Shown one piece after another: positions 1-64,000 of a DNA stretch of 64,000 nt; position 1 is the first letter of the stretch, and each line of letters starts with the position of its first letter. The position numbers and the translations under genes were made by a program. The notes beneath the pieces are model-generated. The model searched no databases. It had not been told where the DNA came from and worked only from the letters and a program-made list of their open reading frames with translations. Source of the DNA: Liolophura sinensis. Lineage: Eukaryota; Mollusca; Polyplacophora; Chitonida; Chitonidae. Location: positions 24,253,953 to 24,317,952 of the forward strand of contig NC_088307.1 of the NCBI RefSeq assembly GCF_032854445.1. Reading direction: 5' to 3'.

Positions 1-65
1 AATACATGTATACGTCATCATAACATTAAAATGTCATCATAACATAAAATGTCTACAATTTCCAG

Positions 66-204
66 GCATTTCAAAGTTTTCAAGGCCCCCTATGACGACG
101 CTGTGACGACTGTTCAAGATCAGATAAAGCCAAGGACCGATGACTCTGACAGTGAAGATACTGACACACGTACAAGTATAAATTCTATAAATACCTCTGT
201 TTGA
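66..204 (+). CDS. possible terminal coding exon of an unidentified gene
   Basis: An open frame follows an acceptor-like site (TTTCCAG at 59-65) and ends at TGA 202-204. It encodes about 45 residues: a basic/aromatic start (HFKVFKAPYDD) followed by a Ser/Asp/Thr-rich acidic tail (DDSDSEDTDT) ending in -NTSV. The composition looks coding rather than intronic. The upstream part would lie outside the window and I do not recognise a family. It lies on the strand opposite the TRAF-like gene, whose downstream exons should also lie to the left, so the two would have to overlap or be nested. That lowers confidence. Confidence 0.3.
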
Positions 205-529
205 TAAGGAAATGGATTAGCAGTCAATGGGAAAATGCTTTCGACATTAAACTGGGCTTCAAATGTACATGCCAACCATAATTGGGTCAAGCATCTGGAC
301 AAAGTGGCTCCAGTGCCAGACTCAGCGCATACAGCCTACATGTAGGCGATTTCTACAGATACTCACGACATATTGTTTGAAAGGTCCTTTCCAATTGCAC
401 GGCTTATTGGCACACACAACGCTAACATTGGCCATCTCTCTCTTCACAGCATTGTCAGGGAACATCTGGAAATTCATTCATGTATTCGTGTGATTGCAAT
501 TTTGCAAATAGGACTACATGTATGATAAA
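205..529. other. no feature recognised
   Basis: Unique-looking AT-rich sequence. The short open frames on both strands have no recognisable motif or splice context. Confidence 0.5.
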
Positions 530-793
530 CTCCGTGGCTGAGAGGGGTTAGTACGCCAGGGCAGCGGGATGACCCAGGTGCTTCTCACTAATGAGAGTCA
601 CTGTGAGTTCAAGTCCAGCTCATGCTGGCTTCCTCTCCGCACATACGTGGGAAGGTCTGGCAGTAACCTGCGGATGGTCGTGGGTTTCCCCAGGGTTCTA
701 CCCAGTTTCCAGCCACTATAATGCTGGCTGTCGTCATATAAGTGAAATAATCTCGAGTACAGCATAAAACACCAATCAAATAAATAAATAAAT
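530..793 (+). repeat. SINE-1, near full length
   Basis: A tRNA-derived SINE. The head has a box A-like GTGGCTGAGAGGGGTTAG and a box B-like GAGTTCAAGTCC. The conserved body contains ACCTGCGGATGGTCGTGGG and CCACTATAATGCTGGC. The tail is CACCAATCAAATAAATAAAT. The same family recurs about twenty times in the window in both orientations with varied 5' truncation, which establishes it as a dispersed element. Confidence 0.9.
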
Positions 794-1084
794 GCATGAT
801 AAAACAAAGAGCTGCTTGCAATTACAGTTAATGGCTCATGTTAATGTCACTGAAAATATAAAATTACTGGTACTGATACAGGCACTCAAGTAGGCCCAGG
901 GCAATTCTGTTCTGTGGTTTGCTTCCCTTGCAAAGAGTTGGTGAGCCTCGCCTTTACAGGAGTTATCGCACATACACCAGGAGGTAACACTCTGCTGCTG
1001 TGACAAAGTACTGATTCAATAGAAGATGATCACAGTAGGGCCTACAGTGTTTATTAACTAATCTTTCTTTGTGTTATTTGTTAC

Positions 1085-1150
1085 AGTAGTGTAATTCTTC
1101 AAACTTTTCACATGTTTGCAAGGTGTTTATTCAAACATATTCTGAAGGCA
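1085..1150 (+). repeat. dispersed repeat D1 fragment
   Basis: The stretch beginning GTAATTCTTCAAACTTTTCA and ending near CATATTCTGAAGG is repeated with few changes at 33,068-33,125 (plus) and 60,835-60,907 (minus). This marks a short interspersed family of unknown type. Confidence 0.6.
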
Positions 1151-1437
1151 TTTTTCTGTGTTGACTGATAAAATGATACTTTTTGTAAAGCCATGAAACT
1201 GGTTAATCCAACCACTGTATTTTTGTCTCCAAGATCAAATTAAAACTATGCATAATATGCACTGAAAATTGCTTTTTCATATTTGAAAAGGGTGAGGAAT
1301 TAAGGTACGTACTGTAACTGATTGACTGCCAACATGTCAACCATATTAATACTTGTAGTCTCCATATATCATGTAACCCTATCACCATCAATAAACATGG
1401 TCATCAAATTTGGCCTGTATTTTAATGCCTTCCTGCT

Positions 1438-1530
1438 TCTTTGAGGGCTGCTTGCCTTCAGAAAGACGTTTCAGTGAAGCAGCACTTGACTGTTAAGTAC
1501 GATATTAAACCCACTCCCTCACTCACTCTT
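1438..1530 (+). repeat. SINE-2 3'-end fragment
   Basis: It contains GGCTGCTTGCCTTC, a CAGTGAAGCAGCACTTGACT-like stretch and the terminal TTAAGTACGATATTAAACCC followed by CACTCACTC. These match the 3' half of the second SINE family (best copies 28,515-28,843 and 45,870-46,150). Confidence 0.65.
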
Positions 1531-2090
1531 TCAGCTGGAGCTGCAGCTGTCACGTTGCCATAGTAGCTTTACAACAACGTGCTAGAGGTAACAATTCGCA
1601 CGGCCGTTTCCAGTGGTCATTCTGTTACTTAGACACTAAGGCCCTGACCCCTGTAGCACGAAGCGATCTTAAACTTCAGTAGGCCTAAATATTTTAATCA
1701 TTAAATTGGGTGTGTTCTTTTATCTTGTTTTAACTGAAATCTGTTCTACAGAAACTTACCCAGTGTTTACGTTGTCAATACACACTTTGACCTTATAATA
1801 TCAGAAATACGAATTTTAAAGTGATTTGAAATTTTGACTTAAGTCTAAGATTGCATCATGATCCTTGGGCCAGATATTCAAAAGTATATTAGCAGCTAAG
1901 ACCAGTATTAGCTTTAGTCTAGACTTATGTCCTGTAGTTTTGCATTGGAGCACGGCTGGTATTTAAAAGTTTTAAAAATACACTTTTGAACAACTGGCCC
2001 CTATATCAGATTTGCATGCTTCTTCGGCAGAGACAGTGGACGGACGGACGGAAGGCCACGGGCCATTGCGTGAGGACAGCAGCCTCTTAC

Positions 2091-2172
2091 CTGTTCTGAT
2101 CTGAGTGTGATATATTCTTCGTCCGGGCTGCCATCGGCCAAACATGCCTGGCACTTCACTGGCTTTTTCTCT
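2091..2172 (-). CDS. TRAF-like gene, exon 2
   Basis: 82 nt between an acceptor (...TCACTGAACAG) and a GTAAGA donor. It encodes one completing base plus 27 codons, including KCQACLADG (last zinc ligands of the RING) and an acidic DEEYITL segment. Confidence 0.75.
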
Positions 2173-5003
2173 CTGTTCAGTGAAAAAATAAAAAAAAATT
2201 TAAAGAAACGGCCCAAATTCATTATAAGACTCGGATTATCTACTTAGTCACTAAGCTTCGGCTAGCCATTCGCCTCAGTAGTTTTGGCGAATATAATTTC
2301 TGTGTGGCGTCCCTTCGCCACAATAGCGAAAGTAATGCATGCCTTTCAACTTCAGTTGTTTAGGTTTAAAGTTCGTAAATTTACTCAAATTTACTCAAAT
2401 TTAATGTTGGGTCCAGAATCAAGAAGGAATATTTGACTTCAGGGTGAAAGAACTTGGTTATGAAAACAACAAAGTTTTTAAAGAGCATTTAAAACTGGAA
2501 TTGTATGCCTTGAAGCATGTGACGAAAATTGGACCCGCGATAATTCAATTAGCACTCAGATCATGCAGGCGGGGAATTACTTTCAATTTGCTAACAAAAA
2601 ACAAAAACAATGCCGACCGACCGACCGGGTCGGCTTCAAAAAACAGGGTTTGTTACCCGCAACAAACAACTCTTTAATGACTGTCTGGGGTAACTATGAT
2701 GTAATGCGATGATCAGGGGAACATGCCATTCGGGATGGCAGAGTTCTTCACACATTAGTAAATACAAGCCATCCTTGGACTGAATTTTCGGGCTAGGTAC
2801 ACGTACGTGTTGTGGGGTGGAGGTCAACCCTAGGAACCGAGGCCCTTAAAATGTATGAGAATCGAAATATTCAACAATGAGGTGCCCTTCACCGGTGCTT
2901 CTACCCCCTGCCCTTCTGAGGCCAGATTAGGCCGTTTCCAGAACCTGTCATTTGATTTACTTATTTATTTGGTTCTCCTTTAACGTCAGGTTAGGAGTTT
3001 TTTTTAAAACTATTTTTACCTTTCTGACACTGAAAAGGTGAGATCTTACTTACCAATTAAATATATACATATTCATATGCACACTGATATATTTATTTCA
3101 TAGCCTAAAATGCGAGGCCCAAAGTGTGCCAAAATTAACAGTCATAACATGTATTTTGTCCTGATGCATTTGATTTGATCACTTACAAACTGGCAGTCAG
3201 GTTTATGGGTGCATGAATCCAAGTGCCCGGAGTAAACCACCACCCCTTGCCAGATACCTGACCAACCTCCTGACTTAAAATATTGATGAGATACACAATG
3301 GAATGACAAAGAGGAAGCTATCTCAGACACCTCAGAGCGTTGAGGCTGACACCTCAGGTATACCACATGCCTCGAAAATTCAAAAATTTACTTAACCCGA
3401 AAAAAAGTTACGTAAAAAAGACTCTAGGTAACCCATAGTTCGTTTCATAAAAATTATTTGCTTAACCCATAGGTTACACAAAAAAGGCTACGCAAAAGGG
3501 TAACCCATAATACGTTATGGAGAATGGTTTATGCAGGCTATCTGAAGAGTACGCTGCTTACCTGTGAAAGGAATATTTCTGATCATGAAATGAATCTTCA
3601 ACAGAATCAGCTAAAAAGTATACTGGTTTGGTAAACAATGGATCACCAGTGACAAACTGAATGGTCAGAACACTATTAGAGCATAAACCAGTGACGCCAT
3701 GTCCGTAATGATACACGTACGGAGCAAAAATCCCTCAGCTAGTTCCGTTGCAAAGGTAGTAGAATTTTGCTTTGATGTATTCTGAGGACATCTCTTGGTT
3801 TAAATGAAATTTGTAATAACAATCAAGCTTATCTGTGTAAAAAATTCAAAGTCCAAAGATCCTTTGTAAAAGTGATGAGGATATTGCTGGGCATTGACAC
3901 AGGAGAGTTAACAAGGTCTATATGCATCTTCTATAAAAATTAAGTTATCGTATTGAAATGGCCCTGAAGCAAAAAGTTCAAAACGATATACCTCAAACAT
4001 GTTATTCTGACTATTTCAGCTTTTCTATATCAATACCCTGTTATACAAGAAAACTTGTTTTGTGAATGTTAGCATAAAAAAAATTGTGTTAGCATAGTTC
4101 TAAATAGACGGCAAAACTGCACCTTTCAACAAACACCATCAGGCCTTGTGTGTTATTTCGGCCAGGTGATGGGCCCACACTTTACATCTTAACAAAGTTA
4201 TTTAGACCTCGGCCGTCACTTCAGTTGAGAAATCGTCTCTAAACCACCACTTTTTGAAAGTTTTTACAGAGATGGTATATTTCAACAACATGCCGCAATT
4301 TGCAAAGCACTTTCTGCGCGTTATCGATATTCTCTCAACCCCACAGTTCCATGCTGTCTTTAAATATACAAGGTTTGTCCATCCACCGATACAGTTGAAA
4401 CTGCATATGGTAACAGGGTGAATGTTTAGAACTCTTCTGGCCGTGGGATTCGGGCAAAGCCCCCACTACAGCTGGAGTAGTCCGTTAAAATGATTATGTT
4501 TTTAAGGTTATGGTTATTTTTTTGCGCGAACGAATAAAACATGCGATTTTAATCTTGAGTAACCTTTGCGCGAATGAAACGATCGTTCACGCGAAATTTC
4601 GAGGACTGTTACCATGTATAAGCTAAATCTTGTTGGAAAGTGGAATTCTTCCCTAAAAAGCATGCCTGCTTAAAGCCACAGCTAAATTAACAGGGCTGGA
4701 TTAGACCACGTCGCATCTCATTGGTCAAGGGCCAAAAGTCTCAGCACATATGGCATAATTAAAGTACAAAGAGGAGATAACTCACCTCTCACTCAGCTGC
4801 TGAACATACTGTATACAAGATTTGCAGAAGCGATGACCGCAGAAGCCCTGTAATGGGTCTTTCAGTATAAGATTGCAGTAGTTACACTTGAATTTATCAT
4901 CAAAGCTCGCAGGGAAAATTTCCACTGGGTAACCTCCATGCCCATCTGTAGTTGGGGTGATTATGGAGGCGTCGCATTGCTCTTCACCTCGTCCTGTGGC
5001 CAT
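2091..5003 (-). CDS. TRAF-like RING-finger protein, N-terminal exons (gene continues past the left edge)
   Basis: Two coding exons on the minus strand: 4786-5003 (start ATG at 5001-5003) and 2091-2172, with matching phase (exon 1 ends with 2 nt of an Arg codon, exon 2 supplies the third). Exon 1 encodes a short acidic leader, then ASFDDKFKCNYC and CGHRFCKSC, the first part of a C3HC4 RING. Exon 2 begins EKKPVKCQACLADG, giving the last C-x2-C pair. The spacing and the DKFKC...CGHRFC...C signature are those of TRAF adaptors, in which the RING acts as an E3/Ubc13-binding module in TNF-receptor/IL-1/Toll signalling. The TRAF zinc fingers, coiled coil and MATH domain are not in the window and should lie to the left. 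A non-TRAF RING protein is possible because only about 100 residues are visible. Confidence 0.72.
2173..4785 (-). other. intron 1 of the TRAF-like gene; nothing recognised inside
   Basis: AT-rich intron. The open frames in it lack motifs. The only local features are a CCGA microrepeat near 2612-2630 and a loose repetition of a TTAACCCATAG-like phrase between 3390 and 3515. Confidence 0.5.
4786..5003 (-). CDS. TRAF-like gene, exon 1 (start codon and first RING half)
   Basis: The frame starts MATGRGEEQC and ends at donor AG|GTGAG. It contains the C-x2-C and C-x-H-x2-C-x2-C ligands of a RING finger at about residues 40-62. A stop follows immediately in the intron (TGA overlapping the donor), supporting the exon end. 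Confidence 0.75.
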
Positions 5004-6583
5004 TGTCTATCAATCCTACACCTGCAGTAGAAAAAGTAGCAGATATTGTGAATCAGTGAACATGATTTGATTTGATTGATGTTTGCCGTATTCAAGAGTA
5101 TTCCCCTGAAAAGATGGCTGTTAGTTTCATGAGTGGAGGAAGCTGCGAAGTGCATGGGGCTTTGTGACTGATAAAATCTGAGGTGGTCAAAAGTCTACAT
5201 TGCTGGGAATTCTTAGTCAATGGTGCATTCAACACCAACAGGTACAAAAATGGGTACAACAAGAAGGTTGTCAGCACACGTCATTTCACTGAAGAACCTG
5301 CTTTTCACAATAAACACCTCAGATGTGCATCTTTAAAGCGCTGAAACAATTAATTTATAGGGTTAAATGCTCCGTACCATAAATCGCCAACATGTGTGAG
5401 TTTCTCACTGTAACTCATTCCACTGTGATGCCTGAATGATATACCCCATATCACATAGGCGTATATATCCAACATTTTATAGTAACCTCTTCATCTGCAT
5501 GACTGCGGTCTTCCCAAAAGCAATTCTGAACTTAACAGATTTGCACTGTTTATTTGACCCATTGTTTCAATAAATGATCTGGCACCTATCACATTATAAA
5601 TCATTCACCGATCATATTTTACAGTGGTAATAACAATTACATACCGACAGCTGATTCTTCTCTTTTCACAACTTGCCACTTGCTAACAACTTAAGTCCTA
5701 CGTATGTTCATTCACTATGGAAATTTTGAAAATATTCAGGCATGTAGGCCTACCAAAAGCCCCATTGTCATTTGTATCCTTGTTCCGGCTTTGACGTGTA
5801 CCATGATCCACTACGCCTGAAAGACTGAAATTCTCGAAACGTGTAACATGATCCACTACGCCTGAAAGACTGAAATTCTCGAAACGTGTAACATGATCCA
5901 CTACGCCTCAAGACTGAAATTCTTGAAATCCCCCCTCTGCATCATCATTTAGCAATGTAGGTAGGCGTAGTGATAAGAGTTTCGTTAAAACATGTCAGAA
6001 CTACATGTACTACACTGTTGCCATTTTCGGATTTGGAAATTCCCGTCAGCTATTATTAAATTATTATATCCTGTCACAATGATGGGTCACATGTCTTTGA
6101 ACACCTCCATTATCTCCCCCTGAATTAACTTCCACATTTCAACAGTCAAGAAAATGTTAACAGAAACTTTACTTACCAACGCTTTCCTCTTGCACCAATT
6201 GATCAAACGTTCAGGCCAGAAAATAGTTTGTCTGCGCATGCGCGCTAACAGTTAAAAAAAAAACAAGCTTGGAAAGCCCCAAGCTAAAAATAGATCGTGA
6301 TTAATACCTCTCTTAATACAGCGCATGCGCCGGTATCTGCGTAAAGCGAGGATAAAGAGCAGGGAGTATAGATTTATCGCAGCACCACATGTACTTAGCA
6401 CGTGGAAGATTAATCAGACATGTGGCACTTTCTCAGACTGGTACTTCGTAACCTCAATTGTAAATCGCGTAACTTTGTAACAAGTGGAGGCTTATTAAGA
6501 CTACAGGTATTGCAAACTTTAATCCCCGTTTTAATGCCTGTTGATAAATCCTGCATCATACTGGGCATGCAGGCCTACAATTA
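5004..6583. other. upstream region of the TRAF-like gene; no gene seen
   Basis: No coding signature. It would include the promoter and 5' UTR of the TRAF-like gene, but no TATA-like or initiator element stands out. It contains the small tandem repeat at 5793-5930. Confidence 0.4.
5793..5930. repeat. 45-bp tandem repeat, 3 copies
   Basis: Three copies of a unit containing CATGATCCACTACGCCTGAA and AGACTGAAATTCTCGAAA. The third copy is slightly shortened. The unit length is a multiple of three, so it leaves open frames that are not genes. Confidence 0.85.
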
Positions 6584-8160
6584 CATCTAAACAGTGCAAC
6601 AAAAGTAACCCCCTCCCCCCTCCCCCCAAGAAAAAAACCACCTTGTTTGATATCTCCCGTGATATGTACCAGACTGCAATGAAATTTTGCACACACTATT
6701 AGGATTAACATGCAGTTGTGCTCTAATGGGCATGAGCAAACTAAAAATCGATCGATTTTGAAAATTTCATAAAAGGAGTCAACCAGATTTTTCAACGCCA
6801 ATTTTTTTTATGTCATCACAGAATTCGTGTTACCAGTACTGAAATATTCGTGCGGGTGGGCATTAAGGCCACCACACACACCACAAGAAATTCATACGGT
6901 GAAACTTGACCTGCATCAGGTCCGAGATGGTCAATAAAAGGTTCTCGGACCTGAATCGCCCACATTACAGTCCACAAGTCTTGGACACTCAATGCTGCAC
7001 ATGCTGTGACTATGGTAGGCCTATACCATAGGGGTGACACCAAACGCCATTCGGAAATTGCGAGCAAAGCTTCTCGCATCAGGAGAGGTTAAGGACCTGC
7101 CAAGAAGTGGAAGGCCCAGGGCAACTACACAAGATTGGTGAATCATAAACGTCGCACTAAGGAACAGACGGACATCAGGTATAAGGGCCTGAGTGTGCCA
7201 CTCAAACACATGCCATTTTCGACTCTAGTGCAGATTCAACTCGTCATGTCATTTTAGATCATTTTAGAGCAGAAGCTGGTGTCGGGGCGAGACGGTTGAG
7301 TGCCCAAACAATCGAGAGACGTCTAAAAGCCGTCGGAGTACGTCCCAGGCGGCTGGTTAAGAAAGCCGTCTGCAGCGGGTGACAAATCACGTTCGATGGA
7401 TGAGACAGCAATAGGGCAACGTTCTTTTCACAGACGAAACGTGTTTGTGCCTCTGTTACGTTGACTCTAGTAGGCTTGTGTGGCGTCGGCAGAGTGAACA
7501 GCACGCAGAGTGCTGCGTGCAGCCAGTAATGGCCTTTGGTGTTGGCAGCGTAATGGTCTGGGCAGGCATCAGTTTGACAGGCAAGACCGATCTGGTTCCT
7601 ACTGAGGGAAACTTGAACGCTGTTGGGTACGTTGCTCTAGTTTTCAGACGGCACGTTTTGCCCTACGTAGCTGCCGTTGAAGATGGATTTGTCTTCATGG
7701 ACGACAATGCGTCTCTACATCGTGCAGGGATTGTGAATGACTTCTTCCAAACTGAAGGCATTGACCGGATCCAGTGGCCCGCGTGTTCTTCGGATCTCAA
7801 CCCCATCGAACATCTTTGGGATCAGTTAAAACGATCAGTCTATCGTCGAGTTGGGATGGAGTCCACTCTTGACGATGTAAGATGCCTTCTTCGGATATTG
7901 ATAATTACTAGCCATCAAGTGAAAATGATCGAATTCTGCGATAAAATAAAGTATTGCCATTGAAAAATCTGGTTGACTCCTTTTATGATATTTTCAAAAT
8001 CAACCGATTTTCAGTTTGCGCATGCCAGTTAATCCTTGACATACCATGTCCGCCTGCTTACTGGGAAAGTGTGTGCAAAATTTCATTGCGATGTGGTACA
8101 TATCACGGAAGATATCAAACAACGTTTTGTGGGGAGCTTAATTTTGTTGCACTGTTTAGA
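6584..8160 (+). mobile_element. decayed Tc1/mariner-type DNA transposon with about 200-bp terminal inverted repeats
   Basis: The left end reads CATCTAAACAGTGCAACAAA and the right end is its reverse complement (TTTGTTGCACTGTTTAGATG). Similarity continues inward for about 200 bp: both arms carry TTGAAAATTTCATAAAAGGA-like sequence and a GTCAACCAGATTTTTCAA-like stretch. The interior encodes a broken DD34E transposase. A TA is near the left end, but the right flank is GA, so the target duplication is no longer clear. The long inverted repeats distinguish it from the short-TIR element at 37,711-39,164. Confidence 0.8.
7043..7963 (+). pseudogene. Tc1-like transposase pseudogene
   Basis: Around 7043-7140 the frame reads as the helix-turn-helix linker (LPRSGRPRATTQDW), then hits stops. 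The 3' part is open from about 7445 and contains SVMVWAGIS, DDNASLHRA and the WPACSSDLNPIEHLW block. From the second catalytic Asp to the Glu there are 34 residues (DD34E), the Tc1 signature. The stops and frame shifts between HTH and catalytic core mean it cannot make an active protein. Confidence 0.8.
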
Positions 8161-8850
8161 TGGACCATGGACCAGAGGCAGAACTATTCTGAATGGACTA
8201 GAGGCAGAACTATTCTGAATGGACTAGAGGCAGAACTATTCTGAATGGACTGGAGGTAGCACCATTCTGAATGGACTAGAGGCAGAACTATTCTGAATGG
8301 ACTAGAGGCAGAACTGTTGTGAATGGACTAGAGGCAGAACTATTCTGAATGGACTAGAGGCAGAACTGTTCTGAATGGACTAGAGGCAGAACTATTCTGA
8401 ATGGACTAGAGGCAGAACTGTTCTGAATGGACTAGAGGCAGAACTATTCTGAATGGACTAGAGGCAGAACTATTCTGAATGGACTAGAGGCAGAACTATT
8501 CTGAATGGACTAGAGGCAGAACTATTCTGAATGGACTAGAGGCAGAACTATTCTGAATGGACTAGAGGCAGAACTATTCTGAATGGACTAGAGGCAGAAC
8601 TATTCTGAATGGACTAGTGACAGAACTATTCTGAATGGACTGGAGGTAGCACTATTCTGAATGGGCTAGAGGCAGAACTATTCTGAATGGACTGGAGGTA
8701 GCACTATTCTGAATGGGCTAGAGGCAGAACTATTCTGAATGGACTAGAGGCCATAACTATTCTAAATGGACTAGAGGCAGAACTATTCTGAATGGACTAG
8801 AGGTAGAACCATTCTGAATGGAATAGAGGCAGAACTATTCTGAATGGACT
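8161..8850. repeat. 26-bp minisatellite, about 26 copies
   Basis: The unit is ACTAGAGGCAGAACTATTCT plus GAATGG. Variants carry GGAGGTAGCAC or CTGTTCTG. The array starts exactly where the right inverted repeat of the Tc1 element ends and stops at TTTTTTGAATTC. Confidence 0.95.
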
Positions 8851-9080
8851 TTTTTGAATTCTGACACAGTATTATGAATTTAAAATAGCTCACTGTGTGG
8901 ACTATCTTGCACAGAACCTTGTTTGCCCATCGCAAATGTACTACAGTGTATATGCACCAAGTTTCACTTGCGGGAAGCCAGACATTTGTGGGATTCGATC
9001 TTTGGCAAAAACGGTACTGGACCCATTATAGTGTTACTGGTATTCAATAAATGATAGGAGTGGCCCAGTGTCACCAAGGA
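8851..9080. other. no feature recognised
   Basis: Unique spacer between the minisatellite and the LTR element. Confidence 0.5.
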
Positions 9081-9085
9081 CCCAC

Positions 9086-9848
9086 TGTTATGTGCACGAC
9101 TGCCGTCGGTTTCTAAATATAGCTTACCACTGTTTACATATGCTAAGTTCAGGGAGTGCTGTCTGCCTCTACCTTAGAATATTCCAGAATGCGCTCAGTT
9201 CGGTTCCTGTTTGTTTACATCAAGTGTTCAGGAATTTTCTTATTCTGGACAATTCCACCAGGCTATATAAGACCTACGAGAGAGGGAGAGAACAGAGATC
9301 GGAGAAAGGAGAATTATTGAGAGTTTGGATGCTTTCGCTGTGTATTATTTTAGTAGGCCTTTTGTGCTGAATTTTGGTGTCTTTATAGCCTCTGGCCTTG
9401 TTATATGCTATCTCCACCGAGCACTTGTTCAGTCTGAACTTGTACGTTTAATTTGTGCTCTTGTATACACAGTGCTTATTAGTACATGGACCCTGTCTGT
9501 GGAATTTTGTGTATATTTCGTCATACACTCAGTTATACTGTGGATTTTCCCTCTTGTGAATTTGCCTCTGAGCATTTATGCCTGTGTGGTATATATATAT
9601 TGTGGAATATATGCGTCCGTTTGGACTTGACACCGTAAGTACCTTAGTATTTGTATAGATACTGCTATCCTTTCTTGTTAAACTTAAGTACCTTAATATT
9701 TGTATAAGTCTCATTATCTGTTCTTGTTAAGCTAATAAATTGTTGTGAAATAAAATCTGCTGGTTTTGGTTACTTTTTTGTGCGGCTAAACTGTCGTGTA
9801 TTTCGAACAAGCCATCTCTTTATAATACAGGCAGTTTGGGTCGTAACA
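9086..9848 (+). repeat. 5' LTR
   Basis: TGTTATGTGC...GGGTCGTAACA, with perfect 5-bp inverted ends. A TATATAA box at 9264-9270 and an AATAAA signal at 9734-9739 fit a U3-R-U5 layout. The open frames at 9068-9630 fall in the LTR and are not genes. Confidence 0.9.
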
Positions 9849-9851
9849 AAT

Positions 9852-9868
9852 TGGGGGCTCGTCCGGGA
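9852..9868 (+). promoter_or_regulatory. retrotransposon primer-binding site (tRNA-Pro type)
   Basis: TGGGGGCTCGTCCGGGA lies 3 nt after the LTR end and is complementary to the 3' acceptor end of tRNA-Pro, the same primer class as in murine leukaemia viruses. Confidence 0.85.
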
Positions 9869-9966
9869 AGTGAATTTGAATTTGAATTGAAAGGATTTTG
9901 TGTAAGTTGTGTCATTTTTCTAGTCTTTGACTTTGTAGTAAATTTTGCCAGCAGATTTTATTCATC

Positions 9967-10551
9967 ATGTCGGATTTTAAACCTGACGAGTTTATGGAAG
10001 CGCCAGATCAGGATATTTTTGATGTGTTAAATAAGAATGATTTGTATGCTTTAAGCAAGTACCTGAATCTTAATATCAAAAGATCCTTACGTAAGAAGGA
10101 TATGCAGTTTAGTATTGCTAAGTGTTTGGTAGAATTACAGGAGTTTGATGAAAGTGCATTAGATGCGTACAGGCCTGAGAGCGATGATTCCACTGTAATA
10201 AGACTGAAGGAGTTAGAACTGAAAGAAAAAGAAAACGAAAAAGAAAGATTGTTTAAGGAAAGTGAAAATGAAAAAGAAAGATTGTTTAAGGAAAACGAAA
10301 GATTGTTTAAAGAAAGGGAAAATGAAAGGTTGTTTAGAGAAAGGGAAAATGAAAGAGTGTTCGAATTGGAGAAATTGAGACTTCAGAGTGAAATTGAAGC
10401 AAGGAGACTGGAAGGAGATAGGTCTGGCTTAAGTTTTTCTGAAATGCCTCCAAAATTTGACGTCGCTAGAAACATAAGATTGGTGCCTCAATTTCGTGAG
10501 ACTGATGTAGATAAATATTTTCTACAGTTTGAGAAGATTGCTCAAATTTAG
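9967..10551 (+). pseudogene. retrotransposon gag, N-terminal part
   Basis: The frame starts MSDFKPDEF and runs 194 codons. The centre (about residues 80-145) is a charged coiled-coil-like tract built on repeats of ERLFKE/ENEKERLF. The frame stops at 10549-10551. The coding sense continues in another frame immediately after, showing a single-base loss in the A/T run near 10540-10548. The product is therefore truncated. Assignment to gag rests on position after the PBS and on the downstream zinc knuckle. Confidence 0.75.
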
Positions 10552-10589
10552 AGTGGCCTAAAAAGTTTTGGACTACCCTTTTACAGAGT

Positions 10590-12620
10590 GTGTTAACTGG
10601 CAAAGCTATGGATATATACACAGAGTTATCAACAGAACAGGCTGCAGATTATGATTTTGTGAAAGATGTTATCTTAAAAAGATATGAGCTTGTGCCAGAG
10701 GCCTATCGGCAGAAATTTAGAAATTTTGAGAAAAGAGATCAGACTTACATTGAATTTGCTAGGCAGAAGAAACAATTGTTTGAGCGGTGGTGTTATGCTA
10801 AAAGTGTAGGTAATGATTATGAAAAGTTAAAACAGATCATTCTGATTGAAGACTTTAAAAGGTGTATTAATGATGATGTCAGAACTTTCATTGAGGACAA
10901 AGAGGCTGATACATTAGAAGCAGCAGCCACTATGGCCGATACATACACGGTTACACATAAGGTCTCATTTCAGAAAAAGCTGTCTACATTTAGAAAGCCT
11001 CAACCCTTTTCCAGCGGTTCATTTGACTCAAATTCAGGCCCACCGAAACAGAATCAAAATTTTGACAAATCAGGTGATCAAAGAAGACCTGTTAATTCGA
11101 ATACTAATCAACGAAGGTCTGACCATAAATTTACTGATACACAGTTTAGCAGGGTTACATGTAATTTTTGTAGGAAGCCAGGCCATGTCATATCAAATTG
11201 TTATGCTTTAAAGAGAAGGCAAGAACAGGAGGGTGGCCCCAAGCCTACTGGTTTGTGTGTTACTGCTAAAAGGTCTGATATAGTGAACAATGTTGATGCA
11301 TTTGATTATGTTAAGACTCCACCAGTAGATTGTACACAGAATTCACAGGATAATGTTATGAAGGTTTTTGAGCCATTTATTTGTGACTGTAAAGTCTCAC
11401 TTAAAAGTGACATGTCTTGTGATACAAAGATCAGGGTATTAAGAGATACTGGAGCTTCTCAGTCTTTATTGTTACAAGATGTTTTGCCATTTTCTGATGA
11501 GTCATATTCTGGATCAAATGTATTAATTAGAGGTGTAAGCTCTGCTGAATTTGAATCTGTGCCTCTTCACAAAGCTTACTTGTCATCAGATATTATTTTG
11601 GGTCCTGTTACTGTCGGCATTAGGCCTACTTTGCCTTTTAAAGGAATTCATCTACTACTTGGCAATGATCTTGCTGGTGACAAAGTAATGGTTAATCCTA
11701 TTGTGACTGATAAACCTTGTTTAAATCAAACTGTTGATCCTGTTGAGAAAGAAATTCCAGATTTGTATCCCTCTTGTGCTGTAACGAGGTCTATGTCAAA
11801 CAAACTTTCTGATAACGGCAAAAACACAGTAACGGACTTACAAGATACATTTCTTACACAAATGTTTTCTCAAGGCGACTGCATTGATAATGATGAATCA
11901 GGCCATTGTACACCTAGTGACATATCAAATGTTTCTAAACATCAGCTTGTAACTGAACAGCATAAAGACCCAGAAATTTCATGTTTGTTTGACAGAGCTC
12001 TTGATGATTGTGTTATTTCATCTGAACCTGTGTGTTATTATGTCAAGTCTGATATACTTATGCGTAAATGGAGACCACCTGAAGTATCTGTTGATGATGA
12101 CTGGGCTGTTAAACATCAGATTGTTGTACCTAAGGCATACCGAACTGAAATTTTACGTATGGCACATGAAATGCCATTAGCTGGTCACTTGGGTGTTAAC
12201 AAGACCTACTACAGGATACTGAACCACTTCTTTTGGCCAGGATTAAAGGGAGATGTAACCCAGTTTTGTAAATCATGTCATACATGCCAGGTAGTGGGTA
12301 AGCCTAATCAGACTATTCCTAAGGCACCATTAGAGCCTGTACCAGCTTTTCAAGAGCCATTCAGCAAAATATTGATTGACTGTGTAGGCCCTCTACCTAA
12401 GACGAAGTCTGGGAATCAGTATGTGTTAACTATTATGTGTACAGCAACAAGATTTCCCGAAGCTGTTCCTTTAAGGAATATAAACACCAAGTCTGTTGTC
12501 AAAGCTTTAACAAAGTTTTTTACTCTGTTTGGTTTACCCAAATCCATACAGTCTGATCAAGGTTCAAACTTTATGTCTGGTATTTTTCAGCAAGTTATGT
12601 ACCAGTTAGGTATTAAATAA
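10590..12620 (+). pseudogene. retrotransposon gag(C-terminal)-protease-integrase frame, RT absent
   Basis: 676 codons open. The first about 150 residues look like the retroelement capsid/SCAN-like region. A CCHC zinc knuckle (CNFCRKPGHVISNC) sits at residues 191-204, the aspartic protease motif DTGAS at about 286, an integrase H2C2 zinc domain at about 526-566, and integrase catalytic Asp residues at about 597 (DCVG) and 656 (SDQGSN). The frame ends at TAA 12618-12620. The third catalytic residue (Glu in AVERFHQ) lies beyond it in the same frame at about 12663, so the stop is a nonsense mutation within integrase. Codon use matches the preceding gag. No RT or RNase H motif occurs anywhere in the element. 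Confidence 0.85.
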
Positions 12621-12707
12621 TACAAGTCGTCTACCTACCACCCAGAAAGTCAAGGTGCAGTTGAAAGATTTCACCAAACATTAAAGAACATGATTAAGAC
12701 TTATTGT

Positions 12708-12735
12708 TATAATACAGGCAGTTTGGGTCGTAACA
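12708..12735 (+). repeat. 28-bp remnant of the 3' LTR
   Basis: Identical to the last 28 bp of the 5' LTR (9821-9848), fused directly to the interrupted integrase sequence and followed by the CCCAC target duplication. Confidence 0.9.
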
Positions 12736-12740
12736 CCCAC

Positions 12741-15700
12741 AAACAATTTGGAGCTGGCAGGAAAATAAAAACATTCTGTGTCTGTAAGCAGCGATGTTGA
12801 ATCTGTACAGTGACCTTATGTTCTTCATGTTTGGAGTAGCAAGTAGGGTACTCACCACTCACCGCTGAAGGAGCCTAGCCCAGGTCCCTGCACCTCAAAG
12901 AATGTAGTATTGCTAGGTACAGTGCTACATATTTAAAATGAGGAGTACCATGGTATGGTTTTTAGGAAAATGAAGAAATATATAGACCAATATAATTTTT
13001 TTTTTTTTCGTTTATGAGGCAGATTTTAGAATTTTTAATAACCCCTGTATGTTATGCTTGTTTTCTGTCCATGATCGAACGTATATGGAAACGTAGCTCC
13101 CAATTCGGGCCCCCTCCCAGCCAACAAAATTGTTTTCACAGCTATCATCACTGACCTCACCACAGCAGCCTACTTAATTTCTGGACTGACTGCTGGAAAA
13201 CTTGTTTAAAGCCATTTGTACACCTCAAGTAGAAAGCCGAGATGTTTCCTTGTTGTTCTATATGTTAGGCCGTATCATATATGTCGCATATGCATGTTTG
13301 ATGCTGTCTAAATGTTAACTGATACCCCCACTCACAAGCCTCACACTCAATGCATTTTCAGCCAAACATAATGAGAATAATGAGTGAGTAAAGGTGTATG
13401 TGGATCACTCTCGAAATAATGCCCTCATGTTGATCATCCCATGTACCCCATATTAAGATGTAACAAGCAAACGTTTCATGTATCTTTTAATGAGTGATAA
13501 TGATTAGGCTGAACCTGGAGGAAACAACTGTACATTGCCAGATGCATGCACCAAATTTTGTTCCTCATGCAAAACTCCGTTGGCTGTTTCAGTGGCCTAA
13601 TGGTTAGAGTGTCAGCCTTGAAGTTGGAAGACCTGGGATCAAACCCGGGGTCAAACAAAAAGAATGAAAAAGTGGTACTTGTTGCTGTGTCTGTTGGTGT
13701 TTAGCACTGCAGGCGTGGAGCAAGGAATCATGAATGGTTGGCATGGACTCGCCCTGCCACAAGAAGACACAGTATATGTACACAGACCAAATGACCCCTC
13801 GCCGTACAACTCCAAAAAGCACAACGTAAAACCCCATGCATACGTTTATATACAAAACTGGCTCTTTGTTTAAGTGCCGAACTGCAGCTGGATTCATAAA
13901 TGAGACCTAGTTCTGTTATCAGTTAGGACTGGAAGAAACCATTCGGTACATGTATCGCTTGCTCGTGTGCTAGCAAGATTTTGTCCATTTCTGAAGATTC
14001 CAGTGCCGAAAGAAGGTCACATGATACGACTTCAAGGCCATGTGACCCTAAAGAGTTAAGTCACAGCTTCCATTATGGAAGTACTCACATGCCATTTCCA
14101 TGGACACTGATAGGCTGATATAGAAAACAGCAATCTCTCAGGATCCTGATTGCCCGCATACAAGCGAAACCTTGTGCCCAGCTCATTTGTTTCTGGAATT
14201 TTTTGTTGACAAAAATTAAACAAGCTGAATGGTTTGATCAAGTGTTGATTCAGGAATTCTTGAGGTGGTTACCTGTACATGAGTAAATTTCTCAAATTTT
14301 GTTGTTGTCTGGATCAAGAAATCACATTTTTGACATCAAATGTCGTCTGTGGGCGCTATCTGGTGCCACACCAGCCAGGCCTGTATAGATGTACATCCTA
14401 CTAATTCAAGAGTATAAGACAGATGAAAATTCTCCAGTATTTGTATTTATTTCATTGGTTTATACTAGACTGAAAAATAGTTCGCGTGTACATGATCAAT
14501 GGCCATCTGATTCATGGATACAGCAAACCAGTTAGACGACTAACCTCTTTATTTAAACCAAAGCTTAATCAGCAGGACCTGGATTTGAACTCCCAAACTA
14601 ATTCAAAGGTGTGGTTAGGAAGCCAAATATGAATTAGTAAAAAGCAAGCAATGTCCTATACAGACCAATTTGGCAGGAGTACACTGAAAAAAAAAACAAA
14701 AAAAAAAACAAAACAAAAAAACAAGCAGATGACAGCCCCGTGTAAAAATGTTGATTCAGGCATATATATCTTCAAAAAATTGGCACACTGCACTTCAGTG
14801 CTGTCAGACAAATAGCCTCTCTAGGAAAGAAGGCAAAAATAGTCTTCATACCGGAACCCTTATGTATAAAGCAAATCACAGAAAATTCATTAAGAAGAAT
14901 TAATAAATCTCGACTCAATTATTTATCAAGCAACTTCTTAGACTTAAGTAATAAACACAAGTGCTTAAAAAGCCAAACTTAGAACAAGAAAGAAATCAAA
15001 TCGTGATTGGTACATTGCGCTGCAGTAAAGAATCTGTACAAAGTTTAACTTCCTCATGTCCAACGTTTTAATTGTAACTGTGAAGACGTTTGATAAATAT
15101 AAGTGTCCAGATGAATAAATTAAGCCAATAGCTTTATCATTGTGAGCAGTTACTTTCTGTGAAGCACAGAGAAAGATGACAAATTTAAAGCCAAGAAATG
15201 TTCCCACATATATGTACAGTATTGATTTGGATTTCACACATTTTCAAAAATGGCACGCTTCAAGTGTTGTCAGGAAAATGTCCTAAAAGAGAAATAAACG
15301 TAGATTTCATGTAGATATAACAACTGTCTTATCTGGGGAAGAAGATGAAAATCAGTTAGCTTTATACCAACACCAACAGTTAGCTTTATACCAACACCAA
15401 CAGATACCAACACGAGTGAGTTGGCAAACTATTTCAAATCAGTGATGTGGTGGTGACTGAGAACATTATTAAATTCTTATGTTGTTCTTCATATAAAAAT
15501 TTACTGGTCCCCGAAAATTGAACATGCAAGCAAACTGGAAGGAAGTTTATTAAGCCAGAGAGGAATTTATCTGTTATTTGTCCCAGGTTAAGCAGATGGA
15601 TCAACCTTACAGTAAATGACCTTAAAATTCCTCCATGACCAAACTGCACATTTTACCTTATTCTGATAGTGATATTGATCATAGGTGCTTTGTAACTGCT

Positions 15701-15950
15701 TTGTTAAGAAGGTAACATGAAATCCTACTGGAAAAATGTACATGTAGTAAGTTTCAGCACTAAATGTAATATTTTAGGATATTTATTTGCCTCTAAAAAT
15801 GCAATTTTTGAGATGAAATTTCAGGTTATTTACCGTATATATCTAACAAAAGAATCCAAGTGTACACTAAAACGGTATGGGACAGCAATGCAAATAAAAC
15901 ATTTCTTGTAAAAAAAAAAAAAAAACTTCAAAATTTAAAACCATATACAT
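12741..15950. other. intergenic, no gene recognised
   Basis: AT-rich with poly-A/T runs (12,995-13,010; 14,686-14,720; 15,909-15,925). The only element-like feature is the tRNA-like head at 13,580. Open frames here lack motifs. A short TAGCTTTATACCAACACCAA duplication occurs near 15,358-15,405. Confidence 0.5.
13580..13645 (+). repeat. tRNA-like SINE head (third family, SINE-3)
   Basis: TGGCCTAATGGTTAGAG (box A-like) and GGGATCAAACCC (box B-like) are spaced as in tRNA genes. The flanks do not fold as an acceptor stem with its complement, so a tRNA-derived element is more likely than a tRNA gene. A related head occurs at 39,560-39,625. Confidence 0.5.
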
Positions 15951-16245
15951 GTAACAGTATTATCGTTAATAGGGATTACACTTTCTGAATATAGCGCAGA
16001 TTCTAGTGCTGAAATTTGGCTGAGACCACTGCAGGTTTTGAGCCAGCGACCTCAGAGTCAGCCACCTACCCGCCAGCAATACATGTTGGTCGAGTGGTCT
16101 AGACGGTTGACGTGTATTGCTGGTGGTTAGGTGCCTGACTCTGAGGTCGCTGGCTCGAAACCCGCAGTGGTCTCGGCCAAATTTCAGCGCTAGAATCTGT
16201 GCTATATTCAGAAAGTGTAATCCCTATTAACAATAATACTGTTAC
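15951..16245. repeat. 295-bp foldback element (long palindrome) with tRNA-like centre
   Basis: The left arm starts GTAACAGTATTATCGTTAAT and the right arm ends with the reverse complement (ATTAACAATAATACTGTTAC). The arms are about 135 bp with roughly ten differences and a loop of about 24 nt around 16,098. The loop and right arm contain TGGTCGAGTGGTCTAGACG (box A of Leu/Ser tRNA type) and GGCTCGAAACCC (box B). The left arm holds the mutated mirror copy. Confidence 0.9.
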
Positions 16246-16879
16246 TTAATCCACTTTCTAAATAACATCTATACCTATCTCATATACAGGTAATAATGTT
16301 CTGTAAAATAACCCTCAAACAAAAAATTAACTTTTATGCATAGGCCTACACTTGTAATCCTTGTTTAAACTTCATGTACTGCTGCTATCAGGGATACACA
16401 ATAGATTCTGATTGGCTGCATGGTGTACCACCTGCAATATGTGAAAGATAGACTAGGACTAACCAAAGCTGAATTTCAGGTATGGCAGATTTAATGTCCA
16501 AGTGCGGCCGAGGCTGCAGGTTTTAACACAGGAAATCCTATCTCCACTGTCAGCCAATCTGCATTGATTCTGTATCCCTTTAACAAAGAAACACAGACAT
16601 GACAGTGGTCATGACAGTGGTCAATGTCTGGTAACACTGGACAATTACAGTAGGCCATAAAAAAAAAAAAAATGAGCAGTCTAATGCTACTGGCTTTGGC
16701 GGTGTAATTATTAACACAGGCCTACCTGTATTTTTTTGTAATAGTTTGATGTTGCATTCAAGATGCTTCACTCATACGATGGCAGTTAGTGTTAAGAGTG
16801 CAGGTGCATTAGTACATAAAATACATCATCGATTGTTTGACATGTTACTCACAAATTTCCCCACGTGCGATGTACAGAT

Positions 16880-17017
16880 CTGCAGACCTTCCCACGTACA
16901 GCCGCAGAGGAAGCCAACATAAGCTGGACTTGAACTCGCATCGACCGCATTGGTGAGAGGCTTCTGGGTGAGAGGCTTCTGCGTTGGCGCGTTAACCACC
17001 TCGGCCACAAAGGCCCC
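16880..17017 (-). repeat. SINE-1, head plus part of body
   Basis: The reverse strand shows GGGGCCTTTGTGGCCGAGG, then the GACTTGAACTC complement as box B and GAGGAAGCCA. The 3' body and A-rich tail are missing, and a GAGAGGCTTCTG phrase is duplicated inside. Confidence 0.75.
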
Positions 17018-17581
17018 TGAACACAATTGACTATAATGATACGACAATATCATTCAGGCCAATGTGTTGTCTTGTTTATAGCAACATACTGGTATTCAAA
17101 ATGGCACACCCAATCAGTGCTCTGTCCAGGGTCGTAGGATTTTACAGATTAACAGATCAAACCTAATTTTAGAAAGCGGACATCACGGCATTTGCAGTTC
17201 TAAGTCTCGCTGACATGTTTTACTTGCATGGACAAAGAGGTGAAAATATTGTCTAAATGCTGAGCAGGTTGTAGTGGAACATCCCATAATCTCTCAGTAT
17301 TATCAGCCATAGTTCTCAAAATTTCCAACAGTATTCATTTCCCTTATACATTCTGTCTTATCTTTTCACTTTGTCGTCCGCTGGCCACTGTCTCGCTGCA
17401 CGTGAAGTGTCCAGGTGTATTGGGTCTCAGATAGAGAGTTGTACCAACAGAGGTGACAACAACTCCAGGACAGCGACAAATTTTATTTACATACATGTAA
17501 TCTCTATGAGAATGTATAAAATTGCATCCATAATGTATAATCCTGAAAGCAGTATGAATATTTGCCAAGGTATTATTATAA

Positions 17582-17692
17582 ATTTATTTATTTATTTGAC
17601 TGGTGTTTTACGCCGTACTCAACAATATTTGACATATATGACGGCGACCAGCACTATGGCAGGAGAAAACTGGGCAGAGCCCGGGGAAACCC
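17582..17692 (-). repeat. SINE-1, 3' fragment
   Basis: TTATTTATTTGACTGGTGTT, then the conserved ACGCCGTACTCAA and GGGCAGAGCCCGGGGAAACC body. It is truncated before the tRNA head. Confidence 0.85.
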
Positions 17693-17696
17693 ACTA

Positions 17697-17787
17697 TTAT
17701 TTATTTATTTATTTGACTGGTGTTTTACGCTGTACTCAAGAATATTTCACATATATGACGGCAGCCAGCATTATGGTGGGAAGAAAT
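17697..17787 (-). repeat. SINE-1, second 3' fragment in tandem
   Basis: A further 3' end begins directly after the previous fragment, with the same orientation (GACTGGTGTTTTACGCTGTA). It is cut at CATTATGGTGGGAAG. Confidence 0.85.
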
Positions 17788-19187
17788 GTGTAACATGGCA
17801 TAAATTTATGACGGTTAATTTAGACTGATTGTTGATTGTGCTGGGCAAATCTAAACCTGATCCATAGTGTAGTCAACACTGATATAGAGCATATTTTCCA
17901 TGCCCGCTCAAGCATGACCCAGACAGAAAAATGGGCAGGATCATCTTAACAGTGTAGAATATATTGGGTGCCAAAACCCCTACACAATATAATATATAAT
18001 TTATTCCATATGATATCATTCCCAGCAAAGCTACACAAAAGCTCATTCAGTGATGACACCAGGGTCGAAAGAGGACGTTCATCTCGGCAAATGATGTCAC
18101 CCCCACATGCACTCTAACCTCCACCTGTGCACTTCATTTTTGGGACTACCAGTAACTAGATACCTGCAACTACAAAATTTCACCTAAAATTTGGTATATA
18201 AAAATCGACTTTCAGACGCACACAATGGCTTTAAGTTGATCCTTCTGATGCCAACACTTAGGTTTTTCCGATGTGAAATGATACATCACGAAAAATTCTC
18301 AAGTGACCCTATAAAGGTGGATGAATCAATCAGAATCAAGCCAAGTGGTTCACTAGAAAAATTCTAAACTTTAGCATGTTTATGTGAAATGCAGTAAATT
18401 CAGTTAAATGTCATGGTGAAGACAGTTGTGATTTCATACACCTTGGACAAAGAAAAAACCCTTGACCCATATAAGTCTAGTGATAAAATTTGATTAACAC
18501 AGGCAGTATACACAAGGAAGTCTTGACTGAAACTTGACAATACACAGTTACTGAACATACTCCTCACAGCGCATGCACCACTCTATGCTTGCTTTGTATC
18601 ACATTTCATGACCACTACTTACCAAGATTGACCTTTCACCCCCATGGGGTCAAATGACACTTAGCCGATGATTGCCATGACCCGAATGACCTTGTTGGCA
18701 TTCAAGATTTCTCTCAAATACTGGCTTGTGATAGTGAGGCCACCATTAAAATTATGTCTGTTGGGGGTAAAGCCCTTCCAACAACTCCAATAAAGATGTA
18801 TGTGGTACTCTTAAGATTTTATTTGGCTTTTTAATAGAATTTCTTTGTTTGTTGTTCTCTCAGTGTTAATTTCTTTAAAATCCTCTTTAATTAGCCAGAA
18901 TAAACAAAAATATCTATATGTATATTTCCCTTCTGACATGTTGGGTTAACCCCCTGCAAAGAATTTTTTGAATGATGGCCTGATGTACAGTGATGCACTG
19001 CATTCTTGAGAGAGTCTTATGCTCCTCATTACACAGAAACAAAGGTCTTGCCAATTTTGGTCAAGCAATCATTAAACAAATCTTAGGAGAAACTTTGCAG
19101 GATTGATCAGGCTTCACCGAGGACATCTGTGCCTTCCCAATTATTGATAAAGAGTCCATGGTCTCAATCAGTGTGACAGGCGATATG

Positions 19188-19291
19188 CTAATGAGGCCTG
19201 CCAGTGAACGAGTCCGAGTGGTGACGCTGTCGTCTGACGGGCTGGCTATGGAGAATCTCCTGTATGTGCTGAACAATCAGATCTATGGCCA
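19188..19291 (-). CDS. UCK: UCK exon 7 (last)
   Basis: [14 protein letters not shown], then a basic/Ser tail ending RPH and TAG at 19188-19190. The acceptor is CCCTTGCAG. Confidence 0.93.
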
Positions 19292-22200
19292 CTGCAAGGG
19301 AAAACAGAGGTCGTTTTAATACTGACATATGTAATGTGCTGCCTAACTGTAACACAATGCTGAAGACATCAGGTGTGATTTCTCCACAAAATTTGTTGGT
19401 CATATCACAAGTTCACAACTGTACCTCCAATTTAAGCATGCTGGTACCCAGTAAATTTGTGTTTAACAGAACAACAACTGTAACACCATGAAAAAAACAA
19501 CATACAGGAAAACCAATTTCATCATATATTAGCCTTCAGGTTTTTAGCACTGTTTCGTGTCAGAAGGGTGTCTCTTTTATTTTATTTATGATATGTGTAT
19601 TTATTTATTAGAATGAAGTTTAACACTGATTTCAAAAATATTTGACTTGATACTAAAGAAGTGAAGGCACTGGTCACCTGATAAATATACAAGTTTTCAC
19701 AAGCTTTCAACCTTCTTGGTAGAAATCTCAGTAAAGCAGTGTATAATTGTCAACTTATTCAATGTTATACACTAGGTATATGAAACTAGAGTGCCTGAAG
19801 ATGGCCAATAACCAAATTTTCCCAAATGTGACAGATTTTCAGTTCATAGTGCTCTGAGTACACCACTGCACTTTGCCAAGAAGGTGACAAACTTCCTGAC
19901 TTAAATCTGCAGTCTGCCAGCAATCTGCGGATGGTCGTGGGTTTCCCCCGGGCTCTGCCAGGGTTCCTCCCACCATAATGCTGTCCTCTGTCGTATAAGT
20001 GAAATATTTTTGAGTACGGCGTAAAACACCAATCAAATAAATAAATTAAATTTGCAGCTGATCTAGGGACAGTTTACCTAACAAACCTCCTGACCTCCCG
20101 CCAAAAAATGACAAGAGCTGGATTTGAACTCATAACCTCCTTGCGTGAGAACCTGATAATCATAGAGATTGAAGTGCTCATATAGATTGAGAGACTCACC
20201 AACATTATCAGCTCCACGAGGTATTATAACATCTGCATACTTTTTTGTCTGAAACAAAATTAAGTTGTGAAACATGTTATCTAGCTACATGAATCAGTGA
20301 CTACCGACCAATCAGTGATTGGTACCCAATTTTCAAAACCAAATTATAGTCCGCCAATATTGCTTAAACTTGTTTAGTCAATATTCCTTGCTTCTGAAAC
20401 AGGTTGTTCAATATATTAATGTAAAAATACTTCGCACAGCTTAACTGTGGCTTCCTTGTGACCCGTGGGCAAAATAAAGGGAGGTAATTAGGAAAAATAA
20501 AATAACAAAATTTAGCTATTGAAGGCACTGTGATTTACAAGGTAGCATCCAGAATTTTACACACAGAGGACACTCTGATTACTTCACCTCTAAGTCACTG
20601 AACACAGAGACTTATCACCAGCTACATGTACATCAAACCCTATCCAATGGACGGAAATGAAGAAAACTCTTCACTCCAGTTCCAGTATGAACAAGTTGGT
20701 CATGTGGTCTGCTTATAGATCAGACAACAGTGAATCTTTTTTTTTTGTTCTCAATTTCCAAGCTTTTCAACATTTGTAGTATTCAAGTGTAGTATATCAG
20801 TTAGTTATATTTGGCTTTAGAGTGAGTGAGTGAGTGCTTGGGGTTTAACATCGTACTGAACAATTTTTCAGTCATATGACGACGAAGGAATCCTTAGGGT
20901 GCATGTACGTGTAATGTGCCTCCTTGTTGCAGGACGGATTTCCACCGCTCTTTTACCTAGTGCTGCTTCACTGAGACGACTTACCGAAGGCAAGTAAGCC
21001 ACTCCGCCCGAGCCATTATACTGATACGGGTCAACCAGTCGTTGCACTATCCCTTTCATGCTGAACGCCAAGCGAGGAAGTTACAAAAGCGAGGAAGTTA
21101 CAACTTCCTCTTTTAAAGTCTTAGGTGTGGATCCTGGATGTACCGGTCTTGGCTTTAGAATGGTCTTCAATTCAGGACAAGACTTTGGCACTGATTCTTT
21201 TGATATCCAATAAGAGACCCTTTCTCTCTTAACAGTACTTCGGTTTTCATACCAGAGTTAATTTTTTTACTTATTTGGTTGGTGTCTTATGCTCTACTCA
21301 AGAATATTTCACTTATATGACGGCTGGCATTATGGTAGGAGGAAGCCCGGCAGAGACCAGGGGAAACCCACCACCATCTGCAGGTTGCTGGCAGACCTTC
21401 TCCCATACGGCCGCAGACATGGTGGGAGCAAAGCGGGCAGAACCCAGGGGAAACCCACGACCATCTGCAGGTTGCTGGCAGACCTTCTCCCATACAGCCG
21501 CAGACATTATGGTGGGAGCTAACCGGGCAGAGCCCAGGGGGAACCCAAGACCATCCGCAGGTTGATGGCAGACCTTCCCAAATACTACCAGAGTTCAAGC
21601 ATTATGTTGATACAAATTAAATTTTGATTTGTAGGCTCAGTCCTACACTAATGACATGAATGAGGACATGCTCTACTCTGATAGGACTACAGTTAATCAT
21701 TAAAACAGTAAAACTTCCTCGAATTATTCAATAACTGCATAGTAACTAATCCCCAGGATGCACTGACTTGGTAAAAAAAATCCAACTTACAACTAATAAG
21801 ACATAAATGAATTCACATGATTTTTCCTCACAATTTGTACAGCAGGGCAATTAGCTCGTGACAAAGTCCACAGAAGTATTGGTTATCTCCTGTACTTACT
21901 GGCAGGCAGAACTCTTCAAAGGCTGGTTTAACCAATGAGGTGTATTGGTGTAAAATCTGCTCAAGGTCACGGCCTCTGTCTTGTATATCCCTCAACACTG
22001 TATAATATACAAGATAGCATACGTTAATTTTACAATTAAAAACAACTCTGGTATTGCCTCTTTAAAAGAAAAATTTTATTTAGTTAGTGGGGTAACCATG
22101 GGTCCAGCAGACAGTCTGGTAGTAGAATCTGTAATGTTAGCGGCAGGCTGTCGTCAGGAGTTATTCCCCTTTCACCACTAGCTGGCTGGTGCTGTGTTTA

Positions 22201-25200
22201 AAACACCGAAAACTGCCATAACAGCATGAAAGCTATACTGGCTGATAACATTGAATATTGTTGATCATAAGTTACGCAGTTTTCGTGATTGTAACTTTTA
22301 ACTGTAATCTTAAACTGAAGCTTATCGTGTGTTACATTTGTTAATCTGTTTCATAGTTTCATGGAGCTAACTGAACATAAAAAGAAAAATTTGTCCACTC
22401 TCCGTTTCCAATCAATAAGGTTTCAGTATTCAACAAACCTGGGCCTTCTCCTTTGCCTGATTTTACATATCTTGTGATTCACTGACACCTCAGAGTAGTA
22501 AACATTATCACTGCTGTTATAGAATCATTACATGTACATCAACTCTCAGTTGTTCGATGCCATGATGTGACTTGGAAAGCTGCATATTTCCTAATCCTGT
22601 GAGGTGGTGTTAGTGTGAAGCAGGTCGTTGAGCTACTCTTCTTTCAAAAATGGGTTGTAGCATAACAGTTACAATGTTACAACTAATGACTTTCTACAAT
22701 AACATTGTTCTCTATTTTATGTAATATTTCCATGATGAGCTGGGCAAGATCTTTTGACACAAGTCCTGCTGCGTAACATTTTGTGGGTCCCCATTCTGAT
22801 AGGTTTATTGGCTTCTGAACATGATACTTGTTAACATATGGTACCAGTGCACAGAGAGCTAGATGCCTGGTAAGACGAGACAGTATCAGGTTTTTGCGAG
22901 ACATACCTCTCCTTGAGAGCCTTGTGTCAGCATCGGTGTCCACAAAAAGCTTCATGTTAAACATTTCTCGGATTTCTTTGAAATAAAACACAAGGATTCC
23001 CTCAAACAGCACCACATCAGCAGGACCAACTTCCTGAGCAGTGTCCTCCCTAGTAACCAATCAGAAATCATTATAGAAATACAACCTATGAAAATGAATA
23101 CAGTAGGCCAACAACCAATCAGAAATCACTACAGTGGAATAAATTAGTAATCACTACAATGGAACCAATCAGTAATCACTACAGTGGAACCAATCAGAAA
23201 TAAATACAGTGGAACCAATCAGTAATAAATACTGCTGAACCAATCAGTAATCAATACTGTGGAACCAAACAGAAATAAATACAATGGAATTAATCAGAAA
23301 TCAATATACTACAATGAATTAGAATCAATAAAAAGTAATCAGAATCAGTATTATACCAACTAGTGCAACCAATACAAATCAATACAATGGAACCAAATAG
23401 ATTGAATTAGTACCAATGTGACAAATGTGAATCAGTACTAAACAACCAATCACGGATTAAATATAATACAATTTATATTTATTATTTGATTGGTGTTTTA
23501 TGCCACACTCAAGAATATTTCACTTATACGAAGGTGGCCAGCATTATGGTGGGAGGAAACTGAGCAGAGTCCGGAGGAAACACATGACCATAAATATAAT
23601 ACAACCAATCAGTGATCAATAAATGGTACACATACATAACATTATCTCTGGACACTGGTATAACTTCTCATCTGGCATTGTTAATGTAGCCGTATGCTGA
23701 GATAACTAGTCAGACACCTAGCATTGTTAAAATAGCTGTGTGTTGTAATGATCACTCACCTGGCATTGTTAATGTAGCTGCATGTTGTGATAACCACTCA
23801 CCTGGCATTGTTCATGTAGCTGTATATTGGGATAACCACTCAATTGGCATTGTTGATGTAGCTGTACGTTGGGATAAACACTCACCTGGCACTGTTGATG
23901 TAGCTGTATATTGGGATGACCACTCACCTGGCATTGTTAATGTAGCTGTACGTTGGGATAAACACTCACCTGGCACTGTTGATGTAGTGGTATATTGGAA
24001 TAGCCACTCACCTGGCATTGCTGATGTAGCTGTATGTTGGGATAACCACTCACCTGGCATTGTTAATGTAGCTGTATATTGGGATGACCACTCACCTGGC
24101 ATTGTTAATGTAGCTGTATATTGGGATAACCACTCAATTGGCATTGTTGATGTAGCTGTATGTTGGGATAAACACTCACCTGGCACTGTTAATGTAGCTG
24201 TATATTGGGATGACCACTCACCTGGCATTGTTAATGTAGCTGTACGTTGGGATAAACACTCACCTGGCACTGTTGATGTAGTGGTATATTGGAATAGCCA
24301 CTCACCTGGCATTGCTGATGTAGCTGTATGTTGGGATAACCACTCACCTGGCACTGTTCATGTAGCTGTATATTGGAATAACCACTCACCTGGCATTGTT
24401 AATGTAGCTGCATGTTGTGATAACCACTCACCTGGCATTGTTGATGTAGCTGCATGTTGGGATAAACACTCACCTGGCACCGTTGATGTAGCTGTATGTT
24501 GGGATAACCACTCACCTGGCACTGTTGATGTAGCTGTATATTGGAATAACCACTCACCTGGCATTGTTAATGTAGCTGTACGTTGGGATAAACACTCACC
24601 TGGCACTGTTGATGTAGCTGTATGTTGGGATAACCACTCACCTGGCACTGTTGATGTAGCTGTATTTTGGAATAACCACTCACCTGGCATTGCTGATGTA
24701 GCTGCATGTTGGGATAAACACTCACCTGGCACTGTTGATGTAGCTGTATGTTGGGATAACCACTCACCTGGCACTGTTGATGTAGCTGTATATTGGAATA
24801 ACCACTCACCTGGCATTGTTAATGTAGCTGTACGTTGGGATAAACACTCACCTGGCACTGTTGATGTAACTGTATATTGGGATAACCACTCACCTGGCAC
24901 TGTTGATGTAGCTGTATGTTGGGATAACCACTCACCTGGCACTGTTGATGTAGCTGTATATTGGAATAACCACTCACCTGGCATTGTTAATGTAGCTGTA
25001 TGTTGGGATAACCACTCACCTGGCATTGTTGATGTAGCTGTATATTGGAATAACCACATCTGGCATTGTTGATGTAGCTGTATATTGGAATAACCACTCA
25101 CCTGGCATTGTTAATGTAGCTGCATGTTGTGATAACCACTCACCTGGCATTGTTGATGTAGCTGTATATTGGAATAACCACTCACCTGGCATTGCTGATG

Positions 25201-28200
25201 TAGCTGCATGTTGGGATAACCACACCTGGCATTGTTAATGTAGCTGTACGTTGGGATAAACACTCACCTGGCACTGTTGATGTAGCTGTATATTGTAATA
25301 ACCACTCACCTGGCATTGCTGATGTTGCTGTATATTGGAATAACCACTCACCTGGCATTGTTAATGTAGCTGCATGTTGTGATAACCACTCACCTGGCAT
25401 TGTTGATGTAGCTGTATATTGGAATAACCACTCACCTGGCATTGCTGATGTAGCTGCATGTTGGGATAACCACTCACCTGGCATTGTTAATGTAGCTGTA
25501 TGTTGGGATAAACACTCACCTGGCACTGCTGATGTAGCTGTATGTTGGAATAACCACTCAGACACCTTGCATTGTTAAAGGAGAAGAAAATTCAAATATC
25601 AATCAAATACCATTGAATGAGTATGCTTTTCCTCGCAGGTGCATGCCATAAAAGAAATTCTAATATGTACCTCATGTTGACAAATTGTAAATAAAGCCAG
25701 CACCAAAATCTGCTGTGGGTGACTCCATTTTGCCTTAGACCTAGTCCTGAAATCTTCTGTGTTAGGAGGAGAATTGCCGTCAGAAACCGCCGAAGTGCAG
25801 TTCGTACATTTCCCGTAGAACTCTTCTTCCCAAGGGGTAGCAAACAGTACACTTCATTTTCTGCTTGACGATGGGGAAACCGGAATGTTTGACGTAGGTT
25901 CGAGTTTACACGAACAAGCCGGCAGTTTTAGCGACTCTCAGTGCCTGACAGGCAAGACACCCCCAGCATAAATTACAGGGACTTAAAGATGGAGGACACG
26001 ATGGGCTCGGAGATACCAGCTTTGCCATTTTCAGGCTTTATGTGTATGGCGAGGAAAAATCGCAAAATTATGCAGCACGCACCACCAGATAGAAAAAAAA
26101 TGTGCTCTTTTCAGCCTATAGTGTCACGTTGTCAAGTTTTCTTCTCTTTTAATGTAGCTACATGTTGTGGTAACCACTCACCTGGCATTGTTCATGTAGC
26201 TGTATGTTGGGATAACCACTCACCTAGCATTGTTAATGTAACTGTATATCGGGATGACCACTCACCTGGCATTGTTTATGTAACTGTACATTGGAATTAC
26301 CACTCACCTGGCATTGTTGATGTAACTGTATATTGGGATGACCACTCACCTGGCATTGTTAATGTAAATGTATGTTGGGATAACCACTCACCTGGCATTG
26401 TTTATGTAACTGTACATTGGGATAACCACTCACCTGGCATTGTTAATGTACCTGTATATTGGGATAACAACTCACCTGGCATTGCTGATGTTGCTGTATA
26501 TTGGAATAACCACTCACCTGGCATTGTTAATATAGCTGTATGTTGGGATAAACACTCACCTGGCACACTTGATGTAGCTGTATATTGGGATGATCACTCA
26601 CCTGGCATTGTTAATGTAACTGTATATTGGGATGACCACTCATCTGGCATTGTTTACGTAACTGTATATTGGGATGACCACTCATCTGGCATTGTTAATG
26701 TAACTGTATATTGTGATGACCACTCACCTGGCATTGTTAATGTAACTGTATATTGGGATGACCACTCATCTGGCATTGTTTACGTAACTGTACATTGTGA
26801 TGACCACTCACCTGGTATTGTTAATGTAGCTGTATATTGGGATGACCACTCACCTGGCATTGTTAATGTAGCTGTATATTGGGATGACCACTCATCTGGC
26901 ATTGTTAATGTAGCTGTATATTGGGATGACCACTCACCTGGCATTGTTAATGTAGCTGTATACTGGGATGACCACTCACCTGGCATTGTTAATGTAGCTG
27001 TATGTTGGGATAACTACTCGTTGTCCAGCTCTGATATCTTTCACAGTGCTGATCATTAAGTCAGAGTCAAATGCATCTACAATTACAGATAGAAAGAGCA
27101 ACCAGTTTACTTATTTATTCATTTGATAAATGTTAAATAATTTACCTGAGTGATAAAGTTTTAACTAGTTTAACAGTGTTAAGTACATATATGTATAATT
27201 TGAATGACCAAGGTAAAGAGATATCCATATGATCAAAGGAAAGTTGCTACCTGAATGATCAAAGTGAAGGATACCCTGCATGATTAATGATCAATGCTAA
27301 GTGTAAGATTTATTTATCTGATTAGAATTATCAAATTTTTGCATGTATCTAATTACTGATCAAAATAAAGTGTTACGTTTTATCTGAATGATCAAAGTAA
27401 TGTGTTACCTGGATGATCAAAGTTATGTGTTACCTGGATGATCACAGTAAGTTAACCTAGATACCGAATGTTAAGTTTTACCTGGCTAATCAATGATACA
27501 TGTTTATGCAAAGTATTACCTGAACGATTAAAGTAAGGTGTTACCTGGATGATCAAAGTTGAACTCTCCTTTCTGAGCGAGAACTTTTTCTGGTTCAGTC
27601 AGGTTCCTGTAGAAGGCGTCTTGACTGATGATGACCACTTGACGATGGTGACATTCCATGTTAGACTGCCCCAGCTCCTCCATAATCTTGGCACATACAG
27701 ATGACTATAATGGACAAGCGGGGTTATAAGAAACCCAGCAGCTCAGAAACTAGTGCTTCTGTTTAAATGGCAGTCTATAAAATTGTCTAGACATCTGATT
27801 CAAACAGGAGAAAACTTCAAAATCTGGTATTTTTTCCTAATTCATCTATTGTTTCAGATTTAAAATGTGCACATCTTCAAAGCATGTTCATTAAAAATGT
27901 GTACTGAAAACCTGGGACTAATATTTATATAAGTTCAATATTTATATAAGTTCAATATTTATATAAGTTCAATATTTATATAAGTTCAATATTTATATAA
28001 GTTCAATATTTATATAAGTTCTAATATTTATATAAGTTCAATATTTATATAATATAACATAAGAATTACAATAGTCCCAGTCAAAACTAAGCATAAACAT
28101 CAACCCTTTTTAAACATTAAATCTTACCTTAGTTTTATTTATTTATTCGATTGATGTTTTACGCTGTACTCAAGAATGCCAGCATTATGGTGGGGGGAAA

Positions 28201-29615
28201 CTGGGCAGAGCCCAGGCGAAACCTGCGAATGTCTGCAAGTTGCTGCAGACATTTCCACGTACGGCCTGAGAGAAATCTTACTCTGGCTGGCATTAACACC
28301 ACTTTCCCCCCTCTCACACTACCTCGCCTTTTTACTTCGTAATGGCGAGCAAAAATCAACACAGCTGTCTAGTATTTTTAGAAGAGGTTTTTGCCAAAAA
28401 TTAATTTATTTGTCTGGATGAAATTTTGTACACATGTTGGCTCTTAACTGAGGAATAACCCATTTAATTTCGTGGTAATCCAGTTCCAGTAATTTTTAAA
28501 ACCATTCCTCATTAAGTGACTTAGCGCTTAGGGTTTAACATCATACTTAACAATTTTTCTGTTATTTAACGATGAGGGGGCCCTTAGAGTGCATTTACGT
28601 GTAATGTGCCTCCCTTGGCAAGACAACTTCACTGAGACAACTTACCACAGGCAAGTAAGCCACCCCACCTGAGCCATTATACTGATGCCCGTCAAACAGT
28701 CGCTGCACCATCCTCTCAATGTTAAACGTCAAGCGAGGAAGTTACACCTTCCTCTTTTAAGGTCTTAGGTTTTAATCAACCCAGGATTGACCCTGGATCT
28801 ACTGCCCCAAAGCAGACGCCCTACCAACTAAGCCATCAGGGACTGTCATTCCTCATTAAGAGATATGACAGAAATGCAGACTATAGTCACTTTGTCTCTA
28901 GTGATCAAAGTAATTTAACATAGGCTATGGTTGGAAGTTTGTCTGCCATTTTATTTCAATGGTGTTTTGGACAATGTCTTCATAGAACATTTCCATTATA
29001 ACTCATAACTTCAATATAATGAAACTAGCTGGGAAAAAATTATTCCAGCATTTGGTAAAAGCATGGGTAGCATGGTTCCACAAAAGTAATGCAGATCAAA
29101 ATCACCATGGCAACAGTTGCAGTCATCTTAGCCTACGAACCCTTTATAGTCATTGATAGTGGCGCAAGAACCAACCATTCATGTCTCATTATAAGGTACA
29201 CCTGTACTGGTCACAAATCTGCTCATCATGCAGCTGCTTCTAGCTATTTTGAGGCCATCACGATCTGGGATCGATGTGAAAATTGATTTTCGGGATATAG
29301 AAATTAAAATTTTGACCACCTCATGAATGTTATCCTAAGAAAAATGTGTCAAAATTTCATCTTCCAATAACAACAACTAAGCATGTGGTTTTAAATTTTG
29401 ACTCGAGTAAAACATGGCTTTGTGGAATGGTGTCCTGATCCTTATGTGTGAGTGACGTGAAAAACGTCTGAAGACAAGACAGGCCTAAAATACAGCCGGT
29501 ACTATAAATACAGACTTACTTTCCCAGAGGCCGTCCCTCCGGCCACACCAATGATGAATGGTTTGGGAACCCGCTCCAAGCCATTCACTCGGGGAGCGTT
29601 ACGTCCGGCGGCCAT
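19188..29615 (-). CDS. UCK: uridine-cytidine kinase, complete seven-exon gene
   Basis: Exons (minus strand): 29520-29615, 27545-27704, 26980-27076, 22907-23049, 21900-21997, 20200-20248, 19188-19291. They join in phase to 747 nt, 248 aa plus stop, close to the 261 aa of human UCK2. It is an ATP-dependent kinase of cytosolic pyrimidine salvage that makes UMP/CMP from uridine/cytidine. Seen: P-loop GGTASGKS (residues 26-33, split between exons 1 and 2), [72 protein letters not shown] and the C-terminal RPH end typical of UCK1/2. I cannot separate UCK1 from UCK2 orthology. Intron 3 holds the 42-bp splice-donor array and intron 2 a decayed donor array. No coding lesion is seen. The gene lies head-to-head with the MOV10L1-like gene. 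Confidence 0.95.
19912..20046 (+). repeat. SINE-1, 3' two thirds, in UCK intron 6
   Basis: Starts TCTGCCAGCAATCTGCGG and runs to CACCAATCAAATAAATAAAT. It is 5'-truncated and antisense to UCK. Confidence 0.85.
20200..20248 (-). CDS. UCK: UCK exon 6
   Basis: 49 nt encoding [16 protein letters not shown] with GTTTCAG acceptor and G|GTGAGT donor. This is a conserved strand/loop of the UCK fold. Confidence 0.95.
20821..21146 (-). repeat. SINE-2 copy, in UCK intron 5
   Basis: GAGTGAGTGCTTGGGGTTTA, TCGTACTGAACAATTTTTCA and the long shared body (GACTTACCGAAGGCAAGTAA; CCAAGCGAGGAAGTTACA) match 28,515-28,843 and 45,870-46,150. A GCGAGGAAGTTACAA phrase is duplicated inside. The tRNA-like head is mostly lost. 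Confidence 0.8.
21268..21580 (-). repeat. SINE-1 with internal triplication, in UCK intron 5
   Basis: A normal 3' end (TTGGTTGGTGTCTTATGC) is followed by three successive copies of an about 81-bp body segment, each with GGGCAGA(A/G)CCCAGGGG-like sequence, CCATCTGCAGGTTGCTGG and GCAGACCTTCTCCCATAC. The head is absent. Confidence 0.85.
21900..21997 (-). CDS. UCK: UCK exon 5
   Basis: 98 nt encoding [15 protein letters not shown] and [11 protein letters not shown] after two completing bases. The donor is GTAAGT. Confidence 0.95.
22907..23049 (-). CDS. UCK: UCK exon 4 (uridine/cytidine-binding core)
   Basis: 143 nt: [12 protein letters not shown] (substrate pocket) and [13 protein letters not shown] (LID arginines). 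Acceptor TTACTAG, donor GTATGT. Confidence 0.95.
23060..23460. repeat. degenerate about 25-bp repeat next to the exon 4 acceptor (UCK intron 3)
   Basis: At least ten imperfect repetitions of an ACCAATCAGTAATCACTACA-like unit with GTGGA. The first lies within 10 nt of the exon 4 acceptor and reads TAACCAATCAGAAATCATTA. Many units carry CCAAT. Confidence 0.7.
23473..23590 (-). repeat. SINE-1, 3' fragment, in UCK intron 3
   Basis: TTATTTGATTGGTGTTTTAT, then CAGCATTATGGTGGGAGGAA. Truncated at CACATGACCA. Confidence 0.85.
23665..25574 (-). repeat. 42-bp minisatellite made of UCK exon 3 end plus its splice donor, block 1 (about 45 copies)
   Basis: On the gene strand each unit reads GAGTGGTTATCCCAACATAC, AGCTACATTAACAATGCC, AGGT. 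It repeats the last 36 nt of UCK exon 3 (coding [11 protein letters not shown]) followed by CAG|GTGAGT. Local 126-bp higher-order repeats occur, for example 24,550-24,830. The period is 14 codons, so both strands carry long open frames that are not proteins. It lies in intron 3 and continues as block 2 after the MITE. Confidence 0.95.
25575..26152. mobile_element. MITE-like DNA element with TTAA target duplication, inserted in the 42-bp array
   Basis: The array unit GCATTG-TTAA-TGTAGC is interrupted: TTAA occurs at both ends (25575-25578 and 26149-26152). The termini are inverted (AGGAGAAGAAAA on the left, TTTTCTTCTCTT on the right). TTAA duplication points to the piggyBac superfamily as the mobilising source. 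About 578 bp with no transposase frame. Related partial copies are at 53,685-53,811 and 63,776-64,000. Confidence 0.8.
26153..26979 (-). repeat. 42-bp exon-donor minisatellite, block 2 (about 20 copies, abuts UCK exon 3)
   Basis: Same unit as block 1, with more GTCATCCCAGTATACAG variants. The array passes without interruption into the authentic exon 3. The true donor at 26,979-26,978 is simply the last unit boundary. Confidence 0.95.
26980..27076 (-). CDS. UCK: UCK exon 3
   Basis: 97 nt: (D)[14 protein letters not shown], then [13 protein letters not shown] and 2 nt of Arg. Acceptor AATTGTAG, donor GTGAGT. Its last 36 nt are the seed of the neighbouring array, and in the coding frame the next array codon is TGA. 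Confidence 0.92.
27205..27544 (-). repeat. decayed about 24-bp repeat of the UCK exon 2 end plus donor (intron 2)
   Basis: The gene strand shows TTTGATCATCCAG|GTAACA at the true exon end. Within 340 bp downstream it is repeated as TTTAATCGTTCAG|GTAATA, GATTAGCCAG|GTAAAA, GTGATCATCCAG|GTAACA, TTTGATCATCCAG|GTAACA and TTTGATCATTCAG|ATAAAA, plus weaker copies. Confidence 0.8.
27545..27704 (-). CDS. UCK: UCK exon 2
   Basis: 160 nt beginning [13 protein letters not shown] (end of the P-loop) and including [11 protein letters not shown] and the FNFDHP end. Confidence 0.95.
27918..28052. repeat. 17-bp AT-rich minisatellite, 8 copies (UCK intron 1)
   Basis: The unit is AATATTTATATAAGTTC. One copy has CTAATATTT. 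Confidence 0.95.
28133..28270 (-). repeat. SINE-1, 3' half (UCK intron 1)
   Basis: TTATTTATTCGATTGATGTT, then CCAGCATTATGGTGGGGGGA and GGGCAGAGCCCAGG. Ends at ACGTACGGCCTGAG. Confidence 0.85.
28515..28843 (-). repeat. SINE-2, full length with tRNA head (UCK intron 1)
   Basis: The reverse strand begins GTCCCTGATGGCTTAGTTGG (box A) and GTAGGGCGTC, then CAGGGTCAATCCTGGG (box B), followed by the shared body and the GGTTTAACATCAT complement at the 3' end. This copy defines SINE-2 as tRNA-derived. Confidence 0.88.
29520..29615 (-). CDS. UCK: UCK exon 1 with start codon
   Basis: 32 codons from ATG (CAT at 29613-29615) to GGTASGK, donor GTAAGT. The start is the first in-frame ATG before a UCK-like leader ([13 protein letters not shown]). 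The ATG sits in ACAAAATGGCCGCCGG, a GC-rich island in AT-rich surroundings. Confidence 0.93.
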
Positions 29616-31289
29616 TTTGTATTGTGCTTGTCAGTATAACCAGCTCATCTTGTGATCAACCACTGGACCTGACCTCACTATAGTGGCTGGTGAAAACCTG
29701 GCAAAGGAGTGTGGCAAATTAGAAGAATGTTTCAATGCTGAACCAGTACCTATTTTCTCATATGTAATGTAATGTAAGTGGCATGTAGCCGCTAAAATAG
29801 TATGCAAGTATCACTGTGCTCCTGCTCAGTAGCTGCTACACTTTTGCCTCTTACATGATACAGACAAATACAATCATATATCTACACTTGTGTACAGACT
29901 AATCATATTATTAGTAGATGTCACTTAGAGACAAGTTTTAGTAATGGTATCATTTTGAGCTCACACTTTAGAATTGCATATGCACAGTCAGGAAGATTCT
30001 CATGCTGAAAATTGACTGCTCGCACACTGCAAGTTGTGTAATGATCCGGTACACAGCGCGTCAAATCTTAACTTTATTGGAGAGCAGCTTGAAAGGTCTT
30101 GGCCAATTTTCAGCACTACAAAATCTTGGCTATATCCCCTGCAGAATACAGATACTACAGCTTTCTGTATGATGACAAATGGTAAATCCTCGCTGTTTCA
30201 AACTGGATAAATCACCTGTTCAAAACACGTGTATCACACATTATACACTGATGCACAGCTGACAGTATTGTTACTTTGAGACGGAACACAGAGAGAAAAA
30301 AGCAGTGAAAGATATTCACAAACCGGTCATTAACCAGATGCTTAACAGTTCCCTTTCTCTCATTCTCAAGACAATAGCTTCATAATTTACAACAATACCG
30401 ATAAGTGGAAGCATTCACGGCTTCACAATTCGTATAGGCCTACATGCACTGACAACATAGTACCTGTCCTGTAGATCAAGTATACCTTTCACAACTTTTT
30501 ACCTGACACGCAGCTGTAGAGATCGACAAAACTGCTGTAAACAACAATCTTTGGTTTGTTTGAACGTGAAGGCAAGCATGTATTTTCTTACTACTTGCCA
30601 ACAACAACACTAGCCTCTACCCAAAAGGTATCGCCAGCAACAATCGGCAGAGATCGGTGGTGTTCGGCGTTCTGCAAGGTGGGAACCACGAATGTGTATT
30701 ACGAAACTGCGAAGACCTAAAACATTGTTTTACGTAAGCTTAACAGGCTTTTGTCAGTGCACACATTTGCAAAAGGATACAAAATAAGTATTTTCGTATG
30801 CAATTATTTCCAACAGATTGCAGTTTTTGTCGGAAAAGCCTGCTGTCAAGTTGTATGACTGTTGTCAGTGTTGATGTTGTTGCTCTTCTTGTTGTTGTAG
30901 TGTGCAAGGCAGCCATGTGTGCAAAAGTGAAAGTAGAAGTTTTTCAGAAATTAATTTGCGTTTATTGTACTGTGGCCGCAAGTACTGTACTATACAACAA
31001 TGGCATAGCCATCGATGCTCTCCTAACCTGATAAAGAACACCTACCTCTCAACGAGGACAATTCTAGGGCTAGCCTTAGCAATCTGTGCTATATCTCAAC
31101 AACAACTGCATAGTGATGCGCTCAAGATATCACCCTGACCACTGTGGGTAACTTAGATGCTACAGAAGTCACCTGCAGTCTTTTGTTTTAGCTCTCCTGT
31201 ACAAAGTACTAGCATAGCTTATGCCATAACCCGAGAGTGGGTGTCGGCGTCCAATAATAGGGAAAGCATTTTTAAAAACAAAATGCTAG

Positions 31290-31440
31290 TGTCGATATCT
31301 CAAAAAGTAATGAATGTTTTGTACTGAGATTTTGCCTTCATGTAAAGCACAATGGAAGTAGGGGAGTGTTCCATTGTTGATGCGTTGTTTGCATGTCATC
31401 TACTGTAAATTACGAAATTCATTAGTGGATTGTGTATGAG
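31290..31440 (+). repeat. dispersed repeat D2
   Basis: Shares GTTCCATTGTTGATGCGTTG-like and TACTGTAAATTACGAAATTC phrases with 46,175-46,330 and 55,525-55,720. Confidence 0.5.
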
Positions 31441-31754
31441 CCCAATTCTGGCGGGCTCGCGAGTTCATGTCGATATCGACGAGACAGATTGAAGCTCGCG
31501 CAAACTGCGAAAGAGGTAATTTTACGTTAGGTGCCAATGGTGCCATCGAAGCAGCGGACAGGCGTGTTTTCAATCTAGCAACTACCGTAAAATAACGTCT
31601 TTTATCTACATTAGTTTGCGAGGACTTCCAACTATCTTGCTTATATCTGCGTGAACTGGCGACACCCCTGAAATGACGATTTGGCTTATTAAAATCAATG
31701 TTAGGGCTGGGACTAATATAAGAGTTATATTAGTTATACTAGTCCCAGGTTAAG

Positions 31755-31900
31755 GTAAATGTTAGGTATCTCAAAACGCTCTGCATGACTTATACTGCTG
31801 CCTCACTGGATCATGACTGCAGGGTACGGGATCATTGTTAAAGCTAAGTACTGTAAATTACAAAATTCATGACTTCATAATTTGTATTTATTTATAATGT
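31755..31900 (+). repeat. dispersed repeat D2, second copy
   Basis: TACTGTAAATTACAAAATTC followed by ATGACTTCATAATTTG, with the TATCTCAAAACG lead-in seen near the other copies. Confidence 0.5.
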
Positions 31901-32254
31901 ATTGAGCTGAAGTTTTGCTGGAAGGGGGCGGGGAAGGGGGTAGGTGGGTGTTGAGCTCTATTGTAACGTTGCTACCAAATCCAATTTTTTTTTTTTAGGT
32001 CATTATGAATTTGCATTGTTAAAAATGTGTACGTGTATTTTGAAACTTCCAATTCTTCATTAACTTTTTAGGCACTGGTATTTTTAATTAGAAATGACTT
32101 TTTTATCAATTACTATTAAAAGATTAATTTATCTTTTGATTTCAGGAGTGCATTTAGACTTGAATTATACAGATTATCAGCATAATATGAGTTACACACT
32201 GCCAGCATCATGAAGTTAGGCAATTAATACAATCTAAAAGACCACCCACAAGCG

Positions 32255-33054
32255 ATGTTCACTGTCCTGCAGAGGGTTGCGAGTTATTTGTGGTATGGAG
32301 ATGACGACAATGAACAGACTAACCTCAATGATGGCACGCTTAATGAAGGAGCACCCACTCACCCGAAGTGGAAAACGGTCACAGGAAAAGTCTCACATGT
32401 CTACAGTGGACATGGACTTGTGGAAGGAGAGATTTATTTCAGTTTTGCAAACGTCATTGGCGGAGTACGTCCAGCTGTTGGTGACGTGGTGAACGTAGTT
32501 TCGAAGCAAGAAAATGAGGGCGGGGGATGGAAAGGAGTTCAGGTGACGGCCCTGAGCGAGGTGTGGGATGCAGAGTTGTCTCCCTCTACGTGGGATGGCA
32601 GTTCTGTGGATGCTGTGGCAAGTGAAGAGGAAAGTCCTGTGGAAAAAGAAGATGTCGTCGGTAAAGTTACAAGATTTGCTGATGGGGAGGGATGTATCAA
32701 CGATAGCATCACATTTAATGGAGAAGCTTGCGTTTCGGAGTATGAAGCATTCCAAGGCGACTGGGTCAAGGCCGAGGTTGTGGCAACTGATGACGATTTA
32801 CTGTGCGCTGTCTCAGTTTACCCATTACGTACACTGGAGTTTGAAGGGGAGATAACTGCCATCCGAGATGATCATGGCTATGTTGAAACAAAGGACAGTC
32901 GCAGTATTTTTTACCATGTGGGTGTCATTGAGCCAGGTTATTTCCCCAGGAAGAGAGACATCGTGAAGGGGAGAGCCTTGGAGAGCACCCAGGGACAATG
33001 TGTGTGGAGAGCCATCAGCCTCAGCCCAGCCTTTAACTCTGTCACACCTCAAAG
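32255..33054 (+). CDS. MOV10L1: MOV10L1-like exon 1 (N-terminal OB/CSD-like repeats)
   Basis: 800 nt, 266 codons plus 2 nt. The start ATG lies 110 nt after a probable 5' UTR acceptor. Three internally similar segments start at about residues 40, 135 and 191 ([54 protein letters not shown]), each followed by a GD-V or RDIV turn, as in cold-shock/OB folds. Confidence 0.92.
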
Positions 33055-36000
33055 GTACGGAAAGCTACTGTAATTCTTCAACCTTTTCATATGTTTGCAA
33101 AGTGTTTATTCAAGCATATTCTGTTGTAGTTGCATATTATCAGCTTCTAGAATACCACTTATGTAGCACATTTAAATTCAGCTGGGCCTCAGCTTTACCA
33201 CATAATGTTTGTCAGGTGTTGCTGAAAAAAATGGTAGACTCCCCTGGCCACAATCCTAAAGGTGAAATATGTTTTTTAACCTAGCATATAATACTAATCA
33301 TGAACGGGCCGCCATGACCGAGGGGGTTAACACGCTAGCATGGGGTAATGACCCAGGAGCCACTCACCAATGCGGTTGCTGGGAGTTCAAGTCCAGCTCG
33401 TGCTGAATTTGTCTCCTGCCATACATGGGAAGGTCTGCCATCAACCTGTAGATGGTTGTGGGTTTCTCCAAGCCCAGCTTCATCCCAAATAATACTGGCC
33501 GCAACCGTGTAAGTGAAATATTCTTGAGTATGACGTAAAATGCCAATTAAATAAATAAATAAATAATCATAAGTCAATCTGTAAATAATTGTCAAACAAG
33601 GGAAGATCTGTCAGCAACCTGCAAATGGTCGGGATTACATCGTGGTTTTATCCTACCATAATCGTGTGAAATATTCTTGAGAAAGGCGTAGAACGCAAAT
33701 CGAATTAATAAATCTGTAAATAATCATGTATTTTTACCTATTTTCAGGCCTATCAATGTTGGATCAGTGGCTCCGATTAGCAAAGAAGACTTGCAGCATC
33801 TTCGTAAAAATAAAAATGGGATTTACGTTTCTGGAGACACTGACTTTGGAACATTGACTTCAGGAGAAGTCAAACTTCGTGAAGTTTGGGTGAGAAACCA
33901 CGGTACTCAGATCCAAACTTTACGGGGATGCCATATCCACGGTCAGAGTAAAATGTTTTCTGTCAAGGGTATCAAGTTCATATTTGAACATGCCCACTTT
34001 TCAGCCAATGGAAAGAAGCGAAACCCTGATGTAGCAGCCAATGAAAGTGCGATTTTATACCCAGCCATGGGACTGTACGTGGCTGTGGTGTGTGAGGCAA
34101 GGTAAGGGAGACAACTCATTGTCTGGCATCTGTTTCACAACTGCATACAAGTATATGTCTCTCTGTGTGGGTGAATGCTTGTGAACGCTTGTAGATAAAC
34201 TGTCACTACTTCATAACTCAGTGCGAGGTACTTAAGCATCTATACAGGTAATGCTAAAGAAAAATAAAAGGTTTATTAATTTGTACAATCATACAACCCA
34301 GATGTGATTGGGTTGAGTGTCACACCTGTTGTCTTCTCATGGTATGTATTATACCTTCCTGAACTGTCAATCAAGATTATGTATTTACAGCTTGTAGGTA
34401 ATATTGTATTGCAAATACATGCAGGTCAACCAAATCTGCCACACATTGGTCCCTTACATGTATCTCTCTTTGATGTGATGTCATTGTGGCTTTCACCTCG
34501 AATGGAATAAAGTCAAGGTCATAGCACCTGAAGGAGCGGTGTTCCTCTCCGGCTGTATTGGTGAAGGTCTGCCAGCAACCTGCGGATGGTCGTGAGTTTC
34601 CCCAAGGCTCTGCACGGCTTCCTCCCACCATAATGCTGGCTGCCGTTGTACATAATTGAAATATTTTTGTTTACGGCATAAATTGCCAGTTAGATAAATG
34701 AATGAATGAAATGGGGGATATGGGATCCATTTGTTCCAGTGAGGCAGCAGTATAAATATGATACATGGCATTGGTTTGAAGGCAAAAGGAGATACAATGT
34801 GTAGTCACTTTTGGGGCTTCCGTGGCTCAGTTGGTTAGCGCGCTAGCGCAGCGTAATGACCCAGGAGTCTCTCACCAATGCGGTCGCTGTGAGTTCAAGT
34901 CCAACTCATGCTGGCTTCATCTCTGGTCGTACGTGGGAAGGTCTTGCAGCAACCTGCGGATGGTCGTGGGTTTCCCCCCGGGTTCTGCCCGGTTTCCACC
35001 CACTATAATGCTGTCCGCTGTTGTATAAGTGAAATATTTTTGAGTACGGCTTAATACACCAATCAAATGAATAAATGAAAATGTAGTCACTGTTGCGTTA
35101 TCACTTTCATAATTTAGAAAGTTAAACATGAAACAAGCAAACAGATCTTCTAGTCTGTCGAAGTATGAGAGTTTCATGTTGGAATTCTTTTATGTCTAAA
35201 GGTCGGGCTGTACCATGTGGCTATTGTAGATTACATTTACTACATGGACATCTGAAAAAAAATTCAAACTTTAGAGTGCAGGAGGCACACGTTGAAGAAA
35301 ACAGAGGATGTGAACTTTTGTAAACTCAGAAGTTCCTGTCAGAAGGAAAGAGGTGTCATTTTTACTCTGGAAACATGGTGACATAGCTGATCAGTATAGT
35401 TTTTCCCGGTGAAAGTTCAACACTGTTGATAGATCACATGACACAGTAGTACTTTTTTTTACCTTAAGCAAGAAAAGAGTTCTGACTTGAAAATTCCCTA
35501 TTTCCTAGCCCTTCAGTTATGCCACCATTTTGGAGCCTTTTCCTGGTGGTTTGACGGTAGCTTTAAGACAGGAGATTTATCAGGTAAATGGCAAAGTGTG
35601 GTGGTTTCCCTCAGATTCTTCTCGGTTTCCTTCACTGTTGAACTTGACTGGCTGTGACTGCTGTCAACAGGTGAAAAATTGTTGAGGTGTTGAGCTCATT
35701 AAAATAAGGAACTTCACAAATAGATTTACACCTGGCTCACATGTTTTGTGGAATCTTGTACCTGAAATGCAGTTTATTGTCTAAAACTGGGGAAAAATAT
35801 ATGAACAAAATAAAATACTCTTTCTCTTTGTTGATTACATGTAGATTGATAAGCACTAATTTCCCAGCCCTGTTTCAGTTACATAGGCAGTGAAGAGCAG
35901 ATGTTGGTGTTACAGTTCAATGGATTCTGTATAGGGCAACGGCTGTCAGTCAATGTCACTGACCCTCATCAACTTTACATAGAGCCAGTCCCAAGCAACA

Positions 36001-39000
36001 GTTACGAGGGGAACCGCTCTGAGACATTTCAGCGTGCTCGCAGTGGCAAAAATGTTGGATGGGTTGTACCTGGTCAGAGACCTATCAACAGGTAAGACTG
36101 ATGGGTTAAAATAAAAGAAAGTTAAGAAATGAACCAAGATTTCTCAGACAGACAACTGAAAAATTTGCTCATAAAGGCTCACATGTATTTTTTTTACATT
36201 TTCTTCAAGAGAGTTAAATGTATGAAACAGTTTGAATTTTATGGATGATATTGCTAGTGGCAGAATAATCTGACATCACTTCACTTTTTTTTTCTTTAGA
36301 TTCACCTATTGGAGAATTTTTTGTGAAAATTGTTTAAGATATCTTTTAGTCATAGGTAATGACAGTTATAACAACACCTAAAGATGTGTTTAGAGTGACC
36401 AAAAACAAAAACAACAACATTCTGTGACATTTGAGTACACAAAGATCAGTTCATAAAACCCACCATTTTAACTCCATCATTTGAATCCGTTTAAATCTAA
36501 AAAAAAAAAAAGAATGAAAGTATTTCCACAGATAGTTTTCAGTTATCTATCCATTTTACCTCATGAGTTTTTATTCAGCTTAAAGGATTAGTGTCCAGAT
36601 TTGGGTCTGGACTATAAAGTTTATAACCTGTTTAAACAGTGCTATCAGGAGGGCTTCTGAGACATGTAATGATGATTTAAATTCCACCAAAAACAATAGA
36701 TTTACTGCCCTAGCTGATATCCAGCTGGCTGCTAGGTACAGCTAATGGGTGAAGTCATATCTGATCGACTTAAGGATGGCTGGGCTGTTCAACCGGGGAA
36801 TTTGTAAAATTACTAATACAAATTTTACAAATTTGTAGTCAAGTAAAAAAAGGAACTCATTTTTTCAACAGGTTTCGTGGTCGCTTCCAGCTACCCCAGC
36901 GCCTACCACAGTTTCCTGTCCCTGATGAGCTTAGAGACTGTGTGTTTGACCAGGGAGAGTTGACAGAAGTCCGTCCACACCTGCAACAGGTAGGTTAATA
37001 CGCTTTCTCTGAAAGAGGAGGCTCATCGAGGTCACAGGTTCAAATTCAGTATTGGCTGCAGCTTTAAAAGAAAAGATAACACCAGACTAAATGTATATGT
37101 ACATGATATATACATCGTTAAAGTGTCCCACGCCTCTGTGGCTCAGTTGGTTAGTGCTCTAGCGCAGCATAATGGCACAGGAGCCTGTCACCAGTGCTGT
37201 CACTGTGAGTTCAAGTGCAGCTCATGCTGGCTTCCTCTCCGGCCGTATGTGGGAATGTCTGCCAGCAACCTGCGGATGGTTGTGGGATCCACCGGGCTAT
37301 GCCCGGTTTCCTCCCACCATAATGGTGGCCGCCATCGTATAAGTAAAATATTCTTGAGTACGGCGTAAAACACCAATCAAGTAAATAAATAAATCAAGTA
37401 AGAAATGAAGGCTGATATCGTACTGGGAAAATGTAAGTTTTGAGCACCAAAAATGATATTTTATGGCTTTTCTTTGCATATAGAAATGCACTTTTTTAAA
37501 TCGAAACTGAACTGAAAATTGTATTGGAAGATTTAAGTAGACTTGCAAAGTGTGATTTCTGGTTTAACTGCCCACCTGTACTCACTACAGGAGCTGTCCA
37601 TGGATTGTTACACAGGTAAATTCCACACCTTACTACACCTGGAGGAGATTCAAATGGATATTGACATCAGACAGTTTGATCTGGAACAGGTGAGGCCATT
37701 GTTAATGATACAGTCATGGAAAAAATTATTAGACCACCCTTGCTTTCTCCCATTTCTTGTTCATTTTAAAACCTTGCACAACTGAAGGAACATTTGTTTG
37801 GGCAAAGAAAGTGATGAAAACAGAAATAGTTCATAAGGGTTTTATTTAAGAGGTGATATCTATCAGTTCTCTATGACTTTCTTGACAATGACCAAAATCA
37901 CTTAAGTTCATACATCTGTAGATGTAGCAACTGTATTCTCAAAAACATTTTGGCATTTCATTTTTTCTCCTGTCTCCTAGTCACGTAGTCACATGACTCT
38001 CAGTCTCAATGGGGGAGTTAGTACTTGATTGCATGCCCATTGTTTTTGATGACTGCAGCCATGCACCTTGGCATGCTCTCCACCAGTTTGTTACATTGCC
38101 CTGCGGTCACAGCAGCCCATTCCTGTTGCAAAAATTCGAACAAATTTGCTTTGTTTTTGGGCTAGTGGTTCTCCATTTTGAACTTGATAATATTCCACAG
38201 GTTTTCAATTGGATTCAGATCAGGTGACTGAGCAGGCCAATTCATGGTTCGAATGTTCCGGTTCTCTGTCCAGGTTTTAACTGACCTTGCCGTGTGGCAA
38301 GGGGCATTGTCTTGTTGGAAAATCCAGTCATTCGAGCCAGGAAAGAGTTTAGCAGCTGATGGAAGAAGACTGTTTTCAAGAGTAGCTCTGTATGTGACTT
38401 GGTTCATTCTCCCTTCACACAACTGCATCTGTCCTGTTCCACCCATACTGAAACAACCCCAGATCATCACTGATCCACCCCCATGCTTTACAGTAGGAGC
38501 AAGGCAGTCTGGTTTGTAGGCTTCCCCAGGCTTCCTCCTAACCAGTAAGTTGGCTGGAGTAGGCATCAACTCAAAATTGGATTCATCACTGAAGAGAACT
38601 TTAGCCCAATCATCAACAGTCCAACTCTTGTGATCCCTCGCAAAACGCAAGCGGGCCTTCCGCTGCCTCTCGTTGATGAAGGGCTTCTTCCGTGCCCTGT
38701 GCGACTTTAGACCAGCTTCAAGAAGTCGGTTTCGAACTGTTCTTGCTGAACAAGTCACATTTGTTGACAATGCCCACTCATTTCTAAGGTCTCTGGAGGT
38801 CTGACGACAATTCTTGATACAGGACCGGATGAGTGCTCGGTCATCTCGTGGGGTAGAAAGACGTTTCCTGGCTCGACCAGCTAGCAGTTTTGTAGTACCA
38901 TGTTCGGCTTGCTTTTTCTTGGTGTAATGAACTGCTGTCTTAGAGATCTTCAGTTTTTTGGAAAGCATGAAATTGCCTCGCATACACCCTAGGAATACAA

Positions 39001-42000
39001 CTGACCTTAAAGCATATCAAATACGACAAAGTATTATGGAATCAGCTGGATTTTTGTCGTATTCATTGTAATCTTCGGTTAATACACCTTTAGGGTTGCC
39101 AGGCATTAAAATGAACAAGAAACCAAAGAAAATATGAGTGGTCTAATAATTTTTTCCATGACTGTATGTTTGTCTGGGATGCCCATTTGACATTCTTAAA
39201 GTGGTCTCTAAGCCCAACCTAATCTAATTTTTTAGATTTCGGTTGGGATACACCCAACAAAGAATTTTTTTTTCAGTGAATCAATCCTGGCCTTAGCAAG
39301 GAAATTTGTAGATTTTCCTGGTATCATAGTTCATCAGCCTTGGTGGCCATTTGTGCTGTCTAATGTTTGTTGAAGGCTCTTTGCCTTCCAACAAAGCGGT
39401 GTGCATATCTGTTATATATCACATCCTATCACTGGGAGAGTTACTCCAGTTTCCTTCACTTGAAAAACTGACTGTCATTGTAGAAGTTAAAAGTTCTTAG
39501 GTATGGCGTCAAAAAAAAAAAGCAGTCCAGTAATCAACCAAATACTTTGTGATTGCACGATGATGACTTAGAGGTTAGAGTGCATGCTGGAGGTCCCAGG
39601 TTCAAACCTGGATCCTGTCATGCAGGAACTCTCATGGTTGATTATTGGTTTCCTGTGTTCAACCTTGCCCGTCCCTCAACACAAGGAGGGACACGAGTGT
39701 CAATAGCCAAACAAGTACATAAATCACCCCTCGAAGGTAACATGCCATTATTACATTGCCTGATTTCATGTATGTACCTCTGAAAGAGAGAAACGGTATG
39801 ATTTTCTCGCTGTAAAAGCTACACATTAAATATGCGCATGAACCTGGGCATCTTTGCGGGCTACCAAGTGAGAAAACTATTGCCAGGGGGAGATAAATAT
39901 GTCTATTCTCAATGCTATGTCATGTGGATTGTGTTTTGTCTCGATGGTTACAGGTGTGTCTTCGTCGCGTGGGGGAGTTTCTGTGCCTGGGGGTCCCGGA
40001 TCTGGCTGAGGGTAGGCCCTCCCTCCTCATCGGTGACAAGGTCATCCTATCCGAGCCAGGCTGTATGGATGGACTGAGCTACGCGGGTTACATTCATGAG
40101 GTACGCTACAGTTTTAAAAACGTTATATCTGAGTAACGGAGGGCTCAATGGAAGACAGCTACCAACTACCTGTAGCCTACTACTCTGCTATAGAACTTGG
40201 CCAAAGCTCCTATGTTTCTTTAATTAAAGAGGCTAGCTATACAGCAGATTTTTGGTCAAAAAATCGATCAGCGCAGATTGTGTCAAATTTTTCAACTGAC
40301 CCTCACATGCACCATCACCGTTCAACCGTTTCGAGATGAACAATAATTCATGTACTGTTCAAAGACAAGCTTTCATACAAAAATATACAGTCATGAAGTC
40401 ATGACGGAGGGCATACCTGTCCCAGCACAAAGACAAGCATTCATACAAAAATATACAGACATAAAGTCATGACGGAGGGCATACCTGTCCCAGCACAAAG
40501 ACAAGCATTCATACAAAAATATACAGTCATGAAGTCATGACGGAGGGCATACCTGTCCAAGCACAAAGACAAGCATTCATACAAAAATATACAGTCATGA
40601 AGTCATGACGGGCATACCTGTCCCAGCACAAAGACAAGCATTCATACAAAAATATACAGTCATGAAGTCATGACGGGCATACCTCTCTCAGCACAAAGAC
40701 AAGCATTCATACAAAAATACACAGTCATGAAGTCATGTCTGGGCACAAAATTGAGGTCACATTGTAAGGTGTTGAACATCATAAATGAATGGTATGAATT
40801 GCTTTAATTTCATGAGGATGACATTGAACAGTTTCATCCATGCAAGATTTGTTTTAGTATCTGCTTTTTTGGTTAATACAAGCTCAAATATCCTTGCCTG
40901 TTGATTAATCAACATTGATTTTGCCTTTGTTATTGCTAAGGGCTGACATAATTGTTGGGCCTTATTATGGGAAGTCTGTGCTGCTTTCAGACTTGTATTC
41001 AGCCAATCGTTCTCAAGATCTTCAGTCATGTTTATAGCCTCATAGAATCTTGTCTGCCTTGCCTTTCCGGCATGGCATCCAACGTACCTTGACGTGAACT
41101 TTTGTCCGGAAGAGGAAGGTGAAAAAGTTCTGAATAAAACATACGCTATTCATACAAACAGTTTGATTTATTTATGTAATTTTTTATTCTAGTAAAATGT
41201 ATTTGAAACTTTATATTCTACGGTGACCTTTTCTGAGCATACACATAAATCTATGAATGGACCATGAAATGAACTCTTGTCTGGAAGAGGAAGGTAAAAA
41301 AAAAATTCCAAATACAACACACACATGACATCTAATGAACTCTGATTCGCTCTGCTTCAATATTTTTATCTTATTTTCAGGGGGTTGGTGGGGGAGGGGC
41401 GGCTAATGCTAAGTATAAATGTAAGATTTCTATGACAAAATCCAGTCCTGGTTCTAACTAGATCTTGCCATGGATCAATGTTCGTGTGCATGTATGGCTG
41501 ATATACAGCAAATTTCAGACGGCCGCGTTTTTTTTTTGGTAACAAAAATGCTTACTATGTTAATTAGCTGTTTCATGGAAATATCTGTATTGGAAATTGT
41601 GTCCCCATAACTTATAGTAAAAACAGTGGAGAAACTGGATATACCAACTACATGTAGAAAGTATTTCTTTGAAATGTTTTTTTTTTCATCTATTTCTTTG
41701 ATTGGTGTTTTACATAGTACACAAGAATATTTCACTTATACAACGGCGACCAGCATTATGGTGGGAGGAAACCCGGGGAAAACCCATGACCATCCGCAAG
41801 TTGCTATCAGACCTTCCCACATATGGCTGGTGAGGAAGCCAGCATGAGCTGGACTCAAACTCACAGTGACCGCATTGGTGAGAGACTTCTGGGTCATTAC
41901 GCTGCGCTAGCGCGCTAACGAACTAAGCCACAGAGACCCTTCTTTGTAATGTCGCTGTTTTATTGGCAGTGAAAAGCAGCTGCAGCATCAAACTTCAAAG

Positions 42001-45000
42001 GCCACTATCTGTGACTGGGTGCTAATTAGATCACATCAGCATTGTTGTGGCGAGTGTAGTGTAGCGCATTCTGAAATGTGAATGTAGCTTATTAGAGGCT
42101 AAGACAACCCTAATATGAAAGGCTAAGACAACCCTAATATGAAAGGCTAAGACAACCCTAATATGAAAGGCTAAGACAACCCTAATATGAAGTATATGTC
42201 AGGTGATAGACCATTGAACACTATTCAAAAAAATACTTTGATTTATTTAGATTTACTGGAGATTTAAACTTTGGATTCTGCGGCAACTTCTTCTGAGCAT
42301 ACGGTGTGTATAACTGGAACCATTTATTTACAACATCGATAATAACACCACTAATGCAATTGTTCACAGAACTGTTTAATAGATTTTATTGTTGCGGAGG
42401 TAACGGGTTACTTCCGTGTCTTGATGATTAGGCTTGTCGGGAAGTGGCCAGAATGTGACCAGAGTGTGACCAGATCGTGGCCAGAACGTGGACAGAACGT
42501 GACCAGATTGTGGCCAGATCGTGGCCAGAACGTGGACAGAACGTGACCAGAGCGTGGCCAGAACGTGGACAGAACGTGACCAGAGCGTGACCAGAGCGTG
42601 GCCAGAACGTGGACAGAACGTGACCAGAGCGTGACCAGAACGTGACCAGAGTGTGACCAGATTGTGGCCAGAACGTGGACAGAACGTGACCAGAGCGCGT
42701 ACAGAGCAGCAACAGACTACAGACAGTGCACAGCCTGGGTGCGTATAGGGCACTGACAAAGTCATGGTCAAAATTTATGGTCATTTAGGGTACTTTATTT
42801 TAGTCTTTAAGTTTTTTTCTGTGTCTTTAATAATTCAATAATTCATTTATTCATGTGATATGTTGTAGGTTCTCAGTGAAGAAGTTCTCGTGAAATTTCA
42901 TGGCAGTTTTCACCAGAATTTCCAGGGAGAGAGTTACGATGTTGTCTTCACGTTTAACAGGTACCATTTGTTATTAAAACGTATGGTGGTTCAAGCACAG
43001 ACAGGCTGCGACTATCATGCAGTCCAATGACCAGTGAGGCTGTGTTTTTGAATCTAACTCTTGTTGTTTTATTTATTTGATTTATTTGATTGGTGTTTTA
43101 TGCCATGCTAAAAAATATTTCACTTACATGAAGGTGGCCAGCATTATGGTGGGTGGAAATTGGGCAGAGCCAGGGGGAAATCCATGACCATCCACAAGTT
43201 GGTGCAAGGCCTTTCCGCATGCAGCTGGAAAGGAAGACACCATGAGCTGGACTTGAACTCACAACAACTGCATTGATGAGACTCCTGGGTCATTGCACTG
43301 CGCTGCGCATTAAACACCTCGGCCACTGTGGATTTATGTCAAGAGGTTTGCCAGGTTTACTCTTGAATACTGTGGATTTGTGTCAAGAGGTTTGTCATTT
43401 TTACTCCCAGCCCCTGTGGATTTGTGTCAAGAGGTTTGCCAGGTTTACTCTCGGCCACTGTGGATTGGTGTCAAGAGGTTTGTCAGGTTTACTCCAGGCC
43501 TTACTCCAGTTTCTTTCACCCATAAACCTGACCTCCATCAAAGAGGTGAAAAATTTTTGAGTATGGTTTTAAACATCAATCACTCCCCTTTAAAACTGAC
43601 TGTTGAGAGAAATGTTCATAAGGAGTAACTTTTTTCTATGTTTCTTTGATAAAATTAGGAGAAAATATTAAATGTCATTTTTACTTTGACAAGTAGTCTA
43701 CAAAGGATACAAAATGTTTGCAATTCAGTGTTTTTGTGGTTTCCTTTGACTTCTTGCATCAAATGAGATAGCAAACTGTCCTTGTTATTTTCAGGTCAAC
43801 TATACGCCGATGTCACCAGGCTGTTGATATGGCCTTACAGCTTAGCGAGCAAGGTAAGAGATGTTGTCAATATTCACTCATGATCAAAAGATGTCCTACC
43901 TGTATTTTTGTAAAATTCTATATTTAACCTCACATGGGCATTGAATAAGAGGGCAAGTAATTTTAAAGTAACTGTTAGTGGTGGCACTGGTTGTCTTATC
44001 AGGACAATAACGCAAGGGTGATGTACTCTTGTAAATTACAAAATCCCTTGCGCGATGTTTATTTATGTGTTTTTTAGAGGTACCTCTGTTGCCTGGTGAT
44101 TTGAGTGCTAGGGTAACATCATGACCCATCAGCCTCTCACTAGTGGGATCGCTGTGAGTTTAAGGGCTGTTCCTGCTGTCTTCCTCTCCAGTCATATGTG
44201 GAAAGATCTGTTAGTAATCTGCGAATGTCAGGGGTGAATCACAGCTAAGATGGTTAAAGTCAGATGTCAGGGGCAAATCAAAGCTAAGATGGTTAAAGTT
44301 AAATGTCAGGGGTGTATCAAAGCTAAGATGGTTAAAGATAGAGGTCGAGTGAATCAAAGCTAAGATGGTTAATGTTAAATGTCAGGGGTGAATCAAAGCT
44401 AAGATGGTTAAAGTTAGATGTCAGGGGCGAATCAAAGCTAAGATGGTTAAAGTTAAATGTCAGGGGTGAATCAAAGCTAAGGTGGTTAAAGTTAGATGTC
44501 AGGGGTGAATCAAAGCTAAGATGGTTAGAGCTAGATGTCAGGGGCGAATCAAAGCTAACATGATTAAAGGTAGATGTCAGGGGTGAATCAAAGCTAAGAT
44601 GGTTAAAGTTAGATGTCAGGGGCAAATCAAAGCTAAGATGGTTAAAGTTAAATGTCAGGGGCGAATCAAAGCTAAGATGGTTAAAGTTAAATGTCAGGGG
44701 TGAATCAAAGCTAAGGTGGTTAAAGTTAAATGTCAGGGGTGAATCAAAGCTAAGATGGTTAAAGTTAGATGTCAGGGGCGAATCAAAGCTAAGATGGTTA
44801 AAGTTAAATGTCAGGGGCGAATCAAAGCTAAGATGGTTAAAGTTAGATGTCAGGGGCGAATCAAAGCTAAGATGGTTCAAGTTAAATGTCAGGGGTGAAT
44901 CAAAGCTAAGATGGTTAAAGTTAGATGTCAGGGGTGAATCAAAGCTAAGATGGTTAAAGTTAGATGTCAGGGGCGAATCAAAGCTAAGATGGTTCAAGTT

Positions 45001-48000
45001 AAATGTCAGGGGTGAATCAAAGCTAAGATGGTTAAAGTTAGATGTCAGGGGTGAATCAAAGCTAAGATGGTTAAAGTTAGATGTCAGGGGCAAATCAAAG
45101 CCAACATGGTTAAAGTTAAATGTCAGGGGTGTATCAAAGCTAAGATGGTTAAAGATAGAGGTCGAGTGAATCAAAGCTAAGATGGTTAAAGTTAAATGTC
45201 AGGGGTGAATCAAAGCTAAGATGGTTAAAGTTAGATGTCAGGGGTGAATCAAAGCTAAGATGGTTAAAGATAGAGGTCGAGTGAATCAAAGCTAAGATGG
45301 TTAAGGTTAAATGTCAGGGGTGAATCAAAGCTAAGATGGTTAAAGTTAGATGTCAGGGGCGAATCAAAGCTAAGATGGTTAAAGTTAAATGTCAGGGGTG
45401 AATCAAAGCTAAGATGGTTAAAGTTAGATGTCAGGGGTGAATCAAAGCTAAGATGGTTAAAGTTAAATGTCAGGGGTGAATCAAAGCTAAGATGGTTAAA
45501 GATAGATGTCAGGGGTGAAACAAAGCTTAGATGGTTAAAGTTAAATGTCAGGGGCAAATCAAAGCCAACATGGTTAAAGTTAAATGTCAGGGGTGAATCA
45601 AAGCTAAGATGGTTAAAGATAGATGTCAGGGGTGAAACAAAGCTAACATGGTTAAAGTTACATGTCAGGGGCCAATCAAAGCTAACATGATAAAAGTTAG
45701 ATGTCAGGGGTGAATCAAAGCTAAGATGGTTAAAGATAGATGTCAGGGGTGAAACAAAGCTAACATGATAAAAGTTAGATGTTATTGGTGCATCTAAGTT
45801 AACCTGGATTATGTAAATGTTAGGGGTATCTCAAACAGTACAACACACTTTGGGGTCAGTCCTAGTTTGGTCACACCTAAGACTGTAAAAAAGTTGTAGC
45901 TTTCTCGTTTGGCGTTCAGCATTAAGGGGAAGTGCAATGACAGGTTGATCCATATCAGTATAATGGCTTGAGCAGGGCGGCTTACTTGCCTTCGGTAAGT
46001 CGTCTCAGTGGAGCAGCACTAGATAAAATAGCAGTGGAAATTCGTCCTGCAACAAGGAGGCACATTACATGCACTTCAATTGTTCCTGCATCGTCATATA
46101 ACTGAGAAATTGTTAAGTACGACGTCAAACCCCAAGCGCTGACTCACTCAAATAGCACAACATGTACATTAAGTGTATTGTGATGAGGTTTTGCATATGT
46201 CTAGAGTGCATTGACATGAGGCAGTGTTCCTTCACTGATGCTCTGTGCGTGTATTAATTACCGTAAATTACAAAATTCAGGATTGTACTGTGTATTAGAA
46301 TCATTGTTCAGGTAAATGTCAGAAGTGGTATCCTGCTCGGAGGTGTTTCCTCCATCCTGATGGTTCATTCATTTGATTGGTGTTTTACACTGTACTAAAG
46401 AATATTTCACTTAAATGACAGTGGTCAGCATTATGGTGGGAGGAAACTGGGCAGAACAAGGGGGAAACTCCTTGACCACCCGCAGGTTGCTGGAAGACCT
46501 CAGGTACGACCCGGTCACCTACATGACCAATACATGTAAAACTGACCACCATTGTGTTTGACGTTAAACAACAATCAAATGTATATTCAGCCTGAACAAT
46601 GTTATAGCTTTGTGCTTCCGTTTCAGTGTTATTCCCTGAGGAAGTTGTGCCCAAGCTGCCCCAGTGGATCCCCCAGTGTCGAGAATCCGAGATGGTGATG
46701 CCTGTGAACAGGACGCCTGCACCTGGATCCCAAGGTCTCAGGAAGCTAAAATCGGGGCCCCTGGAACTGTTTAACACATGCCTCAACCAACGTCAGCAGG
46801 AGGCTGTGATTCGTATAGTGTTGGGACAGGGGCGTCCAACTCCTTACATTCTGTTTGGGCCTCCAGGTAATTTTAGCTCAGTGGAAGTTCTTCAACCTTT
46901 TCAGCCACTTCTGTGACCAATAGTTTGAAACATTCTGAGACAACTAAAAGGTGTAGAGAAATAATTTGCACAGTTTTATGAAGCTTTTATGACACAAACA
47001 AATCATTTTTTAGCCTCATTTTCGTAATGATTGTGTGCAGAAATTTCATTGAAAAAAGTGTTTTAAGGGTTGAAATTTTTGTTTTCATGGAATGTCAAAC
47101 ATGTTTCTCTTAGATCGATGTGGGTTCAATACCACTGTTTGTCAAATTTTTCAGGAAAGATTATTCACAAGGTCTTACTGTAGCCTTACATGAAGTTCAC
47201 TCGGACTGTTTGCCTTGCAGCAATGTGACTTGTGAAAAAGTGTAACTTACATGGGCTGGTGGGTTCCTCTAGGCACTCAAGTTTCTTCCTTTCATAATAT
47301 ACTGCCCGAAACCGATGCTGGATTTAAGGCTTAGAACCAGTTGTTCTGTATGGTACTATTTGTTATGTCGATTCGGCCACTTCCACTAGTCCATAAGTGG
47401 AAATGGGAGGAACCCTAGTTTGTATGATCTGTACATGTCGTCTGAAATTGAGTGGTACTTTAAACATCTTGATTGTGTTGTGTTCTAATTTTTGTGTAAA
47501 TGTCGCATTGAAATTTTTAGGTTGAAATGGTATCCTGAAGAACAAACTGACTATTTATATTTTTTCCTTCAGGAACGGGGAAGACTGTTACAGTTGTGGA
47601 AAGCATCCTTCAGATCTTCATGAAGGTGCCTCACAGTCGTATCATCGCTTGTACTCCTTCCAATAGTGCTGCCGATCTTCTGGTGAGCCAATCGTTCGTT
47701 GTGCTCTACTATGGTATTCATCGCTCGACATGTGTTATACAGATAGGGCCATTTAATGGATAAAACTGAAGCGTCCTGAAAAACAGGATTTTAGAAGAAA
47801 AGACAACACTTAATTTAACCTTGGTTAGTTGGGAAAAAGAGTGGAAACAGACCTAAACAGCCTAAGCCATTTCTTTTCGAGGTGCGAGGTAATACTATCA
47901 ATAAATTATTAATCTGGAATTATGTGGTGCCAGTTTTCTTACTTTGAACTGTGGTTTCGATATGAATCAAACTTGTATCAACTTTGGATGGGATTTTCTT

Positions 48001-51000
48001 TTGAGTGCGTATATATATTTGTTTAGCCAAGTGTGATATATATTATTTTTGTATGTACAGTTCTCGTGCAGTATACCTACATGTAGATGATATGATGAGT
48101 ATATATTACTGAGTTGACAATGGATGAACCATATACAAGTAGGAGCTGTAAATTATGCAGTTTTGTTCGAATGACATCAAAACATTTGATAGTGTCATAT
48201 GTGGCTCTTTGTGAATGATGGGTGTTTTTTGGGTGACTTCACATAGGGTGGAATCATCAGAAAAATTCTGTTTCCTTACAATCTTAAGAATTGCCACAAA
48301 GTTTGTTATTAGTGTGTGAGTTTGTACATAAGCTTGTAATAATTTAGGAGAGAAATCCGTGTAATAGTGATAATAATATCAGCCCTTATGACTTACTATC
48401 GTTTAACCCTTCAGTTAAAATGTCAATACAAAAGCTTTTGGGTTGGAGGAGTTGTTTATAGCTCAAAACCATCTTGTGAATTACATCAAATAATGCCTCC
48501 CTGTATAAATGTGTTTATCTGCTTTTCCAGACAGAGCGATTACAGCAAAGTGAGCAGCTGACAACAGCTGACATGGTTCGTATAAACGCGCTACAGCGGA
48601 CAGAAGAGGTAAGAAGAAAGGGAGGTGATTTTAAACATCACATGTTTTTATGTTGATATCTTCTGTATTCAGTACAACCTGATTTTTGGTCTGTTATCAT
48701 TTTCTCACAGCTGGTGAAATTGTTGTTCTTTTCTATAGCACACCTGACAGCATTTGATCCTGTTGCCATGACGACACTAACTTGCAGGTGGTGTCCTAAC
48801 CTATGTTTAATCTGTTGTCATTGTTATTGTTTCAGAGCATACCTGACAGCATTTGATCCTGTTGCCATGATGGCACTAACTAGCCGTTCGTGTCACAACG
48901 TATTTATGGCCTGTTGTCATTTTCTCACGGCTGGTGAAATTGTGATTGTTTCAGAGCATACCTGACAGCATTTGATCCTGTTGCCATGATGGCACTAACT
49001 AGCCATTCGTGTCGCAACGTATTTATGGCCTGTTGTCATTTTCTCACGGCTGGTGAAATTGTGATTGTTTCAGAGCATTCCTGACAGCATTTGATCCTGT
49101 TGCCATGATGGCACTAACTAGCCATTCGTGTCACAAGGTATTGATGGCCTGTTGTCATTTTCTCACGGCTGGTGAAATTGTGATTGTTTCAGAGCATACC
49201 TGAGAGCATTTGATCCTGTTGCCATGATGGCACTAACTAGCCATTCGTGTCGCAACGTATTTATGGCCTGTTGTCATTTTCTCACGGCTGGTGAAATTGT
49301 GATTGTTTCAGAACATACCTGACAGCATTTGATTCTGTTGCCATGATGGCACTAACTAGCCGTTCGTGTCGCAACGTATTGATGGCCTGTTGTCATTTTC
49401 TCACGGCTGGTGAAATTGTGATTGTTTCAGAGCATACCTGAGAGCATTTGATCCTGTTGCCATGATGGCACTAACTAGCCGTTCGTGTCGCAACGTATTG
49501 ATGGCCTGTTGTCATTTTCTCACGGCTGGTGAAATTGTGATTGTTTCAGAGCATACCTGACAGCATTTGATCCTGTTGCCATGATGGCACTAACTAGCCG
49601 TTCGTGTCACAACGTATTTATGGCCTGTTGTCATTTTCTCACAGCTGGTGAAATTGTGATTGTTTCAGAGCATACCTGACAGCATTTGATCCTGTTGCCA
49701 TGATGGCACTAACTAGCTGTTCGTGTCGCAACGTATTTATGGCCTGTTGTCATTTTCTCACGGCTGGTGAAATTGTGATTGTTTCAGAGCATACCTGACA
49801 GCATTTGATCCTGTTGCCATGATGGCACTAACTAGCCGTTCGTGTCACAACGTATTTATGGCCTGTTGTCATTTTCTCACAGCTGGTGAAATTGTGATTG
49901 TTTCAGAGCATACCTGACAGCATTTGATCCTGTTGCCATGATGGCACTAACTAGCTGTTCGTGTCGCAACGTATTTATGGCCTGTTGTCATTTTCTCACG
50001 GCTGGTGAAATTGTGATTGTTTCAGAGCATACCTGAGAGCATTTGATCCTGTTGCCATGATGGCACTAACTAGCTGTTCGTGTCGCAACGTATTTATGGC
50101 CTGTTGTCATTTTCTCACGGCTGGTGAAATTGTGATTGTTTCAGAGCATATCTGACAGCATTTGATCCTGTTGCCATGACGACACTAACTTGCAGGTGGT
50201 GTCCTAACCTACGTTTAATCTGTTGTCATTGTGATTGTTTCAGAGCATACCTGACAGCATTTGATCCTGTTGCCATGATGGCACTAACTAGCCGTTCGTG
50301 TCACAACGTATTTATGCCCTGTTGTCATTTTCTCACGGCTGTTGTCATTGTGATTGTTTCAGAGCATAGCTGACAGCATTTGATCCTGTTGCCATGAGGG
50401 CACTAACTAGCTGTTCGTGTCGCAACGTATTTATGGCCTGTTGTCATTTTCTCACGGCTGGTGAAATTGTGATTGTTTCAGAGCATACCTGACAGCATTT
50501 GATCCTGTTGCCATGATGGCACTAACTAGCCGTTCGTGTCACAACGTATTTATGGCCTGTTGTCATTTTCTCACGGCTGGTGAAATTGTGATTGTTTCAG
50601 AGCATACCTGACAGCATTTGATCCTGTTGCCATGATGGCACTAACTAGCCGTTCGTGTCGCAACGTATTTATGGCCTGTTGTCATTTTCTCACGGCTGGT
50701 GAAATTGTGATTGTTTCAGAGCATATCTGACAGCATTTGATCCTGTTGCCATGATGGCACTAACTAGCCGTTCGTGTCGCAACGTATTTATGGCCTGTTG
50801 TCATTTTCTCACGGCTGGTGAAATTGTGATTGTTTCAGAGCATACCTGACAGCATTTGATCCTGTTGCCATGACGACACTAACTTGCAGGTGGTGTCCTA
50901 ACCTACGTTTAATCTGTTGTCATTGTGATTGTTTCAGAGCATACCTGACAGCATTTGATCCTGTTGCCATGATGGCACTAACTAGCCGTTCGTGTCACAA

Positions 51001-54000
51001 CGTATTTATGGCCTGTTGTCATTTTCTCACGGCTGTTGTCATTGTGATTGTTTCAGAGCATAGCTGACAGCATTTGATCCTGTTGCCATGATGGCACTAA
51101 CTAGCTGTTTGTGTCGCAACGTATTGATGGCCTGTTGTCATTTTCTCACGGCTGGTGAAATTGTGATTGTTTCAGAGCATACCTGACAGCATTTGATCCT
51201 GTTGCCATGATGGCACTAACTAGCCGTTCGTGTCACAACGTATTTATGGCCTGTTGTCATTTTCTCACGGCTGGTGAAATTGTGATTGTTTCAGAGCATA
51301 CCTGACAGCATTTGATCCTGTTGCCATGATGGCACTAACTAGCCATTCGTGTCGCAATGTATTTATGGCCTGTTGTCATTTTCTCACGGCTGGTGAAATT
51401 GTGATTGTTTCAGAGCATACCTGACAGCATTTGATCCTGTTGCCATGACGACACTAACTTGCAGGTGGTGTCCTAACCTACGTTTAATCTGTTGTCATTG
51501 TGATTGTTTCAGAGCATACCTGAAAGCATTTGATCCTGTTGCCATGATGGCACTAACTAGCCGTTCGTGTCACAACGTATTTATGGCCTGTTGTCATTTT
51601 CTCACGGCTGTTGTCATTGTGATTGTTTCAGAGCATAGCTGACAGCATTTGATCCTGTTGCCATGATGGCACTAACTAGCTGTTTGTGTCACAACGTATT
51701 TATGGCCTGTTGTCATTTTCTCACGGCTGGTGAAATTGTGAGTGTTTCAGAGCATACCTGACAGCATTTGATCCTGTTGCCATGATGGCACTAACTAGCT
51801 GTTCGTGTCACAACGTATTTATGGCCTGTTGTCATTTTCTCACGGCTGGTGAAATTGTGATTGTTTCAGAGCATACCTGACAGCATTTGATCCTGTTGCC
51901 ATGATGGCACTAACTAGCCGTTCGTGTCGCAACGTATTTATGGCCTGTTGTCATTTTCTCACGGCTGGTGAAATTGTGATTGTTTCAGAGCATACCTGAC
52001 AGCATTTGATCCTGTTGCCATGACGACACTAACTTGCAGGTGGTGTCCTAACCTACGTTTAATCTGTTGTCATTGTGATTGTTTCAGAGCATACCTGAAA
52101 GCATTTGATCCTGTTGCCATGATGGCACTAACTAGCCGTTCGTGTCACAACGTATTTATGGCCTGTTGTCATTTTCTCACAGCTGGTGAAATTGTGATTG
52201 TTTCAGAGCATACCTGACAGCATTCGACCCTATTGTTATGATGACACAAACCTGCAGATGGTGTCGCATTACAGGATAATTGTGTGCACCTGTGCCTCCG
52301 CAGGAATGTTGTTGTCATTAGGGATCAAAGTTGGCCATTTTACTCATGTGTTTGTGGATGAGGTAAGATGAAACAGAAATTGGAAATTCACGCGAACGCT
52401 TTGTAATAAGCTGATAATGGTTAGCTTGGTTTGGCGTATTGACATATTCCCATACAAACCACATACCAGGCGTATTGACATATTCCCATACAAACCACAT
52501 ACCAGGCTTATTGACATATTCCCGTACAAACCACATACCAGGCGTATTGACATTCCCGTACAAACCACATACCAGGCGTATTGACATATTCCCCATACAA
52601 ACCACATACCAGGCTTATTGACATATTCCCGTACAAACCACATACCAGGCGTATTGACATTCCCATACAAACCACATACCAGGCGTATTGACATTCCCGT
52701 ACAAATCACCTACCACGTGTATTGACATATTCCCACACAAACCACATACAAGGCGTATTGACATATTCCCGTACAAACCACATACCGGGCGTATTGACAT
52801 TCCCGTACAAATCACATACCAGGCGTATTGACATATTCCCACACAAACCACATTCAAGGCGTATTGACATATTCCCGTACAAACCACATACTGGGCGTAT
52901 TGACATTCCCGTACAAATCACATACCAGGCGTATTGACATATTCCCATACAAACCACACACCAGGCGTATTGACATATTCCAATACAAACCACATACCAG
53001 GCGTATTGACATATTCCCGTGTAAACCACATACCAGGCGTATTGACATATTCCCGTACAAACCACATACCAGGCGTATTGACATATTCCCGTATAAACCA
53101 ATTACCAGGTGTATTGACATATTCCCGTACAAACCACACACCAGGCTTATTGACATATTCCCGTACAAACCACATACCAGGGGTATTGACATATTCCCAT
53201 ACAAACCACATACCAGGCGTATTGACATATTCCCGTAGAAACCACATACCAGGCGTATTGACATATTCCCATACAAACCACATACCAGGCGTATTGACAT
53301 ATTCCCGTACAAACCACATACCAGGCGTATTGACATTCCCGTACAAATCACATACCAGGCATATTGACATATTCCCGTACAAACCACATACAAGACGTAT
53401 TGACATATTCCCGTAGAAACCACATACCAGGCGTATTGACATATTCCCATACAAACCACATACCAGGCGTATTGACATATTCCCGTACAAACCACATACC
53501 AGGCGTATTGACATATTCCCATACAAACCACATACCAGGCGTATGACATATTCCCGTACAAATCACATACCAGGCATATTGACATATTCCAATACAAACC
53601 ACACACCAGGCGTATTGACATATTCCGGTATAAACCACATACCAGGCGTATTGACATATTCCCGTACAAACGACATTGACATTGCCGTTTTCAGGCTTTA
53701 CGTGTATGGCGAGGAAAATTTGCAAAATTATGCAGCTGGCACCACCAGATAGAAAAAAATATGCTCTTTTCAGCCTATAAATGCCATTTTAAAAGTTTTT
53801 TTCTCCTTTAAGCCAGTGTTTCATCTACGCTGAATGTTTTACTGTGACCTCAGCAGAGTAAATAGAGTACGTACATAACAGATGAAACTGCAGCACCTGC
53901 ATGTAACTTGTTCTCCATCGCACAGCAAACGACTTACGTCCTCTCTGGTAGCAGCTGGAGAGGTGTGCCAACAATGTGTGGATGGTCGTGGGTTTTTCCC

Positions 54001-57000
54001 CTGGTTGCGCCCTGTTTCCTCCCACCATAATGCTGGTCGCCATGGAATATGTGAAATATTCCGGATCACATCATAAAACATCAATGAAATAAATAAATAA
54101 ATCGAAAGACTTATGACATGGAAATTCCTAGAGAAAAAATCTGCCAGTGCCTCAGATATAGAGAATCAAGCAATTGAGATAAAAAAATGAGTACACTGTG
54201 GTCGCACATGATTAAGCAGGTAGCACTGTTAAATGCGAACATTTTCAGAAAATAACATTGTGTGCATTAAAAAAAGACAAATTACAAGTGTCAAAACAGT
54301 GAAGAAACTAAATAAAAGAAGCTGGAGAAGGTCAGGAAGGTGATATGCTTGTTTTCTTACACACATGGTTATTGGTTAAATCACAGACAGACAGACAGAC
54401 ATGTGATATTAAAAACTTGCCTGGCTGTTTCCGCTCTCGAGGTCTTGGTAGCAATAAGTGGTTTACGGCGCCCCTTGAATGAATGAATGAATGTAAGCTT
54501 GTGGTTTAACATCGAAGTTAACAATTTTTCAGTTATATGATGACGAGGAGTCATGTGGTGTATGTACATATATTGTGTCTTCTTGTGACAGGACACACCC
54601 ATGCTGCTGCCACTGAAGCATCATGCTGAAGACACCTGTCATGACACCTCACCAAGTCACATTATACTGACACCGGGCGAACCAGTCCTGTTTCCTTATT
54701 GTAACCTCTGAGTGGCGAACTATAAGTGAGGCAGCAACAAGTGCTATTTTTATAATCTTTGGTTTGCCCCCTGGGTCCAATGACATTGAGGCGAACGCTC
54801 TAGCCATCAGGCCACCAAAGAGGTCCAGTGCTTGTTGACCCTTCAGGTGGTTTTACATGAAGTTAAGTGCAGATCACTGGCCTCCTACCAGTTTGGTGTG
54901 GTTTGCATTGAGCTAATTCTGCTAGTGCAGATCTCTTCTCTCAGTTATTGGTAATTGACTCTCCAAGATCATGAATTTGTACCACAGCTTAAACATGCAT
55001 GACTTGGTTGTTTTCTTGCTTGTAAATCTGTCTAAACCTGGGAATGAACAAGCTTTTTTTGTAAATGTGAAAATGTGAAACATGTTTATCATCAAGCATG
55101 TTATCTACAAATGTGGATGTCCCATCCCCCCACCCCCCCCAAAAAAAAAAACACTAACTACCGTCATATAAATGAAAAATACTTGAGCGTAGTGTTAAAC
55201 AGCAATCAAAGAAATAAACCAAATGAATTATTTTGTTGCAGGCAGGCCAGGCCACCGAGCCAGAGTGTTTAATTCCCATTTCTCTGATTGGTCAGTCAGA
55301 TGGACAGGTAAAAACTCTTACTTGCAGCATTTTAAAGCCTCATGGTGTGAACTGTAACCAGGAATAAAGAGCGTTTTAATTCCCCAACATTGCGTGTAGT
55401 TGTAATTATCACATCTTATGTGTAACAAGCTTTTACCTGCATTTCAGTGGCAAAATCTTCTACCACAGCTGTAGAAAAATGTGACTTAGTAAGTGATTTG
55501 AATGTCCATGTTTATGTAGTACCCTGAACGTCATCAGAGGTGGGATGACATGAGCAAGGTTCCATGGTTGATGCACAGTGTTCATATTAATTACCATAAA
55601 TTACAAAATTCATGATTCAATTTATTGTGTATTAGAATAATTGTTGAAGTATTAAATGTGCGGGGTTGTATCTCAGAAAGTACTGCATGCATTATAGCCT
55701 TGCTACCAAATTTAATTTCCTCTTATTATGTTACAGATTGTGCTGGCGGGTGACCCTCATCAGCTTGGTCCAGTCTTGGCCTCAAAGTTTGCTAAATCCC
55801 ATGGACTGGAGCTCTCTCTTCTAGAGAGGCTCACCCTCATGCCAGTCTACCGTCGAGATGTGTCCAGATTTCAGCACGGCTACAACCCACTTCTGGTATT
55901 AATTGTGTTAAAATTTAAATGAATTATTCCTATTATGCTGTACAGTTCCCGTCCAGCTAGTGCATGTCCGATCCAGTTATTGCTGTTCCAATGCTGCCAT
56001 TGCTGTTTCATATCAGTTGTATCTGTTCCAGTTCAGCTATATATTGCTGTTACAGTTTAGCTTGAACTGTTCCAATGCAGCAATTGCTGTTCCATGTCAG
56101 CTGTATCTGTTCCAGTTCAGCTATATATTGCTGTTTCAGTTTAGCTTGAACTGTTCCAATGCAGCTATTGCTGTTCCAGTTCAGGTTGAGCTGTTTGAAT
56201 GCAGACATTGCTGTTCCAGTGCTGCTATTGCTGTTCCATGTCAGCTTCAGCTTTTCTTATCCAGCTATATATTGCTGTTTCAGTTTAGCTTGAACTGTTC
56301 CAATGCAGCTATTGTTGTTCCAGTTCAGGTTGAGCTGTTTGAATGCAGACATTGCTGTTCCAGTGCTGCTATTGCTGTTCCATGTCAGCTTCAGCTTTTC
56401 CAGTTCAGCTATATATTGCTGTTTCAGTTTAACTTGAACTGTTCCAATGCAGCTATTGCTGTTCCAGTTCAGGTTGAGCTGTTTGAATGCCGACATTGCT
56501 GTTCCAGTGCTGCTAGTGCTGTTCCATGTCAGCTTCACCTTTTCCAATTCAGCTATATATTGCTGTTCCAGTTTAGCTTGAACTGTTCCAATGCAGCTAT
56601 TGCTGTTCCAGTTCAGGTTGAGCTGTTTGAATGCCGACATTGCTGTTCCAGTGCCGCTATTGCTGTTCCATGTCAGCTTCAGCTTTTCCAGTTCAGCTAT
56701 ATATTGCTGTTCCAGTTTAGCTTGATAGCTGCACTGTTCCAGTGCAGCTATTGCTATATGTGATCCATTTCAGCTATATATTGCTGTGCCAGTTCATTTT
56801 AAGCTGTTCCAGTTCAGCTTGAGCTGTTCGAATGCAGATATTGCTGTTCTAGTTCAGCTTGAGCTGTTCCCATGCAGATAATGCTGTCCCAGTGCAGCTT
56901 TAGCTGTTCCAATGCAGATAATGCTGTCCAAGTGCTGCTTCAGCTGTTCCAGTGCAGCTAGTACAGAGGTATACCCATGGCACTCTGGCTTCCTATACAC

Positions 57001-60000
57001 ATAAACAAAATTGCTGTCATGTAAGGGAGAAATTTAGGAGTGTGCTTGCAAAGATCAATGAGATGAATAAGTGAGTAAATAAAAAAAATAATTGACTAAA
57101 GTTTTGCAGTCAGTAATGTAGAACATTATAAATTGTATACAATATTGTTATTAAATTCTGTCTGTGGTATGAAAATGCACACAGCCAAGTTGAACACATT
57201 GTAATGCTCGTGCGTGTAATAATTGTGTATTTGTTTGATACGAGTGGGGGAATTCTGGGGAATGCTTGTAATGCAATACAAGCTGGTATTTTTGTGACAT
57301 TGATGTTTCAGGTGACGAAGCTCGTTGACAACTACCGTTCGCATGAATCTCTGCTGCGTCTGCCCTCACGTCTGTTCTATCATGACGAACTTTGTGTCAA
57401 GGCTGACCCTGAACTAACTCACAGCTTCACTGATTGGTCGAATCTCCCCATGAAAGGCTGTCCTCTCATTTTCCACGGTGTTCGGGTAAGTAGTGAAACG
57501 CAGTGTGATATGTTGGAGATAGCCTATTCGAGATAGGCTCATGTATAAATGGCATTATCTGTAGAACCAATCACACGAGATGAATTGTTGAGATGTGTAT
57601 AGCAGCTCGAAGTCATCAGGGAAAGAAAACAGCCAATTCTGATTTCACTGAAATTATGATCTAGTTGATATTATAGCTACAGAAAGCAAGCAAGTTAAGA
57701 ATGTTGTTTTCTGCCCCACTTATGAATGGATTGGCCGGTTGCTGTTTGTTTTTTTGTTTGTAGCATAGACTTATGAGCATTTACTGTACTGTATTTGGCT
57801 TAAAGATTAGCCTTTCTCAGGTGATTCTGGTTGATTCATCCACCTTATTGGGCTTCTTATGAGTTAATTTGTGACCAATGATTAATTTCTTATCTGAGAA
57901 ACTTAAATTTTTGATTTTCAGTGTACCATGTGAGCACATTTGAACCACAAAGTGTATTAACCTAGCATGTTTTTTCGATGATCCCCGTAATGAGAGGATA
58001 TTGTACAGAAGTGGTGTTAGGGAGGGGCTGAGGCATATGTGTTCTGTAAATTCTAGCTCAGCATCTAGTTTCACTGCAGGGACCTCAGTGGCCAAGGTGG
58101 TTAGTGCCCCAGCATGGCGCAATGACGCAGCCTCTCATCAATGTGGTCACTGTTAGTTCAAGTCCAATTCATGCTGGCTTCCTCTACGGCGATATGTGGA
58201 AAGTCTGACAGCACCCTGTGGATGGTCGTGGGTTTCTCCCGGGCTCTGTCTGGTTTTCTCCCACCATAATGCTGGTCATGGCGGTATAAGTGAAATATTC
58301 TTGAGTACAGCATGAAAACACCAATGAAATAAATAAATTAAGTTTCAGTGCAGGGTGGCAGGTTGGTCAGAACTGTATTAAAAATTAAGACAGGTTTACG
58401 TCTTAATACCAGCCTTAGTGAAATATAAAACTTATCCCAGACTAAAGGTTATATCAGGTCCTAATACACTTTTGAACCACTGGACTCGTCCGATGTTTTT
58501 CGTGTTTTAGGGAGAAGACATGAGAGATGGGAACAGCCCATCGTGGTTCAACCCCGCAGAGACTGTTCAGGTGATTCAGTATGTTCAGATGTTGTTACAT
58601 GAAGAACCGCACAGGATAGCCCCTGAGGAGATTGGCATCATCACAGCTTACAGAAAACAGGTGAGGTGGGGCAGTCATAGCTGTGTAGGTATGTATTTTA
58701 CTGGTGGTTTACAGGATTTCACTTATGGACAGGATGGGGCACTGTCTTGGCTACATATGTACATGTATGTATTTTACTGGTGGTTTACAGGATTTCACTT
58801 ATAGACAGGATGGAGCACTGTCTTGGCTACATATGTACATGTATGTATTTTACTGGTGTTTTACAGGATTTCACTTATAGACAGGATGGGGCACTGTCTT
58901 GGCTACATATGTACATGTATGTATTTTACTGGTGTTTTACAGGATTTCACTTATAGACAGGATGGAGCACTGTCATGGCTACGTATGTACATGTATGTAT
59001 TTTACTGGTGTTTTACAGGATTTCACTTATGGACAGGATGGGGCACTGTCTTGGCTACATATGTACATGTATGTATTTTACTGGTGATTTACAGGATTTC
59101 ACTTATGGACAGGATGGGGCACTGTCTTGGCTACATATGTACATGTATGTATTTTACTGGTGGTTTACAGGATTTCACTTATGGACAGGATGGGGCACTG
59201 TCTTGGCTACATATGTACATGTATGTATTTTACTGCTGTTTTACAGGATTTCACTTATAGACAGGATGGGGCACTGTCCTTGGCTACATATGTACATGTA
59301 TGTATTTTACTGGTGGTTTACAGGATTTCACTTATAGACAGGATGGGGCACTGTCTTGGCTACATATGTACATGTATGTATTTTACTGGTGGTTTACAGG
59401 ATTTCACTTATGGACAGGATGGGGCACTGTCTTGGCTACATATGTACATGTATGTATTTTACTGGTGGTTTACAGGATTTCACTTATGGACAGGATGGGG
59501 CACTGTCTTGGCTACATATGTACATGTATGTATTTTACTGGTGTTTTACAAGATTTCACTTACTGACAGGATGGAGCACTGTCATGGCTATGTATGTACA
59601 TGTATGTATTTTACCGGCGTTTTACAAGATTTCCCTCACTGACAGGGTGGAACACTGTCATGGCTATGTATGTACATGTATGTATTTTACTGGTGTTTTA
59701 CAAGATTTCACTCACTGACAGGGTGAAACACTGTCATGGCTATGTATGTACATGTATGTATTTTACTGGTGTTTTACAAGATTTCACTCTCTGACAGGGT
59801 GAAACACTGTCATGGCTACGTATGTACATGTATGTATTTTACTGGTGTTTTACAAGATTTCACTCTCTGACAGGGTGGGGCACTGTCATGGCTATGTAAG
59901 TACATAGGTAATCTGTAGCTAAATTTTCCCTTTTACATCATTAGTCATGCAGTTGTTATATTCTTTCTCAGGTGGAGAAAATTCGTCTTTTGATGGAAAA

Positions 60001-62223
60001 GTTGGGAATCCCGAAAATAAAAGTTGGTTCAGTGGAAGAGTTTCAAGGTCAGGAGAGGAAAGCTGTAATCATTTCCACGGTAGGTCAAGATTAGATGGCC
60101 CTTAGAAGAAAAGACGACAAATAATGTAACCTTACTTACATATATTTCGGAAGGGGGCTGGTGTGGAGACAGACCTAAAGTTCCGTGGCCATTTCTTGTT
60201 GTTGTTGACATGCTTGGTAACGCCTTTGATCAACTTTTAATCTGGAATTCTCACAAACATGGCTAAATTGCAAAATACTGATCTACCAAAAAGGCTTCTT
60301 TGCAAGTTATAGCAATAATTCACACCCATTTGATCAAATTATTATCATGTCAGCTCAGTTGATTTTCCTAGTGGTCATGATTTTATTTACTTTTAACTGC
60401 AATATCTTGACTATGCAGCATGTTTGTTAAACTACAAATGAGATGCTGGGTGTGGTGGGTTTCTGGTGTCTTTGGCGTGATTTCCAGTGAGGCAGCATTG
60501 GGTCCAGCCTGCCATAGGCAAGTGTCATGATTCATGTATAAGTAAAGTAATGTTGAAATCAATGACATAACGTCACAAGAGAGCGAGATAAACAAAACAA
60601 AATACCTGTGGCCTTCATTAAAAATCAAATACCGCTTTATGTTTCCCATGGCATAAACACAATTTGGTGGAGCTTTAGTTGAATAATGGGAATGTTCAGT
60701 ACCTTCCTCAACCCTTTCACATATAAAAGTGCAACTTTCTGTACAATTTATGCACATTTTTAATTTGATTTTGGAGTCAATTGATTGGCCAGTGTCAAGG
60801 GCTTTAGAAAAAGTATAATTTTATCAGTCAGTATAGAATAACACCTTCAGAATGTGCGTGAATAAACATGTTGCAAACATGGAAAAGGGTTGAAGAAATA
60901 CAGTGACTCAGTTAATCACTCAGGTCAAAGAGATTTGAATGTTGAAATATTATCCAGAAGAAATGAACTCAAGTCTGAAAGTTCATCTTGATGCGGTGGT
61001 TATATATTTTGGAATTTTTGTTGGAAATTGCAATATATCAGGAAAACTCAAAGTAAACTGACAGAAAAATATATATTTGTGTCTGGTTTTAATTTCCAAT
61101 TCCATGAGGTGCCGCTAACCTGAAACAAGACCTCAAGGAGTAATTGTTAGGCAATGTCTACAATGTTACAATGTATCAGTATCTGCTATAACATTGTCCA
61201 GTCTTTAAAGTTAGCTGGGAAAAGAACATAATAAATAATATAATAAGAAATAAAATGGCATCTGGGTCCTACTTCCTGGCTTTTGGAGGTCCCCATTTTC
61301 ATGCCACGTATCATGAAGGTTTACATGTACAGGGGGTCCTCCGACCACAATGCTAAAAAAATAAACAAACAGGTGCAGGGAGTGTATACAGTCCCATAGA
61401 GATCTTCTCGTGTCCAGCAACCTGTGGATGGTTGTGGGTTTGTGCTGACCACCGTCATGTAAATGAGATGTTCTGGAGTACAACGTAAAACACCGATCAG
61501 ATAAATAAAAATCAAGTAAATCTTGTCATTGTTCTGCCAGTACTTTGGAAACTGTTCAATTTTCTGGTACAGCTAAACTAAAAGTTACACATACATACAT
61601 GTAATGGGCCTCCGTGGCTCAGTCGGTTACCGTGCTAGCGCAGCGTAATGACCCAAGAGTCTCTCACCAATGCAGTTGCTGTGAGTTCAGCTCATGCTGG
61701 CCTCCTCTCCAGCCGTACGTGGGAAGCTGTTCCAGAAACCTTTGGATGGTTGTGGTTTTCCCCTGGGCTCTGCCCGGTTCCTCCCACCATAATGCCGGCC
61801 ATAATATTCTTGAGTACTACTGCATAAAACAGAAATCAAATATATAAATAAATAAATACATACATGAAATGATATTACATATGAATGCACAGATTGAGGT
61901 AATCTGAATGATAGAACTAACATGCCAAACAAGAAAAAATATTTTGTATTTCGCTTATATATTGCTTTATAAAGAAAGCAGCATACGTCAAGGAGAAAAC
62001 CTGCTTCAGAACATGATATTTTACTCTGGTCCTTCTGGTGTTAACCATTCTCGTCATAATATTTTCTTGTTTCTCTTGCAGGTTAGATCGACCGAAAACT
62101 TGTTGCGTTTTGACGTGCGTCATAATCTAGGTTTCCTGTCCAATCCAAAAGAGGTTTAATGTTTCTATCACAAGAGCCCAGGCCCTTCTCATTGTTATTG
62201 GCAACCCATTTGTCCTCTCTCAG
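32255..62223 (+). CDS. MOV10L1: MOV10L1/Armitage-like RNA helicase (piRNA biogenesis), 18 exons, C-terminus not located
   Basis: Exons: 32255-33054, 33748-34101, 35879-36091, 36872-36989, 37591-37689, 39954-40100, 42869-42960, 43795-43853, 46627-46866, 47573-47682, 48531-48608, 52207-52362, 55242-55307, 55737-55895, 57312-57485, 58511-58660, 59972-60079, 62082-62223. All junctions are GT-AG with matching phase, about 1,088 codons. SF1 (Upf1-like) motifs in order: I GPPGTGKT (about 704), Ia [16 protein letters not shown] (821), [54 protein letters not shown]. The long N-terminus (CSD-like repeats, then [16 protein letters not shown]) is that of MOV10L1 rather than MOV10. The family feeds piRNA precursors to PIWI-pathway nucleases in germ cells. 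One extra base at 62,147-62,150 breaks the frame in motif VI. The usual C-terminal segment after GNP was not found by 64,000. Confidence 0.93.
33061..33125 (+). repeat. dispersed repeat D1 (intron 1)
   Basis: TGTAATTCTTCAACCTTTTC and GTTTATTCAAGCATATTCTG match 1085-1150. It starts a few nt after the exon 1 donor. Confidence 0.6.
33305..33565 (+). repeat. SINE-1, full length (MOV10L1 intron 1)
   Basis: The head GGGCCGCCATGACCGAGGGG, GAGTTCAAGTCCAGCTCGTG, the body and the AATTAAATAAATAAATAAAT tail are all present. Confidence 0.9.
33601..33711 (+). repeat. SINE-1, 3' fragment (intron 1)
   Basis: GGAAGATCTGTCAGCAACCT to CAAATCGAATTAATAAAT, diverged. Confidence 0.7.
33748..34101 (+). CDS. MOV10L1: MOV10L1-like exon 2
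   Basis: 354 nt. Contains [20 protein letters not shown], the counterpart of the vertebrate VTHFGTLKEG block, then a Lys/Arg segment and LYVAVVCEA. Confidence 0.9.
34541..34710 (+). repeat. SINE-1, 3' two thirds (intron 2)
   Basis: TTCCTCTCCGGCTGTATTGG to TAGATAAATGAATGAATG. Confidence 0.85.
34813..35080 (+). repeat. SINE-1, full length, well preserved (intron 2)
   Basis: The best head: TGGCTCAGTTGGTTAGCGCG (box A) and GAGTTCAAGTCC (box B). The body has GGGTTCTGCCCGGTTTCCAC and the tail AATCAAATGAATAAATG. Confidence 0.93.
35879..36091 (+). CDS. MOV10L1: MOV10L1-like exon 3
   Basis: 213 nt: [24 protein letters not shown] and a [12 protein letters not shown] end with phase 2 donor GTAAGA. 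Confidence 0.9.
36092..36871 (+). other. MOV10L1 intron 3; nothing recognised
   Basis: AT-rich, with homopolymer A runs and no repeat family member found. Confidence 0.5.
36872..36989 (+). CDS. MOV10L1: MOV10L1-like exon 4
   Basis: 118 nt: [19 protein letters not shown] then an acidic/helical segment. The LPQ-x-P-VPD block corresponds to LPQYPIPD of vertebrate MOV10L1. Confidence 0.93.
37130..37394 (+). repeat. SINE-1, full length (intron 4)
   Basis: TGTGGCTCAGTTGGTTAGTG head, AGTTCAAGTGCAGC box B with a mutation, full body and AATCAAGTAAATAAATAAAT tail. Confidence 0.92.
37591..37689 (+). CDS. MOV10L1: MOV10L1-like exon 5
   Basis: 33 codons: [20 protein letters not shown], the conserved LLxLEEI segment of MOV10-type proteins. 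Confidence 0.93.
37711..39164 (-). mobile_element. Tc1-like transposon, nearly intact, in MOV10L1 intron 5
   Basis: Terminal inverted repeats CAGTCATGGAAAAAATTATT / its complement with GACCAC continuing, flanked on both sides by TA (37709-37710, 39165-39166). 1,454 bp. It carries an open transposase frame on the minus strand. It was inserted 21 bp after the exon 5 donor, antisense to the host gene. Confidence 0.95.
38162..38983 (-). CDS. Tc1-like transposase, open but N-terminally short
   Basis: 273 codons without stop. A helix-turn-helix segment ([13 protein letters not shown]), [10 protein letters not shown] and the catalytic core are present: first Asp in LFSDESNF, second Asp in [10 protein letters not shown], then 34 residues to the Glu in [11 protein letters not shown] (DD34E), plus the GGGSVMIWG motif. 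Family members are usually about 340 aa. The first DNA-binding helices are missing here, and the element is about 150 bp shorter than typical, so an N-terminal deletion is likely. The core looks functional but DNA binding is doubtful. Confidence 0.9.
   Translation of the reverse strand: MRGNFMLSKKLKISKTAVHYTKKKQAEHGTTKLLAGRARKRLSTPRDDRALIRSCIKNCRQTSRDLRNEWALSTNVTCSARTVRNRLLEAGLKSHRARKKPFINERQRKARLRFARDHKSWTVDDWAKVLFSDESNFELMPTPANLLVRRKPGEAYKPDCLAPTVKHGGGSVMIWGCFSMGGTGQMQLCEGRMNQVTYRATLENSLLPSAAKLFPGSNDWIFQQDNAPCHTARSVKTWTENRNIRTMNWPAQSPDLNPIENLWNIIKFKMENH
39167..39953 (+). other. rest of MOV10L1 intron 5; one tRNA-like SINE head
   Basis: Around 39,560-39,625 a tRNA-like stretch (ACTTAGAGGTTAGAG; CCCAGGTTCAAACCTGG) resembles the SINE-3 head at 13,580. 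Nothing else is recognised. Confidence 0.45.
39954..40100 (+). CDS. MOV10L1: MOV10L1-like exon 6
   Basis: 49 codons: [20 protein letters not shown], the MOV10-family [11 protein letters not shown] signature, ending AGYIHE. Confidence 0.95.
40357..40737. repeat. about 68-bp tandem repeat, 5-6 copies (intron 6)
   Basis: The unit contains AAAGACAAGCATTCATACAA, ATATACAGTCATGAAGTCAT and GACGGAGGGCATACCTGTCC. Two copies lack GAG in the last segment. Confidence 0.95.
40757..41142 (-). other. unidentified open stretch, possibly a transposon relic (intron 6)
   Basis: The minus-strand frame is open for about 125 codons from an acceptor-like TTTTATTCAG near 41,143 to the stop at 40,757. It includes [20 protein letters not shown] and [19 protein letters not shown]. 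The hydrophilic, helical composition is unusual for intronic noise. Parts of the flank (TTTGATTTATTTA, TTCTGAGCATAC) recur at 42,235-42,330, suggesting a dispersed element. I do not recognise it. Confidence 0.3.
41690..41939 (-). repeat. SINE-1, full length (intron 6)
   Basis: From CTTTGATTGGTGTTTTACAT to the head complement GCGCTAGCGCGCTAACGAAC and CCACAGAGACC. Confidence 0.92.
42095..42190. repeat. 24-bp tandem repeat, 4 copies (intron 6)
   Basis: The unit is AGGCTAAGACAACCCTAATA plus TGAA. Confidence 0.95.
42444..42697. repeat. 11-bp minisatellite with higher order (intron 6)
   Basis: The basic unit is GTGACCAGAAC or GTGGCCAGAAC/GTGGACAGAAC, about 23 copies, arranged partly as 33-bp triplets. 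Confidence 0.93.
42869..42960 (+). CDS. MOV10L1: MOV10L1-like exon 7
   Basis: 92 nt: [18 protein letters not shown] and YDVVFTFNR, matching the DVEFTYNR region of vertebrate proteins. Confidence 0.93.
43067..43329 (-). repeat. SINE-1, full length (intron 7)
   Basis: TTTATTTGATTGGTGTTTTA to CCTCGGCCAC. Head partly diverged. Confidence 0.88.
43322..43510. repeat. about 45-bp tandem repeat, 4 copies (intron 7)
   Basis: The unit contains CTGTGGATTTGTGTCAAGAG and GTTTGCCAGGTTTACTC. It overlaps the end of the preceding SINE-1 (GGCCACTGTGG), so the seed may include its last bases. Confidence 0.85.
43795..43853 (+). CDS. MOV10L1: MOV10L1-like exon 8
   Basis: 59 nt: [19 protein letters not shown]. 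The RRCH motif is conserved in the family. Confidence 0.9.
44078..44232 (+). repeat. diverged SINE-1, 5' part (intron 8)
   Basis: GGTACCTCTGTTGCCTGGTG, TCGCTGTGAGTTTAAGGGC and a CTTCCTCTCCAG body. It breaks off at CTGCGAATG, where the 39-bp array begins. Confidence 0.65.
44222..45790. repeat. 39-bp minisatellite, about 40 copies (intron 8)
   Basis: The unit is ATGTCAGGGGTGAATCAAAG plus CTAAGATGGTTAAAGTTAG. The period is 13 codons, so frames on both strands stay open (for example 44,332-45,174 minus), but these are not genes. The right end degenerates into ACATGATAAAAG variants. Confidence 0.95.
45870..46150 (+). repeat. SINE-2, body and 3' end (intron 8)
   Basis: CTCGTTTGGCGTTCAGCATT, CGGCTTACTTGCCTTCGGTA, TTGTTAAGTACGACGTCAAA and a final GACTCACTCA. 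Confidence 0.85.
46175..46330 (+). repeat. dispersed repeat D2 (intron 8)
   Basis: CAGTGTTCCTTCACTGATGC, ATTACCGTAAATTACAAAAT and GTGTATTAGAATCATTGTT match 55,525-55,720. Confidence 0.55.
46364..46500 (-). repeat. SINE-1, 3' half (intron 8)
   Basis: TTCATTTGATTGGTGTTTTA to GCAGGTTGCTGGAAGACCT. Confidence 0.85.
46627..46866 (+). CDS. MOV10L1: MOV10L1-like exon 9 (start of helicase core, Q-motif and half of Walker A)
   Basis: 240 nt: [24 protein letters not shown] (Q-motif region) and [10 protein letters not shown], with Walker A completed in exon 10. Confidence 0.95.
47573..47682 (+). CDS. MOV10L1: MOV10L1-like exon 10 (motifs I and Ia)
   Basis: 110 nt: [11 protein letters not shown] completes the P-loop; [14 protein letters not shown] is motif Ia. 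Confidence 0.96.
47775..47935 (+). repeat. dispersed repeat D3 (intron 10)
   Basis: AGAAGAAAAGACAACACTTA, GGAAACAGACCTAAA and ATTAATCTGGAATT recur at 60,090-60,250 with the same order. Confidence 0.55.
48531..48608 (+). CDS. MOV10L1: MOV10L1-like exon 11
   Basis: 26 codons: [20 protein letters not shown], the MVR-NA segment before motif II. Confidence 0.93.
48725..52206 (+). repeat. 119-bp array of splice acceptor plus start of MOV10L1 exon 12 (about 29 copies)
   Basis: Each unit carries GAAATTGTGATTGTTTCAG|A and GCATACCTGACAGCATTTGA. It equals the 3' splice site and first codons of exon 12 followed by diverged exon sequence (CCTGTTGCCATGATGGCACT). A 99-bp variant (GACACTAACTTGCAGGTGG) stays closer to the real exon. 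From about 50,170 on, four 119-bp units plus one 99-bp unit form a 575-bp higher-order repeat (variants start at 50,176; 50,870; 51,445; 52,020). Decoy exons contain TGA where the true exon has CGA. Confidence 0.93.
52207..52362 (+). CDS. MOV10L1: MOV10L1-like exon 12 (to the DE of motif II)
   Basis: 52 codons: [30 protein letters not shown], then [12 protein letters not shown], ending inside the DEAG box. This is the last and only non-nonsense unit of the upstream array. Confidence 0.93.
52433..53675. repeat. 36-bp minisatellite, about 35 copies (intron 12)
   Basis: The unit is GTATTGACATATTCCCATAC plus AAACCACATACCAGGC. Some copies lack ATAT (32 bp). It begins 70 bp after the exon 12 donor. 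No similarity to the flanking exons was seen. Multiple 60-271-codon open frames result from the 12-codon period. Confidence 0.95.
53685..53811. mobile_element. right-end fragment of the TTAA-type MITE (intron 12)
   Basis: GCCGTTTTCAGGCTTTACGT, CACCAGATAGAAAAAAAT and TTTTTCTCCTTTAA match the right half of the element at 25,575-26,152. TTAA at 53,808-53,811. The left half is missing and it abuts the 36-bp array. Confidence 0.75.
53957..54102 (+). repeat. SINE-1, 3' half (intron 12)
   Basis: GGAGAGGTGTGCCAACAATG to AATGAAATAAATAAATAAAT. Confidence 0.8.
54478..54824 (-). repeat. SINE-2, diverged full length (intron 12)
   Basis: GTGGTTTAACATCGAAGTTA, ACAATTTTTCAGTTATATGA, then a tRNA-like head complement (GCTCTAGCCATCAGGCCACC) at the right end. 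Confidence 0.75.
55242..55307 (+). CDS. MOV10L1: MOV10L1-like exon 13 (AGQ of motif II onward)
   Basis: 22 codons [15 protein letters not shown]..., completing DEAGQ. Acceptor TTTTGTTGCAG. Confidence 0.96.
55525..55720 (+). repeat. dispersed repeat D2 (intron 13)
   Basis: GGTTCCATGGTTGATGCACA, ACCATAAATTACAAAATTCA and the TCTCAGAAAGTACTGCATGC end. Confidence 0.55.
55737..55895 (+). CDS. MOV10L1: MOV10L1-like exon 14 (motif III)
   Basis: 53 codons: [21 protein letters not shown] and YRRDVSRF. Confidence 0.96.
55945..56965. repeat. about 20-bp degenerate repeat with 144-bp higher order (intron 14)
   Basis: The basic unit is CAGCTATTGCTGTTCCAGTT-like. The central part (56,060-56,720) is organised in 144-bp blocks marked by GCTATATATTGCTGTTTCAG. 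It begins within about 50 bp of the exon 14 donor. The 48-codon block leaves a 267-codon frame that is not a gene. Confidence 0.92.
57312..57485 (+). CDS. MOV10L1: MOV10L1-like exon 15 (motif IV)
   Basis: 58 codons: [20 protein letters not shown] and [10 protein letters not shown]. Confidence 0.96.
57486..58079 (+). other. MOV10L1 intron 15, first part; nothing recognised
   Basis: AT-rich unique sequence. A 101-codon minus-strand frame here has no recognisable feature. Confidence 0.5.
58080..58339 (+). repeat. SINE-1, full length (intron 15)
   Basis: CAGTGGCCAAGGTGGTTAGT head, TTAGTTCAAGTCC box B, body and AATGAAATAAATAAAT tail. Confidence 0.9.
58511..58660 (+). CDS. MOV10L1: MOV10L1-like exon 16
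   Basis: 50 codons: [20 protein letters not shown] and [12 protein letters not shown], the conserved IGIITPYRKQ block. Confidence 0.96.
58675..59905. repeat. 76-bp minisatellite starting at the exon 16 donor, about 16 copies (intron 16)
   Basis: The unit contains TGGTGTTTTACAGGATTTCA, CTTATGGACAGGATGGGGCA, CTGTCTTGGCTACATATG and TACATGTATGTATTTTAC. The donor region of exon 16 (ACAG|GTGAGGTGGGGCAGTC, then GGTATGTATTTTACTGG) aligns imperfectly with it. The first part also resembles the SINE-1 3' end (TTGGTGTTTTAC...ATTTCACTTATA). Confidence 0.93.
59972..60079 (+). CDS. MOV10L1: MOV10L1-like exon 17 (motif V)
   Basis: 36 codons: [36 protein letters not shown]. Confidence 0.96.
60090..60250 (+). 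repeat. dispersed repeat D3, second copy (intron 17)
   Basis: Same phrases as 47,775-47,935 (AGAAGAAAAGACGACAAATA; GAGACAGACCTAAAG; TTTTAATCTGGAATTC). Both copies lie shortly after an exon. Confidence 0.55.
60835..60907 (-). repeat. dispersed repeat D1 (intron 17)
   Basis: The complement contains TTCTTCAACCCTTTTCCATG and GTTTATTCACGCACATTCTG. Confidence 0.55.
61414..61511 (+). repeat. SINE-1, 3' fragment with deletion (intron 17)
   Basis: TCCAGCAACCTGTGGATGGT joins directly to GTGCTGACCACCGTCATG. Tail ATCAGATAAATAAA. Confidence 0.75.
61607..61858 (+). repeat. SINE-1, full length (intron 17)
   Basis: GGCCTCCGTGGCTCAGTCGG head, GTGAGTTCAGCTCATG box B with a short deletion, body and ATAAATAAATAAATA tail. 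Confidence 0.9.
62082..62223 (+). CDS. MOV10L1: MOV10L1-like exon 18 (motif VI) with a +1 frameshift
   Basis: [20 protein letters not shown], then NPK in one frame; [24 protein letters not shown] in the next. The length is 142 nt where phase requires 141. The run CCAAAAGAGG (A-run 62,147-62,150) has one A more than needed, and unshifted translation stops four codons later at TAA. The motif VI sequence is otherwise intact, so a recent mutation or a homopolymer sequencing/assembly error is likely. The exon ends in the 38-bp donor array. Confidence 0.88.
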
Positions 62224-62850
62224 GTACGACTTGCTTTGGCAACCCATTTGTCCTCTCTCAGGTACGACTTGCTTGGCAACTCATTTGTCCTTTCTCAGGT
62301 ACGACTCGCTTTGGCAACCCATTTGTCCTCTCTCAGGTACGACTTGCTTTGGCAACCCATTTGTCCTCTCTCAGGTACGACTCGCTTGGCAACCCATTTT
62401 GTCTTTTCTCAGGTACAACTTGCTTTGGCAACCCATTTGTCCTTCCTCAGGTACGACTTGCTTTGGCAACCCATTTGTCTTCCTCAGGTACGACTCGCTT
62501 TGGCAACCCATTTGTCCTCTCTCAGGTACGACTCGCTTTGACAACCCATTTGTCCTCTCTCAGGTACGAACTCGCTTTGACAACCCATTTGTCCTCTCTC
62601 AGGTACGACTTGCTTTGGCAACCCATTTGTCCTCTCTCAGGTACGACTTGCTTTGACAACCCATTTGTCCTCTCTCAGGTACGACTTGCTTTGGCAACCC
62701 ATTTGTCCTCTCTCAGGTACGACTCACTTTGGCAACCCATTTGTCCTTTCTCAGGTACGACTCGCTTTGGCAACCCATTTGTCCTCTCTCGGGTATGACT
62801 TGCTCTAGCAACCCATTTGTCCTTTCTTAGGTACGACTCGCTTTAGATCT
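62224..62850 (+). repeat. 38-bp minisatellite of MOV10L1 exon 18 end plus splice donor (16 further copies)
   Basis: The unit is GTACGACTTGCTTTGGCAAC plus CCATTTGTCCTCTCTCAG. The last 22 nt equal the end of exon 18 (coding GNPFVLSQ) and each copy ends CAG|GTACGA. Copies of 36-38 bp cycle through three frames. It ends in variants TCGGGTATGA and CTTAGGTACGA. Confidence 0.95.
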
Positions 62851-63110
62851 GAGGTCTGTTTCATTCAGAGATACAGATCTGCACACTTACCTGGATCTTT
62901 GTCTTTTGGAGTGCGCAATATATCCATATGTCAGAGATGTACGTTACGAAAACATGTTTCCTTTCCATTCTACCTTCTGTTGCTAAATCTGTTTGGTTGT
63001 ATCCTAGCAGTTGCAAATATCTTGGATAGGGTTAATTTTCAAAATTTACATGGAGGAAATTTCAGATGTTTTCCTGGAATGCTTTTTCACTGTTTGTTGC
63101 TTTCATAGAG

Positions 63111-63235
63111 CAGAATTCAAAAGCTGCTCACTCTCCCCGCTCTGATTGGGTGGATCCAGAGAGCAAATGGCCCTGTGTTGACCAATCAACTGCGGAGATT
63201 GTTTTGGATTTTGTGCCTTGGTATGTTCAAATGTG
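63111..63235 (+). CDS. possible C-terminal exon of the MOV10L1-like gene
   Basis: After TTTCATAGAG an open frame reads QNSKAAHSPRSDWVDPESKW, then CVDQSTAEIVLDF and stops at TGA 63,233-63,235. A GTATGT at 63,221 could instead be a donor. The frame can follow exon 18 in phase 0 and its composition is coding-like, but it does not resemble the conserved C-terminal end known from MOV10L1. Confidence 0.28.
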
Positions 63236-63539
63236 ACCAATTTTTTCTACACTAGAAAAAGAAGAACGCATATATAAAGACTATCGCTTGACTGTCGTTC
63301 ACAAAACTCACATGTATACCACACATACAATGTACAGTTTGTCATGAGAAAGTTTGAAGTTGTTACTCATAACAAATTATTCTCATGTTTAAGGTTTTGT
63401 GGACTTAAAGCAAGATCTACCTGTGCATTGTGCTTGTATTAAAACGGCATTTAATTGTTTCATCTTCATCTTAAATGCCAAGGGATTTTGAATGCATTGT
63501 ACATTGTTTTCCTGATGTGTCGTGCTTGTGCTTTGCCAC

Positions 63540-63700
63540 ATGTGATGTGAATTCCTTGTACTTTCCCAGATATATGTATATCTTGCTTGTGTTTTCCCAC
63601 TGACATGCACATGTATATCTTGCTTGTACATTCCCAGATATCTGTGTATCTTGCTTGTACTTTCCCAGATGCATGTAAATCTTGCTTGTACTATCTTGCT
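63540..63700. repeat. degenerate about 35-bp repeat, 4-5 copies
   Basis: A repeated CTTGCTTGTACTTTCCCAGA phrase with TATATGTATAT between copies. Confidence 0.8.
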
Positions 63701-63775
63701 TTTTTAGTTATGTTGGAAGCAAAAACTACGGGAATAGGAATGAATACTTTGAGCCATCCGGAAAGAGTAGATTAA

Positions 63776-64000
63776 ACATTTAAAGGAGAAGAAAACTTGA
63801 CACTACAAACAAAAGACACTATAGGCTGAAAAGAGAACATTTTTTTCTATCTGGCGGTGCCTGCTGAATAATTTTGCCATTTTTCCTCGCCATACAGGTG
63901 AAGCCTGAAAACGGCAAAACTGGCATAAATCCATCGCGTCCACCATCTTTGACACCCTGTGTTTTATGCTGGGGGTGTGTCAGTCAATGAGAGTCGTTAA
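63776..64000. mobile_element. TTAA-type MITE, partial at the right edge
   Basis: TTTAAAGGAGAAGAAAACTT is the terminal sequence of the family. The interior (CTATAGGCTGAAAAGAG; TCGCCATACAGGTGAAGCCT; GCTGGGGGTGTGTCAG) is the reverse complement of the right half of 25,575-26,152. The copy runs to or past the window end. Confidence 0.8.

Follow-up and report, generated by a model that had tools for sequence, protein, structure and literature searches.

Minisatellites that span an exon-intron boundary have been described in amphioxus, where they were named mirages, for Adh3, the globin genes BflGb6 and BflGb9, TnC and PGBD5; normal splicing and mRNA were reported for these genes, together with length instability for some of the arrays (PMC3087553, PMC3902484). 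The arrays that we describe from the chiton Liolophura sinensis resemble them in that tandem repeats of minisatellite size lie across donor or acceptor boundaries and carry AG or GT in many copies; however, the host is a mollusc rather than a chordate, the units measure 25-119 bp in our window against 10-160 bp in amphioxus, and approximately 65 copies are present in chiton UCK intron 3 against 3-6 in BflGb6 (PMC3087553, PMC3902484). No estimate of the frequency of mirages at exons was found in the portions of the amphioxus reports (PMC3087553, PMC3902484) on which we draw. In the chiton, four arrays of the window and five others have a boundary-spanning unit, both types of boundary are represented, and AG or GT is kept in many copies.

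Tandem genomic duplication is said to have been published as a route of intron gain. As in the chiton, tandem duplication sets splice sites in series there, whereas the chiton introns pre-exist and grow, and a new intron was not seen. In human, a donor minisatellite of IFI6 (6-16, G1P3) was reportedly described by Turri et al. in 1995. Two internal units of the IFI6 repeat act as donors (PMC4526556), whereas no internal use is known for the chiton arrays. Intronic minisatellites have also been reported in an earthworm (PMC12783039). The sections of a chiton genomes paper that we consulted (PMC12005716) do not mention minisatellites, and our literature search, mostly of titles and abstracts and with few subscription journals, did not turn up any account of such arrays in chitons or in any other mollusc. 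The Liolophura genome paper, in the part on which we rely, places 0.08% in a class 'other' comprising simple repeats, microsatellites and RNA, against 11% to 30% of tandem repeat found by Tandem Repeats Finder (TRF) in our sampled stretches, although the two measures differ; minisatellites may lie inside the 14% that the paper gives as unclassified (PMC11068029).

Gene models and boundary-spanning arrays

The window, the whole 64,000-nt stretch analysed here, belongs to assembly GCA_032854445.1, which comprises approximately 609.5 Mb in 632 scaffolds (longest, 96,433,062; N50, 37,343,639) and was built from 14x HiFi coverage with a mean read of 8,347 bp (PMC11068029). It contains two genes, encoding a uridine-cytidine kinase (UCK, minus strand) and MOV10L1 (plus strand). 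A later correction to the genome paper has reportedly been published. Our protein search showed that the public RNA helicase Mov10l1-like protein of L. sinensis is identical to the translated plus-strand gene; this protein (P0001) starts within exon 2 and agrees with our model from there up to a frameshift in exon 18. The MOV10L1 model places 18 exons in the window, flanked by 18 GT donors and 17 AG acceptors, and exon 19 (64510-64590) lies just beyond the window end. Exon phases are compatible throughout, except for the 1-nt frameshift in exon 18 (62082..62223, plus strand) at or near an AAAA run (62147-62150); the public protein is flagged LOW QUALITY, and the frameshift is either an assembly error or a real lesion. 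The UCK model has 7 exons and 245 aa, with 3 further residues preceding the stop. Five UCK orthologues aligned to it over 234 to 246 columns, each with between 1 and 4 gap positions, and the Patella orthologue (P0122) was gapless at the exon joins, including that of exons 3 and 4. The best 120 matches in a search with the UCK protein included none named Liolophura.

An inverted partial duplicate of MOV10L1 lies about 50 kb downstream (C13, ~24360-24364 kb). Compared with window positions 46621-47352 and 58618-63695, it has ~73-86% identity over the longer matches; it has no match to 47353-58617 or 62160-63374. Open reading frames at 7415-7960 and 38165-39016, the second within MOV10L1 intron 5, resemble Tc1/mariner-type transposases, and the frames at 9931-12617 resemble gypsy-type retroelement gag and pol, in both cases by their motifs. 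A 39-bp array in MOV10L1 intron 8 (44225-45782) begins right at the end of a dispersed-repeat copy (44107-44227), as though it had grown from a seed at the margin of this element.

To the window arrays listed with TRF we applied a junction test, in which the array consensus was compared by alignment with the 40+40 nt on the two sides of every one of 47 exon edges, with 400 random 80-mers as the null. Four arrays crossed an exon boundary; they scored 59 to 132, the null maxima lying at 19 to 24. The four arrays that a preliminary description of this DNA had called clear, at the donors of UCK introns 2 and 3, the acceptor of MOV10L1 intron 11 and the donor of MOV10L1 intron 18, thus do consist of an exon-intron edge copied in tandem.

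The array of UCK intron 3 comprises approximately 65 unit copies in two blocks. Its proximal part (26173..27019, minus strand; 42 bp x 20.2) was found by TRF and spans the donor of exon 3, where 32 exonic nt matched (score 124, null maximum 24); the distal part (23656..25560, minus strand; 42 bp x 45.4) has the same unit and scored 107 to the same donor (null maximum 22). The blocks are separated by a 578-bp dispersed repeat (25575..26152) that has two near copies in the right flank (86% identity, one partial). The last 40 nt of exon 3 (26980..27076, minus strand) plus GT correspond to the array unit. The word GAGT, whose first letter is 40 nt before the end of the exon, appears again in the donor GTGAGT, at a distance of exactly one 42-bp unit. 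Arrays occupy 74% of intron 3, the junction array by itself about 69%. In UCK intron 2, degenerate repeats of ~25 bp (27372..27543, minus strand, detected by TRF at 27372-27493) are seeded at the exon 2 donor, with 13 exonic nt matched (score 59, null maximum 23); this series is shorter and more degenerate than the other junction arrays.

In MOV10L1, 96% of intron 11 is an array of 119/99-bp units (48737..52251, plus strand; found by TRF) that spans the acceptor of exon 12 (52207..52362, plus strand). The junction score was 125 (null maximum 22), with 40 nt matched on either side, and the unit takes in the acceptor together with 40 nt or more of exon 12. In MOV10L1 intron 18, the TRF array (62198..62844, plus strand; 38 bp x 17.1) lies across the exon 18 donor (score 132, null maximum 19), and its unit consists of the 26 matched exonic nt and 12 intronic nt. 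The preliminary description had also drawn attention to the arrays pointing the same way. All of them do extend into the intron; an exon cannot take copies, so that extra copies survive on the intron side only and the direction is forced.

Both MOV10L1 joins are documented by the public protein, in which exon 11 is joined to the last acceptor copy (QRTEE|SIPDS) and the first donor copy of exon 18 is joined to exon 19. The annotated protein requires the exon-proximal sites only, and no repeat copy is present in it as an exon. MOV10L1 proteins of two bivalves, one amphioxus and one human aligned across both joins with a gap of at most one residue, the one-residue gap being at the exon 11/12 join of amphioxus. 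These joins bear on the idea that the arrays mark introns gained recently when a proto-splice site was duplicated, as has been proposed for the amphioxus globins. The anatomy of the arrays is that of the published model (PMC3087553); however, they lie within introns whose flanking exons join normally, and with no repeat-copy exon in the public MOV10L1 protein we regard such a gain as very improbable here.

Arrays near junctions and the frequency of junction seeding

A fifth array, following MOV10L1 exon 16 (58689..59905, plus strand; 76 bp x 16), had been put forward as probably junction-seeded, a status that it does not keep. The array begins at the intron edge and resembles intron positions +1..+28, where 0 of 200 random stretches scored as high, as well as the corresponding place in the partial MOV10L1 duplicate; on the exon 16 side, only the last 4 exonic nt align (p=0.645), and the donor GTGA is absent from the unit. 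With soft scoring, comparison of the window junction with the unit yielded p=0.19, and comparison with the whole array p=0.047; the junction of the partial MOV10L1 duplicate gave p=0.005 and 0.040 against the two arrays, but the match is intronic. When the junctions of the 76-bp arrays in the window and the duplicate were split, the intron sides gave 0/200 three times and p=0.060, and the exon sides p=0.645 to 0.995. The array after exon 16 is an intron-edge array, not a junction array. The same holds for the shorter 76-bp intron 16 array of the duplicate, which is not a junction array and has 2.8 copies by TRF against 16 in the window.

The recurrence of the 76-bp array at two homologous loci also speaks against the arrays being artefacts of assembly. 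Tandem arrays are liable to misassembly, and coverage was 14x HiFi (PMC11068029); however, the mean HiFi read (8,347 bp; PMC11068029) exceeds the longest window array (3.5 kb), and the copies are not identical, with a mean mismatch per column of 1.7-7.4% in the window arrays and 1.2-12.3% over the nine array parts scored for decoys below. We consider an artefactual origin exceedingly unlikely.

Three further arrays had been cited as starting near exons (23,060, 52,433 and 55,945), and none of them spans a junction. The 25-bp UCK array beside the exon 4 acceptor, given earlier as 23,060 (23113..23306, minus strand), matches the intron side only (-27..-5). The 36-bp array located 70 bp past MOV10L1 exon 12 (52433..53676, plus strand) did not match its own junctions, neither of its two best-scoring edges among the 47 tested being its own. 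The 144-bp array after exon 14 (55983..56959, plus strand) had no significant match to its own junctions; its second-best edge, the exon 15 acceptor at the far end of the intron, scored 22, where the null had its 95% point at 20 and its maximum at 26; over 47 edges this amounts to nothing. The arrays at 55,983 and 58,689 fill 69% and 93% of their introns, so their nearness to exons is expected (P=0.40 and 0.61, respectively). Those at 52,433 (P=0.09) and 23,113 (P=0.03) are closer to an exon than most random placements. Despite these two of the four, we set nearness aside as evidence in its own right, since large arrays occupy most of their introns.

The preliminary description had held that splice sites would seldom be hit this often by chance. 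We modelled chance as a seed of the length of the unit placed at random in gene space, not entirely within an exon, and counted the probability of its crossing an edge. In the window, which is the discovery set, 4 of 17 arrays cross an edge against 0.76 expected (P=0.005); by TRF coordinates alone, which omit UCK donor 2, three cross (P=0.035). An independent sample was then drawn from exons picked by gene family without regard to repeats. It comprised 53 kinesin matches in 22 regions totalling 90,498 bases, 21 TCP1 matches in 20 stretches and 10 more kinesin exons, 84 exon matches in all. From 132 kinesin matches, 75 were taken and 53 lay within the sampled loci; 16 of the 53 contain stops, and their edges are less certain. 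From 50 TCP1 matches, the best 21 among those free of stops were taken, two long single-frame matches being excluded. The ten additional kinesin exons, further best matches without stops (L074-L083), showed no array within 200 nt on each side and stand outside the ratio given below. A codon-usage score for finding exons in 150 kb of flanks recovered 3 of 18 known exons and was dropped.

In this sample, 5 of 33 arrays cross an exon edge against 2.00 expected, a ratio of 2.5 (95% interval 0.81-5.83; P=0.042). Three are at kinesin exons: a donor array on C11 (73 bp x 21.6, 53 exonic nt), an acceptor array on C8 (64 bp x 11.8, at least 22 exonic nt) and an acceptor array on C9 (27 bp x 43.7), which includes 7 exonic nt and without which the count is 4. 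Two are donor arrays at TCP1 exons, L058 (C8:53405571-53406562; 66 bp x 6.8, 43 exonic nt) and L064 (109 bp x 4.6, 92 exonic nt). A total of 157 edges were called in the sample, and one of the five crossing arrays is at an edge outside the automatic calls; the C11 donor was counted after inspection of the sequence, the exon match stopping at the domain end. Requiring a 10-nt overlap on both sides left 4 arrays against 1.64 expected (P=0.073). Before one mis-called donor (C6:54956044, not counted as crossing) was corrected and locus L070, which is the same array as L058, was removed, the result was 5 of 34 against 2.19 (P=0.059). Junction arrays therefore exist outside the two genes of the window, as these five cases confirm, and the window and the sample together hold six at donors and three at acceptors, so that 5' and 3' boundaries are both duplicated.

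These counts bear on the proposal that minisatellites arise preferentially at exon edges, whether the cause is R-loops, pausing of the polymerase or microhomology of the exon with the donor word GTGAGT or GTAAGT. The excess in the independent sample and in the window is suggestive of preferential seeding, and the GAGT words one unit apart in UCK exon 3 and its donor agree with the microhomology variant. Against this, the confidence interval spans 1, the 10-nt rule gives P=0.073, and the microhomology comes from one array and from present-day rather than ancestral sequence. We entertain such a preference as a tentative possibility. Replication slippage, R-loops or recombination between GT-AG words, the causes named in the preliminary description, are alternative candidates for the copying step. 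According to TRF, tandem repeats cover 30% of the window gene space, 11% of the flanks and 16.7% of the kinesin regions. In a genome so rich in minisatellites, the rate of junction seeding appears to be close to, perhaps about twice, the random expectation, and the statement that chance would seldom suffice thus finds weak support.

Decoy splice sites

Extra copies of a junction carry decoy splice sites. The splice dinucleotide is intact in 148 of 175 scored copies from nine array parts, a few of which are the functional copy itself; for MOV10L1 acceptor 12 the scored copies are 11 from a single part, and UCK donor 2 was excluded. The 27 losses compare with 24.5 expected if the splice dinucleotide were lost as often as the average dinucleotide of these units. 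Three of the nine parts lose decoys above the average (5/20 against 2.8, 3/11 against 1.4 and 14/43 against 9.8), which could be weak purging, and six lose them below it. As a whole, decoy GT and AG are neither clearly retained nor purged, and there is no clear signal of selection.

Site strength was predicted with a matrix derived from the donors and acceptors of MOV10L1. Decoys predicted to be as strong as the true site numbered 53 of 57 in UCK intron 3, 28 of 29 in MOV10L1 intron 11, 13 of 16 in intron 18 and 3 of 14 in the kinesin array on C11. The use of decoys would break the reading frame in five of seven arrays tested (UCK donors 2 and 3, MOV10L1 acceptor 12, kinesin C11 and TCP1 L064), the two kinesin acceptors having been given a length check only. 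Decoys are in frame and open for 3 of 16 copies in MOV10L1 intron 18 and, within the stretch covered, for 6 of 6 in TCP1 L058, where isoforms with 22-aa repeats are conceivable from the sequence.

It had been suggested that selection retains tandem splice sites to buffer or regulate splicing. The many intact dinucleotides, the decoys that mostly match the score of the true site and the two donor units of human IFI6 (PMC4526556) are all in keeping with such a role; however, the intact fraction is approximately that of the unit as a whole, loss at close to the expected rate speaks against selection on the decoys, and their use would break the frame in most arrays tested. We find this suggestion unsupported and consider it very improbable.

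Proposed origin and significance

We conclude that the arrays are likely minisatellites of the mirage type that reflect neutral intron growth in a minisatellite-rich genome. An intact copy of the splice site stands beside the exon, and the same anatomy recurs at other genes; from these observations we infer the order of events, the mechanism of copying and the disregard of decoys by splicing as follows. A tandem duplication would by chance cover an exon edge, taking in from a few to ~90 nt of exon together with intron and the splice site, and at UCK exon 3, the one array in which it was noted, the initial duplication could have been primed by the GAGT word that exon and donor share at a distance of one unit. 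Such an event would leave a full exon and a spare edge in the intron, and would be tolerated, being neutral if the exon-proximal copy was still spliced. The array could then expand on the intron side through unequal exchange or slippage, with turnover as in any minisatellite, and the outcome would be a longer intron with a ladder of decoy splice sites. The most diverged copies were located at the array ends in four of five profiled array parts, as is usual for such arrays.

Some observations sit less easily with neutral growth from random seeds. Crossing arrays are somewhat above expectation, with 4 against 0.76 for the window and 5 against 2.0 for the independent sample, and seeding may be non-random. 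Three array parts lose decoys above the average. Since all six TCP1 L058 decoys keep an open frame, they may have a role in that gene.

With 96% of MOV10L1 intron 11 and 74% of UCK intron 3 occupied by arrays and five more cases at exons sampled by family, the view that junction-seeded minisatellites are a recurrent mode of intron growth is borne out beyond the two adjacent genes for which it was proposed. Junction arrays in the chiton are real and recurrent, probably common, and neutral by the tests run, and they extend the known mirage type to another phylum. In the papers that we draw on, mirages are described gene by gene in amphioxus (PMC3087553, PMC3902484); five at 84 mollusc exon matches suggest a possibly general and common route of intron growth. 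It is possible, though we think it less likely than not, that chiton exon edges are preferred seeds of minisatellites, that ~3% of edges carry a mirage (five at 84 exon matches with 157 edges called) and that thousands of introns contain ladders of up to dozens of near-identical decoy sites ignored by the spliceosome. If so, the whole genome would constitute a natural experiment on the choice of the exon-proximal splice site. The arrays themselves set as many as 58 near-identical splice sites in competition. One true site facing many of equal predicted strength, as in UCK intron 3 (53 of 57), could separate the effect of position from that of site strength in splice choice.
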